Assembly: GCA_021730945.1 (NCBI GenBank)
Contig: JAKFYH010000032.1
Location: forward strand, 1 to 64,000
Length of the DNA: 64,000 bases
Source of the DNA: Acidobacteriota bacterium
GTDB lineage: Bacteria; Acidobacteriota; Vicinamibacteria; Vicinamibacterales; UBA2999
Direction of reading: 5' to 3'
Position 1 is the first letter of the stretch. Each line of letters starts with the position of its first letter. Under the pieces are notes generated by a model that was not told where the DNA came from, did not search any database, and was given only the letters and a program-made list of their open reading frames with translations. Made by a program: the position numbers and the translations under genes. Positions 1 through 64,000 of the stretch are shown here, in pieces.

Positions 1-854
1 GGGTTGGGGAGGCCCGCGACGCCGGGGCCCTGCGTCTTCTTCCACGCGTCGTAGCGCAGGCGCAGCGTCTTCACCGGGTTCAGGTTCTCGCCTGGCTTGA
101 TCTGGTTGGGGCCCTTGTCGGCGCCGGGCTGCGACGCGGTGAGGTACATCGCATACGTGCCGTTGTTATGCGAGTCGCCGCTGGTGTCCTTGGGATCAGA
201 CGCCAGGATGTAGGCGACATGCGAGGTGCGGCCGTCGCACGGGATCGCCGGCGCGGTGCCATCGGTGGGCCACGGCGGACAGACGCAGCGGCTGTCGCCG
301 CCGGAACCGTCGGCTGCCTCCATGGCCGCCATCACGCGGTCGGTGATCGAGCCGGAGCTGCGGATGAAGGCCTGCACGGCGTTTGGCATCACCTGCCCGG
401 GCCGCAGGATGTTGCCCTGGATGGAATAGAAGATTTGCGTGCCCGGCACCTGGCCCTGGATGTCCTGCGACACATAGCCGTTGCCAAGACCCGAGTGGCC
501 GGCGCTGCGGCCCTGCAGATCGAGAATGCCAAACTGGCGGCTCTGGTAGGCCGGGTCGGCGCTCAGCATCTCAATGATGCGCTTGGGGTCGGTGCCCTTC
601 TGCAGCTCTTCGAACACCAGCATCTGGTTCTTGTGCGTGCCATCGACGCCGGCCTGGCAGGCGGCCACGCCTTTGCCCGGGACGACCACGGCCTGCACGC
701 CCATCAGGAACTGGTCGTCGCGGTCAACGCAGGTGGCCGAGGCAATGACGACGCGGCCCGAGGCACGGTCGACGGCGATCACCGACCAGGTGGCGAAGGC
801 CGATGAGGGCAGAAGCAGCAGGGCGATCAGCGAGAACAGCAACATTCGACGCAT
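1..854 (-). CDS. DUF1028 family protein, secreted (partial, 3' end off window)
   Basis: Reading back from an ATG at 854 gives a signal peptide (MRRMLLFSLIALLLLPSSAFA) followed directly by TWSVIAVDRASGRVVIASAT, the usual opening of DUF1028 proteins. The family is related by fold to Ntn hydrolases; no substrate is firmly established. The frame stays open to position 1, so about 284 residues are seen and the C-terminus is missing. Predicted cleavage after AFA would leave Thr as the first mature residue, which fits an N-terminal nucleophile (inference). Further on are two close cysteines (RCVCPPW) and a long polar tail. The gene is divergent from the heme/copper monooxygenase at 934. A second DUF1028 gene lies at 11018. 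Confidence 0.75.
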   Translation of the reverse strand, partial: MRRMLLFSLIALLLLPSSAFATWSVIAVDRASGRVVIASATCVDRDDQFLMGVQAVVVPGKGVAACQAGVDGTHKNQMLVFEELQKGTDPKRIIEMLSADPAYQSRQFGILDLQGRSAGHSGLGNGYVSQDIQGQVPGTQIFYSIQGNILRPGQVMPNAVQAFIRSSGSITDRVMAAMEAADGSGGDSRCVCPPWPTDGTAPAIPCDGRTSHVAYILASDPKDTSGDSHNNGTYAMYLTASQPGADKGPNQIKPGENLNPVKTLRLRYDAWKKTQGPGVAGLPN

Positions 855-870
855 GAGGAATCCTTTCAAC

Positions 871-910
871 GGTGTCTGACACCCGGTCAAGGCTGAGGCT
901 GTCAGACACT
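871..910. repeat. GGTGTCTGACACC palindrome with a second inverted half-copy
   Basis: GGTGTCTGACACC at 871-883 is itself palindromic. GTGTCTGAC (872-880) can also pair with GTCAGACAC (901-909) across a 20-nt loop. The same core occurs twice in inverted orientation at 29671-29747. It lies between two divergent genes, just upstream of a TATACT box. Confidence 0.6.
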
Positions 911-911
911 A

Positions 912-917
912 TATACT
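912..917 (+). promoter_or_regulatory. Candidate -10 box TATACT
   Basis: TATACT lies 16 bases before the ATG at 934 and next to the palindromic repeat. A GGGAGGA ribosome site (924-930) sits between it and the start. No convincing -35 is visible, because the repeat occupies that place. Confidence 0.35.
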
Positions 918-933
918 TCCGCCGGGAGGAGCT

Positions 934-2154
934 ATGGGAATCGCGCGCATCGGCGTAATCGCGGCGGCGGTGTTGGCGTGGGTGCCGGTGGCGTCGGCGC
1001 AAAATGTCCCGACGTTTACCCGGGACGTGGCGCCGATCTTCTACTCCAAGTGTGTCGAGTGCCATCGGCCGACGATGTTCGCGCCGATGTCGCTCGTGAC
1101 CTTCGACCAAGCGCGGCCGTGGGCCCGCTCGATTCGGCAACGCGTGGCCGCCCGCACCATGCCGCCCTGGGGCGCCGATCCCGCGCACGGTGTGTTCAAG
1201 AACGATCCGCGGCTGTCCGACAGGGAAGTCGAGACGATCCTGGCCTGGGTCGATGCCGGCGCGCCCAGGGGCAACGCCGCCGACCTGCCAGCGGCGCCGG
1301 TGTTTGCCGAGGGCTGGAGCATCGGCCAGCCCGACGTGGTCTTCACGATGACGGAAGACTATGCGATTCCCGCGACCGGGGTGGTCGGGTATCAGTACCT
1401 GCGCCTGCCGACCAACATCACCGAAGACAAGTGGATCCAGGCCATCGAGATCAAGCCGCAGGCGCGCGCGCACGTGCACCACGTGCTGGCCTACACGCAG
1501 CCGACCGGCTCGCCGCTGAACCAGAATGGCGCGCTCGGACCGGGCAGCATCGGCGGGGTCACACCCAACAAGCCGGGCGTGGTGTTCGAGCCGGGTGTCG
1601 GCCGGTTACTGGCCGCCAACTCCGACATCGTGCTGCAGATGCACTACACGACTAACGGCGAGGCAACCACCGATCGCACGCAGGTGGGCATCGTGTTCGC
1701 CAAGGCGCCGCCACGGCTGCAGCAGCGCGGCGGCAGCATCATTCAGCCGCGGTTTGTGATTCCCGCCGGGGCGCCGGCGCACGAAGTGCGCGGGTCGCGG
1801 GTGCTGGCCGCCGACACCCTGATCACCTCGTTCACGCCGCACATGCATGTGCGCGGCAAGAGCATGATCTACATCGCCACGTTCCCGGACGGCACCAAAG
1901 AGACGCTGTTGTCGGTGCCCAACTACGACTTCAATTGGCAGATTAGTTACGAGCTGGCCAAACCGCGGCTGTTTCCGAAGGGCACCCAGATCGAAGTGAT
2001 CGCCCACTTCGACAATTCACCAGCGAACAGGTTCAACCCCGATTCCACCAAGGACGTCCGCTGGGGCGATCAGACGTGGGAAGAGATGATGATCGGTTTC
2101 TGGGGCACCGTCGTCGAGCGCACGCCGGCCCCGTCGCAGCAGAATCGCCACTAA
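934..2154 (+). CDS. Heme c / type II copper monooxygenase fusion (PHM/DBH-like)
   Basis: 406 residues with a signal peptide (cleavage near VASAQ). A c-type heme site CVECH (C40, C43, H44) is followed by the family's MPPWG motif (76-80). The C-terminal part looks like the two-domain copper type II, ascorbate-dependent monooxygenase fold. The pair H182-H183 and H237 (LQMHY) match the CuH ligands, H303-x-H305 (PHMHVRGKS) and a Met in the WEEMM motif (385) the CuM ligands of peptidylglycine/dopamine hydroxylases. Such enzymes hydroxylate C-H bonds with O2; the heme could deliver electrons in place of ascorbate (inference). GGGAGGA precedes the start. The next gene begins 3 bases after the stop, so they are probably co-transcribed. 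A paralogue lies at 33603. The substrate is unknown. Confidence 0.75.
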   Translation: MGIARIGVIAAAVLAWVPVASAQNVPTFTRDVAPIFYSKCVECHRPTMFAPMSLVTFDQARPWARSIRQRVAARTMPPWGADPAHGVFKNDPRLSDREVETILAWVDAGAPRGNAADLPAAPVFAEGWSIGQPDVVFTMTEDYAIPATGVVGYQYLRLPTNITEDKWIQAIEIKPQARAHVHHVLAYTQPTGSPLNQNGALGPGSIGGVTPNKPGVVFEPGVGRLLAANSDIVLQMHYTTNGEATTDRTQVGIVFAKAPPRLQQRGGSIIQPRFVIPAGAPAHEVRGSRVLAADTLITSFTPHMHVRGKSMIYIATFPDGTKETLLSVPNYDFNWQISYELAKPRLFPKGTQIEVIAHFDNSPANRFNPDSTKDVRWGDQTWEEMMIGFWGTVVERTPAPSQQNRH

Positions 2155-2157
2155 CGC

Positions 2158-3492
2158 ATGATTTCACGCCGTTCGTTCCTGTCCCTGGCCGGCGCTTCGG
2201 CGCTGGCCTTTCCCGCCACTGCCTGGGCCCGTCAAGCGCCGCGTTCCGCCGTGAATGCGGCCCGCCTGCGCAACCGCCTTGAGCGCCTGAGTACGCACGG
2301 CCGGCCGCCCGGCGGCACCTTCGCTGACGGCGTCACGCGGGTGGCCTATTCGGTGGCCGACCTCACGGCGCGGGCCTTCATGATCGACGAGATCAAGTCG
2401 GCCGACATCGTGCCGCGCATTGATGCCGCCGGCAACATCTTCGCCCGCTACGGCGGGCAGCCGGACCAGCCCGCCATCCTGTTCGGGTCGCACATCGACT
2501 CGGTGCCGGGCGGCGGCAACTTCGACGGCGATCTGGGTACCTTCGCGGCGCTCGAGGTGATCCAGGCGGTGCAGGCCGCGAAGATCCAGACCCGGCACCC
2601 GCTCGAGATGGTGTTGTGGGCGCACGAGGAGAGTACGGCGTTTGGCATCGGCACGGCCGCCAGCCGCATCGTGGCCGGCGACCTGAAGGCCGGCGACATG
2701 GACCGGGTGTGGAACGGCATGACCCGCGGCAACGCCATCCGGCGCATTGCCGGCAATCCCGACCAGATTGAGACAGCGGTCCGCGGCAAGGGGGCCTGGC
2801 ATTCGTACCTCGAGCTGCACATCGAGCAGGGCGGCACGCTCGACCGCGCCGGCACGCCGATCGGCATCGTTGAGGGCATCGTCGGCATCCATCGCTACGA
2901 CGTGGTGATCGAGGGCATGGCCAACCATGCCGGCACCACGCCGATGGGTGAGCGCCAGGATGCGCTGGTGGCGGCGTCGGCGTTGACGCTGGCGGTGCGC
3001 GACCTGGCCCGGGCGCGGCAGGGACAGCAGGTCGGCACGGTGGGCCGGTTGTCGGTCGAGCCCAATTCGCCCAATGTCATTCCGGGCCGCGCGATGCTGA
3101 GCGTGGAATTTCGTGACTTGTCGGAAGCGGTGCTGCGGGAACTGGGCGAGGCGCTGCGCGCGCGCGCGGCCGCGATTGCCGGTGAGACGCGCACGGCGAT
3201 CACGCTGGAGCTGGCGACGACCAATCCGCCGGCGCCGGCGCATAGCGGCGTGCAGGAGGCGATTGGGCAGGCGGCCCAGGCCATCGGCCTGCCGTCACGC
3301 AAGCTGCCGAGTGGCGCCGGCCATGATGCCCAGATGATCGCGGCCTTGTGCCCGATGGGCATGATCTTCGTGCCGAGCGTGGGCGGCATCAGCCACTCGC
3401 CGCGTGAGCTGACCAGCTGGGACGACTGCGCGCGTGGCGCCAACACCCTGCTCGGCGCAGTGCTGGCCATCGACGGCCGCGGCTCTGTGTAG
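2158..3492 (+). CDS. Tat-exported M20 family amidohydrolase (N-carbamoyl amino acid / allantoate hydrolase type)
   Basis: 444 residues. The N-terminus SRRSFLSLAGASALAF is a twin-arginine signal, so the enzyme is exported folded with its metals. Dinuclear zinc ligands of the hydantoinase/carbamoylase branch of M20 are present: H112 (GSHIDSVPGGG), D123 (FDGD), the HEE at 156-158, H221 (ELHIEQGG) and H413 (GISHSPRE). The dimerisation segment ANHAGTTPMGERQDAL is also present. Family members hydrolyse N-carbamoyl amino acids, allantoate or ureidoglycolate; the sequence does not decide which. It follows the copper monooxygenase by 3 bases, and a hairpin with a short T run lies downstream. Cytoplasmic localisation is usual for this family, so the Tat signal is notable. 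Confidence 0.85.
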   Translation: MISRRSFLSLAGASALAFPATAWARQAPRSAVNAARLRNRLERLSTHGRPPGGTFADGVTRVAYSVADLTARAFMIDEIKSADIVPRIDAAGNIFARYGGQPDQPAILFGSHIDSVPGGGNFDGDLGTFAALEVIQAVQAAKIQTRHPLEMVLWAHEESTAFGIGTAASRIVAGDLKAGDMDRVWNGMTRGNAIRRIAGNPDQIETAVRGKGAWHSYLELHIEQGGTLDRAGTPIGIVEGIVGIHRYDVVIEGMANHAGTTPMGERQDALVAASALTLAVRDLARARQGQQVGTVGRLSVEPNSPNVIPGRAMLSVEFRDLSEAVLRELGEALRARAAAIAGETRTAITLELATTNPPAPAHSGVQEAIGQAAQAIGLPSRKLPSGAGHDAQMIAALCPMGMIFVPSVGGISHSPRELTSWDDCARGANTLLGAVLAIDGRGSV

Positions 3493-3513
3493 GGCCGCCG
3501 ATTAGAGTTCGCG

Positions 3514-3535
3514 CAGCCGCAGTTCGCGGCTGTTT
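3514..3535 (+). terminator. Candidate hairpin terminator
   Basis: Perfect 7-bp stem CAGCCGC / GCGGCTG with an AGTTC loop, followed by TTT, 22 bases after the stop of the M20 gene. Confidence 0.5.
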
Positions 3536-3608
3536 GACGTTTGAATCTGCGGCCCGTCGGTCGGCCTGTAGTACCCTGAGATTTCCCTTTTCCAGGATTT
3601 GTCACGCA

Positions 3609-5861
3609 ATGTACCCGACTCGACTTGTTCTCTTGTCCTTTGTGTTCCTGGCGTTCTGCGGTGTGCACGAGGCCGCTGCGCAATCGGCGGCGCCCGCCGG
3701 CGCGCCACTGGCCGCGGCCCTGTCGACCACCGCGACACGGGCCGTCGAAGCGCCGATCATCGACGGCGACGTGTTGGGGGATCCGGCGTGGCAGGCGGCG
3801 ACGCCGATTACCGGTTTCTGGCAGGAGCAGCCCAACGAGGGGCAGCCGGCGTCCGAGCGCACCGAGGTGCGCGTCATCTACACCGCCGACACCCTTTATG
3901 TCGGCGTCATGCTGTTTGACTCCGACCCAAGCGGCATCATTATTTCCGATGCGCGCCGTGACGCGCCACTGGACGACACCGACAGTTTCTCGATGATTGT
4001 CGATACCTATCGCGACCGCCAGAACGGATTCGTGTTCGGCACCAACCCGGCCGGCATCGAGTACGACGGCCAGGTGACCAACGAGGGGCAGGGCGGCGGC
4101 GGCCTCGGCTTCGGCCAGATGCAGTCGGGCGGCTCCGGCGCCGGCTTCAACATCAACTGGGATGGCGCCTGGACGGTGCGCACCCGGATCACCGAGCAGG
4201 GATGGGCGGCAGAGTTCGCGATTCCCTTCCGCACGCTGCGGTATCCGGCGGCGGCGACGCAGACCTGGGGCGTGAACTTTCAGCGCAACATCCGCCGCAA
4301 GAACGAACGCGCTTTCTGGGCGCCTATTCCCCGGCAGTTCAACCTGTATCGGCTGTCGCTGGCCGGTACTATGGTCGGCGTTCAGACGCCGGCGTTGCGC
4401 AACCTGCGCATCACGCCTTATGCCCTCGGCAACGCGCTGGAGTCCGGCGAGCGGCCGGTTGATGCCTCGCTGCTGGGCGAGGTCGGCGGCGACTTGAAAT
4501 ACAGCCTGACGCCCAGCCTCACCCTCGACGCGACGGTGAATACCGACTTCGCGCAGGTCGAGGTCGACGACCAACAGGTCAACCTGGATCGGTTCAACCT
4601 GTTCTTTCCCGAGAAGCGGCCGTTCTTTCTCGAGAATGCCGGCTTCTTCAGCGTCGGCAATCCTGGCGAAGTGGACTTGTTCTTCAGCCGCCGCATCGGC
4701 ATTGGCGCCGGCGGCGAGTCGATTCCGATCCTCGGCGGCGGCCGCGTGTCGGGCAAGGCCGGCCGCTTCAACGTCGGCGTGCTGAACATGCAGACCGACG
4801 ACTACCAGAACACGGTGGCCGGCACCAACTTCAGCGTGGCCCGGGTCAGCCGCGATCTGCCGAACCGGTCGTCGATTGGCGCGATCTTCACCAATCGCCA
4901 GGCCGTGGGCGACCTGGCCGGCGATGCCGCGGCCGCGCGCACCTACGGCGTGGACGGCAAGTGGGGCCTGGGGCCGACCAGCATGCTCACCGGCTTTCTC
5001 GCCAAGACCGATACCGAGGGTGTCAGCGAGGGCGACTACGCCTTCAACCTGCGATCGCAGACCAATCGTCCGCAGTGGGACCTGAACCTCGGCTACCAGG
5101 AGGTCGGCGCGGGCTTTAATCCCCAGACCGGCTTCCTGAGCCGCAAGGGCTACCGCAAACCCGACGCGATGCTGATGACGCGGTTCCGGCCGAAGGACTT
5201 CATCGGCATCCAGGAACTGCGGCCGCACGCGACCTTCCGCGGATTCTGGGGCCTCGACGACTTCCAGGAGACCGGTTTCCTGCATCTCGACAATCACTGG
5301 CAGTTCCGCGACAGCACCGAGATCCACACCGGCATGAACCTCACCCGCGAGGGCGTCCGGACGCCGTTTGAGATCTTTCCCGGCGTCTTCGTGCCGCCCG
5401 GCACCTACGATCATGCCGAGGCGCAATTGGTGGGCATGAGCAACCAGGGTGCGCCGTTCAGCGTGCAGATGCGGGTCACCGCCGGTGGCTTCTTCGGAGG
5501 CGACCGCCTGTCGCTCAATCCGACCGTCAAGATGCGGGCCGGCGACGCGCTGACCGCGGAGGTCACCTATCAGCGTAACGACGTCAAGCTGCCGTGGGGC
5601 GACTTCGTCACCAACCTGGTTCGCACCCGCGTCTCGTACTCGTTCTCGTCGCGCGTGTTCACCCAGGCACTGATTCAGTACAACGACCGCGCCGACTTGT
5701 GGTCGATGAACTTCCGCTTCGGCTGGCTGCAGGCGGCCAATACCGGCCTCTTTGTGGTCTACACCGACACCCGCGGCCTCTATGATCTGTTCGACCGGCC
5801 CGAACGCACCGATCGCTCGTTGATCGTCAAGTACTCCTACATGTTCGACCTGTTCCGGTAG
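3609..5861 (+). CDS. DUF5916 outer-membrane protein with N-terminal CBM9-like domain
   Basis: 750 residues from the ATG at 3609. That start is preferred over an in-frame one 75 bases upstream because it begins a clean signal peptide (MYPTRLVLLSFVFLAFCG ending near AAAQ). A family-9 carbohydrate-binding-like beta-sandwich follows (roughly 50-240: IDGDVLGDPAWQ, RTEVRVIYTADTLYVGV). Then comes the DUF5916 region with NTDFAQVEVDDQQVNLDRFN and FFPEKRPFFLE, and a long C-terminal run of amphipathic strands ending FDLFR, as expected for an outer-membrane barrel. The family is common in Acidobacteriota and Bacteroidota and has no firm function; glycan or peptide uptake is a guess. Paralogues lie at 54620 and 56911. 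It stands alone, after a hairpin. Confidence 0.75.
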   Translation: MYPTRLVLLSFVFLAFCGVHEAAAQSAAPAGAPLAAALSTTATRAVEAPIIDGDVLGDPAWQAATPITGFWQEQPNEGQPASERTEVRVIYTADTLYVGVMLFDSDPSGIIISDARRDAPLDDTDSFSMIVDTYRDRQNGFVFGTNPAGIEYDGQVTNEGQGGGGLGFGQMQSGGSGAGFNINWDGAWTVRTRITEQGWAAEFAIPFRTLRYPAAATQTWGVNFQRNIRRKNERAFWAPIPRQFNLYRLSLAGTMVGVQTPALRNLRITPYALGNALESGERPVDASLLGEVGGDLKYSLTPSLTLDATVNTDFAQVEVDDQQVNLDRFNLFFPEKRPFFLENAGFFSVGNPGEVDLFFSRRIGIGAGGESIPILGGGRVSGKAGRFNVGVLNMQTDDYQNTVAGTNFSVARVSRDLPNRSSIGAIFTNRQAVGDLAGDAAAARTYGVDGKWGLGPTSMLTGFLAKTDTEGVSEGDYAFNLRSQTNRPQWDLNLGYQEVGAGFNPQTGFLSRKGYRKPDAMLMTRFRPKDFIGIQELRPHATFRGFWGLDDFQETGFLHLDNHWQFRDSTEIHTGMNLTREGVRTPFEIFPGVFVPPGTYDHAEAQLVGMSNQGAPFSVQMRVTAGGFFGGDRLSLNPTVKMRAGDALTAEVTYQRNDVKLPWGDFVTNLVRTRVSYSFSSRVFTQALIQYNDRADLWSMNFRFGWLQAANTGLFVVYTDTRGLYDLFDRPERTDRSLIVKYSYMFDLFR

Positions 5862-5882
5862 GCCGCGGCCGGCCCGCCGGCT

Positions 5883-7529
5883 ATGCCTATAATGTCCGGG
5901 TTGCCGGGCCCGCGCTTTTTCCGCCCTCTCTCCAGGGCCATCACGCGTCCCTTGTCGGTCCTCGCCCTGGTGGCGTGGGCCGTCACCATGGGCGTGATGG
6001 TCGATCGCACATACCTCCAGGCTTCACCGACCAACCTGGCCACTGACCTGGCCCGCTACGGCACCACCGCGCAGTGGCGCGGCGTCTATTACCGCGGCGA
6101 AAAGGTGGGCTTCACCGTCAGCCAGGTCGAGCGCACCGACGAGGGCTTCGAGCTGCTCGAGGATGGCCGCCTGCAGTTCTCGCTGCTGGGCGCCACCACC
6201 GCGGCCGTCCTGCGCACGTCGGCCCGTGTCGATCAGACCTTTACCCTCAAGAGTTTCGAGTTCTCGCTCGACCCGGGAACCGGCCCGCTCACCGTCCGCG
6301 GCCGGCTCGACGGCCTGCGCCTGTCGCTCGAGATCGTCAGCGCCACCGGCACCCGGTCGGAAACGCGCGAGCTCGACGAGCCGCCGGCGCTGATGCTCAG
6401 CCTCGGGCGCCGCCTCGCCAGCGAGGGCCTGGCCGCCGGCACGCGCCGCGAGTGGATGGTGTTCGACCCGGCGACCATGAAGAACGCGCCGGTGCAACTG
6501 GCGATCGGCAACCGCGAGGTGGTGGCCGCCGGCGGCCGCCCGATTCCGGCCTTTCGCGTCGACATGACCTTCTCGGGCCTGACCACCACGGCGTGGATCA
6601 CCGACACCGGCGAGATCGTGCGCGAAGAGAGCCCGATGGGCCTGATCTCGGTGCGCGAGACGCAGGAACAGGCGACGGTGCTCGCCGTCTCGGGGACGAT
6701 GCAGGCCGACATGCTGACGGCGTCGGCCGTAGTGCCGAACATGAGCCCGCGCACGCACATCACCGAGCCGCGCGATGTGACGCGGCTACGAATGCGGGTG
6801 GACGACGCCGATTTGTCGAACCCGGACCTGCAGGGCGTGGGGCAGTCGGTGACCGGCAACGTGATCGAATTGGTGGACGCGCGGACCCTGACCGCTGGTC
6901 CGGCCGATCCCGACCTGGCGCGCTACCTGCGGGCGGAGGCGTTCATTGAAAGCGATGCGCCTGAGATCCGCGCCGAGGCTGAGAAAATGGTGCGCGGCAT
7001 CACCGGCACGCGCGCACGGGCCGAACGGCTGACCCGCGAGGTCAATCAGCTGATCGAGAAGAAGCCCACGGTCAGCCTGCCATCAGCGCTGGAAGTGCTG
7101 CGCACGAAGGTGGGCGACTGCAACGAGCACACGGTACTGTACGTGGCGCTGGCGCGCGCGTTGGGCATCCCGGCGCGCATCAACGTCGGCCTCGTCTACG
7201 TGCGTGGCGCCTTTTACTATCACGCCTGGCCCGAAGTCTACGTCGACGAGGGCAACGGCCGCGGCCTGTGGTTGCCGGTCGATCCCACCTTCAACCAGTT
7301 TCCCGCCGACGCCACCCACGTGCGACTGGCGAGAGGCGGCCTGGAACAGCAGACCGCGATCCTGCCGCTCGTGGGCCGCGTCAAGATGACGGTCCTGCAA
7401 GTGGACGTGACGCCGGGGTCAACGCCGATTCTGGTCGGCCGGCAGGCGACCGACGCGCGCGCGCTCGACATTCCCATTCCCCGGCGCCAGACCTGCGGCT
7501 GCTGGGTGCCGTGTCCAGGTAACCGATGA
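5883..7529 (+). CDS. Membrane-anchored transglutaminase-like protease/ligase domain protein
   Basis: 548 residues from the first ATG; the real start may be further in (see the TATAAT box at 5888). One hydrophobic segment (SVLALVAWAVTMGVMV, about residues 25-40) anchors or exports the protein. The C-terminal transglutaminase-core domain has the catalytic triad C413 (GDCNEHT), H447 (HAWPEVY) and D467 (PVDPT). The middle (60-320) is a beta-rich region with no recognised family. Bacterial members act as cysteine peptidases or cross-linking enzymes. The stop overlaps the start of the ABC ATPase by four bases (ATGA), so it probably belongs to one operon with the exporter at 7526-9984. Confidence 0.7.
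   Translation: MPIMSGLPGPRFFRPLSRAITRPLSVLALVAWAVTMGVMVDRTYLQASPTNLATDLARYGTTAQWRGVYYRGEKVGFTVSQVERTDEGFELLEDGRLQFSLLGATTAAVLRTSARVDQTFTLKSFEFSLDPGTGPLTVRGRLDGLRLSLEIVSATGTRSETRELDEPPALMLSLGRRLASEGLAAGTRREWMVFDPATMKNAPVQLAIGNREVVAAGGRPIPAFRVDMTFSGLTTTAWITDTGEIVREESPMGLISVRETQEQATVLAVSGTMQADMLTASAVVPNMSPRTHITEPRDVTRLRMRVDDADLSNPDLQGVGQSVTGNVIELVDARTLTAGPADPDLARYLRAEAFIESDAPEIRAEAEKMVRGITGTRARAERLTREVNQLIEKKPTVSLPSALEVLRTKVGDCNEHTVLYVALARALGIPARINVGLVYVRGAFYYHAWPEVYVDEGNGRGLWLPVDPTFNQFPADATHVRLARGGLEQQTAILPLVGRVKMTVLQVDVTPGSTPILVGRQATDARALDIPIPRRQTCGCWVPCPGNR
5888..5893 (+). promoter_or_regulatory. Consensus -10 box TATAAT overlapping the proposed start region
   Basis: A perfect TATAAT lies at 5888-5893, inside the first codons of the longest reading frame. 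If it is the real -10, transcription begins near 5900 and translation must start later, for example at the TTG at 5901 or 5952. Confidence 0.35.
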
Positions 7530-8275
7530 TTGCGGTCGAGAAACTCGTCAAGCGTTTCGGCAAGTTCACCGCGGTCGACGGAGTGTCGATCACCGTCGAG
7601 CCGGGCCAGATTCACGGCTTCCTGGGTCCCAATGGCGCCGGCAAGACCACCAGCATCCGCATGATTGCCGGGCTACTCAAGCCCGACAGCGGCCGCATTG
7701 TCGTCAACGGTCACGACCTGGCGCGCGAGCCCGAGGCGGCCAAGGCGGCGCTCGGCTTCATTCCCGATCGGCCGTTCATCTACGACAAGCTCACCGCCGG
7801 CGAGTTCCTGCGTTTTCATGGCGGGCTCTACGGCATGGACGGTGGCGACACCGACATTCGCATCGCCGAGATGCTCGAGATTTTCGAACTGGGCCGATGG
7901 CAGCACGAGCTGGTCGAGAGCTTCTCGCACGGCATGAAGCAGCGCCTGGTGATGAGCGCGGCGTTTCTGCATCGGCCCAAGGCGGTGCTGGTGGACGAGC
8001 CGATGGTCGGCCTCGACCCGCGTGGCGCCCGGCTAATCAAGGACATCTTCCGGCTGATGGCCTCGCGCGGCGTGGCCATCCTCATGAGCACGCACACCTT
8101 GGAGGTGGCACAGGAGATGTGCGACCTGATCAGCATCATCCTCAAGGGCCAGATCATCGCGCACGGTACCGTCGCCGACGTGCGAGCCATGTCCGGCACG
8201 CCCGATGAAGAGCTGACACCGGTATTCCTCAAGCTCACCGGTGGCGGCGGCCTGCAGGAGATCGACGAGATCTGA
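7526..8275 (+). CDS. ABC transporter ATP-binding protein
   Basis: 249 residues, the normal length for a single ABC ATPase. Walker A is GPNGAGKTT (34-42), the signature is FSHGMKQ (134-140, a variant of LSGGQ common in ABC-2/exporter ATPases), Walker B is AVLVDEP (154-160) and the switch region STH follows. The subunit energises the membrane protein encoded next; the start of that gene overlaps this stop by one base (TGATG). The transported substrate is unknown. The upstream transglutaminase-like gene overlaps the start by four bases. Confidence 0.9.
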   Translation: MIAVEKLVKRFGKFTAVDGVSITVEPGQIHGFLGPNGAGKTTSIRMIAGLLKPDSGRIVVNGHDLAREPEAAKAALGFIPDRPFIYDKLTAGEFLRFHGGLYGMDGGDTDIRIAEMLEIFELGRWQHELVESFSHGMKQRLVMSAAFLHRPKAVLVDEPMVGLDPRGARLIKDIFRLMASRGVAILMSTHTLEVAQEMCDLISIILKGQIIAHGTVADVRAMSGTPDEELTPVFLKLTGGGGLQEIDEI

Positions 8276-9984
8276 TGGACGGCACTTCGGTTACGCGGCC
8301 GTTTCCCTATCTGCTGATGCCCACCTGGTGGGCGTCGCGCAACCGCGCCCGCCGGCGCGAGCCCGGCGACCTGCTGCGCGGCCTGATGTTCGGCGGTGTC
8401 GGCGCCGCAGTAATCGCCGCGCTGTTCGCCGGCGCGTTCTGGGTGACCTGGCAGGCGGCCGGCTACGAGGAACTGGGCGACTACCTGATTCGCATCGGCC
8501 TGTCATGGCTGTTCCTGACGTTTCTATCGTTCCTCGCCTTCAGCGCGGTGGTGGCCTCGCTCTCCACCTTCTTCCTGTCCGACGATCTGCGGTTGATCCT
8601 CGCCGCGCCGCTGGCGTCGCGCCGCTTGTTCGCGGCCCGCTTCGCCCGCACCCTCGTGCAGTCGGGCTGGATGGTGGTGGTGTTTCTGGTGCCGGTGCTG
8701 GCCGGCATCGGCTTCGCCAAGTGCGCGCCGTGGTCGTTCATCCTGACGACGCTTCTCACGGTCGTGCCGTTTGTCGTGATTCCGGTCGGCCTGGGCGCGG
8801 CGGTCACGCTGATGCTGGTGAACGTGTTTCCGGCGCGGCGGGCCCGCGACATCCTGATGTTCATGGGTCTGGTGTTTGCCACCAGCATCGTCCTGCTGCT
8901 GCGGTTCCTGCAGCCGGAGCGGCTCCTGAAGGTGGAATCGATGCCCGAGGTCACCGCATTCTTTGCCACGCTGCAGTCGCCGATCACCCCGCTTCTGCCT
9001 TCGTTCTGGGCTGGCGAGGCCCTGTTTGCCGGCGTGCAGGGGGGCAGCGACTGGTTGCACATTGCCGCGTTGTGGACGACGGCGGCGGCGGTGGTGGTGG
9101 GGGTGGGCGCGGCGTTCGAGCGGTGGCACTTTGCCGGCTTCAGCAAGTCGCAGGAGTCGCGCAAGGCGCGCTTCGCCCAGTTCCACGCGATCGAGATCGT
9201 GGCCGGATGGCTGCCGATGTCGCCGGTGCGGCGGCACTTGCTGGTGAAGGACCTGAAGGTGTTCCTGCGCGACGTCAGCCAGTGGTCGCAGTTGCTGCTG
9301 CTGGTGGCGCTGATGCTGGTGTACCTCTACAACTTTCGCGTGCTGGACCTCGACCGGCTGCCGTACATGAGTGGCGTCGTGAAGAACTTGTACGCCTTCC
9401 TCAACCTGGCGATGGCCGCCTTCGTGATGTCGACCGTCGCCGTGCGGTTCGTGTTTCCGTCGGTGTCGGCTGAGGGGGCGGCGTTCTGGATTATCCGCAC
9501 CGCGCCGATATCGTTGCGCGACTTCCTGTGGTCGAAGTTCTGGACCGGCCTGATTCCGGTGTTGCTGCTCACCGAGATCCTGATCGTGACCGGCAACCAA
9601 CTGCTTGGTGTCGATCCGTTCCTGAAGCAGATGTCGGCGGTGGCTATCATCTTCATGGCGTTCGCGCTGGTCGGTCTCGCCACCGGGCTGGGCGCGCGCT
9701 ACCCGCGGTTCGCCGCCGACAATCCCAGCCAGGTGGCGGGTTCGTATGGCGGCGTGGCGTTCATGATCGTGGCGGTGCTGTTCATCCTGGTGATGATTGG
9801 TCTACTTGGGTGGCCGTCGAGCGTCTACCTGTTCAGCCAGATCCGGCGGCAACCTCTCACCGGATTCCAGCAGGTGATGTTCTACCTGTGCTTCACGGCG
9901 GCGGCGGCGCTGAGCATCACCACCTGGCTGCTCGGGATGCGCACCGGGGTGCGGGCCCTCCAGGCGATGGACCGCACGCCGTAG
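8275..9984 (+). CDS. ABC exporter permease, large ABC-2-like
   Basis: 569 residues with about twelve hydrophobic segments in two groups (about 40-230 and 330-560), separated by a soluble stretch around 250-330. The overall form fits the putative ABC exporter permease type that pairs with a single ATPase. There is no sequence hallmark of substrate. It is translationally coupled to the ATPase gene through TGATG and is the last gene of the operon beginning near 5883. Confidence 0.75.
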   Translation: MDGTSVTRPFPYLLMPTWWASRNRARRREPGDLLRGLMFGGVGAAVIAALFAGAFWVTWQAAGYEELGDYLIRIGLSWLFLTFLSFLAFSAVVASLSTFFLSDDLRLILAAPLASRRLFAARFARTLVQSGWMVVVFLVPVLAGIGFAKCAPWSFILTTLLTVVPFVVIPVGLGAAVTLMLVNVFPARRARDILMFMGLVFATSIVLLLRFLQPERLLKVESMPEVTAFFATLQSPITPLLPSFWAGEALFAGVQGGSDWLHIAALWTTAAAVVVGVGAAFERWHFAGFSKSQESRKARFAQFHAIEIVAGWLPMSPVRRHLLVKDLKVFLRDVSQWSQLLLLVALMLVYLYNFRVLDLDRLPYMSGVVKNLYAFLNLAMAAFVMSTVAVRFVFPSVSAEGAAFWIIRTAPISLRDFLWSKFWTGLIPVLLLTEILIVTGNQLLGVDPFLKQMSAVAIIFMAFALVGLATGLGARYPRFAADNPSQVAGSYGGVAFMIVAVLFILVMIGLLGWPSSVYLFSQIRRQPLTGFQQVMFYLCFTAAAALSITTWLLGMRTGVRALQAMDRTP

Positions 9985-10075
9985 GCCAGCGTGCCGGCTC
10001 GCCCGGTCTCGTTCAGGGCTGCACAGTTTGGCGCAACTCGAAGCGACACCATGGTTCCCGGTGCACAATGGCGCC

Positions 10076-10318
10076 ATGCTCATCAACTGTTCTCGGTGTC
10101 GAGGTGAACTGGTCGCCGGCGGCGCGGTGTACGGACCGGGTCGCATGGCCTTCCGTCCACAGGATTCGAAGTTCTTCACGCTGCAGACCGGCGACGTCAT
10201 GACCAAGGCGATGATGTGTCGCGAATGCGGCGTGATCGAACTGGTGGGCGACGTCGCCAAGTTGAAGCGGCTGCTGAGCGGGACCGATGCCACGCCGGGT
10301 TCAGGTCCACCCGCCTAG
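10076..10318 (+). CDS. Small zinc-ribbon protein
   Basis: 80 residues from the ATG at 10076. An upstream in-frame start at 10028 gives a less natural N-terminus. Two CxxC pairs (C5/C8 in CSRC, C48/C51 in CREC), 40 residues apart, form a probable zinc ribbon. No signal peptide is seen, so it is cytosolic. The function is unknown. CACAAT at 10064-10069, six bases before the start, could be the -10 of a leaderless transcript. Its last four bases overlap the end of the convergent cupin gene. Confidence 0.6.
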   Translation: MLINCSRCRGELVAGGAVYGPGRMAFRPQDSKFFTLQTGDVMTKAMMCRECGVIELVGDVAKLKRLLSGTDATPGSGPPA

Positions 10319-10983
10319 CGGCGGCCTGGCGGGCGCACGATCAGGCGGACGAACTCCATCGGTATGGCGCCGCTATTGGTGATCGTTTCGTCGTTCAGTT
10401 CCTCCACCCACCTCACGTCGCCGGATGGAATCGCGATCCACAACGACGGCATTGTCACCCGTTCCGCCACGATCGACTGGCCGGGGGCGACCACGACGCG
10501 CTGAATGACCAGCGGCTCGCTGCTGTAGTCAACGGTGATTGAATTCTGATTGGGCTTAAGCGCGGGTCGCGCGATGCGTTGGCGCAAGTTCCGGCTGGTC
10601 ATGGTCTTGATCTGAATCCGCAGGAAGTCACTGGCGGTGGCGGCCGGATTCTCGGCCGTGTGATGTTCTTCGCCGCCCGCGGCGAGTCGAATGCTGCCGG
10701 TCGTTACGGCCGGTCTCGTGACCGCGCGGCTGCTGGCACCCTCGTGACGGAACACCACCCCGTCAGAGTCACTCAAATAGACATAAGCCGTGACGCCCGC
10801 CGGGTGCGTGTGCACCGGCAGTTTGGCGCCGGCGGGGTAGTGCACGCGCACCACCCTGACCCACTCGTTGTCGAGCTCGACCCGGTAGGACTCGGGCGCG
10901 GTGGTCAGCGGATCCTGCGCCGCCACGGATGAGCTCCAGGCCAGGATTGCCAGCGCCAAAACGACGGGTGTGTTCATAGACAT
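10315..10983 (-). CDS. Secreted cupin-like protein
   Basis: 222 residues with a signal peptide (cleavage near VAAQ). The first cupin half has HTHP (H58, H60) within PVHTHPAGVTAYVYL, then EEHHTAEN further on. The second half (about 140-220) looks like another cupin barrel (GQSIVAERVTMPSLWIAI, SGDVRWVEEL) without obvious metal histidines. Bicupins of this type are periplasmic and mostly uncharacterised. It is convergent with the zinc-ribbon gene (four-base overlap) and divergent from the DUF1028 gene at 11018. Confidence 0.6.
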   Translation of the reverse strand: MSMNTPVVLALAILAWSSSVAAQDPLTTAPESYRVELDNEWVRVVRVHYPAGAKLPVHTHPAGVTAYVYLSDSDGVVFRHEGASSRAVTRPAVTTGSIRLAAGGEEHHTAENPAATASDFLRIQIKTMTSRNLRQRIARPALKPNQNSITVDYSSEPLVIQRVVVAPGQSIVAERVTMPSLWIAIPSGDVRWVEELNDETITNSGAIPMEFVRLIVRPPGRR

Positions 10984-11002
10984 TTGATTCTCAGGGTTCG
11001 AC

Positions 11003-11008
11003 TAAACT
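11003..11008 (+). promoter_or_regulatory. Candidate -10 box TAAACT
   Basis: TAAACT ends nine bases before the ATG at 11018 and no ribosome site lies between them, which suggests a nearly leaderless transcript. Confidence 0.3.
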
Positions 11009-11017
11009 GTGGCCGCC

Positions 11018-12067
11018 ATGTCACGACTATTCATCGCCGCGCTGCTGCTCTCCGTCACTGTACAAGCTCAAGACGCTGCCAAGGCGCCGCTGGCCGGGGA
11101 GGGTCCGGACCCGTGGTTCGGCACCTTCTCGATCGTGGCCTTTGACCCGGCGACCAACGAGTTGGGCGTCGGCGTCCAGTCTCGGGCCTTCGGCGCCGGC
11201 GCCGCGGTGCCCTATGCCAAACCCGGGGTGGGCGCCGTGGCGACTCAGGCCTCGGCCAATCGTCAGTATGGTCCCAAGGCGATCGCCCTGCTCGAGCAGG
11301 GGCTGTCGCCGGCCGAGGTCGTCAAGCGCATCACCGACGAGGATCCCGGCCGCGACTCGCGCCAGGTGGCGGTGATCGACACCAAGGGCCGCTCGGCGGT
11401 CTACACCGGCAAGCGGGTGATCGATCGCAACTCGGATCCCAAGGATCCCGTGCACCTCGGCGGCTTCGCCGGCTTCGCCGCGGGAGTGAACTTCTCGGCC
11501 CAGGGCAACACGCTGGCGAGCGAAGAGGTGGTCAAGGCCATGGCCGCGGCCTACCAGGCCGGCAAGGGTTCGATGGCCGAGCGGCTGATGGACGCGCTCG
11601 ACGCCGGCCAGGCCAAGGGCGGCGACACGCGCGGTATGCAGTCGGCCGGCATCCTCGTGGTGCGGCCGTTACCGGCCAACACCGAGTCCACCGTCGAACG
11701 CATCGTCGATATTCGCGTCGACGATCACGAGGAGCCGTTCAAGGAACTGCGCCGCCTGATGAACATGACGCTCGGCATGCCCAATCGCCTGACCGAGCGC
11801 TCGGCGCAGTTGGCGAAGGAAGGCAAGTTCGCCGAGGCGATCGCGGAACAGAAGAAGGCGATCGCGATCAACCCCCGCGCCGAGCAGCTGATGTATGCGC
11901 TGGCGCAGCGCTACGCCCAGGCCGGCGACGCCAAGCTGGCCCTCGAACAACTGGGCCACGCCATTCGCCGCCAGCCCAAGCAGTGGAAGCCGCAGGCGGC
12001 GGCCGACCCGATCTTTGCGCCGCTGAAAGACTTGGCTGAGTTCAAACGACTGATCGATGGGGTCTGA
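11018..12067 (+). CDS. DUF1028 family protein with C-terminal TPR-like region
   Basis: 349 residues from the ATG at 11018; a GTG nine bases upstream is in frame but lacks a ribosome site. A short signal peptide is followed by a spacer and then GTFSIVAFDPATNELGVGVQ, the conserved start of the DUF1028 domain, which runs to about residue 225. The rest (about 235-345) contains helical repeats resembling tetratricopeptides (AEAIAEQKKAIAINPRAEQ). Here the conserved Thr is not directly after the signal peptide, unlike in the paralogue at the left edge. Enzymatic activity is unknown. A creatininase-like gene follows after 64 bases. Confidence 0.75.
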   Translation: MSRLFIAALLLSVTVQAQDAAKAPLAGEGPDPWFGTFSIVAFDPATNELGVGVQSRAFGAGAAVPYAKPGVGAVATQASANRQYGPKAIALLEQGLSPAEVVKRITDEDPGRDSRQVAVIDTKGRSAVYTGKRVIDRNSDPKDPVHLGGFAGFAAGVNFSAQGNTLASEEVVKAMAAAYQAGKGSMAERLMDALDAGQAKGGDTRGMQSAGILVVRPLPANTESTVERIVDIRVDDHEEPFKELRRLMNMTLGMPNRLTERSAQLAKEGKFAEAIAEQKKAIAINPRAEQLMYALAQRYAQAGDAKLALEQLGHAIRRQPKQWKPQAAADPIFAPLKDLAEFKRLIDGV

Positions 12068-12131
12068 CCCCCAGTCTCGCCAAGTGGTGGATTGGGAACA
12101 GCTCTCGAAGATGTTCAACAGGGGATTTCGC

Positions 12132-13043
12132 ATGACTCGTATGGGTATCGCAATTGTGTTCGGGGTGTTGGCAACAGTGGCGGTGGCATCGGCACAGCCG
12201 CCGGCCGGAGGGCAGCGTCCGCAGATGACGCCCGAGCAGCAGGCGGCTGCCGCCGCGCGTCGCGAGGCGGAGATGAACGCGCCTCGGCCGATCCCGGCGC
12301 TCGACAGCGTCTGGATGGAACAGCTCACCTGGATGGAGATCCGCGACGCTATCAAGGCCGGCAAAACCACCGCGTTGATCCTGACCGGCGGCGTCGAGTC
12401 AAACGGCCCGCACCTGGCCACCGGCAAGCACAACTACGCGCTTGCCGTCATGGGCGAGGCGATTGCCCGCAAGCTGGGCAACGCGCTGGTGGCGCCGATC
12501 GTGACGCTCGAACCCGGGCGGCCTGACTCGGACCGGGTGGCGCCAGGCAGCGTGTTCCTGTCACCAGAGACTTACGAGGCGGTACTCACGGACATGTCGT
12601 TGAGCCTCAAGTCGATGGGCTTTACCAACGTCGTCCTGATGGGCGACAGCGGCGGCAACCAGAACGGCATGAAGACGGTGGCCGCCAAGCTGACCACGCG
12701 CTTCAATGGCAAGCCGGCGCGTTTCTTCTTCATTCCCGAATACTACGACTACCCGTCGGTGCGCAAGTACGTGCAGGCCAACGGCGTGCCCGAGAAGATG
12801 GAGTTCGAGGCCAGCTCAGGCTCGGACGGCATTCACGAGGAGTACAGCATCGACGCCATCATGATGCTGCACGACCCGAAGACGGTGCGGCTCGAGGAGC
12901 GCATCAAGGCCAACCGCGCCACCATTAACGGCGTCAGCCTGCTGCCGGTCGAGAAGACGCTCGACATGGCCCGGAAGATCGTCGAACTGCGCGCCACCCA
13001 GACCGTGGCCGCGATCAAGAAAGCGATGTCGACGACGCCCTGA
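12132..13043 (+). CDS. Creatininase-like protein, secreted, with altered metal site
   Basis: 303 residues from the ATG at 12132, which opens a clear signal peptide (GIAIVFGVLATVAVASAQ); another in-frame ATG lies at 12111. Creatininase fold motifs are visible but changed. The usual ExHGPHLP becomes E89-S-N-G-P-H-L with Asn91 in place of His, then GKHN (98-101). The usual NGHGGN loop is GDSGGN with Ser173 in place of His. SDRVAPGSVFLSPETY matches the family. Creatininases are normally cytosolic metal amidohydrolases, so export is unusual. Activity cannot be assumed. It is convergent with the ATP-grasp gene, whose stop is 7 bases away. Confidence 0.65.
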   Translation: MTRMGIAIVFGVLATVAVASAQPPAGGQRPQMTPEQQAAAAARREAEMNAPRPIPALDSVWMEQLTWMEIRDAIKAGKTTALILTGGVESNGPHLATGKHNYALAVMGEAIARKLGNALVAPIVTLEPGRPDSDRVAPGSVFLSPETYEAVLTDMSLSLKSMGFTNVVLMGDSGGNQNGMKTVAAKLTTRFNGKPARFFFIPEYYDYPSVRKYVQANGVPEKMEFEASSGSDGIHEEYSIDAIMMLHDPKTVRLEERIKANRATINGVSLLPVEKTLDMARKIVELRATQTVAAIKKAMSTTP

Positions 13044-13050
13044 TCCCTGA

Positions 13051-14073
13051 TCAGGCCATCCGCGAGGGCTGCCACTGCAGCCCGAGGCCGATGATCCGCT
13101 CGATGAGCTTGGCGTACGACACGCCGGCTCGTTGGGCGGACTCGGCGAAGTCCTCGCCGTGCGCCAACTGCGGGTTCGGGTTGGCTTCAATCACGAACAG
13201 CTGGCCATCGGCCTTCATCCGCAAGTCGACCCGGGCATAGCCGCTCAGGTCAAGCGCGCGATACACCCGCTTGGCCAGGTGTTGCACCCGCGCGGTCACA
13301 TCACCCGGCAACCCGGCCTCGGCGGTGTCGATGCCGTGCTTCTTCTGGTACTTGACGCTCCACTTCACCCGCTCGGTGGCAATCTTCCAGTTGTTCTCGG
13401 GCATCTTCGAGAACGACATCTCCCACACCGGAAACGTCTGCAGGCGATCGTTGCCGAGCACGCCGACGTAGAGTTCGCGGCCGTCGATGAACGCCTCGAC
13501 GATGGCGGGGGTCATGATGGTGTCGTGGATGAACTGCACCCGCTTGTGCAGCTGCTCCTCATTCTCGACCACCGATGCCTGCGAGATGCCGGTCGAGGAC
13601 TCGTAGGTGAGCGATTTCACGATCAACGGGAAATGCAGCCGCTTGGGCAGCTTGACCCGGTTGCCGAGCGGCACCACCAGGAAGTCGGGCACCGGAATGC
13701 GGTGATAGGCCATCAGCTTCTTGGCCAGGCCCTTGTCGCGCGACAGGGTGAGGCCGCGTGGATTGCATCCGGTGTACGGCACCTTCAGCAATTCGAGATA
13801 GCTCACCACGTTCTGGTCGAACACCACGACATCGTCGAACGCCTCCATCAGGTTGAAGGTGATGGTCGGCTTGAAGTCGTCCATCGTGGCGCGGATCGGC
13901 GTGAGGTCGTCGTGCACGCCAATGACCCGCACCTCGTGGCCGAGCACCTTGAGGGTGCGGACGACGTCGTATTCCATCCGCCACGAGGCGGACGCCGCGG
14001 TGGCCTGGTCGGGCGCCTCTTCCGGTGGTTCGAGGCCTTTGTGGACGAGAGTCAGGACGCGTTGAGGTTTCAA
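13051..14073 (-). CDS. ATP-grasp ligase (D-Ala-D-Ala ligase-like)
   Basis: 340 residues from a TTG at 14073. A longer frame to 14193 is rejected because it would lie inside the upstream gene, while the TTG overlaps that gene's TGA as TTGA and begins MKPQRVLTLVHKG. ATP-grasp features are K153 (FPLIVKSL), E200 (FIDGREL), D283 (GYARVDLR) and E297/N299 (EANPNPQL). Family members join a carboxylate to an amine using ATP. The pairing with a zinc metallopeptidase suggests a peptide-modifying or peptide-making function (inference). There is no signal peptide, so it is cytosolic. Confidence 0.8.
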   Translation of the reverse strand: MKPQRVLTLVHKGLEPPEEAPDQATAASASWRMEYDVVRTLKVLGHEVRVIGVHDDLTPIRATMDDFKPTITFNLMEAFDDVVVFDQNVVSYLELLKVPYTGCNPRGLTLSRDKGLAKKLMAYHRIPVPDFLVVPLGNRVKLPKRLHFPLIVKSLTYESSTGISQASVVENEEQLHKRVQFIHDTIMTPAIVEAFIDGRELYVGVLGNDRLQTFPVWEMSFSKMPENNWKIATERVKWSVKYQKKHGIDTAEAGLPGDVTARVQHLAKRVYRALDLSGYARVDLRMKADGQLFVIEANPNPQLAHGEDFAESAQRAGVSYAKLIERIIGLGLQWQPSRMA

Positions 14074-15098
14074 AGGGCTACCCGATGCCGGCCGCTGTGC
14101 AGGTAGTTCATCACCTGCACGGTGAGCAGCACCGTGAATTCCCGCCGCGCCTGTTCTTCGGGCACGGCGAGGCGGAGTTTGAGCTCGCGGCATCGGACGA
14201 TGATGTCTTCGAGCACCTTGTCGATGGTGTATTGGTAGATGCCGGTCCAGTCGGCGACGATCTTGCGCACCGGCCGGCGGATGCGGCTGAGGAACTGGGC
14301 GGCGGTCATGTGCTGCGCGTGTTCAGGCGCGTCGGAGAACAGCCGGCGCAGATCGCGATCGTAGAAGGCCGGGTGATCGACGCCGTAGTGGCGCCGCTTG
14401 CGGCGATAGTGGAAGCGCAGCGTGCGATTGAGCTTGTGGAGCGGGTCAATTTCCTCGGTGCGCTCGAGCAACGGCTGCTTGCCGACGAGGGACGCCATCA
14501 ACTCGTCCATGTATTCCAGCTTCTTGATCGCCGGCCAGCCGGTGTAACGCGCCTTCCAGTTGGACTCCGGCGTCAGCCACACCGCGAAGGTCTCGGCGAA
14601 ATCCTCGTCGGGATGACTTTGCGCGTACCACGGGTCGAGATGCTGCACGAAGCTCTTGCTGTAGGGCCGCGGGGCGTAGAACTCCGGATACGGCTCCGAC
14701 GAGCGCCCGAACACCTCGCGGCGCGGGCGGCGCAGCCGCAGCTTGTAGGCGTTGTCGATGACGTGGCCGGCTTCGTGGCGCAGGATGCGCATGCACCACT
14801 CGTGTTCTCCGCCCTCGACCGCCAACATCTGCGCCTTCTCGAGCCGCTCGAGCCGGGGATGGGCCAGGTAGAAGGGCACCGCCATCGACGCCTGGCCGTC
14901 GGGCGTGAACCATTCGTCGGACAGGTAGAAGTGGAGGGGGAAGGTCAGGCCGCGCCCTTCGAGTTCCGACTTGAGCTGCGCGATGCGTGTCTCGATGACC
15001 GTGCCGTCCAGCTTCAATGGCAGGCCCGACAGTCGCAGGTTCATCAGCGCTTCATCCGGAAGGTCGGCCCAGTCTGGGGGCGCGGTCTGGCTGGGCAT
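14070..15098 (-). CDS. Putative zinc-binding metallopeptidase
   Basis: 342 residues without a signal peptide. The gluzincin-type motif HEAGH (H108, E109, H112) is preceded by ILR. A downstream acidic segment DEDFAETFAVW (164-174) can supply the third zinc ligand. It resembles the uncharacterised Peptidase_Mx-type group. The stop overlaps the start of the ATP-grasp gene (TTGA), so the two are translated together. The substrate is unknown. Confidence 0.7.
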   Translation of the reverse strand: MPSQTAPPDWADLPDEALMNLRLSGLPLKLDGTVIETRIAQLKSELEGRGLTFPLHFYLSDEWFTPDGQASMAVPFYLAHPRLERLEKAQMLAVEGGEHEWCMRILRHEAGHVIDNAYKLRLRRPRREVFGRSSEPYPEFYAPRPYSKSFVQHLDPWYAQSHPDEDFAETFAVWLTPESNWKARYTGWPAIKKLEYMDELMASLVGKQPLLERTEEIDPLHKLNRTLRFHYRRKRRHYGVDHPAFYDRDLRRLFSDAPEHAQHMTAAQFLSRIRRPVRKIVADWTGIYQYTIDKVLEDIIVRCRELKLRLAVPEEQARREFTVLLTVQVMNYLHSGRHRVAL

Positions 15099-15168
15099 CG
15101 GCGTCCCCAGAGTGTAGGCGAAAGCGGGTGCTGACAGGAGATTAGGAGATCAAGCGTCGGATGGGACT

Positions 15169-15197
15169 TTGTGTCCGGTTACCGGCTGGGGCACAAT
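15169..15197 (+). promoter_or_regulatory. Candidate promoter of tRNA-Arg
   Basis: TTGTGT (15169-15174) and CACAAT (15192-15197) are separated by 17 bases and lie 10 bases before the mature tRNA 5' end. Matches to consensus are partial (3/6 and 4/6). Confidence 0.35.
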
Positions 15198-15207
15198 GGC
15201 TGAGCGT

Positions 15208-15284
15208 GCGCTCGTAGCTCAACTGGATAGAGCATCGGCCTTCGAAGCCGGGGGTCGCAGGTTCGAGTCCTGCCGAGCGCACCA
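15208..15284 (+). tRNA. tRNA-Arg (anticodon TCG)
   Basis: A full cloverleaf of 77 bases. The acceptor stem GCGCTCG/CGAGCGC is perfect. The D arm is GCTC/GAGC. The anticodon arm is TCGGC/GCCGG with loop CTTCGAA, giving anticodon TCG at 15242-15244 for CGA-box arginine. The variable loop is GGGTC. The T arm is GCAGG/CCTGC with loop TTCGAGT. The discriminator A and the 3' CCA are encoded. Confidence 0.97.
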
Positions 15285-15306
15285 ACCTCCGCCTCCCAAG
15301 CCAGCC

Positions 15307-15341
15307 GTGCCTCCCGACCGGCAGATCCCTCCCGGCCAGCG
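15307..15341. repeat. Two degenerate copies of an 18-bp CCCTCCCGAC repeat
   Basis: GTGCCTCCCGACCGGCAG and a second copy containing CCCTCCCGGCCAGC abut the stop codon of msrA. Related copies lie at 18837-18890 and 35151-35184. Confidence 0.55.
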
Positions 15342-15986
15342 TCAGTGACCGGCCTGGCCCTTCTTCAGCTTCCCGGCAAAGCTCTTCTCGAGCTTTTTGA
15401 CCTTGGGCATGGCCACTGCCGCCACGTAGGGCTGATTGGGGTTTCGCGCCACAAAGCTCTGGTGATAGGCCTCGGCCTCGAAGAACTGCTCCAGCGGCTC
15501 CAGCGTCGTGACGATCGGCTGGTCGAACACCTTGGCGTCCGCCAGCTGCTTGAGATAGCCTCCGGCCACGCGCTCCTGGATCACGCTGGCATAGAAGATC
15601 GACGAGCGGTACTGGCGGCCCATGTCATTGCCCTGCCGGTTCAACTGCGTGGGGTCGTGCGCCACCGCGAAGAACACCTTCAAGATCTGCCCGAGCGTAA
15701 TTACCGCGGAGTCGTAGCGCACGCGGATGACCTCGGCGTGGTCGGTCATGCCGCTGCATACGCTCTTGTAGTCGGCCGTGTCGGCCGTGCCGCCGGCGTA
15801 TCCGGAGACCACGCTGATCACCCCATCCAGCTTGGCGAACACCGCTTCGGTGCACCAGAAGCAGCCGCCACCCAGGACCACCGATTGCGGCGCACCGGTC
15901 GGATCGGCGGGTGCATCGACGGCGGGATCGGGGAACTGATCGGCTGGGATGCCGGCGTCGCCGCCGAAGAGGTCGTCCAGTTTCAT
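15342..15986 (-). CDS. msrA: Peptide-methionine (S)-S-oxide reductase
   Basis: 214 residues. The catalytic motif GCFWCTE holds the nucleophile C42; SGYAGG, the segment around TDHAEV and DMGRQYRS are all characteristic of MsrA. It reduces methionine-S-sulfoxide in proteins with thioredoxin. It has no signal peptide; an N-terminal extension of about 35 acidic, Pro-rich residues precedes the domain. Its ATG overlaps the stop of tctA (ATGA), an unusual partner that may simply reflect compact gene packing. Confidence 0.93.
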
Positions 15987-17473
15987 GGTTCGATTCTACC
16001 CGGCGCCGCCCGCCGCCGCGACACGCCAATCCCCACGATCACCGCGGCGACGATCAATAGGGCTGCCGAAAGCGGCCGGGTCAGGAAGACGGTCCAGTCG
16101 CCCTGGCTGATCGCCAGCGCGCGACGCAGGTGCTGTTCGGCGGCCGGACCCAGGATCAGGCCGATCATGACCGGCGCCACCGGCGCGTTGAGGCGGCGCA
16201 GCAGGAAGCCGGCCATGCCGACGAGGGCGACCAGCACGAGATCGCCCGCTGAGCGGTGCACGCTGAAGGCGCCAAGCGACGCCACCACCAGGATGCCGCC
16301 GTAGAGCCAGGGCCGGGGAATCGACAGCAATTTCACCCACAGGCCCACCAGCGGCAAGTTGAGCACCAGCAGCATCACGTTGCCGAGGTAGAGGCTGGCA
16401 ATCACGCCCCACACCAGCCTGGGCTCGTGCTCGAAGAGCAGCGGGCCCGGCTGCAAGCCAAACTGCTGGAAGGCGGCCAGCAACACCGCGGCAGTGGCCG
16501 AAGTCGGCAGTCCCAGCGTCAAGAGCGGCACCAGCGTGCCGGCCGCCGAGGCGTTGTTGGCCGCTTCAGGGCCGGCCACCGCTTCGATCGCGCCGTGGCC
16601 AAACTCTTCGGGTCGTGACGACAGCCGCTTTTCGATCGCGTACGACATCAACGTCGGCAACTCGGCGCCGCCGGCGGGCAAGGCGCCCATGGGGAAGCCA
16701 ATCGCCGTGCCGCGAAGCCATGGCCTCCACGACCGCCGCCATTCCTCGCGGCTCATCCACAGCGCCCCGTTCACCGGCAGCACTTCGTCAGCCTCCGGCC
16801 CGCGACTGATCACCCACAGAGTTTCACCGACGGCGAACAGGCCGATGGCGACAATCACCGGGTCGATGCCGTCAAGCAGGTAGGGAAGGCCGAAGGTGAA
16901 GCGGGCTTGTCCGCTCAGTCCGTCGATGCCGACGCCCCCCAGCACCAGGCCCAGCATCAGGCTGACCCAACCAGCCAGCCGCGAACCGGGCCCTCCGAGC
17001 ACGGTGGTCACGGTCACAAACGCCAGCATCATCAGGGCGAAGTACTCCGCCGATCCAAATGCCAGCGCCATGCGCACCATCAGCGGCGCGGTCAGGCTGA
17101 GGGCAAGCGTGGCCAGGGTGCCGGCCACGAACGAACCGATCGCCGAGGTGGCCAGCGCCGCGCCGGCGCGGCCGTGGCGCGCCATCTGGTGCCCGTCGAT
17201 TGCCGTCACCATGGTGGCGCTCTCGCCCGGCGTATTGAGCAGGATCGAGGTGGTCGATCCGCCATACATCGCGCCGTAATAGATACCGGCAAACATGATC
17301 AGCGCCGCGGTGGGGTCGAGTCCGTAGGTCACCGGCAGCAGCAGCGCCACGGTCAACGCCGGACCGATGCCGGGCAGCACGCCGACCGCCGTCCCCAGCG
17401 TGACGCCGGCGAATCCCCACAGCAGGTTCAGCGGCTGCAGGGCGACGACAAAGCCGGTCCACAGATCGCCCAT
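15983..17473 (-). CDS. tctA: Tripartite tricarboxylate transporter, large permease TctA
   Basis: 496 residues from the ATG at 17473, which overlaps the stop of the upstream gene (TGATG). A longer frame to 17770 would lie inside that gene. The sequence is almost entirely hydrophobic, with about eleven to twelve membrane spans. TctA hallmarks are [14 protein letters not shown] and [19 protein letters not shown] near the N-terminus. TctA is the large membrane subunit of TTT uptake systems for citrate or related carboxylates. The other two subunits are fused in the neighbouring gene. Confidence 0.9.
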
Positions 17474-18804
17474 CAGGGAAGCGCCACGCCGAGCCCGGCG
17501 CTGAACACCAGATAGATGAACCCGGCGAAGAGGCCGCCGACGAGGCCGTCTTTGGCGAGGGTGGGCGGTGCCGGCCACACTCCGCGCCACGCCGACGCCG
17601 TGACCATGAACAGGAGGGTGGACGACATGACGAACCCGGCCGTGATCATGATGAGCGGTTGCGCCAGGAGGGCAGCCGCCAGGATGCCGGGAGCCGGGAG
17701 TCGAGATTTGGGAGTTGAGACCGAGGGGCTGTCGATCGGCCGAGTACGATCGCGCCGGCGCGACACCCATAGGGCAGTGGCGAGCGCGCCGAAAATCGCC
17801 ACCATCAGGTTGGGGATCGTGGCCGGTGTCACCGACAGCGCGAACTGCGGCCGGGGACCGGTCTCGGCAAGCGCCAGCCGTTGCAGCACGGCCTCGACGC
17901 GGGCTTGTTCAGACAGGAGGAACTGTCGAAAGCCGGTGCCCGGCAGGAACAGGTCGTCCCAGCCGTTACGGGCCATCGCGGCCCGCCAGGCGTCGCTCGT
18001 CGCCATGCGGGTCACCCGCGCGGTGAGCGCGTCGCGCTCGGCATCCGACAGTCCTGGTGGCGCGACGATCGCCCGCCAGTTGGCCAGGTCCAGCGGCACG
18101 CCCAATTCGCGCAGGGTGGCCGTGTCGATCCCGGGAATGTGCTCGGCGGCGGAGATTGCCAGCGGCCGTAACTGGCCGGCAGCGATCTGTCCGGCAAACT
18201 CGCCGTAGCCGCTGACTGCCACCGTGACTTGTCCGCCCAGCACGGCGGCCAGCGCGGCGCCTCCGCCGGCAAATGCAATGTAGTTCACCCGCGAGGCGGG
18301 CAGGCCTGCCTGTTCGGCCAACAGCCGCACCAGCAAATCGTCGGTGCCCCCAGCCGACCCACCGCCCCATGACACGCTGCCGGGATCGCGCGTGAAAACC
18401 TCAAGCAGATCTCCGAGTGTCTGAATCGGGCTGGTGGCCGGCACCACGATGACTTCGGTCTCGCCGGTGAGCCGCGCGATCGGCGTGGCGTCCGAGAGCG
18501 ACACGGGTGACAGGTTAATGATGACACCACTGACCATCACCAGGCCGGTCACCAGCAGCGCATGGGGATTGCCGCGCTCCGACTGGACGAACCGTGCCAG
18601 CCCGATCGTGCCGGCGGCGCCAGGAATGTTGTCGACCTGCACGCTGGTGGCCGGCTCGATCTCGGCCAGCACTCGCTGCATCACACGGGCGGTCTGATCC
18701 CACCCGCCGCCGGGTGCCGCCGGGGCCACGATGGTGAGGGAGGACTGAGCGCGCAGGGGCGTCGCGGCTAGCAACAGGAGAACGACGACGCGGCCCGGCA
18801 TCAC
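17473..18804 (-). CDS. TctC-TctB fusion (solute-binding protein plus small membrane subunit)
   Basis: 443 residues. A signal peptide ([15 protein letters not shown]) is followed by a TctC-type solute-binding protein of about 310 residues ([58 protein letters not shown]). After about residue 325 the sequence becomes hydrophobic, with about four membrane segments as in TctB ([52 protein letters not shown]). There is no stop, start or frame break between the two parts, and no separate tctB or tctC is nearby. TctC is normally a free periplasmic protein, so tethering it to the membrane subunit is unusual. It is coupled to tctA by TGATG. Confidence 0.85.
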
Positions 18805-18836
18805 GCGGCGATTCTATCTGCGAATCCCGACCAGCG

Positions 18837-18890
18837 GTTCCCTCCCGACCGGAAGTTCCCTCCCGACAAGAAGTGCCCTCCCGACAAGAA
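18837..18890. repeat. Three tandem 18-bp units
   Basis: GTTCCCTCCCGACCGGAA, GTTCCCTCCCGACAAGAA and GTGCCCTCCCGACAAGAA lie end to end between two divergent genes. A partial copy precedes them at about 18821-18836. Confidence 0.8.
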
Positions 18891-18902
18891 GTGCCACCCC
18901 GG

Positions 18903-18908
18903 TAGAAT
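18903..18908 (+). promoter_or_regulatory. Candidate -10 box TAGAAT
   Basis: TAGAAT ends six bases before the ATG at 18915, too close for a ribosome site, consistent with a leaderless transcript. Confidence 0.35.
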
Positions 18909-18914
18909 CCCGTC

Positions 18915-19829
18915 ATGAGGTATTTGCACTACGACGTCTTCACCGATCGCATGTTCGAAGGCAACCAGCTGGCCGTGTTTCCCGACGCGCGCGGGCTGAC
19001 GACCGGGCAGATGCAAACGATCGCCCGCGAGATGAATTTTTCCGAGAGCACGTTCCTGCTGCCGGCGGAAACACCAGGCACCGATGTGCGCATGCGAATC
19101 TTTACGCCGGGCGCCGAACTCCCCATGGCCGGGCACCCGACGATTGGCACTACGTTCGCGCTGGCGCACGAGGGTGTCATCGCCTCCGGGCGTGACCGCT
19201 GGGTGTTCGAACTGGGCGTCGGACCGACGCCGGTCGAACTGGCCTGGGCCAATGGCGCCCTGTCATTTGCCTGGATGGACCAGCGGCCGCCGATCTTCCG
19301 CGAGCCGGCGTCCCCGGCCGCCGAGGTCGTACGTGCGGTTGGCATCGATCCAGGGGCGGTGGCGTCCACCGGCCTGCCGGTGCAGGAAATTTCGTGCGGC
19401 TCGCCGTTCATTCTGGTGCCCGTGGCGACGCGGGCGGCTGTGGACGCCGCGGAACCCGACCCGGGCGCCATGCGGCGCCTCACGAGCGCGTTCCCCGGCG
19501 GCCGGGTGGCCGTGTTCATCTTCAGCACCGAGTTGCGCGATCCCTCCGTCGCGGCTTACAGCCGGATGTTCGGGCCGGCCATCGGCATCCACGAGGATCC
19601 CGCGACCGGCGGCGCCAGTGGCCCGCTCGGGTCGTACCTCGTCCAACACCGATTGGTCACGCCCGAACAGCAGAGGGACATGGTCAGCTTGCAAGGCGTG
19701 GCGATGGGCCGGCCCAGCCGCATTCACATGCGAATCACGCAGGACGCCGATGGCAAGATCGTGCGGGTGCAGGTCGGTGGCAAGGCCGTGCGCGTTGGCG
19801 AGGGTGTGATCGACCTCGGCCACCGATGA
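18915..19829 (+). CDS. PhzF family isomerase-like protein
   Basis: 304 residues, the usual length. Family motifs are DRMFEGNQLAVF near the N-terminus, the catalytic-type Glu in NFSEST (E44), TPGAELPMAGHPTIGT, and DPATGGASGPLGSYL in the second half. PhzF and YddE relatives are cytosolic diaminopimelate-epimerase-fold isomerases. Only phenazine PhzF has a well-defined role, and no phenazine genes are nearby, so the substrate is unknown. Confidence 0.88.
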   Translation: MRYLHYDVFTDRMFEGNQLAVFPDARGLTTGQMQTIAREMNFSESTFLLPAETPGTDVRMRIFTPGAELPMAGHPTIGTTFALAHEGVIASGRDRWVFELGVGPTPVELAWANGALSFAWMDQRPPIFREPASPAAEVVRAVGIDPGAVASTGLPVQEISCGSPFILVPVATRAAVDAAEPDPGAMRRLTSAFPGGRVAVFIFSTELRDPSVAAYSRMFGPAIGIHEDPATGGASGPLGSYLVQHRLVTPEQQRDMVSLQGVAMGRPSRIHMRITQDADGKIVRVQVGGKAVRVGEGVIDLGHR

Positions 19830-19842
19830 CGCGGAGGTCAAC

Positions 19843-19870
19843 GGGGCCGCAGATTACACAGATTACGCAG
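19843..19870. repeat. CAGATTACA-type 9-bp repeat
   Basis: GGGGCCGCAGATTACACAGATTACGCAG is a degenerate 9-bp repeat (given here only as a label for 19843-19870: core GCCGCAGATTACACAG). It runs directly into the 23-bp array and is clearly related to the repeat inside the gene at 31908. Confidence 0.6.
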
Positions 19871-20074
19871 ACTAGAGGCCGAACCTCGCACAGACTAGAG
19901 GCCGAACCTTACACAGACTAGAGACCGAACCTTGCACAGACTAGAGACCGGACCTTACAGAGACTGGAGACCGAACCTTATACAGACTGGAGCCCGAACC
20001 TTACACAGACCGGCGACCGAGTCCTACACAGGCTAGAGACCGAGTCGTACACCGACTGGAGACCGAATCCAGGA
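19868..20074. repeat. Nine tandem copies of a 23-bp unit
   Basis: Unit core AGACTAGAGACCGAACCTTA, period exactly 23 bases, nine copies from 19868. Copies 1-6 are the most alike; copies 7-9 have drifted (GAGTCC, GAGTCG). There are no spacers between copies, so it is not a CRISPR. It fills the space between a plus-strand PhzF gene and the 3' end of a minus-strand permease, so it is an intergenic region with no gene. Confidence 0.95.
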
Positions 20075-20104
20075 ACGGAAGGGGACGCACCGTCAGGGCG
20101 TGCG

Positions 20105-22603
20105 CTATTCGTAGCGTAGCGCCACGGCCGGATCGGTCGCCGCCGCTCGCCGTGCCGGCAGGAGGCACGCGGCCAGTGCGACCACCAGCAAGAGCGCCGG
20201 TGCGGCCGTGAACGACACCCAGTCGAGCGCGGTCACGCCGAACAGCATCTCCTGCATCAGCCGGGTGAGACCGGCGGCGCCGGCCATGCCCAGCACCAGC
20301 CCTGCGGCGGTGACGCCCAGTCCTTGTGTCACGACCAGCCGCAGGATATCCGCGCGCGATGCGCCGAGCGCCGCGCGGACGCCGAGTTCGCGCCGCCGCC
20401 GCGTCACGTTGTACGACAGCACGCCGTAAAGGCCAATGGCCGCCAGCGCCAGTGCCAGCAGGGCGAATCCGCCGAGCAGTGTGGCCGCAAACCGCGGCTG
20501 CCCGACCGATTCGGATACTCGCGCCGACATCGGCCCGACCGCATCGACGACGGCTCCCGGATCGGCGTCGCGGACGATGGCGCGCACGGTCGACGCCAGC
20601 GCTGCGGGGTCACCGGCCGTCTTGACCATCAGGTATAGCCGGCCCACTTGTGGCGAGTCCTCGTTCACCGGGTTGTAAATCGCCGGCTGTGGTGTCGTGT
20701 CGAGGCCTTGCAGCAGGACGTTGCCGACCACACCGACAATTTCCGTGGTCACGCCCGGTCCCGCCAGGCCTTCGAACCGGCGCCCGACGACCGGACGACC
20801 GTCGGCGAGATAGCTGGTGGCGAAGGCCTCGTCGACCACCAGCGCGCGAACGGCTGCGCCGCTGTCGGCATCGGTCAGCAACCGTCCCTGCCGCAGGCGC
20901 AGGCCGAGCGCCTCGGCGTACCCGGGCGTGATCGAGTAATCAGTGGCTCGCGCGATGACCGGGGCGCCGTCGGGCCCCAGTACGCCCGGCAGGTCGAACG
21001 CACTCATCGTCATGGCGCCGCCGAGCGGCGCCAGATTGCCGATTCCGGCTGCGACCACGCCGGGCACGGCCCGTAACCGGGTCAGGATCGTGCTCGTAAA
21101 GGCCGTCGTGCGGGCAAAGGCGCCCGGGTCGGACCCGCCTGGTCCGCCGGGGCGGCCAGGCGGCACGACCCCGGACAGAAAAACCTGCGCGGTCAGCACG
21201 TTGTCGGCGGTGTAGCCGGCATCGACCTGGACCAGGCTGACGAAGCTGCGTATCAGCAAGCCGGATCCAATCAACAGCATCACCGCGAGCGACGCCTCCG
21301 CGATCAGCAGGCCTGCGCGCAGGCGGGCCATCCGCGTACCGGTCGAGGCGCCCATGCCGTCGCGCAGCGCCGACACCAGATCGACGCGCGAGGCGCGCAG
21401 CGCCGGCACCAGGCCCGACAGCAACCCCGACAGGATCGAGACCGCCACGGCAAAGGCCAATACCGCCCCGTCGATGCGGATGTCGGCGAGCCGTGGGAAG
21501 TCAGCCGGGGCGATCAGCGGCAAGACCTGCATCAGCGCCGAGCCGAGCGCGATGCCCAGCGCGCCGCCGATCGCCGCGATCAGAAGGCTCTCGGCCAGCA
21601 GTTGCGTGAGCAGGCGGCCGCGGCCGGCACCCATGGACGCGCGCACGGCCAGTTCACGTTCGCGCGCCGCGCCTCTCGACAGAAACAGGTTCGCCACGTT
21701 CGCGCACCCGATGAGCAGGACAAAGATCACACCGACGCTCAACACCAGCAGTGCCGGACGAATGCGCGCCGTCATCGAATTGACCATGGTGTCGACCCGC
21801 ACGACCGGCCCCGGCGCGGCGTCGGCGCCGCCGCGGCCCTGGCCGCCTGGTCCGCCAAGCATGGCCGGCGCCCCGGCGTTGATCGCGGCGAGGGTACCTT
21901 CAGCCGCTGCCTGGGCCGGCGTCGCGCCCGGCGCCAGCCGCGCGAGGGCGCTGAAGACCGCGATGCGAACCTCGTCGCGATTGGCCGGCGGAGGCGGCAC
22001 CGCGTAAGGCGCCCACAGGCGGGCGTCGCGATCGGGGAAGTAGAAGTCCGGGCGCGCGACACCCACCACCGTGTGCGGCCGGCCATCGAGCATCAGCGTC
22101 CGGCCAATCGCGGCGGCGTCGCCGCCGAAGCGGTCCTGCCACAGTCGATACGCGATCACCACGGTGCGCTCGGCGCCCGGGGCTTCGCTCCCTTCGGCGA
22201 GAAAGCGTCCAAGCGCCGGCGAGACCCCGAGCATGTCGAATAGCTCAGGCGAGACGGCGGCGCCCCGGAGACGTTCGGGATCTCCCAACCCCGTCACCGT
22301 GTAGGCGCGGCTGCTATAGGCGGCCAGCGCGTCGATGGTCTTGGGTGCCTCGCGCCAGGCATGGAAGGTGTAATTGATCATGCTCGCGTTCAAACCGGGT
22401 AGCCCCCGGTTCTCGGCGACACTCACCAGCCGGTCGGCGGCGGGGTAGGGCAGCGGCTGCAGCAGCACGCCGTGGACTACGGAGAAGATGGCGGTGGTGA
22501 CGCCAATGCCAAGCGCCAGGGTGACCAGCGCGGCCGCGGTGAAGGCCTTCTGGCCCTGCATCATTCTCAGGGCCTGCCGTAGATGCTGTCGCAGTGCGTC
22601 CAT
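20105..22603 (-). CDS. MacB/FtsX-type ABC permease (acidobacterial duplicated orphan permease type)
   Basis: 832 residues with the duplicated MacB/FtsX plan. An N-terminal span (ALVTLALGIGVTTAIFSVV) precedes a large periplasmic domain (about 50-280) and three spans about 285-400. Then come a second span-periplasmic-domain unit and three C-terminal spans ending in LLPARRAAATDPAVALRYE, a typical end for this group. The start MDALRQHLRQALRMM matches the short cytosolic N-terminus of orphan permeases abundant in Acidobacteriota. No ATPase gene is adjacent. Such proteins may transmit force to periplasmic partners or export substrates; the role is unknown. Confidence 0.85.
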   Translation of the reverse strand: MDALRQHLRQALRMMQGQKAFTAAALVTLALGIGVTTAIFSVVHGVLLQPLPYPAADRLVSVAENRGLPGLNASMINYTFHAWREAPKTIDALAAYSSRAYTVTGLGDPERLRGAAVSPELFDMLGVSPALGRFLAEGSEAPGAERTVVIAYRLWQDRFGGDAAAIGRTLMLDGRPHTVVGVARPDFYFPDRDARLWAPYAVPPPPANRDEVRIAVFSALARLAPGATPAQAAAEGTLAAINAGAPAMLGGPGGQGRGGADAAPGPVVRVDTMVNSMTARIRPALLVLSVGVIFVLLIGCANVANLFLSRGAARERELAVRASMGAGRGRLLTQLLAESLLIAAIGGALGIALGSALMQVLPLIAPADFPRLADIRIDGAVLAFAVAVSILSGLLSGLVPALRASRVDLVSALRDGMGASTGTRMARLRAGLLIAEASLAVMLLIGSGLLIRSFVSLVQVDAGYTADNVLTAQVFLSGVVPPGRPGGPGGSDPGAFARTTAFTSTILTRLRAVPGVVAAGIGNLAPLGGAMTMSAFDLPGVLGPDGAPVIARATDYSITPGYAEALGLRLRQGRLLTDADSGAAVRALVVDEAFATSYLADGRPVVGRRFEGLAGPGVTTEIVGVVGNVLLQGLDTTPQPAIYNPVNEDSPQVGRLYLMVKTAGDPAALASTVRAIVRDADPGAVVDAVGPMSARVSESVGQPRFAATLLGGFALLALALAAIGLYGVLSYNVTRRRRELGVRAALGASRADILRLVVTQGLGVTAAGLVLGMAGAAGLTRLMQEMLFGVTALDWVSFTAAPALLLVVALAACLLPARRAAATDPAVALRYE

Positions 22604-22689
22604 GGGTCCTCGCTAGGCGTTATAGACGCCGGGCCGGCGCCGGCGGCCTTGCCACGGCGGACGACGAACTGCGGTGGCTTGAGTCGCGC

Positions 22690-23328
22690 CTACGGCGACA
22701 GGCGGCTGCGCGACCACCCGCTGGCGTCGCGGGTGTAGACCAGGCGATCGTGCAGGCGGCTCGGGCGGCCCTGCCAGAACTCGATGCGCTCGGGCACCAC
22801 CCGGTATCCGCCCCAGAACGGCGGCAGCGGCACCACCTGGCCGGCGTGCCGCGCGGCCATTTCCGCGTAACGCAACTCGAGCGACGCGCGGTCGGGCACC
22901 GTGGTGCTTTGCGCCGAGGCCCAGGCGCCAATCTGGCTCTCGAGCGGGCGCGAGTGGAAATACTCGTCCGACTCGGCCGTGGTGACCCGGGTCACCGCCC
23001 CATTGATGCGGACCTGCCGTTCCAATTCGACCCAGAAAAACAGCAGGCTCGCGCGCGGGTGGGCCGACAAGTCGCGGCCCTTCGCGCTCTCGTAGTTGGT
23101 GAAGAACACGAAGCCGCGTTCGTCAAAGCCCTTCAACAGCACGATGCGGGCATTGGGATCGCCGGTGGGGGACACGGTGGCGAGGGTCATCGCGTTCACG
23201 TCCAGCAACTGCGCCGCCATGGCCTGGTCGAACCATGCCGAGAACTGGCGCATGGGATCGCCGTCGGCCTGTTCCTCGCTCAGGTCGCGGCTTGCATACT
23301 CACGTCGAAGATCGGCCACGTCACTCAT
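22690..23328 (-). CDS. pdxH: Pyridoxamine 5'-phosphate oxidase
   Basis: 212 residues, the full family length. Motifs are [20 protein letters not shown] and SAKGRDL in the FMN-binding half, [12 protein letters not shown] in the middle, and [20 protein letters not shown] plus RLHDRLVY at the C-terminus, where the conserved Arg-x-His binds substrate. It makes pyridoxal phosphate with FMN and O2 in the cytosol. The ATG overlaps the stop of the upstream membrane-protein gene (ATGA). Confidence 0.95.
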
Positions 23329-26102
23329 GGTTGTTTCACCTTGTCCGGAATCTCGACCCAGATGCCGAGGAACCGCGGGTCGTTCGACGCCGGGTCGAAC
23401 TGGCGCGGCGAGAACCCGCGGTCGGTGGCGATCGTCAGTGGAACGACGCCGCCGGCCACGACTGGTAGTTCCACCTCCACGGCTTCGCCGGGCACCAGCG
23501 CGACTTCACGGCGCCAGCCGAAGGTGGTGATCACCGCCCGGTTGGCTTGCGACCCGCTGTGGATGCGCAGCACGACCGGCGCCGTCCGGCCAGGCGGCGC
23601 CGCGATCGTCACATCGGCCGAACGTTCGCCGGTGGTCCAGAATCCGCTTGGTTCGGGATACATCTGCTCGTCGTGGAAATAGCACACGACCTCGCCGTAG
23701 GCGGCCGCCGCCAGCACCAGCGGCACCAGGGGGCGGGCGCCGACGTCGACCACCGCGGTCGGCGTGATCATGATGGCGGTGATGGCCCGTTCCAGGTCGG
23801 CCGATCCGCGCAGTCCAACGAAGCTCGCATCGAGCGCGAGCCGCAATTCGGTGCGCCACGTGGTCCCCGGCGCGGGCTCGACCGTCCACGTGCGCAGCGG
23901 CGGACCGATGCGGCCGACCTGCAGCGACAGCGGCGCGGCCTGCAGCGTCGCCTGGTCACCGAAGGTCACCTCGATGGCGTAGGTGCCGGCCGGCAGAGAG
24001 AAGCGGCCATTGTGCAGGACACGCACTGGTTGCGGGTCAAAGCGAAGGCCGGGCGTCACGCCAAGGCGCAGTTGCGGCAGCACCGCGGCGGCATTGACCT
24101 TGCGCAGTGGATCGAAGATGACCGCCGCCGGACGCACGCGCGCGTCGAAGCCGTCGAGTGACGCCAACCGGTGCCGCGCCGCCAGGTTGACGGCCCGGGT
24201 GCCCTCGCCCTGCGGCAGCCAGGGCATCACCATCGCGACGATTAGCAGTGCTGCGCTCAAGGTGGCAATGGCCAGTAGCGCCGCCATCCCCGGCGTCGTC
24301 GTTCGTGGCCGCGCCAGGAACCACCCGGCGGCCGCCGCCACGGCGATCCACACCAGCGACTGGGCCCACGCGATGCGGGGATCGTGGAGGATGAACGTCG
24401 GCGCCAGTGCCCACAACGCCCAGCGCGGCGACCAGAACTCCAGCAGCGCCGAGGTGCCGTCGCGGCCGTTGTTGATCAACAGGCCGCCCTGGGCAAGTGC
24501 GAGAGTGAGGGCGATGCCGACGCTGATGAGCAGCAGCAGGTGCTGACCGGCGCGGCGCGCCGACCCGGCCGGCGCCGACCGGAACGCCGTCGCGATCGGC
24601 AGCGCCAGCAGCAGCAAGCCCGAGGCCAGCGGGCGGGCGGGGGCCGCGCTGCCTCCCCACCAGATGCGAAACGCCGCCACGGTGACCAGCAAGGCACCGA
24701 ACACCAGGGCGATCTCAATCGCCAGACGCTTCATCTCCCCGCCGTTGCGCCACATCTGGACCAGGCCGGTGACGGCCAGCACGTAGACCGGCGCCACGGC
24801 GAGCAGCCCGTACTCCTGGTCAAAGAACAAGCCGGGCGCTCCGAAGAAGAGGTTGAGCGGCGAGGTCTGGACCAGCGCACCGTACGGCGCCATCGGCAGG
24901 GGCACGCCCCAGATCAGGTAGAAGAAGGCGAACCATGCGAGCAGCGACACCGCGTACGGCGCCGCCACCGCCCATGCTCTCGGATTGCGCGCAAGCGACG
25001 CCGGATCGTTCTGGCCGAGCCGGCCGGCGGCGACCAGCACGAGGGCGGCCGACATTGGCGCGTATTTCGTGCTCAACCACGGCAGGCAGGCGCAGGCGAA
25101 GCCGACCACCAGCCAGCGAGTGACGGTGGACTGCCGCGGATCGGCCTCCACGGTCAGGACGAGCGCCGTCATCACGGCAAGCGCAGCGACGATTTCCGGA
25201 TACACCGTAAAGGTGTTGAAGAGGAACGGCGCGGTGGCGGCAATCGCGGCCCAGGCAAAAGTCGCGGCGCCGGGCGCGTTGAGCCGGCCAAGCGTCCATC
25301 GCCACGTCACCGCCGCCGCGGTGGCTGCCAGCAGGATCAGCAGTGCCACCACGGCGCGATAACCGCCGGCGGCATAGACCGGCGCCAGCAGGATCGGCAG
25401 GCCGACCGGGTGAATGGAATAGATCTCCTCGTCGGCGCCCCGCGTGAGGTAGTGGGGCTCAAGGTCGAGGGCGTAGTACTCCTTGTAGTCGCCGCGGAGG
25501 TGGTTGTTCTCGATTTTGAAGTCGCCGTCGCGCCACAGGCTCTGGGCGATCACCAGGTAATGCGGCTCGTCGCCCGACGGGAAGAGCGCCGTGCCGGTCA
25601 ATCGCGCGCCCGCGACCGTGGCCAGCGCCGCGGTGGCGATCCAGATCGCCGCGGTGACTCGCCAGAGCGACCAACGTTCGAGCCAGCGCGGCGTCAGCAG
25701 ACGGCCTTGCCACAGCGTCCACACTTGCAGGCCCGCCACGCTCATCCACACGATGGCGCGGGCGGGTCCGGCCAGCGCCTGGAACAGCGGCCACCGATCG
25801 GGCACGGCCGGCAGGAACGGGACGATTAACAGGGCCAGCGCCGCCAGCGGCAGCACCAGTTCGCCGAGGCGTGGCCGGCGGTTGGTGGTGGTGCCGCGTG
25901 GCGCGTTCAGGTGATCGATGCCGAGCAGCACCAACGCCGCCAGGCAGGTGAAGCCGAGCAGGGCCTGCCACGGCGGCAGCAGGGCAAACCGCACCACGCC
26001 AGCCGGGGTCGCGGTCTGGTCGAGCACGCCGCGCGTCACATAGAGCGCGGCGCCCGTGATCGCGCAGGCGATCGTGGGCCATAGAAACGCGAAGCTCGAC
26101 AT
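23325..26102 (-). CDS. GT-C-like polytopic membrane protein
   Basis: 925 residues. About thirteen membrane segments occupy the first 610 residues, and a beta-rich extracytoplasmic domain of about 300 residues forms the C-terminus. The first large loop has [20 protein letters not shown]; an acidic pair followed by an aromatic and a conserved aliphatic helix is typical of GT-C lipid-linked-sugar transferases. That makes a membrane glycosyltransferase the best guess, without proof. It is coupled to pdxH through ATGA, probably only by packing. It is divergent from the D-aminoacylase-like gene. Confidence 0.6.
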
Positions 26103-26186
26103 CTGTCTGTGATTCTACATAGGATCTCGCTCAGGCGCCGTCGCTCTCGCCCGGTGGTGAGCTGGGGCGGACAAGGAGGATGTCGC

Positions 26187-27902
26187 GTGAAACGGTTGCT
26201 GCTCGTCGTCTGTGTCGCCGGAGTGCTCAGTGCGTGTCAAGCGCCGCCGCCACCCGGCCCCGCGGCAGCAGCCGGGGTCCCCGACAGCTTTGACGTGTTG
26301 ATTACCGGGGGGCGAATCGTCGACGGCACCGGCTCGCCGTGGTACCTGGGCGACGTCGGCATCTCCGGTGACCGCATCACCGCCATCGGCCAGTTGGCCT
26401 CGCGCCGTGCCGCCACTCGCATCGATGCCACCAACCTGGTGGTCTCGCCCGGGTTTATCGACATGCTCGGCCAGTCCGAGTTCAACGTGCTGGTGGATGG
26501 CCGCGCGGCCAGCAAGATCACCCAGGGCATCACCACCGAGATCACCGGCGAGGGCGCCTCGATCGCCCCGCTGAACACCCGGCTCGCCAACTCCATCAGG
26601 CCGCAGTACGACCGGTTCAAGACCACGCTCGACTTCCGCACGCTGGGCGAGTATTTCGCCCGCCTCGAGCGCCAGCGTCCCGCGATCAATGTCGGCACCT
26701 TCGTCGGCGCCGGCGGGCTGCGCGCCTACGTGGTGGGCGACGACCAGCGGGTCGCCACCGCCGCCGAAGTGGCCGAGATGCAGCAACTGGTGGAAGCGGC
26801 CATGCTCGACGGCGCCCTCGGTGTCAGCACCTCGCTGCAGTATGTGCCCGGCCGGTTCGCGTCAACCGACGAACTGGTCGATCTGGCCAAGGCGGCCGCC
26901 AGGCACGGCGGCATCTACATCTCGCACCAGCGCTCTGAGTCGGGCCAGATCATCCCGTCCCTCGATGAAGTGTTTGCCATCGCCGAGCGTGCCCGCATCC
27001 CGGCCGAAGTGTGGCATCTCAAGACCGCCTACAAGGCCAACTGGGGCCGCATGCCGGAAGTGTTGAAGCACTTCGACCTGGCGCGCGCCCGCGGGCTCGA
27101 CGTCACCGCCAACATGTATCCCTACGATCGCGCGTCGAACGGACTGGACGCGTGCCTGCCGCTCTGGGTGCGTGAAGGCGGGACCGACAAGATGCTGGCG
27201 CGCCTCAAGGATCCGGCGCTGCGCGATCGCATCAAGCGCGACATGGAGGATGGCAACGCGACGGAGTGGGAGAACCAGTGGTACGGCTCAGGCGGCGGCA
27301 CCGGCGTGATGGTGTCGACCGTGCTGGATCCGGCGCTGCGCCAGTGGGAAGGCAAGAACCTGGTCGAGATCGGCCAGGCCATGGGCAAGGATCCGCGCGA
27401 TGCCGCCATGGACCTGGTGATCGCCGACCGCGCCGAGACCTCGGTGATCATCTCGATCATGAGGGAGGATGACGTGCGGCTGGCGCTGGCCAATCCGATG
27501 ATTTCGATCGGCACCGACTCCGGCGCCCGCGCCGAGGACGGGCCGTTCTCCGAGTCGAAGTCGCATCCGCGGGCGTGGGGATCGTTCCCGCGCGTGCTGG
27601 GCAAGTACGTGCGCGACGAGAAACTGATCACGCTCGAAGACGCCGTGCGGCGCTTCACCTCGCGCCCGGCCGCGCGCGTCGGCATCACCGATCGCGGCCT
27701 GCTGCGGCCGGGGATGAAGGCTGACATCACCATCTTCGATCCGGCGGCGATTCGCGACGTCTCGACGTTTGTCGATCCGACCCACTATTCGGTCGGCATT
27801 CCCCACGTGCTGGTCAACGGCCGCGCCGTGGTGGCCAACGGCCAGATCACCACGGAACGGCCGGGCCAGCCGATCCGCGGACCCGGCTACGTCCAGAAGT
27901 GA
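26187..27902 (+). CDS. D-aminoacylase-like amidohydrolase, lipoprotein
   Basis: 571 residues from a GTG at 26187 with AAGGAGGA (26173-26180) upstream; longer frames are less likely. The N-terminus carries a lipobox LSAC (C17). Amidohydrolase motifs are LITGGRIVDGTGSPWYLGDVG, TKITQGITTE-type segments and ISHQRSES (one metal His). EVWHLKTAYKANWGR supplies a second His and SIGTDSGARAEDGPFS the catalytic Asp. The FIDxHxH motif found in most members is FIDMLGQSE here (91-98), so the HxH pair is missing. In D-aminoacylases a single tightly bound metal can suffice. Probable hydrolysis of N-acyl-D-amino acids is tentative. Confidence 0.8.
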   Translation: MKRLLLVVCVAGVLSACQAPPPPGPAAAAGVPDSFDVLITGGRIVDGTGSPWYLGDVGISGDRITAIGQLASRRAATRIDATNLVVSPGFIDMLGQSEFNVLVDGRAASKITQGITTEITGEGASIAPLNTRLANSIRPQYDRFKTTLDFRTLGEYFARLERQRPAINVGTFVGAGGLRAYVVGDDQRVATAAEVAEMQQLVEAAMLDGALGVSTSLQYVPGRFASTDELVDLAKAAARHGGIYISHQRSESGQIIPSLDEVFAIAERARIPAEVWHLKTAYKANWGRMPEVLKHFDLARARGLDVTANMYPYDRASNGLDACLPLWVREGGTDKMLARLKDPALRDRIKRDMEDGNATEWENQWYGSGGGTGVMVSTVLDPALRQWEGKNLVEIGQAMGKDPRDAAMDLVIADRAETSVIISIMREDDVRLALANPMISIGTDSGARAEDGPFSESKSHPRAWGSFPRVLGKYVRDEKLITLEDAVRRFTSRPAARVGITDRGLLRPGMKADITIFDPAAIRDVSTFVDPTHYSVGIPHVLVNGRAVVANGQITTERPGQPIRGPGYVQK

Positions 27903-27965
27903 GGCGGGACACCTGACGCGCGCCTCGCTCTCGTCGCTCTCGCCCTGACCGGGAATTGACGCAAG

Positions 27966-27981
27966 GCCGGCGCGCGCCGGC
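27966..27981. repeat. Perfect 16-bp GC palindrome
   Basis: GCCGGCGCGCGCCGGC is exactly self-complementary, lies between the D-aminoacylase gene and the following small gene, and could fold or mark a boundary. Confidence 0.4.
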
Positions 27982-28008
27982 GCTAGAATGGGCGCCGGAG
28001 AGGACGCT

Positions 28009-28767
28009 ATGGTCAATCGGCCGCGCTGCACCGTCATCCTGATCGGCACCCTGATGGTCGCCACCACTGCCGGCCTGACGGGGCAGATGACGCATCGTCT
28101 GAAGGGGTCGTTGCGCACCGAGGCCGGGGCGCCGCTGGTGGCGGCCACCATCCATGCGCAGGTGTTGAGCGGGTTTCGCGGCGAGCCCTTTGCCGGACAG
28201 AAAGAGCACAGCATCAAATCGGTGGAGAAGGGTGAGTGGAACATGCTCGGCATCGAGGCCGGCTTGTGGCTGTTTTCCACCAGCGCGCCCGAGATGCTGC
28301 CGGCCGTGATCGTGTTGCCGGTCAAGTTTTCGCAGCGCCAGCAGGTAAGCGCGGTTGGCAACTCGCTGACTTGGCCATTGCCGCTGTGGGCGATGTCGAT
28401 CGCCGACCATTCCATGCTCAAGTTGTCGGCGGAGTTGCTGGCGGCCGGCAAGCGCGACGAAGCCGCGCAGGCCCTGACCGTGGCGCTCGGACCGGACGTG
28501 CCGCCGGCGACGCGGGTGGCGGCCGGCGAGATGGCGCTGTTGACGCAGCAGCCCAGCCTGGCCAGGACAATTTTCGGGATGGTGCTGCAAGCCGATCCCA
28601 AGCATCCGCGGGCGCTGCTCGGGTCGGCGTCGGCTGCCTTGCTCGGCCGTGACTGGGAGACGGCGGGGAAGATGTTGTGGACGGCGCGCGACCTGGCACC
28701 AAGGGAACTGCGTCCGGCGCTGGCGTCGGCCATTGGCGACCTGCAAGGCATCTCGCGGGTTCAGTAG
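28009..28767 (+). CDS. Hypothetical secreted protein with TPR-like C-terminus
   Basis: 252 residues from the ATG at 28009, preferred over an ATG at 27988 because GGAGAGGA lies just upstream. A signal peptide (VILIGTLMVATTAGLTGQ) is followed by a short beta domain (about 30-105; LRTEAGAPLVAATIHAQV) resembling carboxypeptidase-regulatory-like folds. Helical pairs (130-245) look like tetratricopeptides (LLAAGKRDEAAQALTVALG). The function is unknown. The ROK kinase starts 10 bases after the stop, so they are probably one transcript. Confidence 0.55.
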   Translation: MVNRPRCTVILIGTLMVATTAGLTGQMTHRLKGSLRTEAGAPLVAATIHAQVLSGFRGEPFAGQKEHSIKSVEKGEWNMLGIEAGLWLFSTSAPEMLPAVIVLPVKFSQRQQVSAVGNSLTWPLPLWAMSIADHSMLKLSAELLAAGKRDEAAQALTVALGPDVPPATRVAAGEMALLTQQPSLARTIFGMVLQADPKHPRALLGSASAALLGRDWETAGKMLWTARDLAPRELRPALASAIGDLQGISRVQ

Positions 28768-28777
28768 TTGCAGCCGC

Positions 28778-29671
28778 ATGCGCATCGGTATCGATCTGGG
28801 CGGCACGAAGATCGAGGGCGTCGCGCTCGGCGCCGACGGCAGTGAGCGGGCGCGCCGCCGCGTGCCGGCTCCTCGCGGCGACTACGACGCGACCCTGCGC
28901 GCGATCGCAGCCGTCGTGGCGGCCCTCGAGCAGGAGGCACATGAGCGCGGCTCGGTTGGCGTCGGCATCCCCGGCGCAGTTTCGCCCGCTACGGGCTTCA
29001 TCAAAAATGCCAACTCGACCTGGTTGAACGGAAGGCCGTTGGAGGGCGACCTGTCACGCGCGCTCGATCGGCCCGTGCGCCTGGCCAACGATGCCAACTG
29101 CTTCGCGCTGTCGGAGGCCACTGACGGCGCCGCCGCGGGCGCCGAGGTGGTGTTCGGCGTGATCATCGGAACCGGAACGGGTGGGTCGGTGGTCGTCAAC
29201 GGCCGCGTGCTGACCGGCGTCAATGCCATCGCCGGCGAATGGGGCCACAACCCGCTGCCGGCGCCGGTCGGAGACGAGTCGCCGGGGCCGGCGTGCTACT
29301 GCGGGCGCACCGGATGCATTGAGACCTACTTGTCGGGGCCGGGGCTCAGTCGCGACTACGCCGTGCTTGGCGGCGACAGCGCGAGCGCCGCTGCGATCGC
29401 GGCGCTGGCGTCGACCGGCGAGGCGCGAGCCATGGCCGCGCTGGCGCGCTACGAGGACCGCTTCGCGCGCGCGATCGCCGGCGTCATCAACGTGCTCGAT
29501 CCCGACGTCGTCGTGCTGGGCGGCGGACTGTCGAATATCGCGCAACTGTATGCGAATGTACCGGCACGGTGGTCGCGGTATGTGTTTTCAGACCGAGTGG
29601 TAACCCGGCTGGTCCGGGCGAGGCACGGCGACGCCAGCGGCGTCAGGGGAGCGGCGTGGTTATGGGCCTGA
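28778..29671 (+). CDS. ROK family sugar kinase (fructokinase-like)
   Basis: 297 residues from the ATG at 28778, which gives the classic start MRIGIDLGGTKIEG (ATP phosphate-binding). Other landmarks are LANDANCFA with the catalytic Asp D105, GTGTGGSVVVNG, and the ROK zinc site H157 (EWGHNPLP) with C173, C175 and C180 (CYCGRTGCIE). ROK kinases phosphorylate glucose, fructose, N-acetylglucosamine or N-acetylmannosamine; the absence of a DNA-binding N-terminus argues against a repressor. A palindromic element starts at the last base of the stop codon. Confidence 0.9.
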   Translation: MRIGIDLGGTKIEGVALGADGSERARRRVPAPRGDYDATLRAIAAVVAALEQEAHERGSVGVGIPGAVSPATGFIKNANSTWLNGRPLEGDLSRALDRPVRLANDANCFALSEATDGAAAGAEVVFGVIIGTGTGGSVVVNGRVLTGVNAIAGEWGHNPLPAPVGDESPGPACYCGRTGCIETYLSGPGLSRDYAVLGGDSASAAAIAALASTGEARAMAALARYEDRFARAIAGVINVLDPDVVVLGGGLSNIAQLYANVPARWSRYVFSDRVVTRLVRARHGDASGVRGAAWLWA

Positions 29672-29747
29672 CGGTGTCAGACACCATTCCAGAATTTGCG
29701 CAGTCAGGGGCCAAGTACGCAAATTGTGTCGTGGTGTCTGACACCGT
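29671..29747. repeat. Inverted-repeat element with GGTGTCAGACACC ends
   Basis: Outer arms ACGGTGTCAGACACCA (29671-29686) and its exact complement (29732-29747), an unpaired 6-on-6 interruption, then inner arms AATTTGCG (29693-29700) and CGCAAATT (29718-29725). The loop is 17 bases. The element begins on the last base of the ROK gene and ends two bases before a -10-like box. Confidence 0.85.
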
Positions 29748-29748
29748 G

Positions 29749-29754
29749 TAAAAT
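29749..29754 (+). promoter_or_regulatory. Candidate -10 box TAAAAT
   Basis: TAAAAT lies seven bases before the ATG at 29762 and directly after the palindromic element; TTGTGT inside the element (29724-29729) could serve as -35 at a 19-base spacing. Confidence 0.4.
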
Positions 29755-29761
29755 AGCCGCT

Positions 29762-30199
29762 ATGAAGCTTCGTATCGCATTCCTGGTGGTGGCGGCCGTT
29801 TGGACCGCCGGTGTCACGCAGTCATCGCTCGGCGCACAGGCCGCCGGTGGCCGCACGGTATGGGACGGCGTGTTTACCGACGCGCAGGCGACCCGCGGCG
29901 AAGAGGTCTACAAGTCGGCTTGTTCCGAATGCCACGGCGCCGACCTCAACGGCGACGGCTTCGCGCCCGCGCTGACCGGTGCCGAGTTTGCGGGCAACTG
30001 GAACGAGTTGACGGTGGGCGACCTGTTCGAGCGCATCCGCATCTCGATGCCGCCGACCGGCCCCGCCGGCGTCACCCCCGCGCAGAAAGCCGACATCGTC
30101 GCGCACGTGATGAAGATCAACAAGTACCCCGCCGGCAAGACCGAGCTCGAGGGCAAGACCGACGTGCTCAAGCAGATCAAGATCGTGATGAAGCAGTAG
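29762..30199 (+). CDS. Small c-type cytochrome
   Basis: 145 residues from the ATG at 29762 (an upstream frame to 29696 lies inside the repeat). A signal peptide is followed by one heme c site CSECH (C54, C57, H58) and a downstream Met in ISMPPTGPAG as the likely axial ligand. This is the size and plan of a class I monoheme cytochrome in the periplasm. It is convergent with the lipocalin-like gene; the two stops are six bases apart. Its redox partner is unknown; the copper monooxygenases and the SoxC-like enzyme in the window are candidates. Confidence 0.85.
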   Translation: MKLRIAFLVVAAVWTAGVTQSSLGAQAAGGRTVWDGVFTDAQATRGEEVYKSACSECHGADLNGDGFAPALTGAEFAGNWNELTVGDLFERIRISMPPTGPAGVTPAQKADIVAHVMKINKYPAGKTELEGKTDVLKQIKIVMKQ

Positions 30200-30205
30200 G
30201 ACCGG

Positions 30206-30793
30206 CTAGGGGTTCTTTCGCCACCACGGGTTGCCGAGGTTGGTGAAGGGACCCCCGTCCACCGAGATACTGGTGGCCACCCGGTAGGCCAGCGGCGACA
30301 GCAGCCGCAGCGTGTTCTTGAGGCGGATCGTCTTGCCGCCGTAGACAAACGGCGCGCTCTCGTAGTGCACGTTGTAAATCCCGCCCAGATCCCCACCGAC
30401 CGACGCCAACTCCAGCCGCGCATAGCCACGCGAATCAGTGACCTGGCGAGCCATGGCCTTGTAGTCGCGGTGATACGCAATCTGCTCACGCACTGTGAAC
30501 GGGCCGGCCGGACCCTGGCCCTCGGTCACGGCTTGATAGAAGCGGCCGTCGACTTTCGTATAGATCGTGGTGCCGGTATATTCGCCGGCCGGACCGAGCG
30601 CGGTCTCGGGCATGGACCACTCGAAGGTCCACTTGCCGAGAAAGTAGGCGTCGAAGTCGAGCAGCGGCACTTCGTCGCCGCTCTGGGTCGGCCGACCGAG
30701 GGTCGGCATCTGGCCTTTCGGCACTTCCTGGGCATCGACCGGGGCCGCGGCAAAAACGATCGCCAACGCGGCACAGCTCAAGTGTCGTCTCAT
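30206..30793 (-). CDS. Secreted lipocalin-like (DUF1579-like) protein
   Basis: 195 residues from the ATG at 30793, which gives a signal peptide (ending VDAQEVPKG); a longer frame would overlap the divergent gene. The body contains LLDFDAYFLGKWTFEWSMPE and alternating strands that suggest a small beta-barrel of the DUF1579/lipocalin-like type. The assignment is tentative, and no ligand is known. It is divergent from the PAL-like gene, whose ATG lies 28 bases away, so the pair may share a control region. Confidence 0.45.
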   Translation of the reverse strand: MRRHLSCAALAIVFAAAPVDAQEVPKGQMPTLGRPTQSGDEVPLLDFDAYFLGKWTFEWSMPETALGPAGEYTGTTIYTKVDGRFYQAVTEGQGPAGPFTVREQIAYHRDYKAMARQVTDSRGYARLELASVGGDLGGIYNVHYESAPFVYGGKTIRLKNTLRLLSPLAYRVATSISVDGGPFTNLGNPWWRKNP

Positions 30794-30821
30794 GTGGTGT
30801 ATCCTCACCGCCGGAGAGTAT

Positions 30822-31898
30822 ATGCGACCGACCCTGGTAACTTCACTGGCCGCGCTGATGCTGTTGGCGGCCACGAGCGCGATGGCGCAAGGCGACGGCG
30901 GATACAAGCTGGTGCCGAACTGGCCGAAGCTGCCGCCCGGCGAGTTCTTCGGGTTGAAGGACGCGCCGCCGCCGCCGGCCGAACGCGAGGCGCAGGCGGC
31001 CGCGCGCCGGGCGATGGGGCGGACCAACGCGCCGGCGACCCCCAATCCGTCCGGGCCCACCAATCAGCCGGGTATTTCCGGTGTCGCGATCGACGCGCAG
31101 GATCGCATCTACGTCTTCAACCGTGGCGCCAAGCCGATCCTGGTGTTCGACACCGCCGGTAACCTGGTGATGGCGGGCGGCGACCAGGAGCTGAACGGCA
31201 AGAAGCTCAATCCCAACTGGCAGCACTCGGGCGCGGTCGACTGGGAAGGTAACGTCTACATGATCGAGCGCGACGCGCATCGCATCATCAAGCTCAGCCC
31301 CAAGCTCGACAAGGTCCTGCTGCAGTTGGGCACCACCGGCGAGAAGGGCAACGACGCCACGCATTTTGACCTGCCCTCGGGCATCGCGGTCCTCAGGAAC
31401 GGCAACATGATCGTCACCGACGGCTACGGCAACAACCGGGTGGCGATGTTCGACAAGACCGGCAAGTTCCTCAAGCAGGTGGGCAAAGGCAGCGGCGGTC
31501 CCGCCGACAAGGGCAACGGCCCCGGCGAATGGGTGCTGCCGCATAAGCTGGCAGTCGATGCGCAGGAAAACCTCTACATCATCGATCGCGAGGGCCATCG
31601 CCTGCAGGTCTATGACAAGAACCTGAACTACCTGCGCGAGATCAAGGTGGAGGGCTGGAACCCGTGGGACATCGCCATCTCGCGTAAGGGCGACGACGGG
31701 TTTGCGTTCATCGCCGACCACGCGCTCGAGCGCGTGCACAAGCTGTCGTTGAAGGACGGCAAGCTGGTGGCGACCTGGGGCAAGCAGGGACTCGGGCCCG
31801 GCGAGTTCGACTGGGTCCACGGCATCGTCGTCGACTCGAAGGGCGGAGTCTATGCCGCCGACACCTACGGCCAGCGGATTCAGAAGTTCGTACCCTAG
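30822..31898 (+). CDS. NHL-propeller protein, peptidyl-alpha-hydroxyglycine amidating lyase-like
   Basis: 358 residues from the ATG at 30822 (CCGGAGAG upstream). A signal peptide is followed by NHL-type blades of a six-bladed propeller. VTDGYGNNRVAMFDKTGKF, LPHKLAVDAQENLYIIDREG and WVHGIVVDSKGGVYAAD match blades of PAL. The three histidines H135, H241 and H333 occupy the positions of the PAL zinc ligands by motif. PAL cleaves the alpha-hydroxyglycine made by PHM to give an amidated peptide. PHM-like genes lie at 934 and 33603, so a joint role is possible but unproven. Many bacterial NHL proteins of this type are uncharacterised. Confidence 0.7.
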   Translation: MRPTLVTSLAALMLLAATSAMAQGDGGYKLVPNWPKLPPGEFFGLKDAPPPPAEREAQAAARRAMGRTNAPATPNPSGPTNQPGISGVAIDAQDRIYVFNRGAKPILVFDTAGNLVMAGGDQELNGKKLNPNWQHSGAVDWEGNVYMIERDAHRIIKLSPKLDKVLLQLGTTGEKGNDATHFDLPSGIAVLRNGNMIVTDGYGNNRVAMFDKTGKFLKQVGKGSGGPADKGNGPGEWVLPHKLAVDAQENLYIIDREGHRLQVYDKNLNYLREIKVEGWNPWDIAISRKGDDGFAFIADHALERVHKLSLKDGKLVATWGKQGLGPGEFDWVHGIVVDSKGGVYAADTYGQRIQKFVP

Positions 31899-31907
31899 GG
31901 CACGCTG

Positions 31908-33113
31908 CTAGCTGGCGATGCGCGTGATCGTCCAGTAGATTCCGATTGCGGCAATGATCAGCGAGGCTGGTATCACCACACGGTGGCGGTACCAGCCTCG
32001 ACCGACGAAGGGCCACGCCAGACTGGACGCAGCGGCAATGACGGTGAGTTGCCCGCCTTCCACACCCAGGTTGAACGCCAGCAGTCCGGTGAGGAACTCG
32101 CCCCTCGGCAGCCCCAATTCGCGCAACACGCCGGCGAAGCCCAGGCCGTGCAGCAGCCCGAAGAGGAACACCAGGGCCAGTCGCCACGGCTTGAGCTCGC
32201 GGGTCACCAGATTCTCGATCGCGACATAGGCGATCGACAGCGCGATCAGCGGCTCGACGACACCCGACGGCAGCGAGACCCAGCCGTAGATCGATAGTCC
32301 CAGCGTGATGGAGTGGGCGACCGTGAACGCCGTGACCTGCAGCAGCATGGTCTTGAGGCGCGGGCTCAGCAGGAAGATGCCGAGCACGAACAGGATGTGG
32401 TCAAGGCCCTTGGGCAGGATGTGCGTGTAGCCCAGTGCCAGATACTGCCGTGCGATGTCCCACCGCGTCGGCCGCGCAAAGCTGCGCGTCAAGTCGATGG
32501 TGCCGCTCCAGTTCGTTCCAGTGATCCACTCAATCGTGGATGAGCCGTCGGCCTGGCGGACTTCCAGCGGATACGGGTCGGCCACGATGCCGTACAACCA
32601 ACGCAGATTCGAGGCGTGGGGCGGCATGGTGCCGGTGAGACGGAATTTCGCCAGGGCCGCAGATGACGCAGAGGATTCCAGGGCCGCAGATGACACAGAT
32701 GACGCAGAGGATTCCAGGGCCGCAGATGACGCAGATGACACAGACGGTGGGAGGTACTCGACGTGGTCGGCGCGCACTTCGCGGCCGTCGACGAACAGGA
32801 CAATGCGGTCGGCGAAGACCGCGGTGAGTTGCGCGAGGCGCTGATCGCGCTGGGCGGTTGACGGGTAGGCGGGCACGGTGCCGCCGGCAAACGTCTCGAG
32901 TCGCATCAGCATCCACGCCGGATCGTTGGCGACCTCGAGCACGAAGCCGCCATCGGCGGCGAGGGTCAGGACCACCCGGGTCTGCTCGGCTTCGTGGGTC
33001 TTAATCGTTTGCGTCCCGGCCAGCGTCATCACGAGCGCCAGCGCGACGCGCCTGGCTGGTGAAAGACGTCGCCGGCGAAGTCGCTCGAGGCGAAGGGGCA
33101 CGTCGGTTATCAT
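31908..33113 (-). CDS. HupE/UreJ-like membrane protein with in-frame repeat insertion
   Basis: 401 residues from the ATG at 33113; longer frames would run into the divergent gene at 33124. An Arg-rich signal peptide precedes an extracytoplasmic region of about 170 residues. Six or seven membrane spans of the HupE/UreJ_2 type follow, with GLDHILFVLGIFLLSP, TAFTVAHSITLGLS and LLHGLGFAGVLRE carrying the conserved His residues thought to bind metal. The soluble part contains a Ser/Ala-rich stretch (SSASSAALE repeats) encoded by a dispersed DNA repeat at 32652-32748. Metal (nickel/cobalt) permease activity is known for some relatives only. Confidence 0.75.
   Translation of the reverse strand: MITDVPLRLERLRRRRLSPARRVALALVMTLAGTQTIKTHEAEQTRVVLTLAADGGFVLEVANDPAWMLMRLETFAGGTVPAYPSTAQRDQRLAQLTAVFADRIVLFVDGREVRADHVEYLPPSVSSASSAALESSASSVSSAALESSASSAALAKFRLTGTMPPHASNLRWLYGIVADPYPLEVRQADGSSTIEWITGTNWSGTIDLTRSFARPTRWDIARQYLALGYTHILPKGLDHILFVLGIFLLSPRLKTMLLQVTAFTVAHSITLGLSIYGWVSLPSGVVEPLIALSIAYVAIENLVTRELKPWRLALVFLFGLLHGLGFAGVLRELGLPRGEFLTGLLAFNLGVEGGQLTVIAAASSLAWPFVGRGWYRHRVVIPASLIIAAIGIYWTITRIAS
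32652..32748. repeat. CAGATGACA-type repeat inside a coding sequence
   Basis: A 27-base unit, a 36-base unit and a partial third, all beginning CAGGGCCGCAGATGAC. They are built from 9-base steps (GCAGATGAC, ACAGATGAC), so the reading frame of the HupE-like gene is kept. A related sequence lies at 19843-19870 in a non-coding region. Confidence 0.85.
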
Positions 33114-33123
33114 AGCCACCGTC

Positions 33124-33501
33124 ATGACCCTGCCTTCGATCTTCGTGCTGCTGACCGCGATTGCGTACACCGGCCAGGCACCGCCGGCCGCCAAGGTTGA
33201 AATTGTCAGCGTGACTGGCTGCCTGCGCGAGCAGGGTGCCGGTAACTGGGTGTTGGTGGCGGCCACTGACCCGGTGCCGAGCATTGCCAATCAGGCGCCG
33301 GCCGGCGAGTTGCCCAAGGCGCCCCCTGCCGGGAAGAACACGTTCCGGCTGCTGGGCGTTGGCGAGTTCAACCTGCCACAGCATCGCGACCGCACCATGG
33401 TGATTCGCGGCCTGTTCATCAAGGCCGCCCCGGTCAGTCGCATCAACATGACCTCGGCGGCCGAGGCGGTCGACTCGTGCGTCGCAGGGGCGCCGAAATA
33501 G
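33124..33501 (+). CDS. Hypothetical secreted protein
   Basis: 125 residues from the ATG at 33124. A short signal peptide (PSIFVLLTAIAYTGQ) is followed by a compact beta-rich domain with VEIVSVTGCLREQGAGNWVL, a form seen in small exported acidobacterial proteins. It has two cysteines, one in TGCLRE and one near the C-terminus (VDSCVAG), which could form a disulfide. TATCAT at 33108-33113 is a possible -10, and the transcript would then be almost leaderless. It is divergent from the HupE-like gene, with the start codons about 10 bases apart. The function is unknown. Confidence 0.5.
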   Translation: MTLPSIFVLLTAIAYTGQAPPAAKVEIVSVTGCLREQGAGNWVLVAATDPVPSIANQAPAGELPKAPPAGKNTFRLLGVGEFNLPQHRDRTMVIRGLFIKAAPVSRINMTSAAEAVDSCVAGAPK

Positions 33502-33602
33502 GCTAGTATTTCGGCCGAGCGGCCGGAGCCGCGACGACGGGCCGTGCCGAAGCTGGCGTAGCCAGTGAAGGCGGGTCGCTGTTCGCAGTCAGGGAGAGGC
33601 AT

Positions 33603-35033
33603 ATGAAACGACTGGCACTTGTCGTGATCGGCGTGGCGGCCTTCGGCAGCTTCAACGCGTCGGCTCAAACTCCAGCTCCGGCCACGGCGGCGCCGACCTT
33701 CGCCAAGGACGTCGCGCCCATCATGTACAAGAAGTGCGCCAACTGCCATCGGCCGGGCGAAGTGGCGCCGATGACGCTGCTGTCGTACGACGATGCGCGG
33801 CCGTGGGCGAGAGCGATCAAGGCCAAGGTGGTCGCGCGCGAGATGCCGCCCTGGGGCGCCGACATGACCCAGAGCCTGCCGATGCGCAACGACGTCAGCC
33901 TGTCGCAAAAGGAAATCGACACGATTGCCGCGTGGGTGGATGGCGGCGCGGCGCGGGGAAATGCCGCCGACATGCCGCCGGCGCCGAAGTTCGCGACTGG
34001 CTGGTCGTTCGGCTCGCGCGAGCCCGACGCCGTGCTCGAGATGCCAGTCGAATTCGACATTCCGGCCGAGGGCGAAGTCGGGGTGCAGATGTTCTACTCG
34101 AAGGTGCCGTGGAGCGAAGATCGTTTCGCGGAAGTCGTCGAGTTGCACCCGAGCAATCGCGCCGTGCTGCACCATGCCGGGATCTACTTCGTCGATGTTC
34201 CTGAGGGTGCCACGCTGGTCGACGGCCGCATCATCGGCGCCGACGGCAAGGTGATTGGCGACCGCGGATCGCGCGGGTTGCCGTCTACCGATTCCGGCCT
34301 GCCCGGATCGAGCAAGCTGCTGTCGTGGGTGCCCGGCCGTGGCCTCGACGTTCACCGGCCCAACATCGGCAAGCGCATTCCCGCCGGCAAGTACGTCAAC
34401 TGGCAGATGCACTACAACCCGACCGGCAAGCCCGAGAAGGATCGCACCAAGCTGGGCATCTGGTTCAACAAGGTGCCGGTGACGCACGAAGTGCTGATTC
34501 GTCAGGCCGGCGATCCGCTCGCCACTACCAAGGGCGGCTTGTCGATCTACCGCGCCGAGGGGCGCGAGACCGAGTACGTGGCCGACCCGAGCAGCACGCG
34601 CCGCAGCCGCACCACGCCGAATATTCCGCCCTATGCCGAGAACTGGAAGCTCACCGGCATCACGCCGGTTACTGAGGACATCACGCTGTATGCGATGTCG
34701 CCGCACATGCACCTGCGCGGCAAGAGCTTGAAGTGGGTGATTACGTATCCCGATGGCCGCGAGCAGACCATCCTCAACGTGCCGAAGTTCGACTTCAACT
34801 GGCAGTTCAACTACGAGCTGGCCGAACCGCTGAAGATTCCGGCCGGCAGCAAGATCACCGGCATCGGCGTCTACGACAACTCGGTGCGCAACAAGTGGAA
34901 CCCGGGCCCGCAGCTTGAAGTGTTCTGGTCGGAGCAGAGCTGGGACGAGATGTACCAGCCGTTCACGGAATACTCGGTCGACTCACAGGACCTGACGATT
35001 CTGAAGCCGGTCGGCTCGCAGCAGAAGCAGTAG
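33603..35033 (+). CDS. Heme c / type II copper monooxygenase fusion, second copy
   Basis: 476 residues. After a signal peptide (cleavage near SAQ) comes CANCH (C45, C48, H49), MPPWG (81-85) and the copper-monooxygenase region. H190-H191 and H270 (QMHYN) match the CuH site, H368-M369-H370 (SPHMHLRGK) and the Met in SWDEM (450) the CuM site. It is about 70 residues longer than the copy at 934; the extra part lies between the two copper half-sites (about 200-350). GGGAGAGG precedes the start. A hairpin with a T run lies downstream at 35116. Electron transfer from heme to copper is an attractive inference. The substrate is unknown. Confidence 0.75.
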   Translation: MKRLALVVIGVAAFGSFNASAQTPAPATAAPTFAKDVAPIMYKKCANCHRPGEVAPMTLLSYDDARPWARAIKAKVVAREMPPWGADMTQSLPMRNDVSLSQKEIDTIAAWVDGGAARGNAADMPPAPKFATGWSFGSREPDAVLEMPVEFDIPAEGEVGVQMFYSKVPWSEDRFAEVVELHPSNRAVLHHAGIYFVDVPEGATLVDGRIIGADGKVIGDRGSRGLPSTDSGLPGSSKLLSWVPGRGLDVHRPNIGKRIPAGKYVNWQMHYNPTGKPEKDRTKLGIWFNKVPVTHEVLIRQAGDPLATTKGGLSIYRAEGRETEYVADPSSTRRSRTTPNIPPYAENWKLTGITPVTEDITLYAMSPHMHLRGKSLKWVITYPDGREQTILNVPKFDFNWQFNYELAEPLKIPAGSKITGIGVYDNSVRNKWNPGPQLEVFWSEQSWDEMYQPFTEYSVDSQDLTILKPVGSQQKQ

Positions 35034-35115
35034 CTCTCCCAGCTTGCCGCGCCGAAGCGCATCGCGCGAAGGCAGGCCGGGAGGAACAGCGCGTCGGGAT
35101 GCTGAACGTCGGGAG

Positions 35116-35140
35116 AGTGATCCTTTGTCGGGATCACTTT
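35116..35140 (+). terminator. Candidate hairpin terminator
   Basis: AGTGATCC / GGATCACT, an 8-bp perfect stem with a 7-base loop, ends in ACTTT between two convergent genes. Confidence 0.5.
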
Positions 35141-35150
35141 CCGGCCAGCG

Positions 35151-35184
35151 GCACCCTCCCGACCAGCAGTGCCCTCCCGTCAGC
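35151..35184. repeat. Two copies of the 18-bp CCCTCCCGAC repeat
   Basis: GCACCCTCCCGACCAGCA and GTGCCCTCCCGTCAGC lie immediately before the stop codon of the minus-strand cytochrome, as at msrA (15307-15341). Confidence 0.6.
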
Positions 35185-35185
35185 G

Positions 35186-35806
35186 TCACTTCACGACCTT
35201 CCCGCCCTTCCGGTTGTCCACCACGAACCGATCGCGTGCCGGCATCACCACCTTGGGCAGCGACGCCTGATCCATCACCGCGTCCTCGGGCACGATCTTG
35301 TTCAGGCCGAGGATGTAGGCCACGAGCGAGTAGGTCTCATTCGGCGTGAGCGTGCCGGGCTGCGCGAACGGCATCGCGCGGTAGGTGTAGTCGTACAGCG
35401 TCGTCGCGTAGGGCCAGTAGTTGCCGACCGTTCGCGCCAGCTTGGGATCGAGGGCGAAGCTGAAGTTCGGTCCCGACTCGCGGCCGACCAGGCGATCGAA
35501 CGAGCCGCCTTCGCCGTTGGCGCCGTGGCACGAGCGGCACTTGGCCGCGTAGACCGCGGCGCCTTCGGCGAACGTGCCTCGGCCCGCCGGCAGGCCGCGG
35601 CCGTCGGGCATCACGTCGATGTCGAGCTTGTTGATCTCGTCGGCGGTGGCGGCGCGGCCGATGCCGAGTGGGGCTTGGGCCTTGGGGCTTGAAGCCTGGG
35701 GCTTGCCGGCTGCCTGTTCGGCAAGCACCGAGTTGGTGAGAACTGGAGCGGCGATCAAGAGGCCCAGGCCCCAGGTCGCAAGCCCCAGGCCGAATTTCTT
35801 CTCCAT
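35186..35806 (-). CDS. c-type cytochrome subunit of a sulfite dehydrogenase
   Basis: 206 residues. A signal peptide or N-terminal anchor precedes a Pro/Ala-rich linker. One heme site CRSCH (C90, C93, H94) and a Met in YRAMPFAQPG (M145) give a monoheme class I cytochrome. The ATG overlaps the stop of the SoxC-like gene (TAATG), so the two are translated together and the cytochrome is the probable electron acceptor of that enzyme, comparable with SorB or a shortened SoxD (SoxD usually has two hemes). It is periplasmic. Confidence 0.85.
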   Translation of the reverse strand: MEKKFGLGLATWGLGLLIAAPVLTNSVLAEQAAGKPQASSPKAQAPLGIGRAATADEINKLDIDVMPDGRGLPAGRGTFAEGAAVYAAKCRSCHGANGEGGSFDRLVGRESGPNFSFALDPKLARTVGNYWPYATTLYDYTYRAMPFAQPGTLTPNETYSLVAYILGLNKIVPEDAVMDQASLPKVVMPARDRFVVDNRKGGKVVK

Positions 35807-37050
35807 TACACGCCTCCCGCGAACTTCACGACGCCGTCGGCCAGCACCTTCCAGCCGCGGATGTGATTGAAGTGATAGGCGGTGGCCGGCCCGCGCGCGG
35901 CCATCAACACCTCGAGCGTCGGCTGGGTGTAGCCGGTCTCGTCAGTGGCGCGGCTCATGAGGGTGGCTTCGCCGCCCTTCCACTCGAACGGATAGCGGAA
36001 CCGGGTGTGGCACTTGGGCAGCACCGGTTCATCAAGACGCGCGGCCTGCCAGGTCTTGCCGCCATCGACGCTGATGTCGACCTTGGCGATCTTGCCGCGG
36101 CCGCTCCACGCGATGCCGCGCACTTCCCACCAGCCCGGGCCGGTCAGCTTGTCGGGGAAGGCCGGTTCGGTGATGAGCGACTTGGCGTCCATGTCGAGAC
36201 TGAAAATGCGGGCCGTGCCGTCGGGCAGAGGATCGGTGTACTTGGAGGTTTCTTCGCGCGTCATGAAGGGCTGGTCGGCCACCTCGATGCGCCGCAGCCA
36301 CTTGATGCTGGCGTTGCCTTCGACGCCGGGCAGGAACAACCGGACCGGATAGCCTTGCTCGGGACGCAGCGGCTCGCCGTTCTGCCCGTAGGCGATCAGC
36401 GCATCGTCGAGCGCCTTTTCGATCGGGACGCTGCGGGTCATCACGGCGGCGTCCATGCCTTCAGCGAGGATCCACTTGGCCTTCGGCGAGACCCCGGCCT
36501 CGCGCAGCAGCGTGGCGAGCGGCACGCCGGTCCATTCGCTGGTGCTGGTCAGGCCATCGACCTGTTGCGGGGTGACGTCGGTCTGGTTGCCTTCGCGGCG
36601 ATAGGCGCGCCCGCCGTTACCCGAGCACTCCATCATGCGGATGATCGAGCGGCCGGGGAAGCGGCGAAGATCGGCGAGGGTGAACATCAGCGGCCGGTCG
36701 ACCATGCCGTGGATCAGCAGGGAGTATTGCTGCGGATCGATGGCCGGCACCCCGCCGTGATGGCGTTCGAAGTGCAGGTCGGCCGGCGTGATGATGCCGT
36801 CGAGATCCTGGAGCGGCGTGAGGCTCGACGTGCGCCGTTCGCCGAGCGACACCCGTTTGGGCTTTTCGAACGGCGAGCGACTGCCGACGTCCGTGCTTAG
36901 TGGGCCTTGGACCTTGGTGGGGTCGGCCGGCACCTTGGGACGAGCCGCCTGATCGGCGCTTTGACCCGCAATCGGCAGCGCCGCGCCGACAATTCCGGCC
37001 GTGCCGGCTGCCAAAACCCGTCGCCGCGAGATGGTTTTCCGCCCGTCCAT
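35806..37050 (-). CDS. SoxC-like sulfite dehydrogenase, molybdenum cofactor subunit
   Basis: 414 residues from the ATG at 37050, which has GAGGAGGT upstream; a longer open frame reaching 38367 is spurious. The Tat signal SRRRVLAAGTAGIVG fits folded export with the molybdenum cofactor. The cofactor Cys is C142 in MMECSGNGGRAY. The C-terminal dimerisation domain includes WSGRGKIAKVDISVDGGKTW. SoxC/SorA enzymes oxidise sulfite or a sulfane intermediate and pass electrons to a cytochrome, here encoded just downstream. No other sox genes are in the window, so simple sulfite oxidation is the likelier role. Confidence 0.9.
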   Translation of the reverse strand: MDGRKTISRRRVLAAGTAGIVGAALPIAGQSADQAARPKVPADPTKVQGPLSTDVGSRSPFEKPKRVSLGERRTSSLTPLQDLDGIITPADLHFERHHGGVPAIDPQQYSLLIHGMVDRPLMFTLADLRRFPGRSIIRMMECSGNGGRAYRREGNQTDVTPQQVDGLTSTSEWTGVPLATLLREAGVSPKAKWILAEGMDAAVMTRSVPIEKALDDALIAYGQNGEPLRPEQGYPVRLFLPGVEGNASIKWLRRIEVADQPFMTREETSKYTDPLPDGTARIFSLDMDAKSLITEPAFPDKLTGPGWWEVRGIAWSGRGKIAKVDISVDGGKTWQAARLDEPVLPKCHTRFRYPFEWKGGEATLMSRATDETGYTQPTLEVLMAARGPATAYHFNHIRGWKVLADGVVKFAGGV

Positions 37051-37064
37051 GCGACCTCCTCGAG

Positions 37065-37157
37065 TGGATGATTGGGGCCAGGCCCCCAAAATCACCGTAC
37101 AACTTGCTGAAATGCGGCCAAAATTGGTGATTTTGGGGGCCTGGCCCCAATCATCCA
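37065..37157. repeat. Perfect 32-bp inverted repeat with GGGGCCAGGCCCC core
   Basis: Arms at 37065-37096 and 37126-37157 are exact complements; the spacer is 29 bases. The core GGGGCCAGGCCCC is itself nearly palindromic. It sits between the divergent SoxC-like and DUF1592 genes. Confidence 0.95.
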
Positions 37158-37302
37158 TTTGGGTCGTGGCGGAGACTATCATGGCGGGGGCTGGCGGTGA
37201 CAAGTGATGACAAGAATCGACGCTAAGTCGTTGAAAATTCGACTTGTTAGTGTTACAACGGCCCTGTTGAAAACCGTCTCCGCGGAAGGGGACAAGGCAC
37301 GA

Positions 37303-39801
37303 ATGAAGAAATTGCTGCTCGTTGCACTGATCGGGTTGGTCGCGGGGCTCGGCTTCCGCGTGTCTGCGGAACCGCGCCCGCTGCAGTCGCCTGCGCCCGC
37401 GCCGGCATCCAAGCCGGCCCCACAGCCGGCTGGTGCGGTTCAGCCGGCGCTGGCCGTGGCTCACGCCACCACTGCGCTGCACGAATCGCAGACCGCACTG
37501 GTCAAGCAGTACTGCGCCACCTGCCACAACGATCGCAACCAGAACAACGCCGGCGGACTCTCGCTGGCCGCGTTTGATGCCTCGCGCGTCGGACACGACG
37601 CCGAGGTGGCCGAGATCGCAGAGAAGATGGTCCGCAAGTTGCGCTCGGGCATGATGCCGCCGTCTGGCGCGCGCCGGCCCGAGGCGTCGGTGCTGACCGC
37701 ACTGGCCACGTCGATGGAAGCGCGCCTCGACCAGGCCGCCGCGCTCGATCCCAATCCCGGCCGCCGGCCGTTCCAGCGACTCAATCGCGCCGAGTACGCG
37801 CGGGCCGTCGCCGGCATGTTCGATCTCGACGTTGACGTCTCCGCGTTCCTGCCGCCCGATCAGATCAGTGCCGGCTTCGACAACGTCGCTGATGTGCAGG
37901 GCTTCTCGGCGACCTTGATGGAAGGCTACCTGCGCGCGGCCAGCCGCATCAGTTCGCTCGCGGTCGGCGACCCCAAGGCCGGCGCCGCCGAAGTCACCTA
38001 CAAGGTGCCGCGCACCGGCTCGCAGATGGAGCACGTGGACGGCGCGCCGTTTGGCACCCGCGGCGGCATCTCGGTGCTGCACACGTTTCCCGCCGACGGC
38101 GAGTATCGCTTCCGCATGCAGTTGCACTCGATCCCGACCGGCCAGTTGTTCGGCAGCACGGTGCGCGGCGAGATCCTGGAAGTGTCGATCGACGGCGAGC
38201 GGGTCGCCGCGCTCGAGATTAACCCGCGCATGAGCGAGTCCGATCCGAATGGCATGAACCTGACGACCCCGAAGTTTCATGTCAAGGCGGGCACCGCCCG
38301 GCTGTCGGCGGCCTTTGTGCAGCGCTTCGACGCGGTGCCCGACGACTTGATGCCGCCGATTGCCCACTCACTGGCCGACAGCCAGATTGGCGCCGGCTTC
38401 GGGATCACCACGCTGCCGCACCTGCGCGAGTTCGCGGTGGGCGGGCCGTTCACCGTCACCGGCGTGTCCGATACCGCCAGCCGCCGGCGGATCTTCACGT
38501 GCCGGCCGACCTCGGCGGCCGAAGAAGCACCGTGCGCGGCCGAGATCATTCGCGGCCTGGCGACACAGGCCTATCGCGGGCCGGTGTCGGCGCAGGACTT
38601 CGACGGCCTCCATCGCTTCTTCCAGCAGGGGCGCACCGAAGGCGGCGACTTCGAATCGGGCATTCGTCTCGCGGTGCAGGCGATCCTGGCCAGTCCCAAG
38701 TTTCTCTTCCGCCTGGAGGAAACGCCGGCGACCGTGCGGCCGGGGCAAAACTATCGCATCACCGACCTCGACCTAGCGTCACGCCTGTCGTTCTTCCTCT
38801 GGGGCACCGGACCGGACGCGACCCTGGTGAAGGTGGCCCGGCAGGGCACGCTGCGCACACCGGGCGTGATGGCGGCGCAGGTCAAGCGCATGCTGGCCGA
38901 TCCGAAGGCCGAGGCGCTGTCGACCCGCTTCGCCTCGCAGTGGTTCCGCCTGCAGGATCTCGACAAGATCAATCCCGACGCGCTGCTGTTTCCCTATTAC
39001 GACTTCAAGCTCGCCGAAGCGCTCAAGCGCGAGACCGAGTTGTTCTTCGACAGCATCGTCCGTGACGACCGCCCGATCGTTGACCTGCTGACGGCGGATT
39101 ACACCTACGTCAACGAGCGGGTGGCCAGGCACTACGGTCTGCCGAACGTGAACGGACCGGAGTTCCGCCGCGTGGCGTTGACCGACGACAGCCGCCGCGG
39201 CCTGCTCGGCCAGGGCAGCATCCTGGCGCTCACCTCGGTGGCCGACCGCACGTCGCCGGTGCTGCGTGGCAAGTGGGTGATGGAAGTGCTGCTGGCTTCA
39301 CCGCCGCCGGCGCCGCCGCCTAACGTGCCGCTGCTCGAGGAAACCAAGGGCGACGATGGCGGGCGCCAGTTGACCACGCGCGAGCGCATGGAACAGCACC
39401 GCGCCAACCCGGCCTGCACCTCGTGCCACAAGGTAATCGACCCGATCGGCCTGGCGCTCGAGAACTTCGATGTCACCGGCAAGTGGCGCATTCGCGACAA
39501 CGGCGCGCCGGTGGATCCGGTCGGCGACCTCTACGACGGCACCAAGATGACCGGGCCGGCCGGCTTGCGGGCCGCCCTGCTCAAGCACCAGGACATGTTC
39601 CTCCTGAGCTTCACCGAACGCCTGATGACCTACAGTCTCGGGCGGCGCGTGGAGTACTTCGACATGCCGGCGATTCGCCGGATCATGCGAGACGCGGCCA
39701 AGAGCAACAACCGCTTCTCGGCGTTCGTCATGGGCATCGTGACGAGCCAGGCATTTCAGATGAGCAAGGCCGAACCGGTCGAAACGACAGTGGAGAGATA
39801 G
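37303..39801 (+). CDS. DUF1592-type di-CxxCH protein, copy 1
   Basis: 832 residues from the ATG at 37303, which opens a signal peptide (KKLLLVALIGLVAGLG); an in-frame start 99 bases upstream lacks these features. The N-terminal Planctomycete-type cytochrome site is CATCH (C71, C74, H75). Then come the DUF1587, DUF1595, DUF1592, DUF1588 and DUF1585 regions in the usual order (NRAEYARAVAGMFDLDVDV; LASRLSFFLWGTGPDATL; LTADYTYVNERVARHYG; NPACTSCHKVIDPIG; LMTYSLGRRVEYFDMPA). A second CxxCH lies at C705-H709. It is probably periplasmic or outer-membrane associated and redox active. The function is unknown. DUF1552 follows five bases after the stop. Confidence 0.85.
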   Translation: MKKLLLVALIGLVAGLGFRVSAEPRPLQSPAPAPASKPAPQPAGAVQPALAVAHATTALHESQTALVKQYCATCHNDRNQNNAGGLSLAAFDASRVGHDAEVAEIAEKMVRKLRSGMMPPSGARRPEASVLTALATSMEARLDQAAALDPNPGRRPFQRLNRAEYARAVAGMFDLDVDVSAFLPPDQISAGFDNVADVQGFSATLMEGYLRAASRISSLAVGDPKAGAAEVTYKVPRTGSQMEHVDGAPFGTRGGISVLHTFPADGEYRFRMQLHSIPTGQLFGSTVRGEILEVSIDGERVAALEINPRMSESDPNGMNLTTPKFHVKAGTARLSAAFVQRFDAVPDDLMPPIAHSLADSQIGAGFGITTLPHLREFAVGGPFTVTGVSDTASRRRIFTCRPTSAAEEAPCAAEIIRGLATQAYRGPVSAQDFDGLHRFFQQGRTEGGDFESGIRLAVQAILASPKFLFRLEETPATVRPGQNYRITDLDLASRLSFFLWGTGPDATLVKVARQGTLRTPGVMAAQVKRMLADPKAEALSTRFASQWFRLQDLDKINPDALLFPYYDFKLAEALKRETELFFDSIVRDDRPIVDLLTADYTYVNERVARHYGLPNVNGPEFRRVALTDDSRRGLLGQGSILALTSVADRTSPVLRGKWVMEVLLASPPPAPPPNVPLLEETKGDDGGRQLTTRERMEQHRANPACTSCHKVIDPIGLALENFDVTGKWRIRDNGAPVDPVGDLYDGTKMTGPAGLRAALLKHQDMFLLSFTERLMTYSLGRRVEYFDMPAIRRIMRDAAKSNNRFSAFVMGIVTSQAFQMSKAEPVETTVER

Positions 39802-39806
39802 CAACC

Positions 39807-41216
39807 ATGGAATACATCACGAAGAAGCACCTGTCCCGCCGTACTGTTCTGCGCGGCCTCGGCGTCACCATGGCTCTGCCGCTGCTCGATGCGATGGTGC
39901 CGGCGCAAACCCTGCTCGCCCAGACCGCGGCCGCCGGCAAGGTGCGGCTGTCAGCGATCGAGATGGTGCACGGCTCGGCCGGCGCGACCGTGTTCGGCGC
40001 CAGCAAGAACCTGTGGTCGCCGGCGGCGGAGGGCACGGCGTTCGACCTGAGCCCCGGCGCACTGTCGCCGCTCGAGCCGTTCCGTGACTACCTCACCATT
40101 GTCAGCAACACCGACGTGCGCAACGCCGAGGCGTTTTCGCTGCCGGAAATCGGCGCCGACCACTTCCGGTCGAGCGCGGTGTTCCTGACCCAGGCGCATC
40201 CCAAGAAGACGCAAGGGTCCGACGTGCACGCCGGCACCTCGCTCGATCAGATCTACGCGCAGAAATTCGGCCAGGACACCGCGATTCCGTCGATGCAGTT
40301 GAGCATCGAGACGGTCGATCAGTCGGGCGGCTGCGCCTACGGTTACAGCTGCGCCTACACTGACAGCATCAGCTGGGCGTCGCCGAACCAGCCGCTGCCG
40401 ATGATTCGCGACCCGCGCGCCGCGTTTGACTCGCTGTTCGGCGTCGGCGCCACGCCGGCCGAACGCGCCGCGCACCGCAAGACCGACAAGAGCATCCTGG
40501 ACTGGGTCAGCGGCGAAGTGGCGCGGTTGCAGAAAGACCTGGGCGCCGGCGATCGCGCCCGCCTGGGCTCGTTCCTCGAGGAAGTGCGCGAGGTCGAACG
40601 CCGCATCCAGCGCGTCGAGGCGCATAACGCGTCGGGCGAAGCGCGCGAGTTGCCCGAGGCGCCGATCGGCGTGCCGGATGCCTTCGACGAGCACGTCAAG
40701 CTGATGCTCGACCTGCAGGTGCTGGCGTTTGCCACCGATGTCACCCGCGTGTTCTCGTTCAAGATGGGCCGCGACGGTTCGGCGCGGGTCTACCCGCAAA
40801 GCGGCGTCCGTTCCGCCTTCCACCCCGCGTCGCACCACGGCGAGCGCGAGGACCGCGTGACCGATTTCATGAAGATCAACCGGTATCACGTGAGCATGAT
40901 TCCCTACTTCCTCGAGAAGCTGAAGAACACGCCCGAGGGCGACAAGAACCTGCTCGATAACACCGTCGTGATCTACGGATCGCCGATGGGCAACTCGAAC
41001 GTGCACAACCACAAGCGCTGCCCGCTGTTCATCGCCGGCAAGGGCGGTGGCGCGCTGCGCGGCAACCTGCACCTCAAGGCCGCCGACGGCACGCCGATGG
41101 CGAACGTCATGCTGGCGTTGATGCAGGACATGGGCCTCACCGACGTGACGAGCTTCGGCGACAGCACCGGCCGCTTCGAGCTGAAGTCGCTTCCGGCGGC
41201 GACGGCGGCGCGGTAA
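39807..41216 (+). CDS. DUF1552 Tat-exported protein, copy 1
   Basis: 469 residues from the ATG at 39807, five bases after the preceding stop; longer frames lie inside that gene. It begins with a Tat-type signal (LSRRTVLRGLGVTMALPLL). The DUF1552 body is recognisable by SAIEMVHGSAGATVFGA, SSAVFLTQAHPKKTQGSDV, the repeated GGCAYGYSCAYTDSISWASP and HNHKRCPLFIAGKGGGAL. DUF1552 proteins almost always accompany DUF1592-type cytochromes; no reaction is known. Cysteines in CAYGYSC and RC are kept in all three copies here. Confidence 0.85.
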   Translation: MEYITKKHLSRRTVLRGLGVTMALPLLDAMVPAQTLLAQTAAAGKVRLSAIEMVHGSAGATVFGASKNLWSPAAEGTAFDLSPGALSPLEPFRDYLTIVSNTDVRNAEAFSLPEIGADHFRSSAVFLTQAHPKKTQGSDVHAGTSLDQIYAQKFGQDTAIPSMQLSIETVDQSGGCAYGYSCAYTDSISWASPNQPLPMIRDPRAAFDSLFGVGATPAERAAHRKTDKSILDWVSGEVARLQKDLGAGDRARLGSFLEEVREVERRIQRVEAHNASGEARELPEAPIGVPDAFDEHVKLMLDLQVLAFATDVTRVFSFKMGRDGSARVYPQSGVRSAFHPASHHGEREDRVTDFMKINRYHVSMIPYFLEKLKNTPEGDKNLLDNTVVIYGSPMGNSNVHNHKRCPLFIAGKGGGALRGNLHLKAADGTPMANVMLALMQDMGLTDVTSFGDSTGRFELKSLPAATAAR

Positions 41217-41374
41217 GACGGAGAGATTAGAGCCACGGAGGACCGAGGGCACGGAGCAGATCCTTGGAAGCGCCCGGTGCCGCGAATCGGCGGCCGGTGT
41301 TTTGAAGGCAGCTTTTCCGACAGCTCTGCGTTCTCTGTGGCGAGTGTTCGTGGGTCAGTGACTGGGGCAGGCAT
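41217..41374. repeat. Intergenic element A, 158 bases, with weak inverted repeats
   Basis: Contains CCACGGAGGACCGAGG near the left and TTCTCTGTGGCGAG near the right, plus GTGCCGCGAATCGGC and GGTGTTTTGAAGG in the middle. These middle blocks are also in element B (52761-52919). No gene is seen. Confidence 0.6.
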
Positions 41375-43177
41375 ATGCGCAAAGTGATTCAGGGGTTCGG
41401 GTTGGTTGGCATTCTCGCTGTCACGCTGTCGGTGATGCTCGGCGCTGCCGCGGCGCCGGTGGCCGATGCGGCGATGAAGCGCGACAAGGAAGCCGTGCGC
41501 ACATTGCTTAAAGACGGCGCCGACGTCAACGCGGCGCAGGGCGACGGCATGACCGCACTCCACTGGGCCGCGCGCAATGGCGACGCCGAACTCACGCAGA
41601 TGCTGCTGTTCGCCGGCGCCAACGTCAAGGCGAGTACGCGCCTGGGTGGCTACACGCCACTGCTGCTGGCGGCTGAACGGGGCCACGCTCCGGTGATTGC
41701 GGCCCTGCTGGCGGGCGGCGCCGACGCCAAGGTCGCCAACGCCCTCGGCACGACGCCCCTGATGCTGGCAGCTTCAGCCGGTAACGCCACCGCCGTGACC
41801 ACGCTGATCGAAAATGGCGCCGAAATCGAAGCCCGGGAGAAGACGTTCGGGCAGACGCCACTGATGTTCGCCACGGCCAACAACCGCGTCGAAGCGATCA
41901 AGGCGCTCGTCAAGGCCGGCGCCGACCTCAAGGCCACCTCGAAGGTGGTCAACGTCGGCAGCCTCAGTGGCATGGAGCAGGAGTTTCTGGCGCAGGCATC
42001 AGGCAGCGGCGCGCAGCCCGGTGGCGGCGGCCAGGGCCGTACCGGCCAGGTCGTGCCTTCAGGCACGGCACCGGCGGCGGCCGCAGCCACGCCACCTGCG
42101 GCCCCAGCCGGCGCGCCTCCCGCCGGTGGCGGTGGTCGGGGCCGTGGCGGCATGGGCACGCCCGGCATCGAGCGCCCGTACTTCTATAACGAATTGATTG
42201 GCACGCAGGGCGGCGTGACGGCATTGATGCTGGCCGCGCGTGGCGGCTACGCCGATGCGGTGAAGACGCTGGTCACCTCCGGCGCCGACGTCAACCAGGT
42301 GTCGGCCGGCGACAAGACCAGCCCGCTGTTGATTGCGACGATCAACGGCCAGTTCGACCTGGCGCAGTGGCTGCTCGAGCAGGGCGCCAACCCCAACGCG
42401 GCCGCCGCCAACGGCGTGACCCCGCTGTATGCGGCGCTGAACGTGACCTGGGCGCCGCGAGCGCTCTATCCGCAGCCGCGCGCCTACAACCAGCAGCAGA
42501 CCACCTACCTGTCGTACATGAAGGCGTTGCTCGACAAGGGCGCCGATCCGAACCTGCGGTTGACCCGCAAGGTGTGGTACTCGGAGTACAACTTCGACCT
42601 GGCCGGGGTCGACGAAATCGGCGCGACGCCGATGTGGCGCGCCGCGTTTGCCGGCGACGTCGCCGCGATGACGCTGTTGATGGAGTACGGGGCCGACCCC
42701 AACATTTCCACCATGCGGCCAGCCGGCCGCCAGCGGCTGGGTGATGCGACCGAGGTCCGCCAGGGCGCGGACGTGTCGTCGATGCCTCCCGTGCCGCTCG
42801 GCGGTCCCGGTGTGCCGGTGCTGCAGGCTGCTTCGGGTGTGGGCTTTGGCGAAGGCTTCGCCGCCAACTCGCACATTCACTCGCCGGCCGGCTTCCTGCC
42901 GGGCATCAAGTTCATGGTCGAAGTGGCCGGTGCCGACGTCAACGCGGTCGATCACGACGGCAACACGGCGCTGCATCACGCCGCCGCGCGTGGCGACAAC
43001 GAGTCGATTCTGTATCTCGTCTCAAAGGGCGCCGACGTGACCAAGGTGAATCGTGAAGGCCAGACCGTGGCCGACATGGCCAACGGCCCCGTGCAGCGGA
43101 CTCAGCCCTATCCGGAAACCCTGCAACTGCTCGAAAAGCTGGGATCGAAGAACAATCACAAGTGCGTGTCCTGTTGA
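41375..43177 (+). CDS. Secreted ankyrin-repeat protein with C-terminal CxxC, copy 1
   Basis: 600 residues with a signal peptide (VIQGFGLVGILAVTLSVML, cleavage near AAAA). Ankyrin repeats occupy about 35-195 (DGADVNAAQGDGMTALHWAA) and again about 275-585. A low-complexity Gly/Pro/Ala linker (about 210-268) separates them. The last residues are NNHKCVSC, a terminal CxxC (C597, C600) shared by the two other ankyrin copies. Bacterial ankyrin proteins with signal peptides act in the periplasm or outside, often binding protein partners. Its position after DUF1552 suggests a partner of the cytochrome pair. Confidence 0.85.
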   Translation: MRKVIQGFGLVGILAVTLSVMLGAAAAPVADAAMKRDKEAVRTLLKDGADVNAAQGDGMTALHWAARNGDAELTQMLLFAGANVKASTRLGGYTPLLLAAERGHAPVIAALLAGGADAKVANALGTTPLMLAASAGNATAVTTLIENGAEIEAREKTFGQTPLMFATANNRVEAIKALVKAGADLKATSKVVNVGSLSGMEQEFLAQASGSGAQPGGGGQGRTGQVVPSGTAPAAAAATPPAAPAGAPPAGGGGRGRGGMGTPGIERPYFYNELIGTQGGVTALMLAARGGYADAVKTLVTSGADVNQVSAGDKTSPLLIATINGQFDLAQWLLEQGANPNAAAANGVTPLYAALNVTWAPRALYPQPRAYNQQQTTYLSYMKALLDKGADPNLRLTRKVWYSEYNFDLAGVDEIGATPMWRAAFAGDVAAMTLLMEYGADPNISTMRPAGRQRLGDATEVRQGADVSSMPPVPLGGPGVPVLQAASGVGFGEGFAANSHIHSPAGFLPGIKFMVEVAGADVNAVDHDGNTALHHAAARGDNESILYLVSKGADVTKVNREGQTVADMANGPVQRTQPYPETLQLLEKLGSKNNHKCVSC

Positions 43178-43187
43178 GACCGAGAGC

Positions 43188-45677
43188 ATGAAGAAGTTCG
43201 CGATCGCGTGTTTGCTCTCGGTCCCGCTGCTGGTTGCGGCGCAGTCGCCCAGGCCGGCGATGCCGGCGTCCGCCTCCACCGCCAAGACTCCGCGGGCGGC
43301 TACGGCGGGACAGCCTCGGGCCGTGCAGCCGGCCGCTTCACTTTCGCCGGCGGCCGCTGACATGACCTCGGCCGAACAGACCGCGATGGTCAAGCAGTAC
43401 TGCGCCGGTTGTCATAGCGAGCGCGGTAAGGCCGGCGGCCTGTCGCTGGCGGCGTTTGACGCCGCCGATGTACTCGACCACACCAGCACGACCGAGAAGA
43501 TGATCAGAAAGCTCCGCGCCGGCATGATGCCACCGGCCGGCGCCCGGCGGCCGGAGCCGGCGGTGATCGACGCCCTGGCCACGGCGTTGGAGACGCGCAT
43601 CGATCGGGCAGCGGCGCTCAGCCCCAATCCCGGATCGCGCCCGTCGCAGCGCCTGAACCGCGCCGAGTATGCGCGCGCCGTGAAGGACCTGCTGGCGCTC
43701 GATATCGACGTCAACGCTTTCCTGCCGGCCGACACGATCAGTGACGGGTTCGACAATATTGCCGATTCGCAGACCATCTCGTCGACGTTGATGGAAGGGT
43801 ATTTGCGCGCGGCCAGCCAAATCAGCCGCCTTGCAGTCGGCGATCGCAACGCCTCGCCGGGTTCGACCACCTGGAAGGTGCCGCGCACGGCCTCGCAGAT
43901 GCGTCATGTCGAAGGCGCCCCGCTCGGGACCCGCGGCGGCCTGTCGACCTTGCATGTCTTTCCGGCCGACGGCGCCTATGTGTTCAAGATCATGCTGCAC
44001 ATGGGTCCCACCGGCGACCTGTTCGGTGGCCCGTACCGCGGTGAGCAGATTGAAGTGTCGATCGACGGCGTCCGCGCCGCGCTGATGGATATCAATCCGC
44101 GCATGAACGAGCAGGACCCCAACGGCATGACCATGCAGACGCCGTCGGTGCACATCCAGGCGGGCGAACACCGGGTGTCGGCGGCGTTCGTCCAGCGCTT
44201 TGAAGGGCCGGCCGACGACCTGATCATGCCGATCGAGCACACGCTGGCCGATACCAACATCGGCGAAGTGTTCGGCACCACGGCGATTCCGCACTTGCGC
44301 GACTTCACGGTGTCGGGGCCGTTGTCGGTGACGGGCGTGTCCGATTCACCGAGCCGTCGCAAGATTTTCACCTGCCGCCCGACCAGCGCCGCCGAGGAGT
44401 CGCGTTGCGCCGGCGACATCGTTCGCAAGCTCGCCACCCAGGCCTACCGCGGCCCGGTCGCCGCCGACGACCTCAAGGATCTGATGGCGTTCTACGATCG
44501 CGGGCGCAAGGACGGCGACTTCGAGGCCGGCGTGCGCCTGGCGGTGCAGGCCGTGCTGGCCAGCCCGCGCTTCCTGTTCCGCATGGAGCAGGCGCCGGCG
44601 GCCTTGCGCGCCGGCCAGAACTACCGGGTCAGCGACATCGACCTGGCGTCGCGCCTGTCGTTCTTCGTATGGGGATCGGTGCCCGACGCCGAGCTGATCA
44701 AGGTCGCCATGCAGGGCACCTTGCAGTCGCCGTTGGTATTCGACCAGCAGTTGAAGCGGATGCTGGCCGACCCGCGTTCCGAGGCGCTGGCGACGCGTTT
44801 TGGCTCACAGTGGCTGCGGTTGCAGGACGTCGAGAAGGTCCGCCCCGATCATCACTTCTATTCCTACTGGGATACCACGCTGTCCCAGGCGATGGTGCGC
44901 GAGACCGAGCTGTTCGTCGACAGCCTGATCCGCGAGGACCGGCCGGTCACCGACCTGCTGACCGCCGATCACACCTTCGTCAACGAACGGCTGGCCAAGC
45001 ACTACGGCATCCCCAACATCCTGGGCGACCAGTACCGCCGCGTGACCATTGCCGACCCCAACCGGCGGGGCGTGCTTGGGCAGGGCAGCGTGTTGCTGCT
45101 CACCTCGATCGCCGACCGCACCTCGCCGGTGCTGCGCGGCAAGTGGGTGATGGAGGTGCTGCTCGGCTCACCACCCCCGCCGCCGCCCCCCAACGTGCCC
45201 CTGCTCGAGGAGACCAAGGGCGTCGAGGACGGCAAGCTCCTGTCGACCCGCGAGCGGATGGAAGAACACCGCAAGAACCCGGCCTGTACGTCGTGCCACA
45301 AGGTGATCGATCCGCTGGGTCTCGCGCTGGAGAATTTCGACGTCACCGGCGTGTGGCGGATCAAGGACAACGGCGTCACCGTGGACCCGGCCGGCGACCT
45401 GTTTGACGGCACCAAGCTGGATGGGCCGATTGCGCTGCGCAACGCGCTGATGAAACACCAGGACGTGATCATGCTGAGCTTCACCGAAAGCCTGATGACC
45501 TACGCGCTGGGCCGCCGGGTCGAGTCGTACGACATGCCGGCGGTGCGCGCGATCGTCCGCGACGCCAAGCGCGGCAACTACAGGTTTTCGTCGTTTATTT
45601 CCGGCGTCGCCAAGAGCGCGGCGTTTCGGATGGGTCGGGTGGCGGCGGTCGAGACGACCACCGCCGCGGGTCGGTAA
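43188..45677 (+). CDS. DUF1592-type di-CxxCH protein, copy 2
   Basis: 829 residues from the ATG at 43188, ten bases after the ankyrin stop. A signal peptide (KKFAIACLLSVPLLVAAQ) is followed by a Pro/Ala-rich linker, CAGCH (C72, C75, H76), the same domain order as copy 1 and a second site CTSCH (C700, C703, H704). Copy 2 has GYRVSDIDLA-type changes but keeps all landmark motifs. Copies 2 and 3 share CAGCHSERGKAGG, whereas copy 1 has CATCHNDRNQ, which suggests that 2 and 3 are closer relatives at this end. Confidence 0.85.
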   Translation: MKKFAIACLLSVPLLVAAQSPRPAMPASASTAKTPRAATAGQPRAVQPAASLSPAAADMTSAEQTAMVKQYCAGCHSERGKAGGLSLAAFDAADVLDHTSTTEKMIRKLRAGMMPPAGARRPEPAVIDALATALETRIDRAAALSPNPGSRPSQRLNRAEYARAVKDLLALDIDVNAFLPADTISDGFDNIADSQTISSTLMEGYLRAASQISRLAVGDRNASPGSTTWKVPRTASQMRHVEGAPLGTRGGLSTLHVFPADGAYVFKIMLHMGPTGDLFGGPYRGEQIEVSIDGVRAALMDINPRMNEQDPNGMTMQTPSVHIQAGEHRVSAAFVQRFEGPADDLIMPIEHTLADTNIGEVFGTTAIPHLRDFTVSGPLSVTGVSDSPSRRKIFTCRPTSAAEESRCAGDIVRKLATQAYRGPVAADDLKDLMAFYDRGRKDGDFEAGVRLAVQAVLASPRFLFRMEQAPAALRAGQNYRVSDIDLASRLSFFVWGSVPDAELIKVAMQGTLQSPLVFDQQLKRMLADPRSEALATRFGSQWLRLQDVEKVRPDHHFYSYWDTTLSQAMVRETELFVDSLIREDRPVTDLLTADHTFVNERLAKHYGIPNILGDQYRRVTIADPNRRGVLGQGSVLLLTSIADRTSPVLRGKWVMEVLLGSPPPPPPPNVPLLEETKGVEDGKLLSTRERMEEHRKNPACTSCHKVIDPLGLALENFDVTGVWRIKDNGVTVDPAGDLFDGTKLDGPIALRNALMKHQDVIMLSFTESLMTYALGRRVESYDMPAVRAIVRDAKRGNYRFSSFISGVAKSAAFRMGRVAAVETTTAAGR

Positions 45678-45693
45678 ATCGGAGGAGAGGCTG

Positions 45694-47106
45694 ATGTTCA
45701 TCACCAAGAAGCACGTATCCCGCCGCGCCGTTCTGCGCGGGCTGGGAGTGACGATGGCGCTGCCGATGCTGGAGGCGATGGTGCCGGCGCGCACCGTGTT
45801 CGCCAAGACAGCCGCGGGCAAGGTCCGTTTGGCCGCCATTGAAATGGTGCATGGCTCGGCCGGGGCGACCAAGTTCGGCCTGGAAAAGAACCTGTGGTCG
45901 CCGGCGGCGGTGGGCACCGGCTTCGACCTGTCGCCGACCAGCCTGGCGCCGCTCGAACCGTTCCGCGATCACCTGACCATTGTCAGCAACACCGACGTCC
46001 GTAACGCCGAGGCCTTCGAGCTGCCCGAAATTGGCGGCGACCACTTCCGGTCAAGCGCGGTGTTCCTGACCCAGGCGCACCCGCTGCAGACCCAGGGGTC
46101 GGGCGTCCGTGCCGGCATCTCCATCGACCAGCTCTATGCCCAGAAGTTCGGGCAGGAGACCCCGATCCCGTCGATGCAGTTGTGCATCGAGGCGGTCGAC
46201 CAGGCCGGTGGCTGCTCCTACGGTTACTCGTGCGTCTACACCGACACCATCAGCTGGGCCGGTCCCAACTCGCCGCTGCCGATGATTCGCGATCCGCGCC
46301 TGGCCTTCGATCAGCTGTTCGGTGTCGGCGCCACGCCCGAAGAGCGCGCCATCCGCCGCGCCGAGGACAAGAGCATCCTCGACCTGATCAGTGCGCAACT
46401 CGGGCGGCTGAACAAGGAGATCGGCGCCGCCGATCGCGTCCGCCTGTCGAACTACCTGGACGAAGTGCGCGAGATCGAGCGCCGCATCCAGAAGGTCGAG
46501 GCCTACAACAAGAGCGGGGAGGTCCGCGAGATGCCGACCTCGCCGGTGGGCGTCCCCGACTCGTTCGACGACCACGTCAAGCTGATGTTTGACCTGCAGG
46601 CGGTGGCGTTTGCGTCGGATACCACGCGCATCTTCTCGTTCAAGATGGGCCGCGACGCCTCGAGCCGCGTCTATCCGACCAGCGGTGTCACCACCGGGTT
46701 CCATCCGGCGTCGCACCACGGCGATCGCGAAGACCGCATCCTGGACTTCGCCAAGATCAACAAGTACCACGTCGGCATGCTGCCTTACTTCCTGCAGAAG
46801 CTGAAGGAGACGCCCGACGGCGAGAGCAACCTGCTCGACAACACGCTGGTGGTCTACGGCTCGCCGATGGGCGACTCGAACATCCACAACCACAAGCGGT
46901 GCCCGCTGTTCTTCGCCGGCAAGGCGGGTGGGGCGCTCAAGGGCGGGCTGCACCTGAAGGCGGCCGACGGCACACCGATGGCCAATGTCATGCTGAGCGC
47001 GATGCACGGCCTCGGTCTGGACGAAGTCAAGAGCTTCGGCGACAGCACCGGCACCTTCAACCTGACGACGGCGCCCGACGCCACGGCTGCGGCCGCGAAG
47101 GAGTAA
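45694..47106 (+). CDS. DUF1552 Tat-exported protein, copy 2
   Basis: 470 residues. GGAGGAGAGG precedes the start 16 bases after the DUF1592 stop. The Tat signal is VSRRAVLRGLGVTMALPML. Body motifs match copy 1: AAIEMVHGSAGATKFG, GGCSYGYSCVYTDTISWAG and HNHKRCPLFFAGKAGGAL. The position between cytochrome and ankyrin is the same as in the other two cassettes. The substrate or ligand is unknown. Confidence 0.85.
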   Translation: MFITKKHVSRRAVLRGLGVTMALPMLEAMVPARTVFAKTAAGKVRLAAIEMVHGSAGATKFGLEKNLWSPAAVGTGFDLSPTSLAPLEPFRDHLTIVSNTDVRNAEAFELPEIGGDHFRSSAVFLTQAHPLQTQGSGVRAGISIDQLYAQKFGQETPIPSMQLCIEAVDQAGGCSYGYSCVYTDTISWAGPNSPLPMIRDPRLAFDQLFGVGATPEERAIRRAEDKSILDLISAQLGRLNKEIGAADRVRLSNYLDEVREIERRIQKVEAYNKSGEVREMPTSPVGVPDSFDDHVKLMFDLQAVAFASDTTRIFSFKMGRDASSRVYPTSGVTTGFHPASHHGDREDRILDFAKINKYHVGMLPYFLQKLKETPDGESNLLDNTLVVYGSPMGDSNIHNHKRCPLFFAGKAGGALKGGLHLKAADGTPMANVMLSAMHGLGLDEVKSFGDSTGTFNLTTAPDATAAAAKE

Positions 47107-47116
47107 AGGGATCGTC

Positions 47117-48793
47117 ATGCTGCGAGCAAAACTGTTCGGAAGCCTGGGACTCGCGCTCTGCCTGACGGTGGGGACGGGCGCCCAGCAGACCACCTCGGTG
47201 GCCAAGGCCGCGATGGACGGCGACCGTGAGGGCGTCCGCGCGCTGCTCAAGAAGGGCCTCGACGTCAACGAAGCGCAGGGTGACGGCACCACGGCCCTGC
47301 ACTGGGCCGCCATGAAGGGCGACGCCGACCTGGCACAGATGCTGATCTACGCCGGCGCGAATGTGCGGGCGACGACGCGGCTCGGTGCGTATACACCGCT
47401 CTATCTTGCGGCCAAGGGCGGCTATCCGGCGGTGGTGGCTGCGCTGCTGGCGGCCGGCGCCGACGCCAAGGTTGCCACCACCAACGGCACGACGCCGTTG
47501 ATGATTGCGGCCGCGGCCGGCGACACCCGCTCGATCACCTTGCTGGTGGAGAACGGCGCCGAGATCAATGCCAGGGACGGCGCCAAGGGAGAGACCCCGC
47601 TGATGTTTGCCGCCGCCTTCAATCGCACCGATGCGGTGAAGCTGCTGCTGGCGCGCGGCGCCGACCACAAGGCGACCACCAAGGTGGTGGACCTGTTCGC
47701 GCTGACCGCGCCTGAAGAAGAGGCCATGGCTCGCCAGGTGCCCGGTGGCGCGGCCCGCCCGGCGGCCCGGCCGGCCGATGTCGCCGGCGCGACCCGGGGC
47801 TATCGTTACAACGAACTGATCAGCTCGCAGGGCGGGCTGAGCGCGATGCTGTTTGCCGCCCGCCAGGGCTACGCCGACACGGTGAAGGCCCTGGTCGACG
47901 GCGGTGCCGACTTGAACCAGTTGAACGCCGGCGACCGGACCAGCCCGCTGGTGATGGCGATCATCAATGGCCACTTCGACCTGGCGACCTACATGCTCGA
48001 GAAGGGCGCCAATCCCAACATCGCCGCGTTTAACGGGGTGACGCCGCTCTACGCCGTGCTGAACATCCAGTGGGCGCCCAAGTCGCTGTATCCCAGCCCG
48101 AAGGCGTATCAACAGCAGACGACGACCTACCTTGATCTCATGAAGACCTTGCTCGACCGCGGCGCCGATCCCAACGCGCGGCTGCAGCGCAAGGTGTGGT
48201 ACCAGGCGTTCAACTCCGACTTTGCCGGCGTCGACGAAAGCGGCGCCACGCCGTTCTGGCGCGCCGCCTACGCCAACGACGTCGCGGCAATGAGACTGCT
48301 GGTTTCGTTTGGCGCCGACCCGGCCATTCCGACCATGAAGCCGGCCGGCCGGCCGTTTACGGGCGAAGGCATCCGCCAGGTGCAGGACCTCTCCGGCGTG
48401 CCGCCGGTGCCCTACGGCGGTCCGGCGGTCTATCCACTGCACGCCGCCTCTGGCGTCGGCTACGGCGAAGGGTTTGCCGCCAATTCTCACCGCTATGCGC
48501 CGACGGGGTTCCTGCCGGCAATCAAGTACCTGGTGGAAGAGCTCGGCGCCGACGTCAATGCCACCGATCATGAAGGCAACACGCCGGTTCACCTGGCCGC
48601 CTCGCGCGGCGACAACGAGTCGATTCTCTTCCTGGTCTCGAAGGGCGCCGACGTCACGCGCGTGAACCGCGAGGGCAATACCACGGTCGACATCGCCAAC
48701 GGCCCCGTGCAGCGCACGCAGCCCTATCCGGAAACCATCAAGCTGCTCGAGAAGCTCGGCGCCAAGAACAATCACAAGTGCATCACATGCTAA
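47117..48793 (+). CDS. Secreted ankyrin-repeat protein with C-terminal CxxC, copy 2
   Basis: 558 residues, the shortest of the three because the central linker is only about 30 residues. The signal peptide (RAKLFGSLGLALCLTVGTG) is weaker than in copies 1 and 3. Ankyrin repeats lie at about 25-200 and 230-545. It ends NNHKCITC (C555, C558). It begins ten bases after DUF1552 copy 2 without the extra intergenic element seen before copies 1 and 3. Its last seven bases overlap the start of DUF1592 copy 3. Confidence 0.85.
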   Translation: MLRAKLFGSLGLALCLTVGTGAQQTTSVAKAAMDGDREGVRALLKKGLDVNEAQGDGTTALHWAAMKGDADLAQMLIYAGANVRATTRLGAYTPLYLAAKGGYPAVVAALLAAGADAKVATTNGTTPLMIAAAAGDTRSITLLVENGAEINARDGAKGETPLMFAAAFNRTDAVKLLLARGADHKATTKVVDLFALTAPEEEAMARQVPGGAARPAARPADVAGATRGYRYNELISSQGGLSAMLFAARQGYADTVKALVDGGADLNQLNAGDRTSPLVMAIINGHFDLATYMLEKGANPNIAAFNGVTPLYAVLNIQWAPKSLYPSPKAYQQQTTTYLDLMKTLLDRGADPNARLQRKVWYQAFNSDFAGVDESGATPFWRAAYANDVAAMRLLVSFGADPAIPTMKPAGRPFTGEGIRQVQDLSGVPPVPYGGPAVYPLHAASGVGYGEGFAANSHRYAPTGFLPAIKYLVEELGADVNATDHEGNTPVHLAASRGDNESILFLVSKGADVTRVNREGNTTVDIANGPVQRTQPYPETIKLLEKLGAKNNHKCITC

Positions 48794-51309
48794 ATAAGAT
48801 TTTCGTTCGTTCCCTGGCCGTCTCGGCGGTGGCCGTCGGTCTCGCGGCGTCAACCCTGGCCCAGGCGCCACGCCCGGCAGCGCCCGCTGCGGCCGCACCG
48901 GCATCGCCGCAGGCCGCGATGAAACAGGCGCCGGCGGCGGTCAAGCCGGCGGCGTCGCATGCGGCGGCCGCCACGACCATGCTGCCTGAAGAGCAGACCG
49001 CGCTGGTCAAGCAGTACTGCGCCGGCTGTCACAGCGAGCGTGGCAAGGCCGGCGGCTTGTCGCTGGCCGCGTTTGACGCCGCCACGCTCGATCAGCACGG
49101 CGAGACCGCCGAGAAGATGATTCGCAAGTTGCGCGCCGGCATGATGCCGCCCTCGGGTGCCCGCCGGCCCGAGCCGGCCGTGTTGACCGGGCTGGCCGCG
49201 GCCTTCGAGTCGCGCATGGACAAGACGGCGGCGCTCAATCCCAATCCGGGCTCGCGTCCGTTCCAGCGTCTCAATCGCGCCGAGTACGCCAACTCGGTCA
49301 AGGACTTGCTGGCGGTTGACGTGGATGTCACGGCCTACCTGCCACCCGACACCATCAGCCACGGCTTCGACAACGTCGCCGACGCGCAGACCTTCTCGCC
49401 GACCTTGATGGACGGCTACCTGCGGGCGGCCAGCCAGATCAGCCGCCTGGCGGTGGGCGATCGCCAGGCCTCGGCCACCTCGACCACCTACAAGATTGCC
49501 CGCGCCGCGTCGCAGATGCGGCGGGCCGACGGCGCGCCGATGGGCACCCGCGGCGGCACCTCGGTGGTTCACACGTTCCCGGCCGACGGCCACTACGTGT
49601 TCAAGACCTCGCTGCACTACGAGCCGCTGGGCGGCCTGGCCGGCCGCAATACCATGACCGCCTACGGCCTCACCGAGCAGGTCGAGGTGTCGGTCAATGG
49701 CGAGCGCGTCGCCTTGTTCGACCTGAACACGCGCATGAGCGAGACCGACCCGAAGAACAGCCTTGAATTGCAGACGCCACCGGTGCACGTCAAGGCCGGT
49801 CCGCAGCGCATCACCGCAGCCTTCATCCAGCGCCTGGACGGCCCGGTCGACGACCTGCTGATGCCGCTTGAGAACACACTGGCCGATGTGAGCATCACGT
49901 TTGGCATCACCATGCTGCCGCACCTGCGCGACTTCGTGGTGCAGGGGCCGCTCGATGTGACCGGCGTGTCCGACACCCCGAGCCGCATGAAGATCTTCAG
50001 TTGCCGGCCGACCAGCGCCGCCGAAGAGGAATCGTGCGCGGCCGAGATCGTCAAGCAACTGACGACGCGGGCGTTCCGCGGCGCGCCGAGCGCGGCCGAC
50101 CTGCAGGATGCGATGAAGTTCTACGAACAGGGCCGCCAGAAGGGCGGCTTCGAGCCTGGCATCCGGATGGCCGTGCAGTCGATCCTGATGAGCCCGCGCT
50201 TCCTGTTCCGTCTGGAAGAGCAGCCGGCCGGCGTCAAGACCGCGACCTATCGCATTGCCGACGAAGATCTGGCGTCGCGGCTGTCGTTCTTCATGTGGGG
50301 CACGGCGCCCGACGCCGAACTGGTGAAGGCGGCGCAGGTCGGTGCGCTGCGGACGACGGCCGGCATCGAGAAGCAGGTGCGGCGGATGCTGACCGACCCG
50401 CGCGCCGAAGCGCTGTCGACGCGGTTTGGCTCGCAGTGGCTGCGGCTGCAGGATCTCGACAAGATCTTCCCGGACTACCTGCTCTATCCGCAGTACGACG
50501 ACACGCTGGCGCGGGCGATGAAGCGTGAAACCGAACTCTTCTTTGACAGCATCGTCCGCGAGGACCGCAAGGTCACGGACCTGCTGACCGCCGACTACTC
50601 GTTTGTCAACGAGCGGCTGGCCAAGCACTACGGCATTGCCAACGTCATGGGGAGCGCGTTCCAGCGGGTCAGCCTGCCGCCGTATCGCCGCGGCCTGCTC
50701 GGCCAGGGCAGCATTCTGACGCTGACCTCGGTGGCCGACCGCACCTCGCCGGTGCAGCGCGGCAAGTGGGTGATGGAAGTGCTGTTGGCCTCGCCGCCGC
50801 CGCCGCCGCCCCCCAATGTCCCGTCGCTTGATGATTCGGTCAAGGCATCGGAAGGCGGCAAGATGCTGTCGACCCGCGAGCGCATGGAAGAGCATCGCAA
50901 GAACCCGGCCTGCACCTCGTGTCACAAGGTGATCGATCCACTCGGCCTGGCGCTCGAGAACTTCGACGTCACCGGCGCGTGGCGGATCAAGGACAACGAG
51001 GTGCCGGTGGATGTGGTCGGCGACCTCTACGACGGCACCAAGATGGACGGTCCGGGCGGCCTGCGCGACGCGCTGTTGAAGCACCAGGACGTGTTCCTGA
51101 CCGGCTTCACTGAGAGCCTGATGACGTATGCGCTGGGTCGCCGCGTCGAATACACCGACATGCCGGCGATTCGCACCATCGTGCGCAATGCGGCGAAGGG
51201 CAATAACCGCATCTCGGCGTTTGTCATGGGAGTGGTCAACAGCCAGGCCTTCAAGCTGGGCGTGACCGATACGGGTAAGGAACGCCGCGCGACCGACGTC
51301 GCGCGCTAG
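48787..51309 (+). CDS. DUF1592-type di-CxxCH protein, copy 3
   Basis: 840 residues from the ATG at 48787 (a GTG at 48778 is also in frame). The start overlaps the ankyrin stop. A signal peptide (FVRSLAVSAVAVGLAASTL) is followed by a long Ala/Pro linker, CAGCH (C78, C81, H82) and the DUF1587-1595-1592-1588-1585 order. The second site is CTSCH (C709, C712, H713). The middle carries about 10 extra residues (GGLAGRNTMTAYGLTEQV) not in copies 1 and 2. Confidence 0.85.
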   Translation: MLNKIFVRSLAVSAVAVGLAASTLAQAPRPAAPAAAAPASPQAAMKQAPAAVKPAASHAAAATTMLPEEQTALVKQYCAGCHSERGKAGGLSLAAFDAATLDQHGETAEKMIRKLRAGMMPPSGARRPEPAVLTGLAAAFESRMDKTAALNPNPGSRPFQRLNRAEYANSVKDLLAVDVDVTAYLPPDTISHGFDNVADAQTFSPTLMDGYLRAASQISRLAVGDRQASATSTTYKIARAASQMRRADGAPMGTRGGTSVVHTFPADGHYVFKTSLHYEPLGGLAGRNTMTAYGLTEQVEVSVNGERVALFDLNTRMSETDPKNSLELQTPPVHVKAGPQRITAAFIQRLDGPVDDLLMPLENTLADVSITFGITMLPHLRDFVVQGPLDVTGVSDTPSRMKIFSCRPTSAAEEESCAAEIVKQLTTRAFRGAPSAADLQDAMKFYEQGRQKGGFEPGIRMAVQSILMSPRFLFRLEEQPAGVKTATYRIADEDLASRLSFFMWGTAPDAELVKAAQVGALRTTAGIEKQVRRMLTDPRAEALSTRFGSQWLRLQDLDKIFPDYLLYPQYDDTLARAMKRETELFFDSIVREDRKVTDLLTADYSFVNERLAKHYGIANVMGSAFQRVSLPPYRRGLLGQGSILTLTSVADRTSPVQRGKWVMEVLLASPPPPPPPNVPSLDDSVKASEGGKMLSTRERMEEHRKNPACTSCHKVIDPLGLALENFDVTGAWRIKDNEVPVDVVGDLYDGTKMDGPGGLRDALLKHQDVFLTGFTESLMTYALGRRVEYTDMPAIRTIVRNAAKGNNRISAFVMGVVNSQAFKLGVTDTGKERRATDVAR

Positions 51310-51321
51310 TAGTGGCAGGAG

Positions 51322-51341
51322 GGCGGTACTGCAATACCGCC
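51322..51341. repeat. Short hairpin GGCGGTACTGCAATACCGCC
   Basis: A 7-bp perfect stem (GGCGGTA/TACCGCC) with a six-base loop in the 47-base gap between DUF1592 copy 3 and DUF1552 copy 3. The ribosome site GTAGGAGCAGAG follows, so it may tune expression of the second gene. Confidence 0.5.
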
Positions 51342-51356
51342 GTAGGAGCAGAGACG

Positions 51357-52760
51357 ATGTACATCACGCAGAAGCACATTTCCCGCCGCACGGTGCTCAA
51401 GGGCGTCGGCGTCACCATGGCGTTGCCATTCCTCGAGGCCATGGTCCCGGCCCGGGCCACGTTTGCCCAGGCCAGGGGCAAGGTCCGCCTGGCGGCCATC
51501 GAAATGGTGCATGGCTCCGCCGGCAGCACGGCGTTCGGCATCAAGAACAACATGTGGGCACCGGCCGCGGTGGGCCGCGACTTCGACCTGTCGCCGAGCA
51601 GCCTGGCGCCGCTCGAGCCGTTCCGCAACGACCTCACCATCATCAGCAATACCGACGTGCGCAATGCCGAGGCCTTCACCGCCCCGGAAATTGGCGGCGA
51701 CCACTTCCGCTCGAGCGCGGTGTTTCTCACCCAGATGCACCCCAAGCAGACGCAGGGGTCCGACGTGCTGGTCGGGACCTCGCTCGACCAGTTCTACGCG
51801 CAGCGCTTCGGCCAGACCACGGCCATCCCTTCGATGCAGTTGTGCATTGAGAACGTGGACCAGGCCGGCGGCTGCTCGTATGGCTATTCGTGCACCTACA
51901 CCGACTCGATCAGCTGGGCGGCGCCCGATCAGCCGCTGCCGATGATCCGCGATCCGCGCACCGTGTTCGATCAGTTGTTCGGCGTGGGCGCCACGCCGGC
52001 CGAGCGCCAGGAGCGCCGCGCCGAAGACAAGAGCATCCTCGACTGGCTGGGCAGCGCCGTGACCCGCCTCAACAAGAACCTGGGCGCCACCGATCGCGCG
52101 CGCCTGGCCGACTACCTGGAGGACGTGCGCGAGATCGAACGCCGCATCCAGCAGGTCGAGGCAGCCAACAGCAAGGGCGAGCAGCGCGAACTGCCCGGGG
52201 CGCCGGTCGGCGTGCCCGACTCGTTCGAACAGCACGTTAAGCTGATGTTCGACCTGCAGGCGCTGGCGTTTGCCTCGGACACGACGCGGGTGTTCGCCTT
52301 CAAGATGGGCCGCGACGCCTCCAACCGCGTCTACCCGGACAGCGGCTACAAGGCGGCGTTCCACTCCGCATCGCATCACCAGGATCGCGACGAACGGATC
52401 ACCGACTTCGCCAAGATCAACAAGTACCACATCAGCATGCTGCCGTACTTCCTGACCAAGCTGAAGAACACGCCGGACGGCGACAGCAACCTGCTGGACA
52501 ACACGCTGGTGCTCTACGGTTCGCCGATGGGCAACTCGAACGTGCACAACCACAAGCGCTGCCCGTTGTTCCTGGCCGGCCACGCCGGTGGCGCGCTCAA
52601 GGGCGGCCTGCATCACAAGGCGGCCGACGGCACGCCGATGGCGAATGTCATGTTGTCGGTCGCGCACCTGCTGGGCCTGGACGACTTCAAGACGTTCGGC
52701 GACAGCACCGCGGCCTACGACCTCAACACCGTGCCGGCCACCACGGCGGCGGCTGAGTGA
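51357..52760 (+). CDS. DUF1552 Tat-exported protein, copy 3
   Basis: 467 residues from the ATG at 51357; a longer frame to 51312 includes the hairpin and is unlikely. The Tat-type signal is ISRRTVLKGVGVTMALPFL. Motifs are AAIEMVHGSAGSTAFG, GGCSYGYSCTYTDSISW and HNHKRCPLFLAGHAGGAL. Apart from the hairpin gap it has the same neighbours as copies 1 and 2. Confidence 0.85.
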   Translation: MYITQKHISRRTVLKGVGVTMALPFLEAMVPARATFAQARGKVRLAAIEMVHGSAGSTAFGIKNNMWAPAAVGRDFDLSPSSLAPLEPFRNDLTIISNTDVRNAEAFTAPEIGGDHFRSSAVFLTQMHPKQTQGSDVLVGTSLDQFYAQRFGQTTAIPSMQLCIENVDQAGGCSYGYSCTYTDSISWAAPDQPLPMIRDPRTVFDQLFGVGATPAERQERRAEDKSILDWLGSAVTRLNKNLGATDRARLADYLEDVREIERRIQQVEAANSKGEQRELPGAPVGVPDSFEQHVKLMFDLQALAFASDTTRVFAFKMGRDASNRVYPDSGYKAAFHSASHHQDRDERITDFAKINKYHISMLPYFLTKLKNTPDGDSNLLDNTLVLYGSPMGNSNVHNHKRCPLFLAGHAGGALKGGLHHKAADGTPMANVMLSVAHLLGLDDFKTFGDSTAAYDLNTVPATTAAAE

Positions 52761-52919
52761 CAGATTAGAGACAGGAAGTTGGCCACCGAGGACACAGAGA
52801 GCACAGAGAAACCAGGCCTCTAAACGCCAGTGCCGCGAACCGGCAGACGGGTGTTCAGAAGGATTGGCTCTCGGTCCGCGGTGTCCTCTGTGGCCAAAGT
52901 ACGTGACAGGGATACTCAT
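52761..52919. repeat. Intergenic element B, 159 bases, with strong inverted repeats
   Basis: TTGGCCACCGAGGACAC (52779-52795) pairs with GTGTCCTCTGTGGCCAA (52881-52897), 16 of 17 positions. The middle GTGCCGCGAACCGGC and GGGTGTTCAGAAGG match element A (41217-41374). No gene is seen. Confidence 0.75.
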
Positions 52920-54635
52920 ATGCGAAAAGTGATTCGAGGTTCGGTGGCGGCGGGCGTGATGGCACTCGGCCTGTCGGTGATGCTGGCTGCGGCGACGGCT
53001 GATGCTCCGGTTGCGGAGGCGGCCGCTCGCGGCGACATGGCAGCGGTGAAGGCGCTGCTGAAGTCGGCGTCCGACGTCAATGCCGCGCAGGGCGACGGCA
53101 TGACGGCGCTGCACTGGGCGGCCATGAACGGCGACCTCGAAATGTCGCAGATGCTGGTGTTTGCCGGCGCCAACGTGCGCGCGACCACGCGCCTGGGCAG
53201 CTACACACCGCTGTTTCTAGCCAGCCAGCAGGGGCACGCGCCGGTGATCGAGGCCTTACTGAAGGCCGGCAGCGACGTCTCGGCCGGCACCCCGAATGGC
53301 ACCACCCCGCTGATGGTGGCCGCGGCCGCCGGTAGAGTCGACGCCGTGAAGGCCCTGGTGGATGCCGGTGCCGAGGTGAACGCCAAGGACGGCGTGCGCC
53401 AGCAGACGCCGGTGATTTACGCCGCCGCCGCCAATCGCGCCGACGTGATCACCTACCTGGCCAGCAAGGGCGCCGACCTCAAGGCGCACAGCAAGGTGTC
53501 GGACCTTGCCAACCTCACCCGCGAGGGCAACGGCTTTGGCGGCAATCCGCAGGTGCCTGGTGCGCCCGCCGGTGGCCCGCCCGCCGCCGCTGCCGCCGGT
53601 GCGGGCCGCAAGCCACCCATGCCTGGCGTCGATCGCAACTACCAGCTCAACGAGCTGATTAATGCCCACGGCGGCCTCACGCCGCTGCTGTTTGCGGTCC
53701 GCCAGGGCTACATGGAATCCACCTCGGCGCTGCTCAAGGCCGGCGCCGATGTCAACCTGGTGTCGGCCGGCGACAAGTCCAGTCCGTTGGTCATGGCGGT
53801 GATCAATGGCCACTTCGATCTTGCCCAGATGCTGCTCGACCACGGGGCGAACCCCAACCTGGCCAGCGTCAACGGCGTCACCCCGCTGTACGGCGTGCTG
53901 AACGTGGAGTGGGCGCCCAAGGCGCTCTATCCGCAGCCGCGGGCGCACATGCAGCAGAAGGTCGGCTATCTCGAGTTGATGCACAACCTGATCGAGAAGG
54001 GCGCCGACGTCAACGCGCGCCTGAAGATGAAGGTGTGGTACTCGGGTTACAGCTTTGACCTGTCCGGTGTCGACGAGATTGGCGCCAGCGTGTTCTGGCG
54101 CGCCGCCTATGCCAGTGACATCGCGGCCATGCGGATGCTGGTGGCGGCCGGCGCCGATGCCAACGTGCCGACCATCAAGCCCGCCGGCCGTCCGCGCTTC
54201 GGCGATGCCGATGTGCGCGAAGTGACCGACCTGTCGGGCCTGGCGCCCGTGCCCGTGGGCGGGCCGTCCGTGACTCCGCTCCACGCCACCGCCGGCGTCG
54301 GCTACGGCGAAGGCTTCGCCGCCAACTCGCACCGTTTTGCGCCCACCGGCATGATGGCCGCCGTCAAGTACCTGGTCGAGGAACTGGGCGCCGACGTCAA
54401 CGCCGCCGACCACGACGGCAACACCGCCCTGCACCACGCGGCGGCGCGGGGCGACAACGAAATGATCCTCTACCTGGTGTCGAAGGGCGCCAACGTCATG
54501 GCCGTCGATCGCGAGGGGAGAACGACCGTCGACATGGCCAACGGCGCGGTGCAGCGCGTGCAACCCTATCCCGAGACCATCGCCCTCCTGGAAAAGCTCG
54601 GAGCAAAGAACAATAATAAGTGCAAGTCCTGCTAG
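52920..54635 (+). CDS. Secreted ankyrin-repeat protein with C-terminal CxxC, copy 3
   Basis: 571 residues from the ATG at 52920; a longer frame lies inside element B. A signal peptide (VIRGSVAAGVMALGLSVML) is followed by ankyrin repeats at about 30-205 and 240-560. The Gly/Pro/Ala linker is intermediate in length. It ends NNNKCKSC (C568, C571). The N-terminus is nearly the same as copy 1 (MRKVI.G, LSVMLAAA), whereas copy 2 is different. The stop overlaps the GTG of the following DUF5916 gene by 16 bases. Confidence 0.85.
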   Translation: MRKVIRGSVAAGVMALGLSVMLAAATADAPVAEAAARGDMAAVKALLKSASDVNAAQGDGMTALHWAAMNGDLEMSQMLVFAGANVRATTRLGSYTPLFLASQQGHAPVIEALLKAGSDVSAGTPNGTTPLMVAAAAGRVDAVKALVDAGAEVNAKDGVRQQTPVIYAAAANRADVITYLASKGADLKAHSKVSDLANLTREGNGFGGNPQVPGAPAGGPPAAAAAGAGRKPPMPGVDRNYQLNELINAHGGLTPLLFAVRQGYMESTSALLKAGADVNLVSAGDKSSPLVMAVINGHFDLAQMLLDHGANPNLASVNGVTPLYGVLNVEWAPKALYPQPRAHMQQKVGYLELMHNLIEKGADVNARLKMKVWYSGYSFDLSGVDEIGASVFWRAAYASDIAAMRMLVAAGADANVPTIKPAGRPRFGDADVREVTDLSGLAPVPVGGPSVTPLHATAGVGYGEGFAANSHRFAPTGMMAAVKYLVEELGADVNAADHDGNTALHHAAARGDNEMILYLVSKGANVMAVDREGRTTVDMANGAVQRVQPYPETIALLEKLGAKNNNKCKSC

Positions 54636-56902
54636 CGGTAGCCGTCCTCCTACTTCACACCACTCTCGCTCTCGCCGGCCTTCGCTCCGCTGACCAATCC
54701 GGCGGAGCTCCGCCTGACCTGCCCAACGGCATGGTGCAGGGCGCCGACGGGCGCCCGGTGGTTCGCGCCATCAAACTGACCGAGCCGTTCCGCCTCGACG
54801 GGCAACTGGACGAGGCGATCTACCAGCGCCATGCCGGCTTCGGCGGCATGCTGCAGGCGGCACCGCGCTACGGCGAGCCGTCCACTGAGAAAACCGAGAT
54901 CTGGGTGTCGTTCGACACCGACTACATCTACGTCTCGGCCAGGCTGTGGGACCAGGCCCCTCCCGAGAAGTGGATTGCCAACGAGTTGCGTCGCGACACC
55001 AATCAGATGCGCAATAACGATCACTTCGGTGTCGGCTTCGACACCTTCTACGATCGGCGCAGCGGCTACATGTTCTACGCCAACCCGCTTGGTGGCTTCT
55101 CCGATTACTCCGTGGTCGATGAGGGCTCGCCCAACACCGATTGGAACCCGGTGTGGACCGCGAAGACTGGCCGCTTCGACGGCGGCTGGACCATCGAGAT
55201 GGCGTTCCCGTTCAAGTCGCTGCGCTACTCGTCAGGGTCGGATCAGACGTGGGGCATCCAGTTCCGGCGCGCCATCCGGCACAAGAACGAGTGGAACTAC
55301 TGGACGCCGGTGCCGCGCAACATGGCAGGGCCACAGGCGCTCAATCGCGTCTCGGTCTACGGCAGCGTCGTCGGGCTGGATTTGCCGCCGGCCGGCCGCA
55401 ACCTCGAGATCAAGCCTTATGCGCTCGGCAAGACCTTCACCGACCGCCTGCAAAGCCCGGCGATCGTCGGCGATCGGACGGGCGCGTTTGGCGGCGATCT
55501 CAAGTACGGCATCACCGCCAACCTGACCGCCGACCTCACCGTGAACACCGACTTTGCGCAGGTCGAGATCGACGAGCAGCAGGTCAACCTGACCCGGTTC
55601 AACCTGTTTCTTCCGGAGAAGCGCGACTTCTTTCTCGAGGGCCGCGGTCTGTTCGATTTCGGCCGCGGCGGCTCAAGCGGCGGCGGGTTTGGCGGTGGTA
55701 CGGGCGACCAGCCGTACCTGTTCTATAGCCGCCGCATTGGCCTCAATCGCGGCCGGGTCGTGCCGATTGACGTCGGCGGCCGCCTGACCGGCAAGGTCGG
55801 CGCCTTCGGCGTTGGCGTCATGAATATCCAGGCCGGAGACGATGGCGCGACCGGCTCGCCGGCGACCAACTTCACCGTGCTGCGCGCCAAGCGCGACATT
55901 CTCCGCAGAAGCACCATCGGCGCGATGTTCACCAACCGCAACCAGTCGAGCGTCACGCCCGGTGGCGACAATCGGGCCTACGGCGTCGACGCCGCATTCG
56001 GTTTCTACCAGAACGTCAGCCTCAGCGGTTACTACGCGCAGACCCGGACCACCGGGCTGACTGGTGACGATGAGAGCTTCCAGGGCAAGTTCGACTGGGC
56101 GCCCGATCGCTACGGCGTCAGCGCGAGCGTGTTGAAGGTGGGGAAGGACTTCAATCCTGAAGTGGGCTTTCTGCGCCGAACCGACTTCACCCGCTCGTTC
56201 GCGCAGGGCCGCTTCAGCCCGCGGCCGCGCAATCTGCGCGCGGTCCGCAAGTTCACCTTCGAAGGCAGCCTCGAGTACTTCGAGAACGGCGCCGGCCTGG
56301 TGGAATCGCGCCAGCAGACCGGCCAGTTCAGCGCCGAGCTCGACAACAGCGACCAGCTGTCGTTCGAGGCCAACCGCAATTACGATTCGCTGGCGGCCGC
56401 GTTCAGCCCGTTCCCCGGCATCACCATTCCGGTCGGCGGCTACTCCTACACCGACGCGCGGCTCAGCTATAACATGGGCCAGCAGCGGCGCCTGTCTGGC
56501 AACCTGTCACTGACGTTGGGCCAGTACTACAGTGGCACGATTCGCACGCTGTCGTTCTCGCAGGGGCGCATTTCCATCCTCAAGCAGTTCTCGGTCGAAC
56601 CGCGGGTGTCGATCAGCCGCGTCGAGTTGCCGACCGGCGCGTTTACCAGCAAGCTGGTCGGCGCCCGCACCGACTACGGGTTCTCGCCGCGCATGTTCGT
56701 GGGCGGGCTGCTGCAGTACAACTCCGCCGACCATACCTTCAGCAGCAACATCCGCTACCGCTGGGAGTATCGCCCCGGCAGTGAGTTCTTTGTCGTGTGG
56801 ACCGACGAGCAGGACACCAACCGGCTCGATCCACATGCCAGCCGGCTCGCCCTCAAGAATCGGGCGTTTGTCGTCAAGATGACCCGCTTGTTCAGGTTCT
56901 AG
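54620..56902 (+). CDS. DUF5916 outer-membrane protein with CBM9-like domain, copy 2
   Basis: 760 residues from a GTG at 54620 that overlaps the end of ankyrin copy 3, so translation is probably coupled. A signal peptide (LLAVAVLLLHTTLALAG) is followed by a CBM9-like domain (RLDGQLDEAIYQ, KTEIWVSFDTDYIYVSA) and the DUF5916 motifs NTDFAQVEIDEQQVNLTRFN and FLPEKRDFFLE. The C-terminal beta-rich region ends KMTRLFRF, with the terminal Phe recognised in outer-membrane proteins. It could form the surface part of the same system as the cassettes (inference from position). Confidence 0.75.
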   Translation: MQVLLAVAVLLLHTTLALAGLRSADQSGGAPPDLPNGMVQGADGRPVVRAIKLTEPFRLDGQLDEAIYQRHAGFGGMLQAAPRYGEPSTEKTEIWVSFDTDYIYVSARLWDQAPPEKWIANELRRDTNQMRNNDHFGVGFDTFYDRRSGYMFYANPLGGFSDYSVVDEGSPNTDWNPVWTAKTGRFDGGWTIEMAFPFKSLRYSSGSDQTWGIQFRRAIRHKNEWNYWTPVPRNMAGPQALNRVSVYGSVVGLDLPPAGRNLEIKPYALGKTFTDRLQSPAIVGDRTGAFGGDLKYGITANLTADLTVNTDFAQVEIDEQQVNLTRFNLFLPEKRDFFLEGRGLFDFGRGGSSGGGFGGGTGDQPYLFYSRRIGLNRGRVVPIDVGGRLTGKVGAFGVGVMNIQAGDDGATGSPATNFTVLRAKRDILRRSTIGAMFTNRNQSSVTPGGDNRAYGVDAAFGFYQNVSLSGYYAQTRTTGLTGDDESFQGKFDWAPDRYGVSASVLKVGKDFNPEVGFLRRTDFTRSFAQGRFSPRPRNLRAVRKFTFEGSLEYFENGAGLVESRQQTGQFSAELDNSDQLSFEANRNYDSLAAAFSPFPGITIPVGGYSYTDARLSYNMGQQRRLSGNLSLTLGQYYSGTIRTLSFSQGRISILKQFSVEPRVSISRVELPTGAFTSKLVGARTDYGFSPRMFVGGLLQYNSADHTFSSNIRYRWEYRPGSEFFVVWTDEQDTNRLDPHASRLALKNRAFVVKMTRLFRF

Positions 56903-56910
56903 GAGACCCC

Positions 56911-59112
56911 GTGACGCAGCAGGTATTCTCGGCTTCGGCCGGCCTCGCCGGCCTGGTGCTGGCGCTCGCCACCGTTCCGGCGGCGGCGCAATCGTCGCAG
57001 GCGGACATCATGAACTCCGGCCGCCGCGTCCTGACTGCGGAACGGCTGGCCGACGATGAGCGGATGGTGCTCGACGGAGTGCTCGACGAACCGGCCTGGC
57101 AGCGGGCGACCACCGCCGGTGAGTTCATCATGCAGGACCCGGTGCTGGGCGGCACGCCGACCGAGCGCACGGACATCCGGGTGGTGTTCAACCGGGACCA
57201 TCTCTACATCGGCGTCACCAACTATGATTCCGAGCCGGACAAGCTGCTCGGCAACACGCGCAAGCGCGACGAGTTCCTGAGCGCCGACGATCGGTTCATG
57301 TGGACGATCGACACCTTCCTGAATCAGCAGACCGGCTACTTCTTCGAGATGAACCCGGCCGGCCTGATGGCCGACTCGCTGATGGGGCCGGGCGGGTCGA
57401 ACAACCGCGAATGGGACGGCATCTGGAACGCGCGGGTCCGCCAGAGCGAGATCGGCTGGGTGATTGAGATCGACATCCCGTTCCGGACCTTGGCGTTCGA
57501 CCCCAACGCGCCGGCCTGGGGCATCAACTTCCAGCGCACCGTGCGCCGGAAGAACGAAGAGCTGATGTGGACCGGTTACGAGCGCAACCAGGGGCTGCGG
57601 CGCATGTCGAATGCCGGCCTGCTGGTGGGCCTCACCGACGTCACGCAGGGCAAGGGCCTCGAAGTGAAGCCCTACCTGGCGGGCACCGTGGCCGACGGCC
57701 CCGGCCACACGCCCGCGCTGGCGCGGCACACCACCGGCGACCTGGGCGGCGAGCTGACGTATAACATCACCCCGAGCCTGAGGGCGGTGGCGACCGTCAA
57801 CACCGACTTTGCCGAAACGGAGGTCGACAATCGGCGAGTCAACCTGACGCGGTTCCCGCTGTTCTTTCCCGAGAAGCGCGGCTTCTTCCTGGATGGCGCG
57901 ACGTTCTTTGACTTTCCCAACAACGCCTTCTTTTCGCGGCGCATTGGCCTCGCCGCCGGTCAGCCGCAAACCATCATCGGTGGCGGCAAGATGACTGGCC
58001 AGGCCGGGCGGCAGGACGTGGGCCTGCTCTATGTGCGGACCGGCGACGACGAGGGCGCCAGCGGCGAGAATTTTCTGGTGGCGCGGGTCCGCCGGCGGGC
58101 CTTGCAGCAGTCCTATGTCGGCGCAATCTACACCCGCCGTGATGCCGCCCTCGATGGCGGCGGCGCCAGGCAGACCGCCGGCGTCGACTTCCGGTTGGCG
58201 ACCTCGACCTTCCGCAAGAACAAGAATCTGTTTGCCACCGGCTACGTGGTGATGAACTCCACGCCGGGCAGCACCGGCGGGAGCGCCGCATTTGGCGCCA
58301 TGCTCGACTACCCCAACGACGTCGTCGACGTGAGCCTGTCGTTCCAGGAAGTGCAGGAGCACTACGACCCGGCAGTGGGCTTTACCGCGCGGCGCGCGTT
58401 CCGTCGCTACACGCCAGAGGCGCGCTGGAACCCGCGGCCGGTCGGCAACAGGTGGATCCGCCGCTTCGGTTTCGGTGCGCAACCCAACATCTACACCAAT
58501 TTGCAGGGCGAGCTTGAATCGGTCGACGGCAACATCCAGGCCTTCCGGATGGAGATGCATAGCGGCGACAGCGTGCAGGTCGACGTATCGCCCGGTTACG
58601 AGGCGTTGAAGAGCGATTTCGAGATCTCGCCGGGCGTCGTACTGCCGTCGGGCACCGACTACACGTTCACACGCTTTGCCGTGTTTGCCAATACTGCCAA
58701 CAAGCGAATCGTGTCGGTGCAACCGCGGCTCGAATGGGGGTCGTTCTACTCAGGGGATCGACTCGAAGCCAGTCTCGGCATCGGCCTCCGGCCGCGGCCG
58801 GGCGTGACGGTGAACCTCTCGTACGAGTTCAACGATGTCGACCTGGCTGAGGGGTCGTTTCAGACCAAGCTTTACCGGATGGTCGCCGACACCCAGTTCA
58901 GCCCGTTCATGTATCTCGTGAACAACGTCCAGTACGACACGGTGAGCCGCGTGCTCGGCTGGCAGTCGCGCTTCCGCTGGATTCTGACGCCCGGCAACGA
59001 CATCTTCGTCGTCTATACCCAGAACTGGCTGGATCTGACTGATGCTTCGTCCAGGTTCATGACGCTCGACCGCCGCGCCGCCGCCAAGGTGGTCTACACC
59101 AAGCGGTTCTGA
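56911..59112 (+). CDS. DUF5916 outer-membrane protein with CBM9-like domain, copy 3
   Basis: 733 residues from a GTG at 56911, eight bases after the previous stop, with AGGAG upstream. A signal peptide (SASAGLAGLVLALATVPAAAQ) is followed by the CBM9-like domain (LDGVLDEPAWQ, RTDIRVVFNRDHLYIGV). The DUF5916 motif NTDFAETEVDNRRVNLTRFP, FFPEKRGFFLDG and the barrel-like C-terminus ending VVYTKRF follow. The protein differs from copy 2 throughout, so this is not a recent duplication. A hairpin follows the stop, and this is the probable end of the run that starts at 37303. Confidence 0.75.
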   Translation: MTQQVFSASAGLAGLVLALATVPAAAQSSQADIMNSGRRVLTAERLADDERMVLDGVLDEPAWQRATTAGEFIMQDPVLGGTPTERTDIRVVFNRDHLYIGVTNYDSEPDKLLGNTRKRDEFLSADDRFMWTIDTFLNQQTGYFFEMNPAGLMADSLMGPGGSNNREWDGIWNARVRQSEIGWVIEIDIPFRTLAFDPNAPAWGINFQRTVRRKNEELMWTGYERNQGLRRMSNAGLLVGLTDVTQGKGLEVKPYLAGTVADGPGHTPALARHTTGDLGGELTYNITPSLRAVATVNTDFAETEVDNRRVNLTRFPLFFPEKRGFFLDGATFFDFPNNAFFSRRIGLAAGQPQTIIGGGKMTGQAGRQDVGLLYVRTGDDEGASGENFLVARVRRRALQQSYVGAIYTRRDAALDGGGARQTAGVDFRLATSTFRKNKNLFATGYVVMNSTPGSTGGSAAFGAMLDYPNDVVDVSLSFQEVQEHYDPAVGFTARRAFRRYTPEARWNPRPVGNRWIRRFGFGAQPNIYTNLQGELESVDGNIQAFRMEMHSGDSVQVDVSPGYEALKSDFEISPGVVLPSGTDYTFTRFAVFANTANKRIVSVQPRLEWGSFYSGDRLEASLGIGLRPRPGVTVNLSYEFNDVDLAEGSFQTKLYRMVADTQFSPFMYLVNNVQYDTVSRVLGWQSRFRWILTPGNDIFVVYTQNWLDLTDASSRFMTLDRRAAAKVVYTKRF

Positions 59113-59113
59113 C

Positions 59114-59135
59114 CGCGGCGCCGGGTGGCGCCGCG
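59114..59135. terminator. Candidate bidirectional hairpin terminator
   Basis: CGCGGCGCC / GGCGCCGCG, a 9-bp perfect stem with a four-base loop GGGT, lies between two convergent genes. There is no U-tract. Confidence 0.5.
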
Positions 59136-59151
59136 ATCCGAGACCATTTCG

Positions 59152-60090
59152 CTAGCGCGCCGGCGGCGGCAGATGGATGAGATAGTTCACGCCGCCGCGA
59201 TTCAACCACACGCGGTAGTACTCGCCGCCTTTCAGCAGTTCGACCCGGGCGCCGTCGCGGGGTCCTGCGCTTTTCGCCACCTGGCGAATCTCGGCGTCCG
59301 GCACCATGACGGCGAGGGCACGCCCGGCCACCTTGCCGCTCCGCGTGAACTCCACCCAGCGCTCGGTACCGCCGGCAGGGGTCTTGACCTCGTCGCCCAG
59401 GCGCAGCATGTAGCTGCCGGCCGCCAGTCGCTGCCCATCGGCCAGCACGTTGCGTTCCAGCGTGACGTCGCCCTGCGCGGCCTGCTCGGCCGCCGCCTGC
59501 CGCGCGGCCTCGATCTCGACCTGGATGGCCGCGACGGCCGAGGTCACCGGCGCGGCGGCCTTGCCGGCCGCTTCGGCCTGGCGGCGGGCCGCAGGCAGAT
59601 CTCCGGAGGCCAGCAGCTTGTCGGCGTCATCGAGGGTGGTAGTCGCGGCAGCGGCCGCTGCCTGCCACTCCTTGCGCTGATCGGCGGATGCGTGGCGAGC
59701 CGTCATGGCCTCGATGGTCTGTCCGGCCTCGGTCAGCGCCCGCCGGGTATCAGTGACCATGCGCGCCGTTTCGGTGCGCGCCCGCTGCTTGCCTTCGACG
59801 ATCGCCGGTGCGACCTTCGCGGTGGCTTCCTCGAGGGCCGCGGCCAACTGGCCGGCGCGGTCGTAGGACGGGAAGTAATCGCCCGCCCGGGCCGCGAGTT
59901 CGGCATCGAGCTGGGCCGCCGCGTCCTGGGCGGCCTTGAGCGCGCCGGCGGCGTAGGTGGCGGCTTCCGCGGGCAGCTGCTGCAGCTCCGCCTTGGCGGC
60001 ATCGACGCGCGTCGTTGGCGGCTGGGCGCAACTGGCGGCCCCGATCGCGACCGACATGGTTAACAGTGTGGCGGACAGTCGTGATCGCAT
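59152..60090 (-). CDS. Coiled-coil lipoprotein, hypothetical
   Basis: 312 residues. The signal ends with AASC (C21), a plausible lipobox. The region 28-225 is Ala/Glu/Gln rich and predicted as long helices or coiled coil (AAALEEATAKVAPAIVEGKQ). The C-terminal part (about 230-312) is beta-rich, GSYMLRLGDEVKTPAGGTER to GGVNYLIHLPP. No family is recognised. It is convergent with the DUF5916 gene. Confidence 0.6.
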   Translation of the reverse strand: MRSRLSATLLTMSVAIGAASCAQPPTTRVDAAKAELQQLPAEAATYAAGALKAAQDAAAQLDAELAARAGDYFPSYDRAGQLAAALEEATAKVAPAIVEGKQRARTETARMVTDTRRALTEAGQTIEAMTARHASADQRKEWQAAAAAATTTLDDADKLLASGDLPAARRQAEAAGKAAAPVTSAVAAIQVEIEAARQAAAEQAAQGDVTLERNVLADGQRLAAGSYMLRLGDEVKTPAGGTERWVEFTRSGKVAGRALAVMVPDAEIRQVAKSAGPRDGARVELLKGGEYYRVWLNRGGVNYLIHLPPPAR

Positions 60091-60235
60091 GGCTGGAACT
60101 CCTCATCAATCCGGGGTGGCGATGCGACGGGAGACGAGACTGGATTACCGTCTCACCCTCTGAATTATCGTACTTTGAGCCGACGGTCAAACCGCGAGGC
60201 TCTTGGCAACGCCGGCCAGGACGCCGCCGCGGCCG

Positions 60236-62401
60236 CTAGGCCCGTACCAGCGGGGTCTTGCTGATCGGCAGTTCCCGCACGCGGATGCCGGTCGCGGCGT
60301 GAATGGCATTGGTCAGCGCCGGCGCCAGGGGCGGCACCGGCGGCTCGCCGAGGCCGCCGAGCGGGGCGCCGGAGCGGATAAAGGCGGTCGTGATCTTCGG
60401 TGCGTCGGCGATGTGGATCATCGGATAGTCGCGGAAGTTGGTTTCGACCACCCGGCCGTTGGCGATGGTGATCTCGCTCAAGAGCGCGGCCGACAGCGCG
60501 AAGATAATCCCGCCCTCCACCTGCGCGGTGGCGCTGTCGGGATTGACGATGTCGCCGCAGTCGACGGCGGCATAGACGTTCAGCACCTTGAGCCGGCCCT
60601 CGGGCGACACCGCCACGTGGACGACCTCGGCGGCAATCGATCCAAAGCTCTCGCAGATGGCGATGCCGCGCCCTTCGCCCGCCGGCAGCGGCGTGCCCCA
60701 GCCCGACATGGCCGCCGCCCTCTCGAGCGCCGCCTTGAAGCGCGGCTGCTCGCCGAGCAGGCTCCGCCGGAACTCGAACGGGTCCTTGCCGGCCGCATTC
60801 GCCAGCTCGTCGATGAAGGATTCCTTGAAGAAGCCATGCTGCGAGTTGAGTACCGACCGCCACTGGCCGGGGCGGATCGGGTGCGTGGCGGTCTTCTCCT
60901 CCGCCTCTTGATCCTTGATTGCGTAGGGCATGAACACCGCTTCGCTGTTGCCACCCCCCGTGTAGTTGGAGTGGGCGGCCAGCGGCACACCGTTGGCGTC
61001 GAGTGCACCGGCATGGCGCGCCATCGCGGCGCCGCGGTAGTAATCGTGCTGGATGTCGTTCTCGCGCGTCCAGATGGTCTTGACCGGCGTGGGCGAGACG
61101 GCCTTGGCCACCCGTACCGCCAGGTCCACATAGTCGAACGTGAACGGCAGGCGTCGTCCAAACCCACCGCCGAGCAGGAAGTTGGTGAGCCGGACATTGG
61201 CGACGTCGATGCCGATCGCCTTGGCAGCGACCGATCGCGCGTTCAGCGGATCCTGCACCCCGGTCCACACCTCGACGTGGTCGCCCTCGACCTTCGCCGT
61301 ACACACCATCGGCTCCATCGTCGCGTGCGCCAGAAACGGCACGCGGTAGTCGGCCGTGATCACCTTGGCGGCGCCGGCCGGCACGGCCGGCGCGGCGCCC
61401 AGCGCCGCGTCGAACGCTGCAAAAATCGAGGCGCTGGAGACGCTGCCGTGTCCGGCATCGCTGAACTGTGGCTTGAGTGCGGCGAGCGCCTCGCGAGCCC
61501 GCCAGAAACTGTCGGCGACGACGGCGACGGCCTCGTCCAGCTTGATGACCTTCTTCACGCCCGGCATCGATTCGGCCGGCGTGGTGTCGACCGACAGCAG
61601 CGTGCCACCCTGGACCGGCGCGATCTCGATCGCGGCGTAGAGCATGCCCGGCGTGGTGAAGTCGATGGCGTACTTGGCGCTGCCGTCCACCTTCGACGGC
61701 AGATCGCGCCTCGGCAGGGAGGTGCGCCGGATGGTGAATGTGCCCGGGTCTTTCAGCGTCGGGCTGGTAGGGACAGACTGGCCCGCGGCTGAACGAGCCA
61801 GCTCGCCAAACGTGCGGCTGCGCCCGGATGCCGCATGACTGACTCGCGATGCCTTGACGGTGCACTCGGAGGCGGGGACCCCCCACTCCTCGGCCGCGGC
61901 TGCCACCAGCATGTCCTTGGCGGCCGCGCCGGCCACCCGCATGCCGAACTCGCCGGTGCCGCGCACCGCGGTCGAGCCGCCGGTAACCATGAGCCCGAAC
62001 CATTCCGCCAGCTTGTAGGCGCTGTAGTCGACGCCGCGACCCAGTACGGCCGGGACGTAGCCGCCGCCAACGGCGCGAATGATGTAGCCATTGGCGTAGG
62101 CATCCTCGGCCGGTGCTTCCTGCACCTGGACCAGCGACCAATCGGCCTCCAGTTCCTCGGCGGCCATCATGGCCAGGGCCGTGGGCGTGCCCTGACCCAT
62201 CTCGCAGTGCGGAATCAGGATGGTGATCAGGTTGTCAGGCGTGATGGTGATCCAGGTGGTGAGCTGCCCCCTGGCGGCGGCGTCGGCCGCGACCAGCGAG
62301 TGGCGGCTGGGGGCGAAGGTGAAGCCGGCGACGCCCAGCAGGAAGCCGCCACCGGCGACGGTGCCGGCGCCAATGAAGGCGCGCCTTGTCCACTTGTTCA
62401 T
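60236..62401 (-). CDS. Molybdenum hydroxylase large subunit, IorB-like (xanthine dehydrogenase family)
   Basis: 721 residues from the ATG at 62401. A Tat signal ([21 protein letters not shown]) indicates export with the molybdenum cofactor. Markers are [40 protein letters not shown], the [16 protein letters not shown] pterin-binding loop and [18 protein letters not shown] near the end, which has the catalytic Glu of this superfamily. Isoquinoline 1-oxidoreductase and related aldehyde or xanthine enzymes are the nearest known types; the substrate is unknown. It overlaps the small subunit gene by four bases. Confidence 0.85.
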
Positions 62402-62865
62402 GACGTCGCCTTGGCCTTGCCGGCGGCGGTATGGATCGCCGCCCGCGCGCGGGCAAACGTACCGCACCGGCAGATATTGGTGATGCCCTGATCGATTTCG
62501 TCGTCGGTGGGATGAGGGGTGGTCTCGAGCAGCGCCACCACGGCCATGATCAGGCCTGACTGGCAGTAACCACATTGCGGCACCTGGTGAGCCAGCCACG
62601 CCTCCTGCACTTTGTGCAGCGTCGCGCCCTGCGCCAGGCCCTCGATGGTGGTGACCTGTGCACCGTCGGCTGCCGAGACCGGCAGCACACAGGAGCGGAC
62701 GGCGCGGCCGTCCAGCAGGACCGTGCAGGCGCCGCACGCCGAGATGCCGCAGCTGAACTTGGTGCCGGTGAGGCCCAGCGTCTCGCGCAGCACCCAGAGC
62801 AGGGGCATCTCCGGTTCGACATCGAGCGACTGGGCCGTACCGTTGACGGTTACCGTGATGGCCAT
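62398..62865 (-). CDS. [2Fe-2S] small subunit of molybdenum hydroxylase, IorA-like
   Basis: 155 residues. The plant-type ferredoxin cluster has C39, C44, C47 and C59 ([20 protein letters not shown]). The second cluster has C98, C101, C132 and C134 ([14 protein letters not shown]). This is the standard small subunit that passes electrons from the molybdenum site. It has no signal peptide of its own; it is probably exported as a complex with the Tat-tagged large subunit (known for related enzymes). The genes overlap as ATGA. Confidence 0.92.
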
Positions 62866-62872
62866 CGGGTCT

Positions 62873-64000
62873 CTACTTTTCGCTGATCGGCGTCTTCTTG
62901 ATGCGCGTCAGCATGTTGTTGAGCGGCGGCAACTGATCGGCCAGCGTCTTCTCCAGGCGATCGGTCTCGGCCTTGAGTTCCGCCACCAGGTCGGTGAAGA
63001 TGGCGTCGACGTTGCCGGTCGGCCGCCCTTCGCCCGACACTGCCACCCGCAGCAGCGAGGCGAGGCGGTTATTGGTCTTGATCGGGAAGTTCAGCGGATC
63101 CTGGCCGCTCTGGTTCTTCACCTGGTAGACGTCTTCCTCCACCGCGCTTAGCGCCTTGGCCAGTTGCTCGCCGGCGCTGCGTACTTCGACCGGCGCGTCC
63201 TTGATGCGGTCGGCGATGTCGGTCTTGATGCGGCGGATCTTGATCACGGCGAGATTGGCCTCGTTCACCTTGTCGCGGATGCGGCTGGCCAGCGTCCACT
63301 GGTAGAGCAGGTCGGCATCGCTGACCGGCCGCAGCGGGTGCTTGAGCACGGTGAACGGCTGGGTCTGCGCAACGCCATCGGCGGTCAAACGCACCTGGTA
63401 GGCGCCCGGCAGGACGGCGGGGCCGCTCTGCGTCGCCCCCCACAGGATCATGCCGGGGAACGTCACAACTCCGGTCGAGTTCAGATCCCAGGTGTAGCGG
63501 TTCACACCGGCAGTCATCGGCGCACCCTGCGGGCCGCCGAAGCCACCACCGCCGCCAGGGGTGGCGCCGGCTGGTGCAGGAGGCACACCGTTGACCGAGC
63601 GCACCACTTGTCCCGTGGCGTCGAGGAAGTCGATGGTCAGCGCCTTGGGCTGCGACTTGAGGAAGTAGGTGACGATCGGCCGGTCGAGCCCGCGAGTGGC
63701 GTTGGCCGGCCTGAACACGGAGACGTCAGTCAGCGGCGCCAGCCCGAATTGCCGCAAGGCGGCAATGTCGTCCATGACGTAGAAGCTGCGGCCGTGGGTG
63801 CCGATGGCGAGGGCGTTGTCCTCGACAATCAAATCCGCGACCGGCACGTCGGGCAGGCCGGCGCTGAACTTCTGCCACAGTTCGCCGTCGTTGTACGAGA
63901 TGTAGACGCCGTGTTGCGTGCCCGCGTAGAGCAGGCCGCGGCGCGTGTGATCTTCGCGGACCGTGTGCACGTAGTCGTCGGCGGGAATCCCGGTGACGAT
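62873..64000 (-). CDS. VPS10/sortilin-like glycosyl-hydrolase-type protein, C-terminal part (5' end off window)
   Basis: The frame is open to 64000, so the N-terminus is missing; about 375 residues remain. The beginning has the end of a beta-propeller ([21 protein letters not shown], with an Asp-box-like pattern, and [17 protein letters not shown]). A beta domain of about 100 residues follows ([17 protein letters not shown] linker, [11 protein letters not shown]), then a helical C-terminal region ([20 protein letters not shown]). This matches the C-terminal part of the large VPS10/sortilin-related exported proteins common in Acidobacteriota. The role is unknown. The IorA gene starts seven bases after its stop. 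Confidence 0.75.

Follow-up and report, generated by a model that had tools for sequence, protein, structure and literature searches.

Why would a bacterium keep three copies of a gene trio that pairs a cytochrome with a protein of the DUF1552 family and an ankyrin protein, and what might these proteins do for one another? This question is raised by a stretch of 64,000 nucleotides from an Acidobacteriota bacterium (contig JAKFYH010000032.1, positions 1 to 64,000; hereafter the window). We refer to the diheme cytochrome as P, to the DUF1552 protein as D, and to the secreted ankyrin protein as A.

The array consists of nine intact open reading frames, all on the plus strand, that make up three P-D-A cassettes; the coordinates given here rest on the most likely start codons and include the stop codons. 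The first cassette starts with P1 (37303–39801), a predicted exported diheme cytochrome with the architecture PSCyt1-DUF1587-(CBM-like)-DUF1595-DUF1592-DUF1588-DUF1585, assigned from Pfam, two CxxCH motifs, and the fold of its paralogue P2. It is followed by the Tat-type DUF1552/HXXSHH protein D1 (39807–41216; Pfam and an SRR motif), a 158-nt linker (41217–41374), and A1 (41375–43177), a secreted ankyrin protein with the C-terminus HKCVSC (Pfam and translation). In the second cassette, the exported cytochrome P2 (43188–45677) and D2 (45694–47106), a Tat-type DUF1552 protein with a predicted alkaline-phosphatase-like fold, were both assigned from Pfam and predicted structures, and the secreted ankyrin protein A2 (47117–48793) ends in HKCITC (Pfam and translation). 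The start of P3 (48787–51309; exported diheme cytochrome, Pfam) overlaps A2 by 7 nt, and the third cassette continues with D3 (51357–52760; Tat-type DUF1552 protein, Pfam), a 159-nt linker (52761–52919), and the secreted ankyrin protein A3 (52920–54635; C-terminus NKCKSC, Pfam and translation). The D-A linkers of cassettes 1 and 3 can be aligned with each other, and among the window linkers only that of cassette 3 holds an inverted repeat (30 nt, imperfect). From P1 through A3, the intergenic distances are 5, 158, 10, 16, 10, −7, 47, and 159 nt, and a scan within the array gives 3 candidate internal promoters (1.3 expected) and 9 candidate internal terminators (10.1 expected). The first-pass annotation had described nine plus-strand genes in a repeating order, spaced by 5 to 159 bases or overlapping; the reading frames and Pfam domains bear out the former and the measured gaps the latter. 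The two DUF5916 genes it placed downstream are likewise present on the plus strand, namely an outer-membrane-type protein that overlaps A3 (54620–56902) and a second DUF5916 protein (56797–59112).

All three P proteins contain DUF1587, DUF1595, DUF1592, DUF1588, and DUF1585 in that order (Pfam). Their N-terminal cytochrome domain is recognized as PSCyt1 in P1 and as Cytochrome_CBB3 in P3, both above the cut-off, and in P2 by CBB3 only, just below it. Two CxxCH motifs occur in 69 of the 74 full-length P proteins, three in 4/74, and one in 1/74. By domain order and CxxCH motifs, all three fall into the DUF1592/PSCyt3 class of planctomycete-type cytochromes, and P is predicted from its sequence to be a c-type cytochrome with two hemes and a Sec-type signal; a CCP_MauG profile is not among its Pfam matches at E <= 0.001. 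Residues 223–382 of P2 are predicted to form a beta-sandwich between the heme domains, which reaches Z 9.2 to CBM36 (107 residues, rmsd 2.7). Scores against CBM35, CBM36, and CBM6 lie at Z 8–9 with 9–15% identity, where the tool typically returns Z 7–8 when there is no clear match, and Foldseek found no match to the sandwich below E 0.001. Taken together, the model modestly suggests that P carries a CBM-like sandwich. For the helical parts of P, which the structure comparison barely probes, no fold match was listed, and they may share a fold with the diheme peroxidases (CCP/MauG). Sequence relatives of P and D with solved structures were also sought, and no credible one emerged.

D1, D2, and D3 match HXXSHH/DUF1552 (PF07586) with E values of 8e-85 to 1e-86 (285.6–291.7 bits, cut-off 30) and contain the HxxSHH motif, which makes them members of this family. 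An RR pair lies within the first 32 residues of all 94 full-length D proteins, and because of this Tat-type signal, D is probably exported in a folded state. The D2 model (pTM 0.79, with pLDDT under 55 around H117) has the fold of the alkaline phosphatase superfamily: in the structure comparison (VIA), the best Z is 15.7 (243 residues, rmsd 3.7) and 476 of the 925 chains reach Z >= 8, with sulfatases and phosphodiesterases as the nearest folds. Foldseek gave E 1.8e-4, but the TM-score of its first match is low (0.36). Enzymes of this superfamily use a Ser/Thr/formylglycine nucleophile and a two-metal ligand set. In D, motif reading and weak hhalign matches (E 0.0004 and 0.009) put His117 and Pro391-Met392 at the expected superfamily positions. 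D apparently lacks the usual nucleophile and second-metal pair and has histidines in place of the nucleophile and a metal aspartate. All of the 148 alignment rows, of which 135 are distinct, have H337 and H341; H342 is found in 146 and H117 in 144.

The three A proteins carry Ank repeats (Pfam) behind a Sec-type signal peptide that was read by eye. In the best-scoring named loci, 103 of the 105 full-length copies have a CxxC no more than three residues from the end, and in 92 of these 103 it is exactly terminal. Tailed proteins mostly lack any further cysteine from residue 31 to the tail (79 of 103), and a histidine two residues ahead of the tail is present in 85 of 103. No tail is present in the ankyrin partners of distant group-B cassettes, nor in two A proteins of the wider phylum sample that are intermediate and covered in full (L014 and L034); hence, the tail is not required for every P-D-A association. 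Four marks in D (E50, H53, D116, and D321) accompany tailed A proteins in 98/98 rows, some of which are one gene from overlapping loci, and this link is confounded by shared descent. The Cys174/Cys180 pair of D was considered as a counterpart of the tail and rejected, as it occurs both with and without it. In PADLOC, whose cut-offs are not displayed, A2 matches PDC-M72A (E 5.6e-50, residues 31–189, inside the repeats), Ankyrin, and MzaA, which we read as probably reflecting shared repeats; P2 and D2 match none of the PADLOC defense-system models.

The P-D-A order is widespread and not confined to this genome; it is found in loci titled from two phyla. We examined the 94 A genes with 1.6 kb of upstream sequence in the best-scoring named loci: D lies immediately upstream of 90, and P comes next in 88 of those 90 (median gaps among testable A genes 26.5 nt for P-D and 20 nt for D-A). 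With the full order behind 88/94 A genes, the arrangement in the window is therefore not due to chance, and one A per P-D unit is the usual pattern in the named loci. In a wider sample of the phylum, a detected A stands directly downstream at a minimum of 25 of the 66 places where D occurs, a lower bound because only part of the candidates were scored in some genomes; with A counted in this same way, 35/66 D places have no detected A within 8 kb. Clearly, P-D can occur without an A of the cassette type, and the tie between the three is looser in wider samples than in the best-scoring loci. By their titles, most of the named loci belong to Acidobacteria or Gemmatimonadetes, and the titles of some carriers point to MAGs from groundwater or Lake Baikal; the 586 matches of the search that yielded these titles are stretches and not genes. 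No plasmid-borne copies of A were found at E 1e-40, nor were fused P/D/A proteins in the eight fetched regions, where the long open frames that might have been fusions were resolved into separate genes whose frames overlap.

The neighborhoods of the cassettes vary. Of 45 families listed, the commonest occurs in 8/74 loci, for which reason conserved neighbors were rejected as a clue to the substrate; the ten families scanned have mixed functions, including a TonB receptor and a SusD protein. The first DUF5916 gene behind the array recurs in 4/74 named loci and is not part of the general cassette, and the second has a close match (75%) in L038 only among these 74.

Between the window copies, identity amounts to 60–65% for A, 72–76% for D, and 64–66% for P. 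With copies only 60–76% identical, the array is therefore not recent. In related species, positional orthologues exist separately for each of the three window cassettes, with a support of 100 in the P, D, and A trees; the array is thus of old origin, and every copy was preserved. The nine genes are under purifying selection, with dN/dS values of 0.055–0.235 in 21 comparisons with orthologues. The earlier claims that the array is not recent and that all three copies are intact hence stand, and the ankyrin proteins are related to each other. Pairwise distances show that the three genes co-evolve at the level of the individual cassette (r 0.86–0.89; 69 complete cassettes out of 97 found); when cassette members were shuffled within loci, 0 of 1999 permutations reached the observed r in any of the three pairings. 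The agreement expected between the trees of the three families holds for the array clades but not for some deep branches; concordance is therefore claimed for the former only, and elsewhere we use the distance test. Deep branching differs between the P, D, and A trees for L040_1, L041_1, L044_1, L046_1, and L063_2, for example, with support that is low in places. Because P, D, and A are inherited as one unit, the three very probably work together. The long retention of three diverged copies fits specialization, without proving it, and the array copies are presumed to be specialized versions of one machine. Of the exported unit put forward in the first-pass annotation, a three-gene unit with export signals, copied whole, could be retained; redox activity, an adaptor role for A, and different substrates for the copies are conjectural parts of it. 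The C-terminal CxxC of A, the Tat-type signal and predicted fold of D, the CBM-like domain of P, and the occurrence in loci titled Gemmatimonadetes go beyond that annotation.

What was computed, then, is a co-inherited gene unit under purifying selection, with a conserved tail, a twin arginine, and predicted folds. On this basis we favor, tentatively and at somewhat less than even odds, that A works in the periplasm as a dedicated assembly factor or scaffold for P and D, in analogy to the way AnkB and Cj1386 serve catalases. The three co-inherited products of a cassette would make up a single machine in the periplasm or at the cell surface, and we infer that they form a complex. P would transfer electrons and perhaps hold a glycan. 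As the nucleophile and second-metal pair of D are apparently replaced and its histidine cluster is left, D is taken to be the metal-dependent catalytic partner, with a non-standard chemistry at this invariant cluster. The ankyrin solenoid of A, with few cysteines besides the tail, would bind the P of its own cassette, the D, or both within the periplasm, and the tail may handle thiols, heme, or metal of a partner during assembly. A more elaborate version, to which we give a small chance, is an exported redox enzyme that combines a histidine-rich Tat metal enzyme of alkaline phosphatase fold with a glycan-binding diheme cytochrome and, per copy, an ankyrin maturation factor. Since the C-x-x-C of A resembles a heme-attachment motif without its final histidine, this factor would dock on its partner through it or deliver thiol, heme, or metal. 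Either way, the machine can be approached through an almost constant third partner whose short tail is conserved, and an array in one genus provides three natural variants for comparing specificity.

Other explanations distribute the roles differently. It is possible, if doubtful, that P and D act as a pair of enzymes in the oxidative processing of glycans and that A is a passive scaffold or an adaptor to substrate or surface, its CxxC binding a structural zinc or forming a disulfide clip and the copies matching different glycans. The CBM35/36/6-like domain of P, the proximity of D to sulfatases and phosphodiesterases, the DUF5916 proteins encoded after the window array and also in four relatives, the TonB receptor and SusD protein among the scanned families, and the role in carbohydrate metabolism that a passage of PMC5615132 suggests for PSCyt proteins all speak for this. 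However, the neighbors are not conserved, and a passive scaffold that is poor in cysteines would not need so strict a CxxC tail. We deem it unlikely that A has no assembly role and protects or regulates, either by inhibiting or shielding P-D until the substrate comes or by guarding against peroxide: the peroxide-induced ankyrin-catalase operon of Leptospira (described in a section of PMC7567364) and the usual single A for each P-D unit would suit such a function, but the ten scanned families include no peroxide-defense gene.

Two further readings leave A without a functional tie to its neighbors. Were it an ankyrin effector that is exported to act on eukaryotes and merely adjoins P-D, one could point to the matches of A2 to 8 T4SS Ank models (NCBIfam), all far below their cut-offs, and to several sponge and coral metagenome papers that mention ankyrins. 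The rigid gene order, small gaps, and cassette-level co-evolution largely refute this, some carriers come from groundwater or Lake Baikal by title, and no secretion-system gene is among the ten scanned families, so that we regard it as very improbable. The other reading, in which three unrelated genes hitch-hike neutrally on a segment that was amplified recently, would agree with the alignable linkers of cassettes 1 and 3 but is refuted by the divergence of the copies, their sharing by position among species, the purifying selection, and an order kept across loci titled from two phyla.

How does the cassette with A as an assembly partner relate to known systems? According to PMC5615132, PSCyt2 and PSCyt3 genes of Verrucomicrobia usually adjoin two families of unknown genes; the names DUF1501 and DUF1552 also occur in that paper, and which of them belongs to which PSCyt is our reading. 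In its domains P agrees with the PSCyt3 (DUF1588) class, and D is a DUF1552 protein, whereas in the present cassettes an ankyrin gene almost always joins them as a third member and the units often stand in tandem. That PSCyt genes pair with genes of unknown function was known earlier; literature searches directed at these families returned no report of the triad. The sandwich of P is modestly similar to CBM35, CBM36, and CBM6 in predicted fold but lies embedded inside a cytochrome. Likewise, D resembles the alkaline phosphatase/sulfatase/NPP superfamily in predicted fold and differs by its Tat-type signal and, as far as the model indicates, by Pro-Met at the second-metal pair and His for the nucleophile. 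For A, the closest parallels are AnkB-KatB of Pseudomonas, Cj1386-KatA of Campylobacter, and ank-katE of Leptospira. Parts of PMC7567364 report that catalase activity in the first two requires the ankyrin protein, that AnkB is periplasmic, and that ank-katE is an operon. The likeness lies in an ankyrin-repeat protein beside a heme protein, and A too is an exported ankyrin encoded next to one. Compared with AnkB and Cj1386, A is the longer protein, and it differs from them by ending in CxxC. Because its partners are not catalases but a diheme cytochrome and a protein of alkaline phosphatase fold, A is an analogue of the AnkB/Cj1386 type and not a member of it.

Nine genes on the plus strand (37303-54635) repeat one strict order three times, namely P (an exported diheme cytochrome), D (a DUF1552/HXXSHH protein), and A (a secreted ankyrin protein), with neighbouring genes 5 to 159 nt apart or, at one junction, overlapping by 7 nt, just as the first-pass annotation had described. 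In the P proteins, five PSCyt3-class DUFs are combined with a cytochrome domain at the N-terminus, and CxxCH occurs twice; the D proteins belong to DUF1552, and the A proteins carry ankyrin repeats and, read by eye, a signal peptide. Across the three cassettes in the window, paralogues share 60-76% identity. The genome as a whole contains eight DUF1592 places and eight DUF1552 places, and an A-family member accompanies seven of the eight P-D pairs: the three in the window, one each on contigs C57, C2, and C36 (the last with a divergent, tail-less A), and one whose two parts appear to sit at the ends of contigs C64 and C35. On contig C5, the remaining pair (L006, 5639-8816) is divergent; its P is shorter, with an open frame of 583 aa, no A was detected beside it, and it offers a natural example of P-D without the ankyrin.

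The order is not confined to this genome. An A-alignment scan of the named genome contigs, run with two patterns (gene numbers are thus below stretch numbers), yielded at least 591 pattern stretches, at least 586 of which encode a relative; the 80 best were retained and make up 74 loci, so that figures drawn from them describe the closest relatives of A2. Among these, 94 of 103 A genes have 1.6 kb of upstream sequence, and D lies immediately upstream in 90 of the 94 and is itself preceded by P in 88, which bears out the proposed cassette. The two loci that seem to miss P (L057 and L080) do contain it, the choice of start having made the genes overlap. As for the four that miss D, the A frame of L041 is broken and D lies at 439 nt, no D was found in L055 and L092, and in L062 (502-5353) a P-A without detected D adjoins a complete P-D-A. 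L044 (11503-15832) holds a P-D without A beside a complete cassette. In 26 of the 74 loci a further P lies on the plus strand, no more than 1.2 kb downstream of A. The loci are mostly titled Acidobacteria and Gemmatimonadetes, with a few deviating titles (Cyanobacteria, Acidimicrobiia, Gammaproteobacteria, and Euryarchaeota); such MAG titles are unreliable as taxonomy, since the "Cyanobacteria" locus L039 in G124 has match coordinates identical to those in G134, from the window's own genus.

A second hallmark is the C-terminus of A. In the window and the loci from the best 80 stretches, 103 of 105 full-length A proteins have a C-x-x-C at most three residues from the C-terminus, a motif that was not part of the search patterns; the exceptions are L085, cut by a contig end, and L110, a tail-less relative. 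Of the 103 tailed proteins, 92 end on the second tail Cys, 85 have a His two residues before the first tail Cys (A3 does not), and 79 have no further Cys from residue 31 to the tail. Distant group-B ankyrins do not have the tail. Two full-model A-family intermediates from the phylum sample, L014 (1006-2841, minus strand) and L034 (826-2700, minus strand), also lack it; both have D directly upstream, and they may give a clue to the timing of its gain or loss.

Wider samples show a looser tie. Among 119 genomes of the phylum (DUF1552 at E <= 1e-20, A at E <= 1e-30), 18 hold DUF1552, 17 hold A, and 16 hold both, with a Fisher value of 9e-17 that is too small owing to kinship. Here, A was detected directly downstream of 25 of 66 D places, a lower bound because not all candidates were scored in every genome (in G077, 11 of 65 were); it was nearby but otherwise arranged at 6, and none was detected within 8 kb at 35. 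In eight genomes chosen for holding A, it directly follows 58 of 87 D genes (40 of 44 across seven genomes, 18 of 43 in G126). Set against the 88 to 90 of 94 in the named loci, these figures mean that the tailed cassette is rigid, whereas the DUF1552 family as a whole is not always tied to A. G126, the 6.5-Mb genome of L110, titled Vicinamibacterales, has 43 DUF1552 places and 38 merged A-family places, the latter mostly weak, group-B-like matches in mixed order.

The three genes also share their descent. We found 97 P-D-A cassettes (69 complete) in the window, four further loci of its genome, and the named loci; for the complete ones, pairwise correlations between the distance matrices of P, D, and A are 0.86-0.89, values reached in 0 of 1999 label shufflings confined to loci for each of the three pairs. 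Trees of 30 cassettes, from loci selected for arrays and as outgroups, agree for all three families on three array clades with support 100: window cassette 1 with L045_1 and L039_1; cassette 2 with L045_2, L038_1, L043_1, L042_1, and L039_2; and cassette 3 with L038_2, L043_2, L042_2, and L039_3 (numbers count from the contig or locus edge, L042_1, L043_1, and L038_1 following a cut or missing first cassette). Searching for A only, we found three A genes on one contig at 5.6-5.8-kb spacing in five of eight genomes of the genus, pairs on fragmentary contigs in two, and a single A in G129; none was found in G028, the one member of the family from outside the genus. Against orthologues, dN/dS is 0.055-0.235 (21 Nei-Gojobori comparisons, dS 0.40-0.79). 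From the shared positional clades, the genus distribution, and the low dN/dS it follows that the array is older than these species and that each copy is maintained, in line with the earlier view of an array that is not recent and whose copies are all kept intact.

The surroundings are less constant. DUF5916 genes follow the array in only four of the 74 loci from the best 80 stretches (L038, L039, L040, and L042), and the sequence behind L041 and L043 gave no DUF5916 match; they are therefore not part of the general cassette. Upstream lies a predicted gene (33603-35033) whose matches to a cytochrome domain and to the C-terminal domain of copper type II monooxygenases fall just short of the cut-offs. 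Also upstream, and running divergently from P1, is a gene for a sulfite-oxidase-like molybdopterin oxidoreductase (35806-37050, minus strand; Oxidored_molyb, Mo-co_dimer), in which a twin arginine can be read by eye; 60236-62737 encodes a further molybdopterin protein. Between P1 and the divergent oxidoreductase gene sits a perfect inverted repeat (37065-37157; 32-nt arms, 29-nt loop), perhaps a mobile or REP-like element, whose core recurs at 10 genome places with at most one mismatch (two here; reversed control 0), some in facing pairs. The D1-A1 (41217-41374) and D3-A3 (52761-52919) linkers are alignable and hold CCACAGAGGACACAGAG-like words, with seven matches in the window versus 0.14 expected (four in these linkers, three at 32657-32709) and a shorter form at six genome places. 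Linker 3 contains a 30-nt imperfect inverted repeat, a search of linker 1 found none, and cassette 2 has a D-A spacing of just 10 nt.

Structures were predicted for D2 and P2. The D2 model (39 sequences, pLDDT 72.7, pTM 0.79) resembles sulfatases, LtaS, and NPPs (Foldseek E 1.8e-4, TM 0.36), with a structural match of Z 15.7 over 243 residues. Whether or not A is present, all 148 D rows (135 distinct) have H337 and H341, 146 have H342, and 144 have H117. By motif reading and profile alignment, H117 may stand where sulfatases have their nucleophile, H337 where a metal aspartate would be expected, and Pro391-Met392 at the place of the second-metal pair; these assignments, which assume the usual pattern of the superfamily, are putative because the alignments are weak and the model is of low confidence around H117. 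The P2 model (41 sequences, pLDDT 83.7, pTM 0.84) gave no Foldseek match below E 0.001, and its residues 223-382 are predicted to form a CBM36/35/6-like sandwich (Z 9.2, rmsd 2.7, 107 residues).

The reading with the best support is that every cassette encodes a single exported machine. PSCyt genes have already been described in print as paired with unknown genes (PMC5615132); no report of an ankyrin as third partner was found in the literature covered, a scope that left out most subscription-journal papers and bioRxiv preprints. By analogy with the ankyrin-repeat partners that are described as serving catalases (PMC7567364), and given the conserved tail, A may assemble or scaffold P and D.
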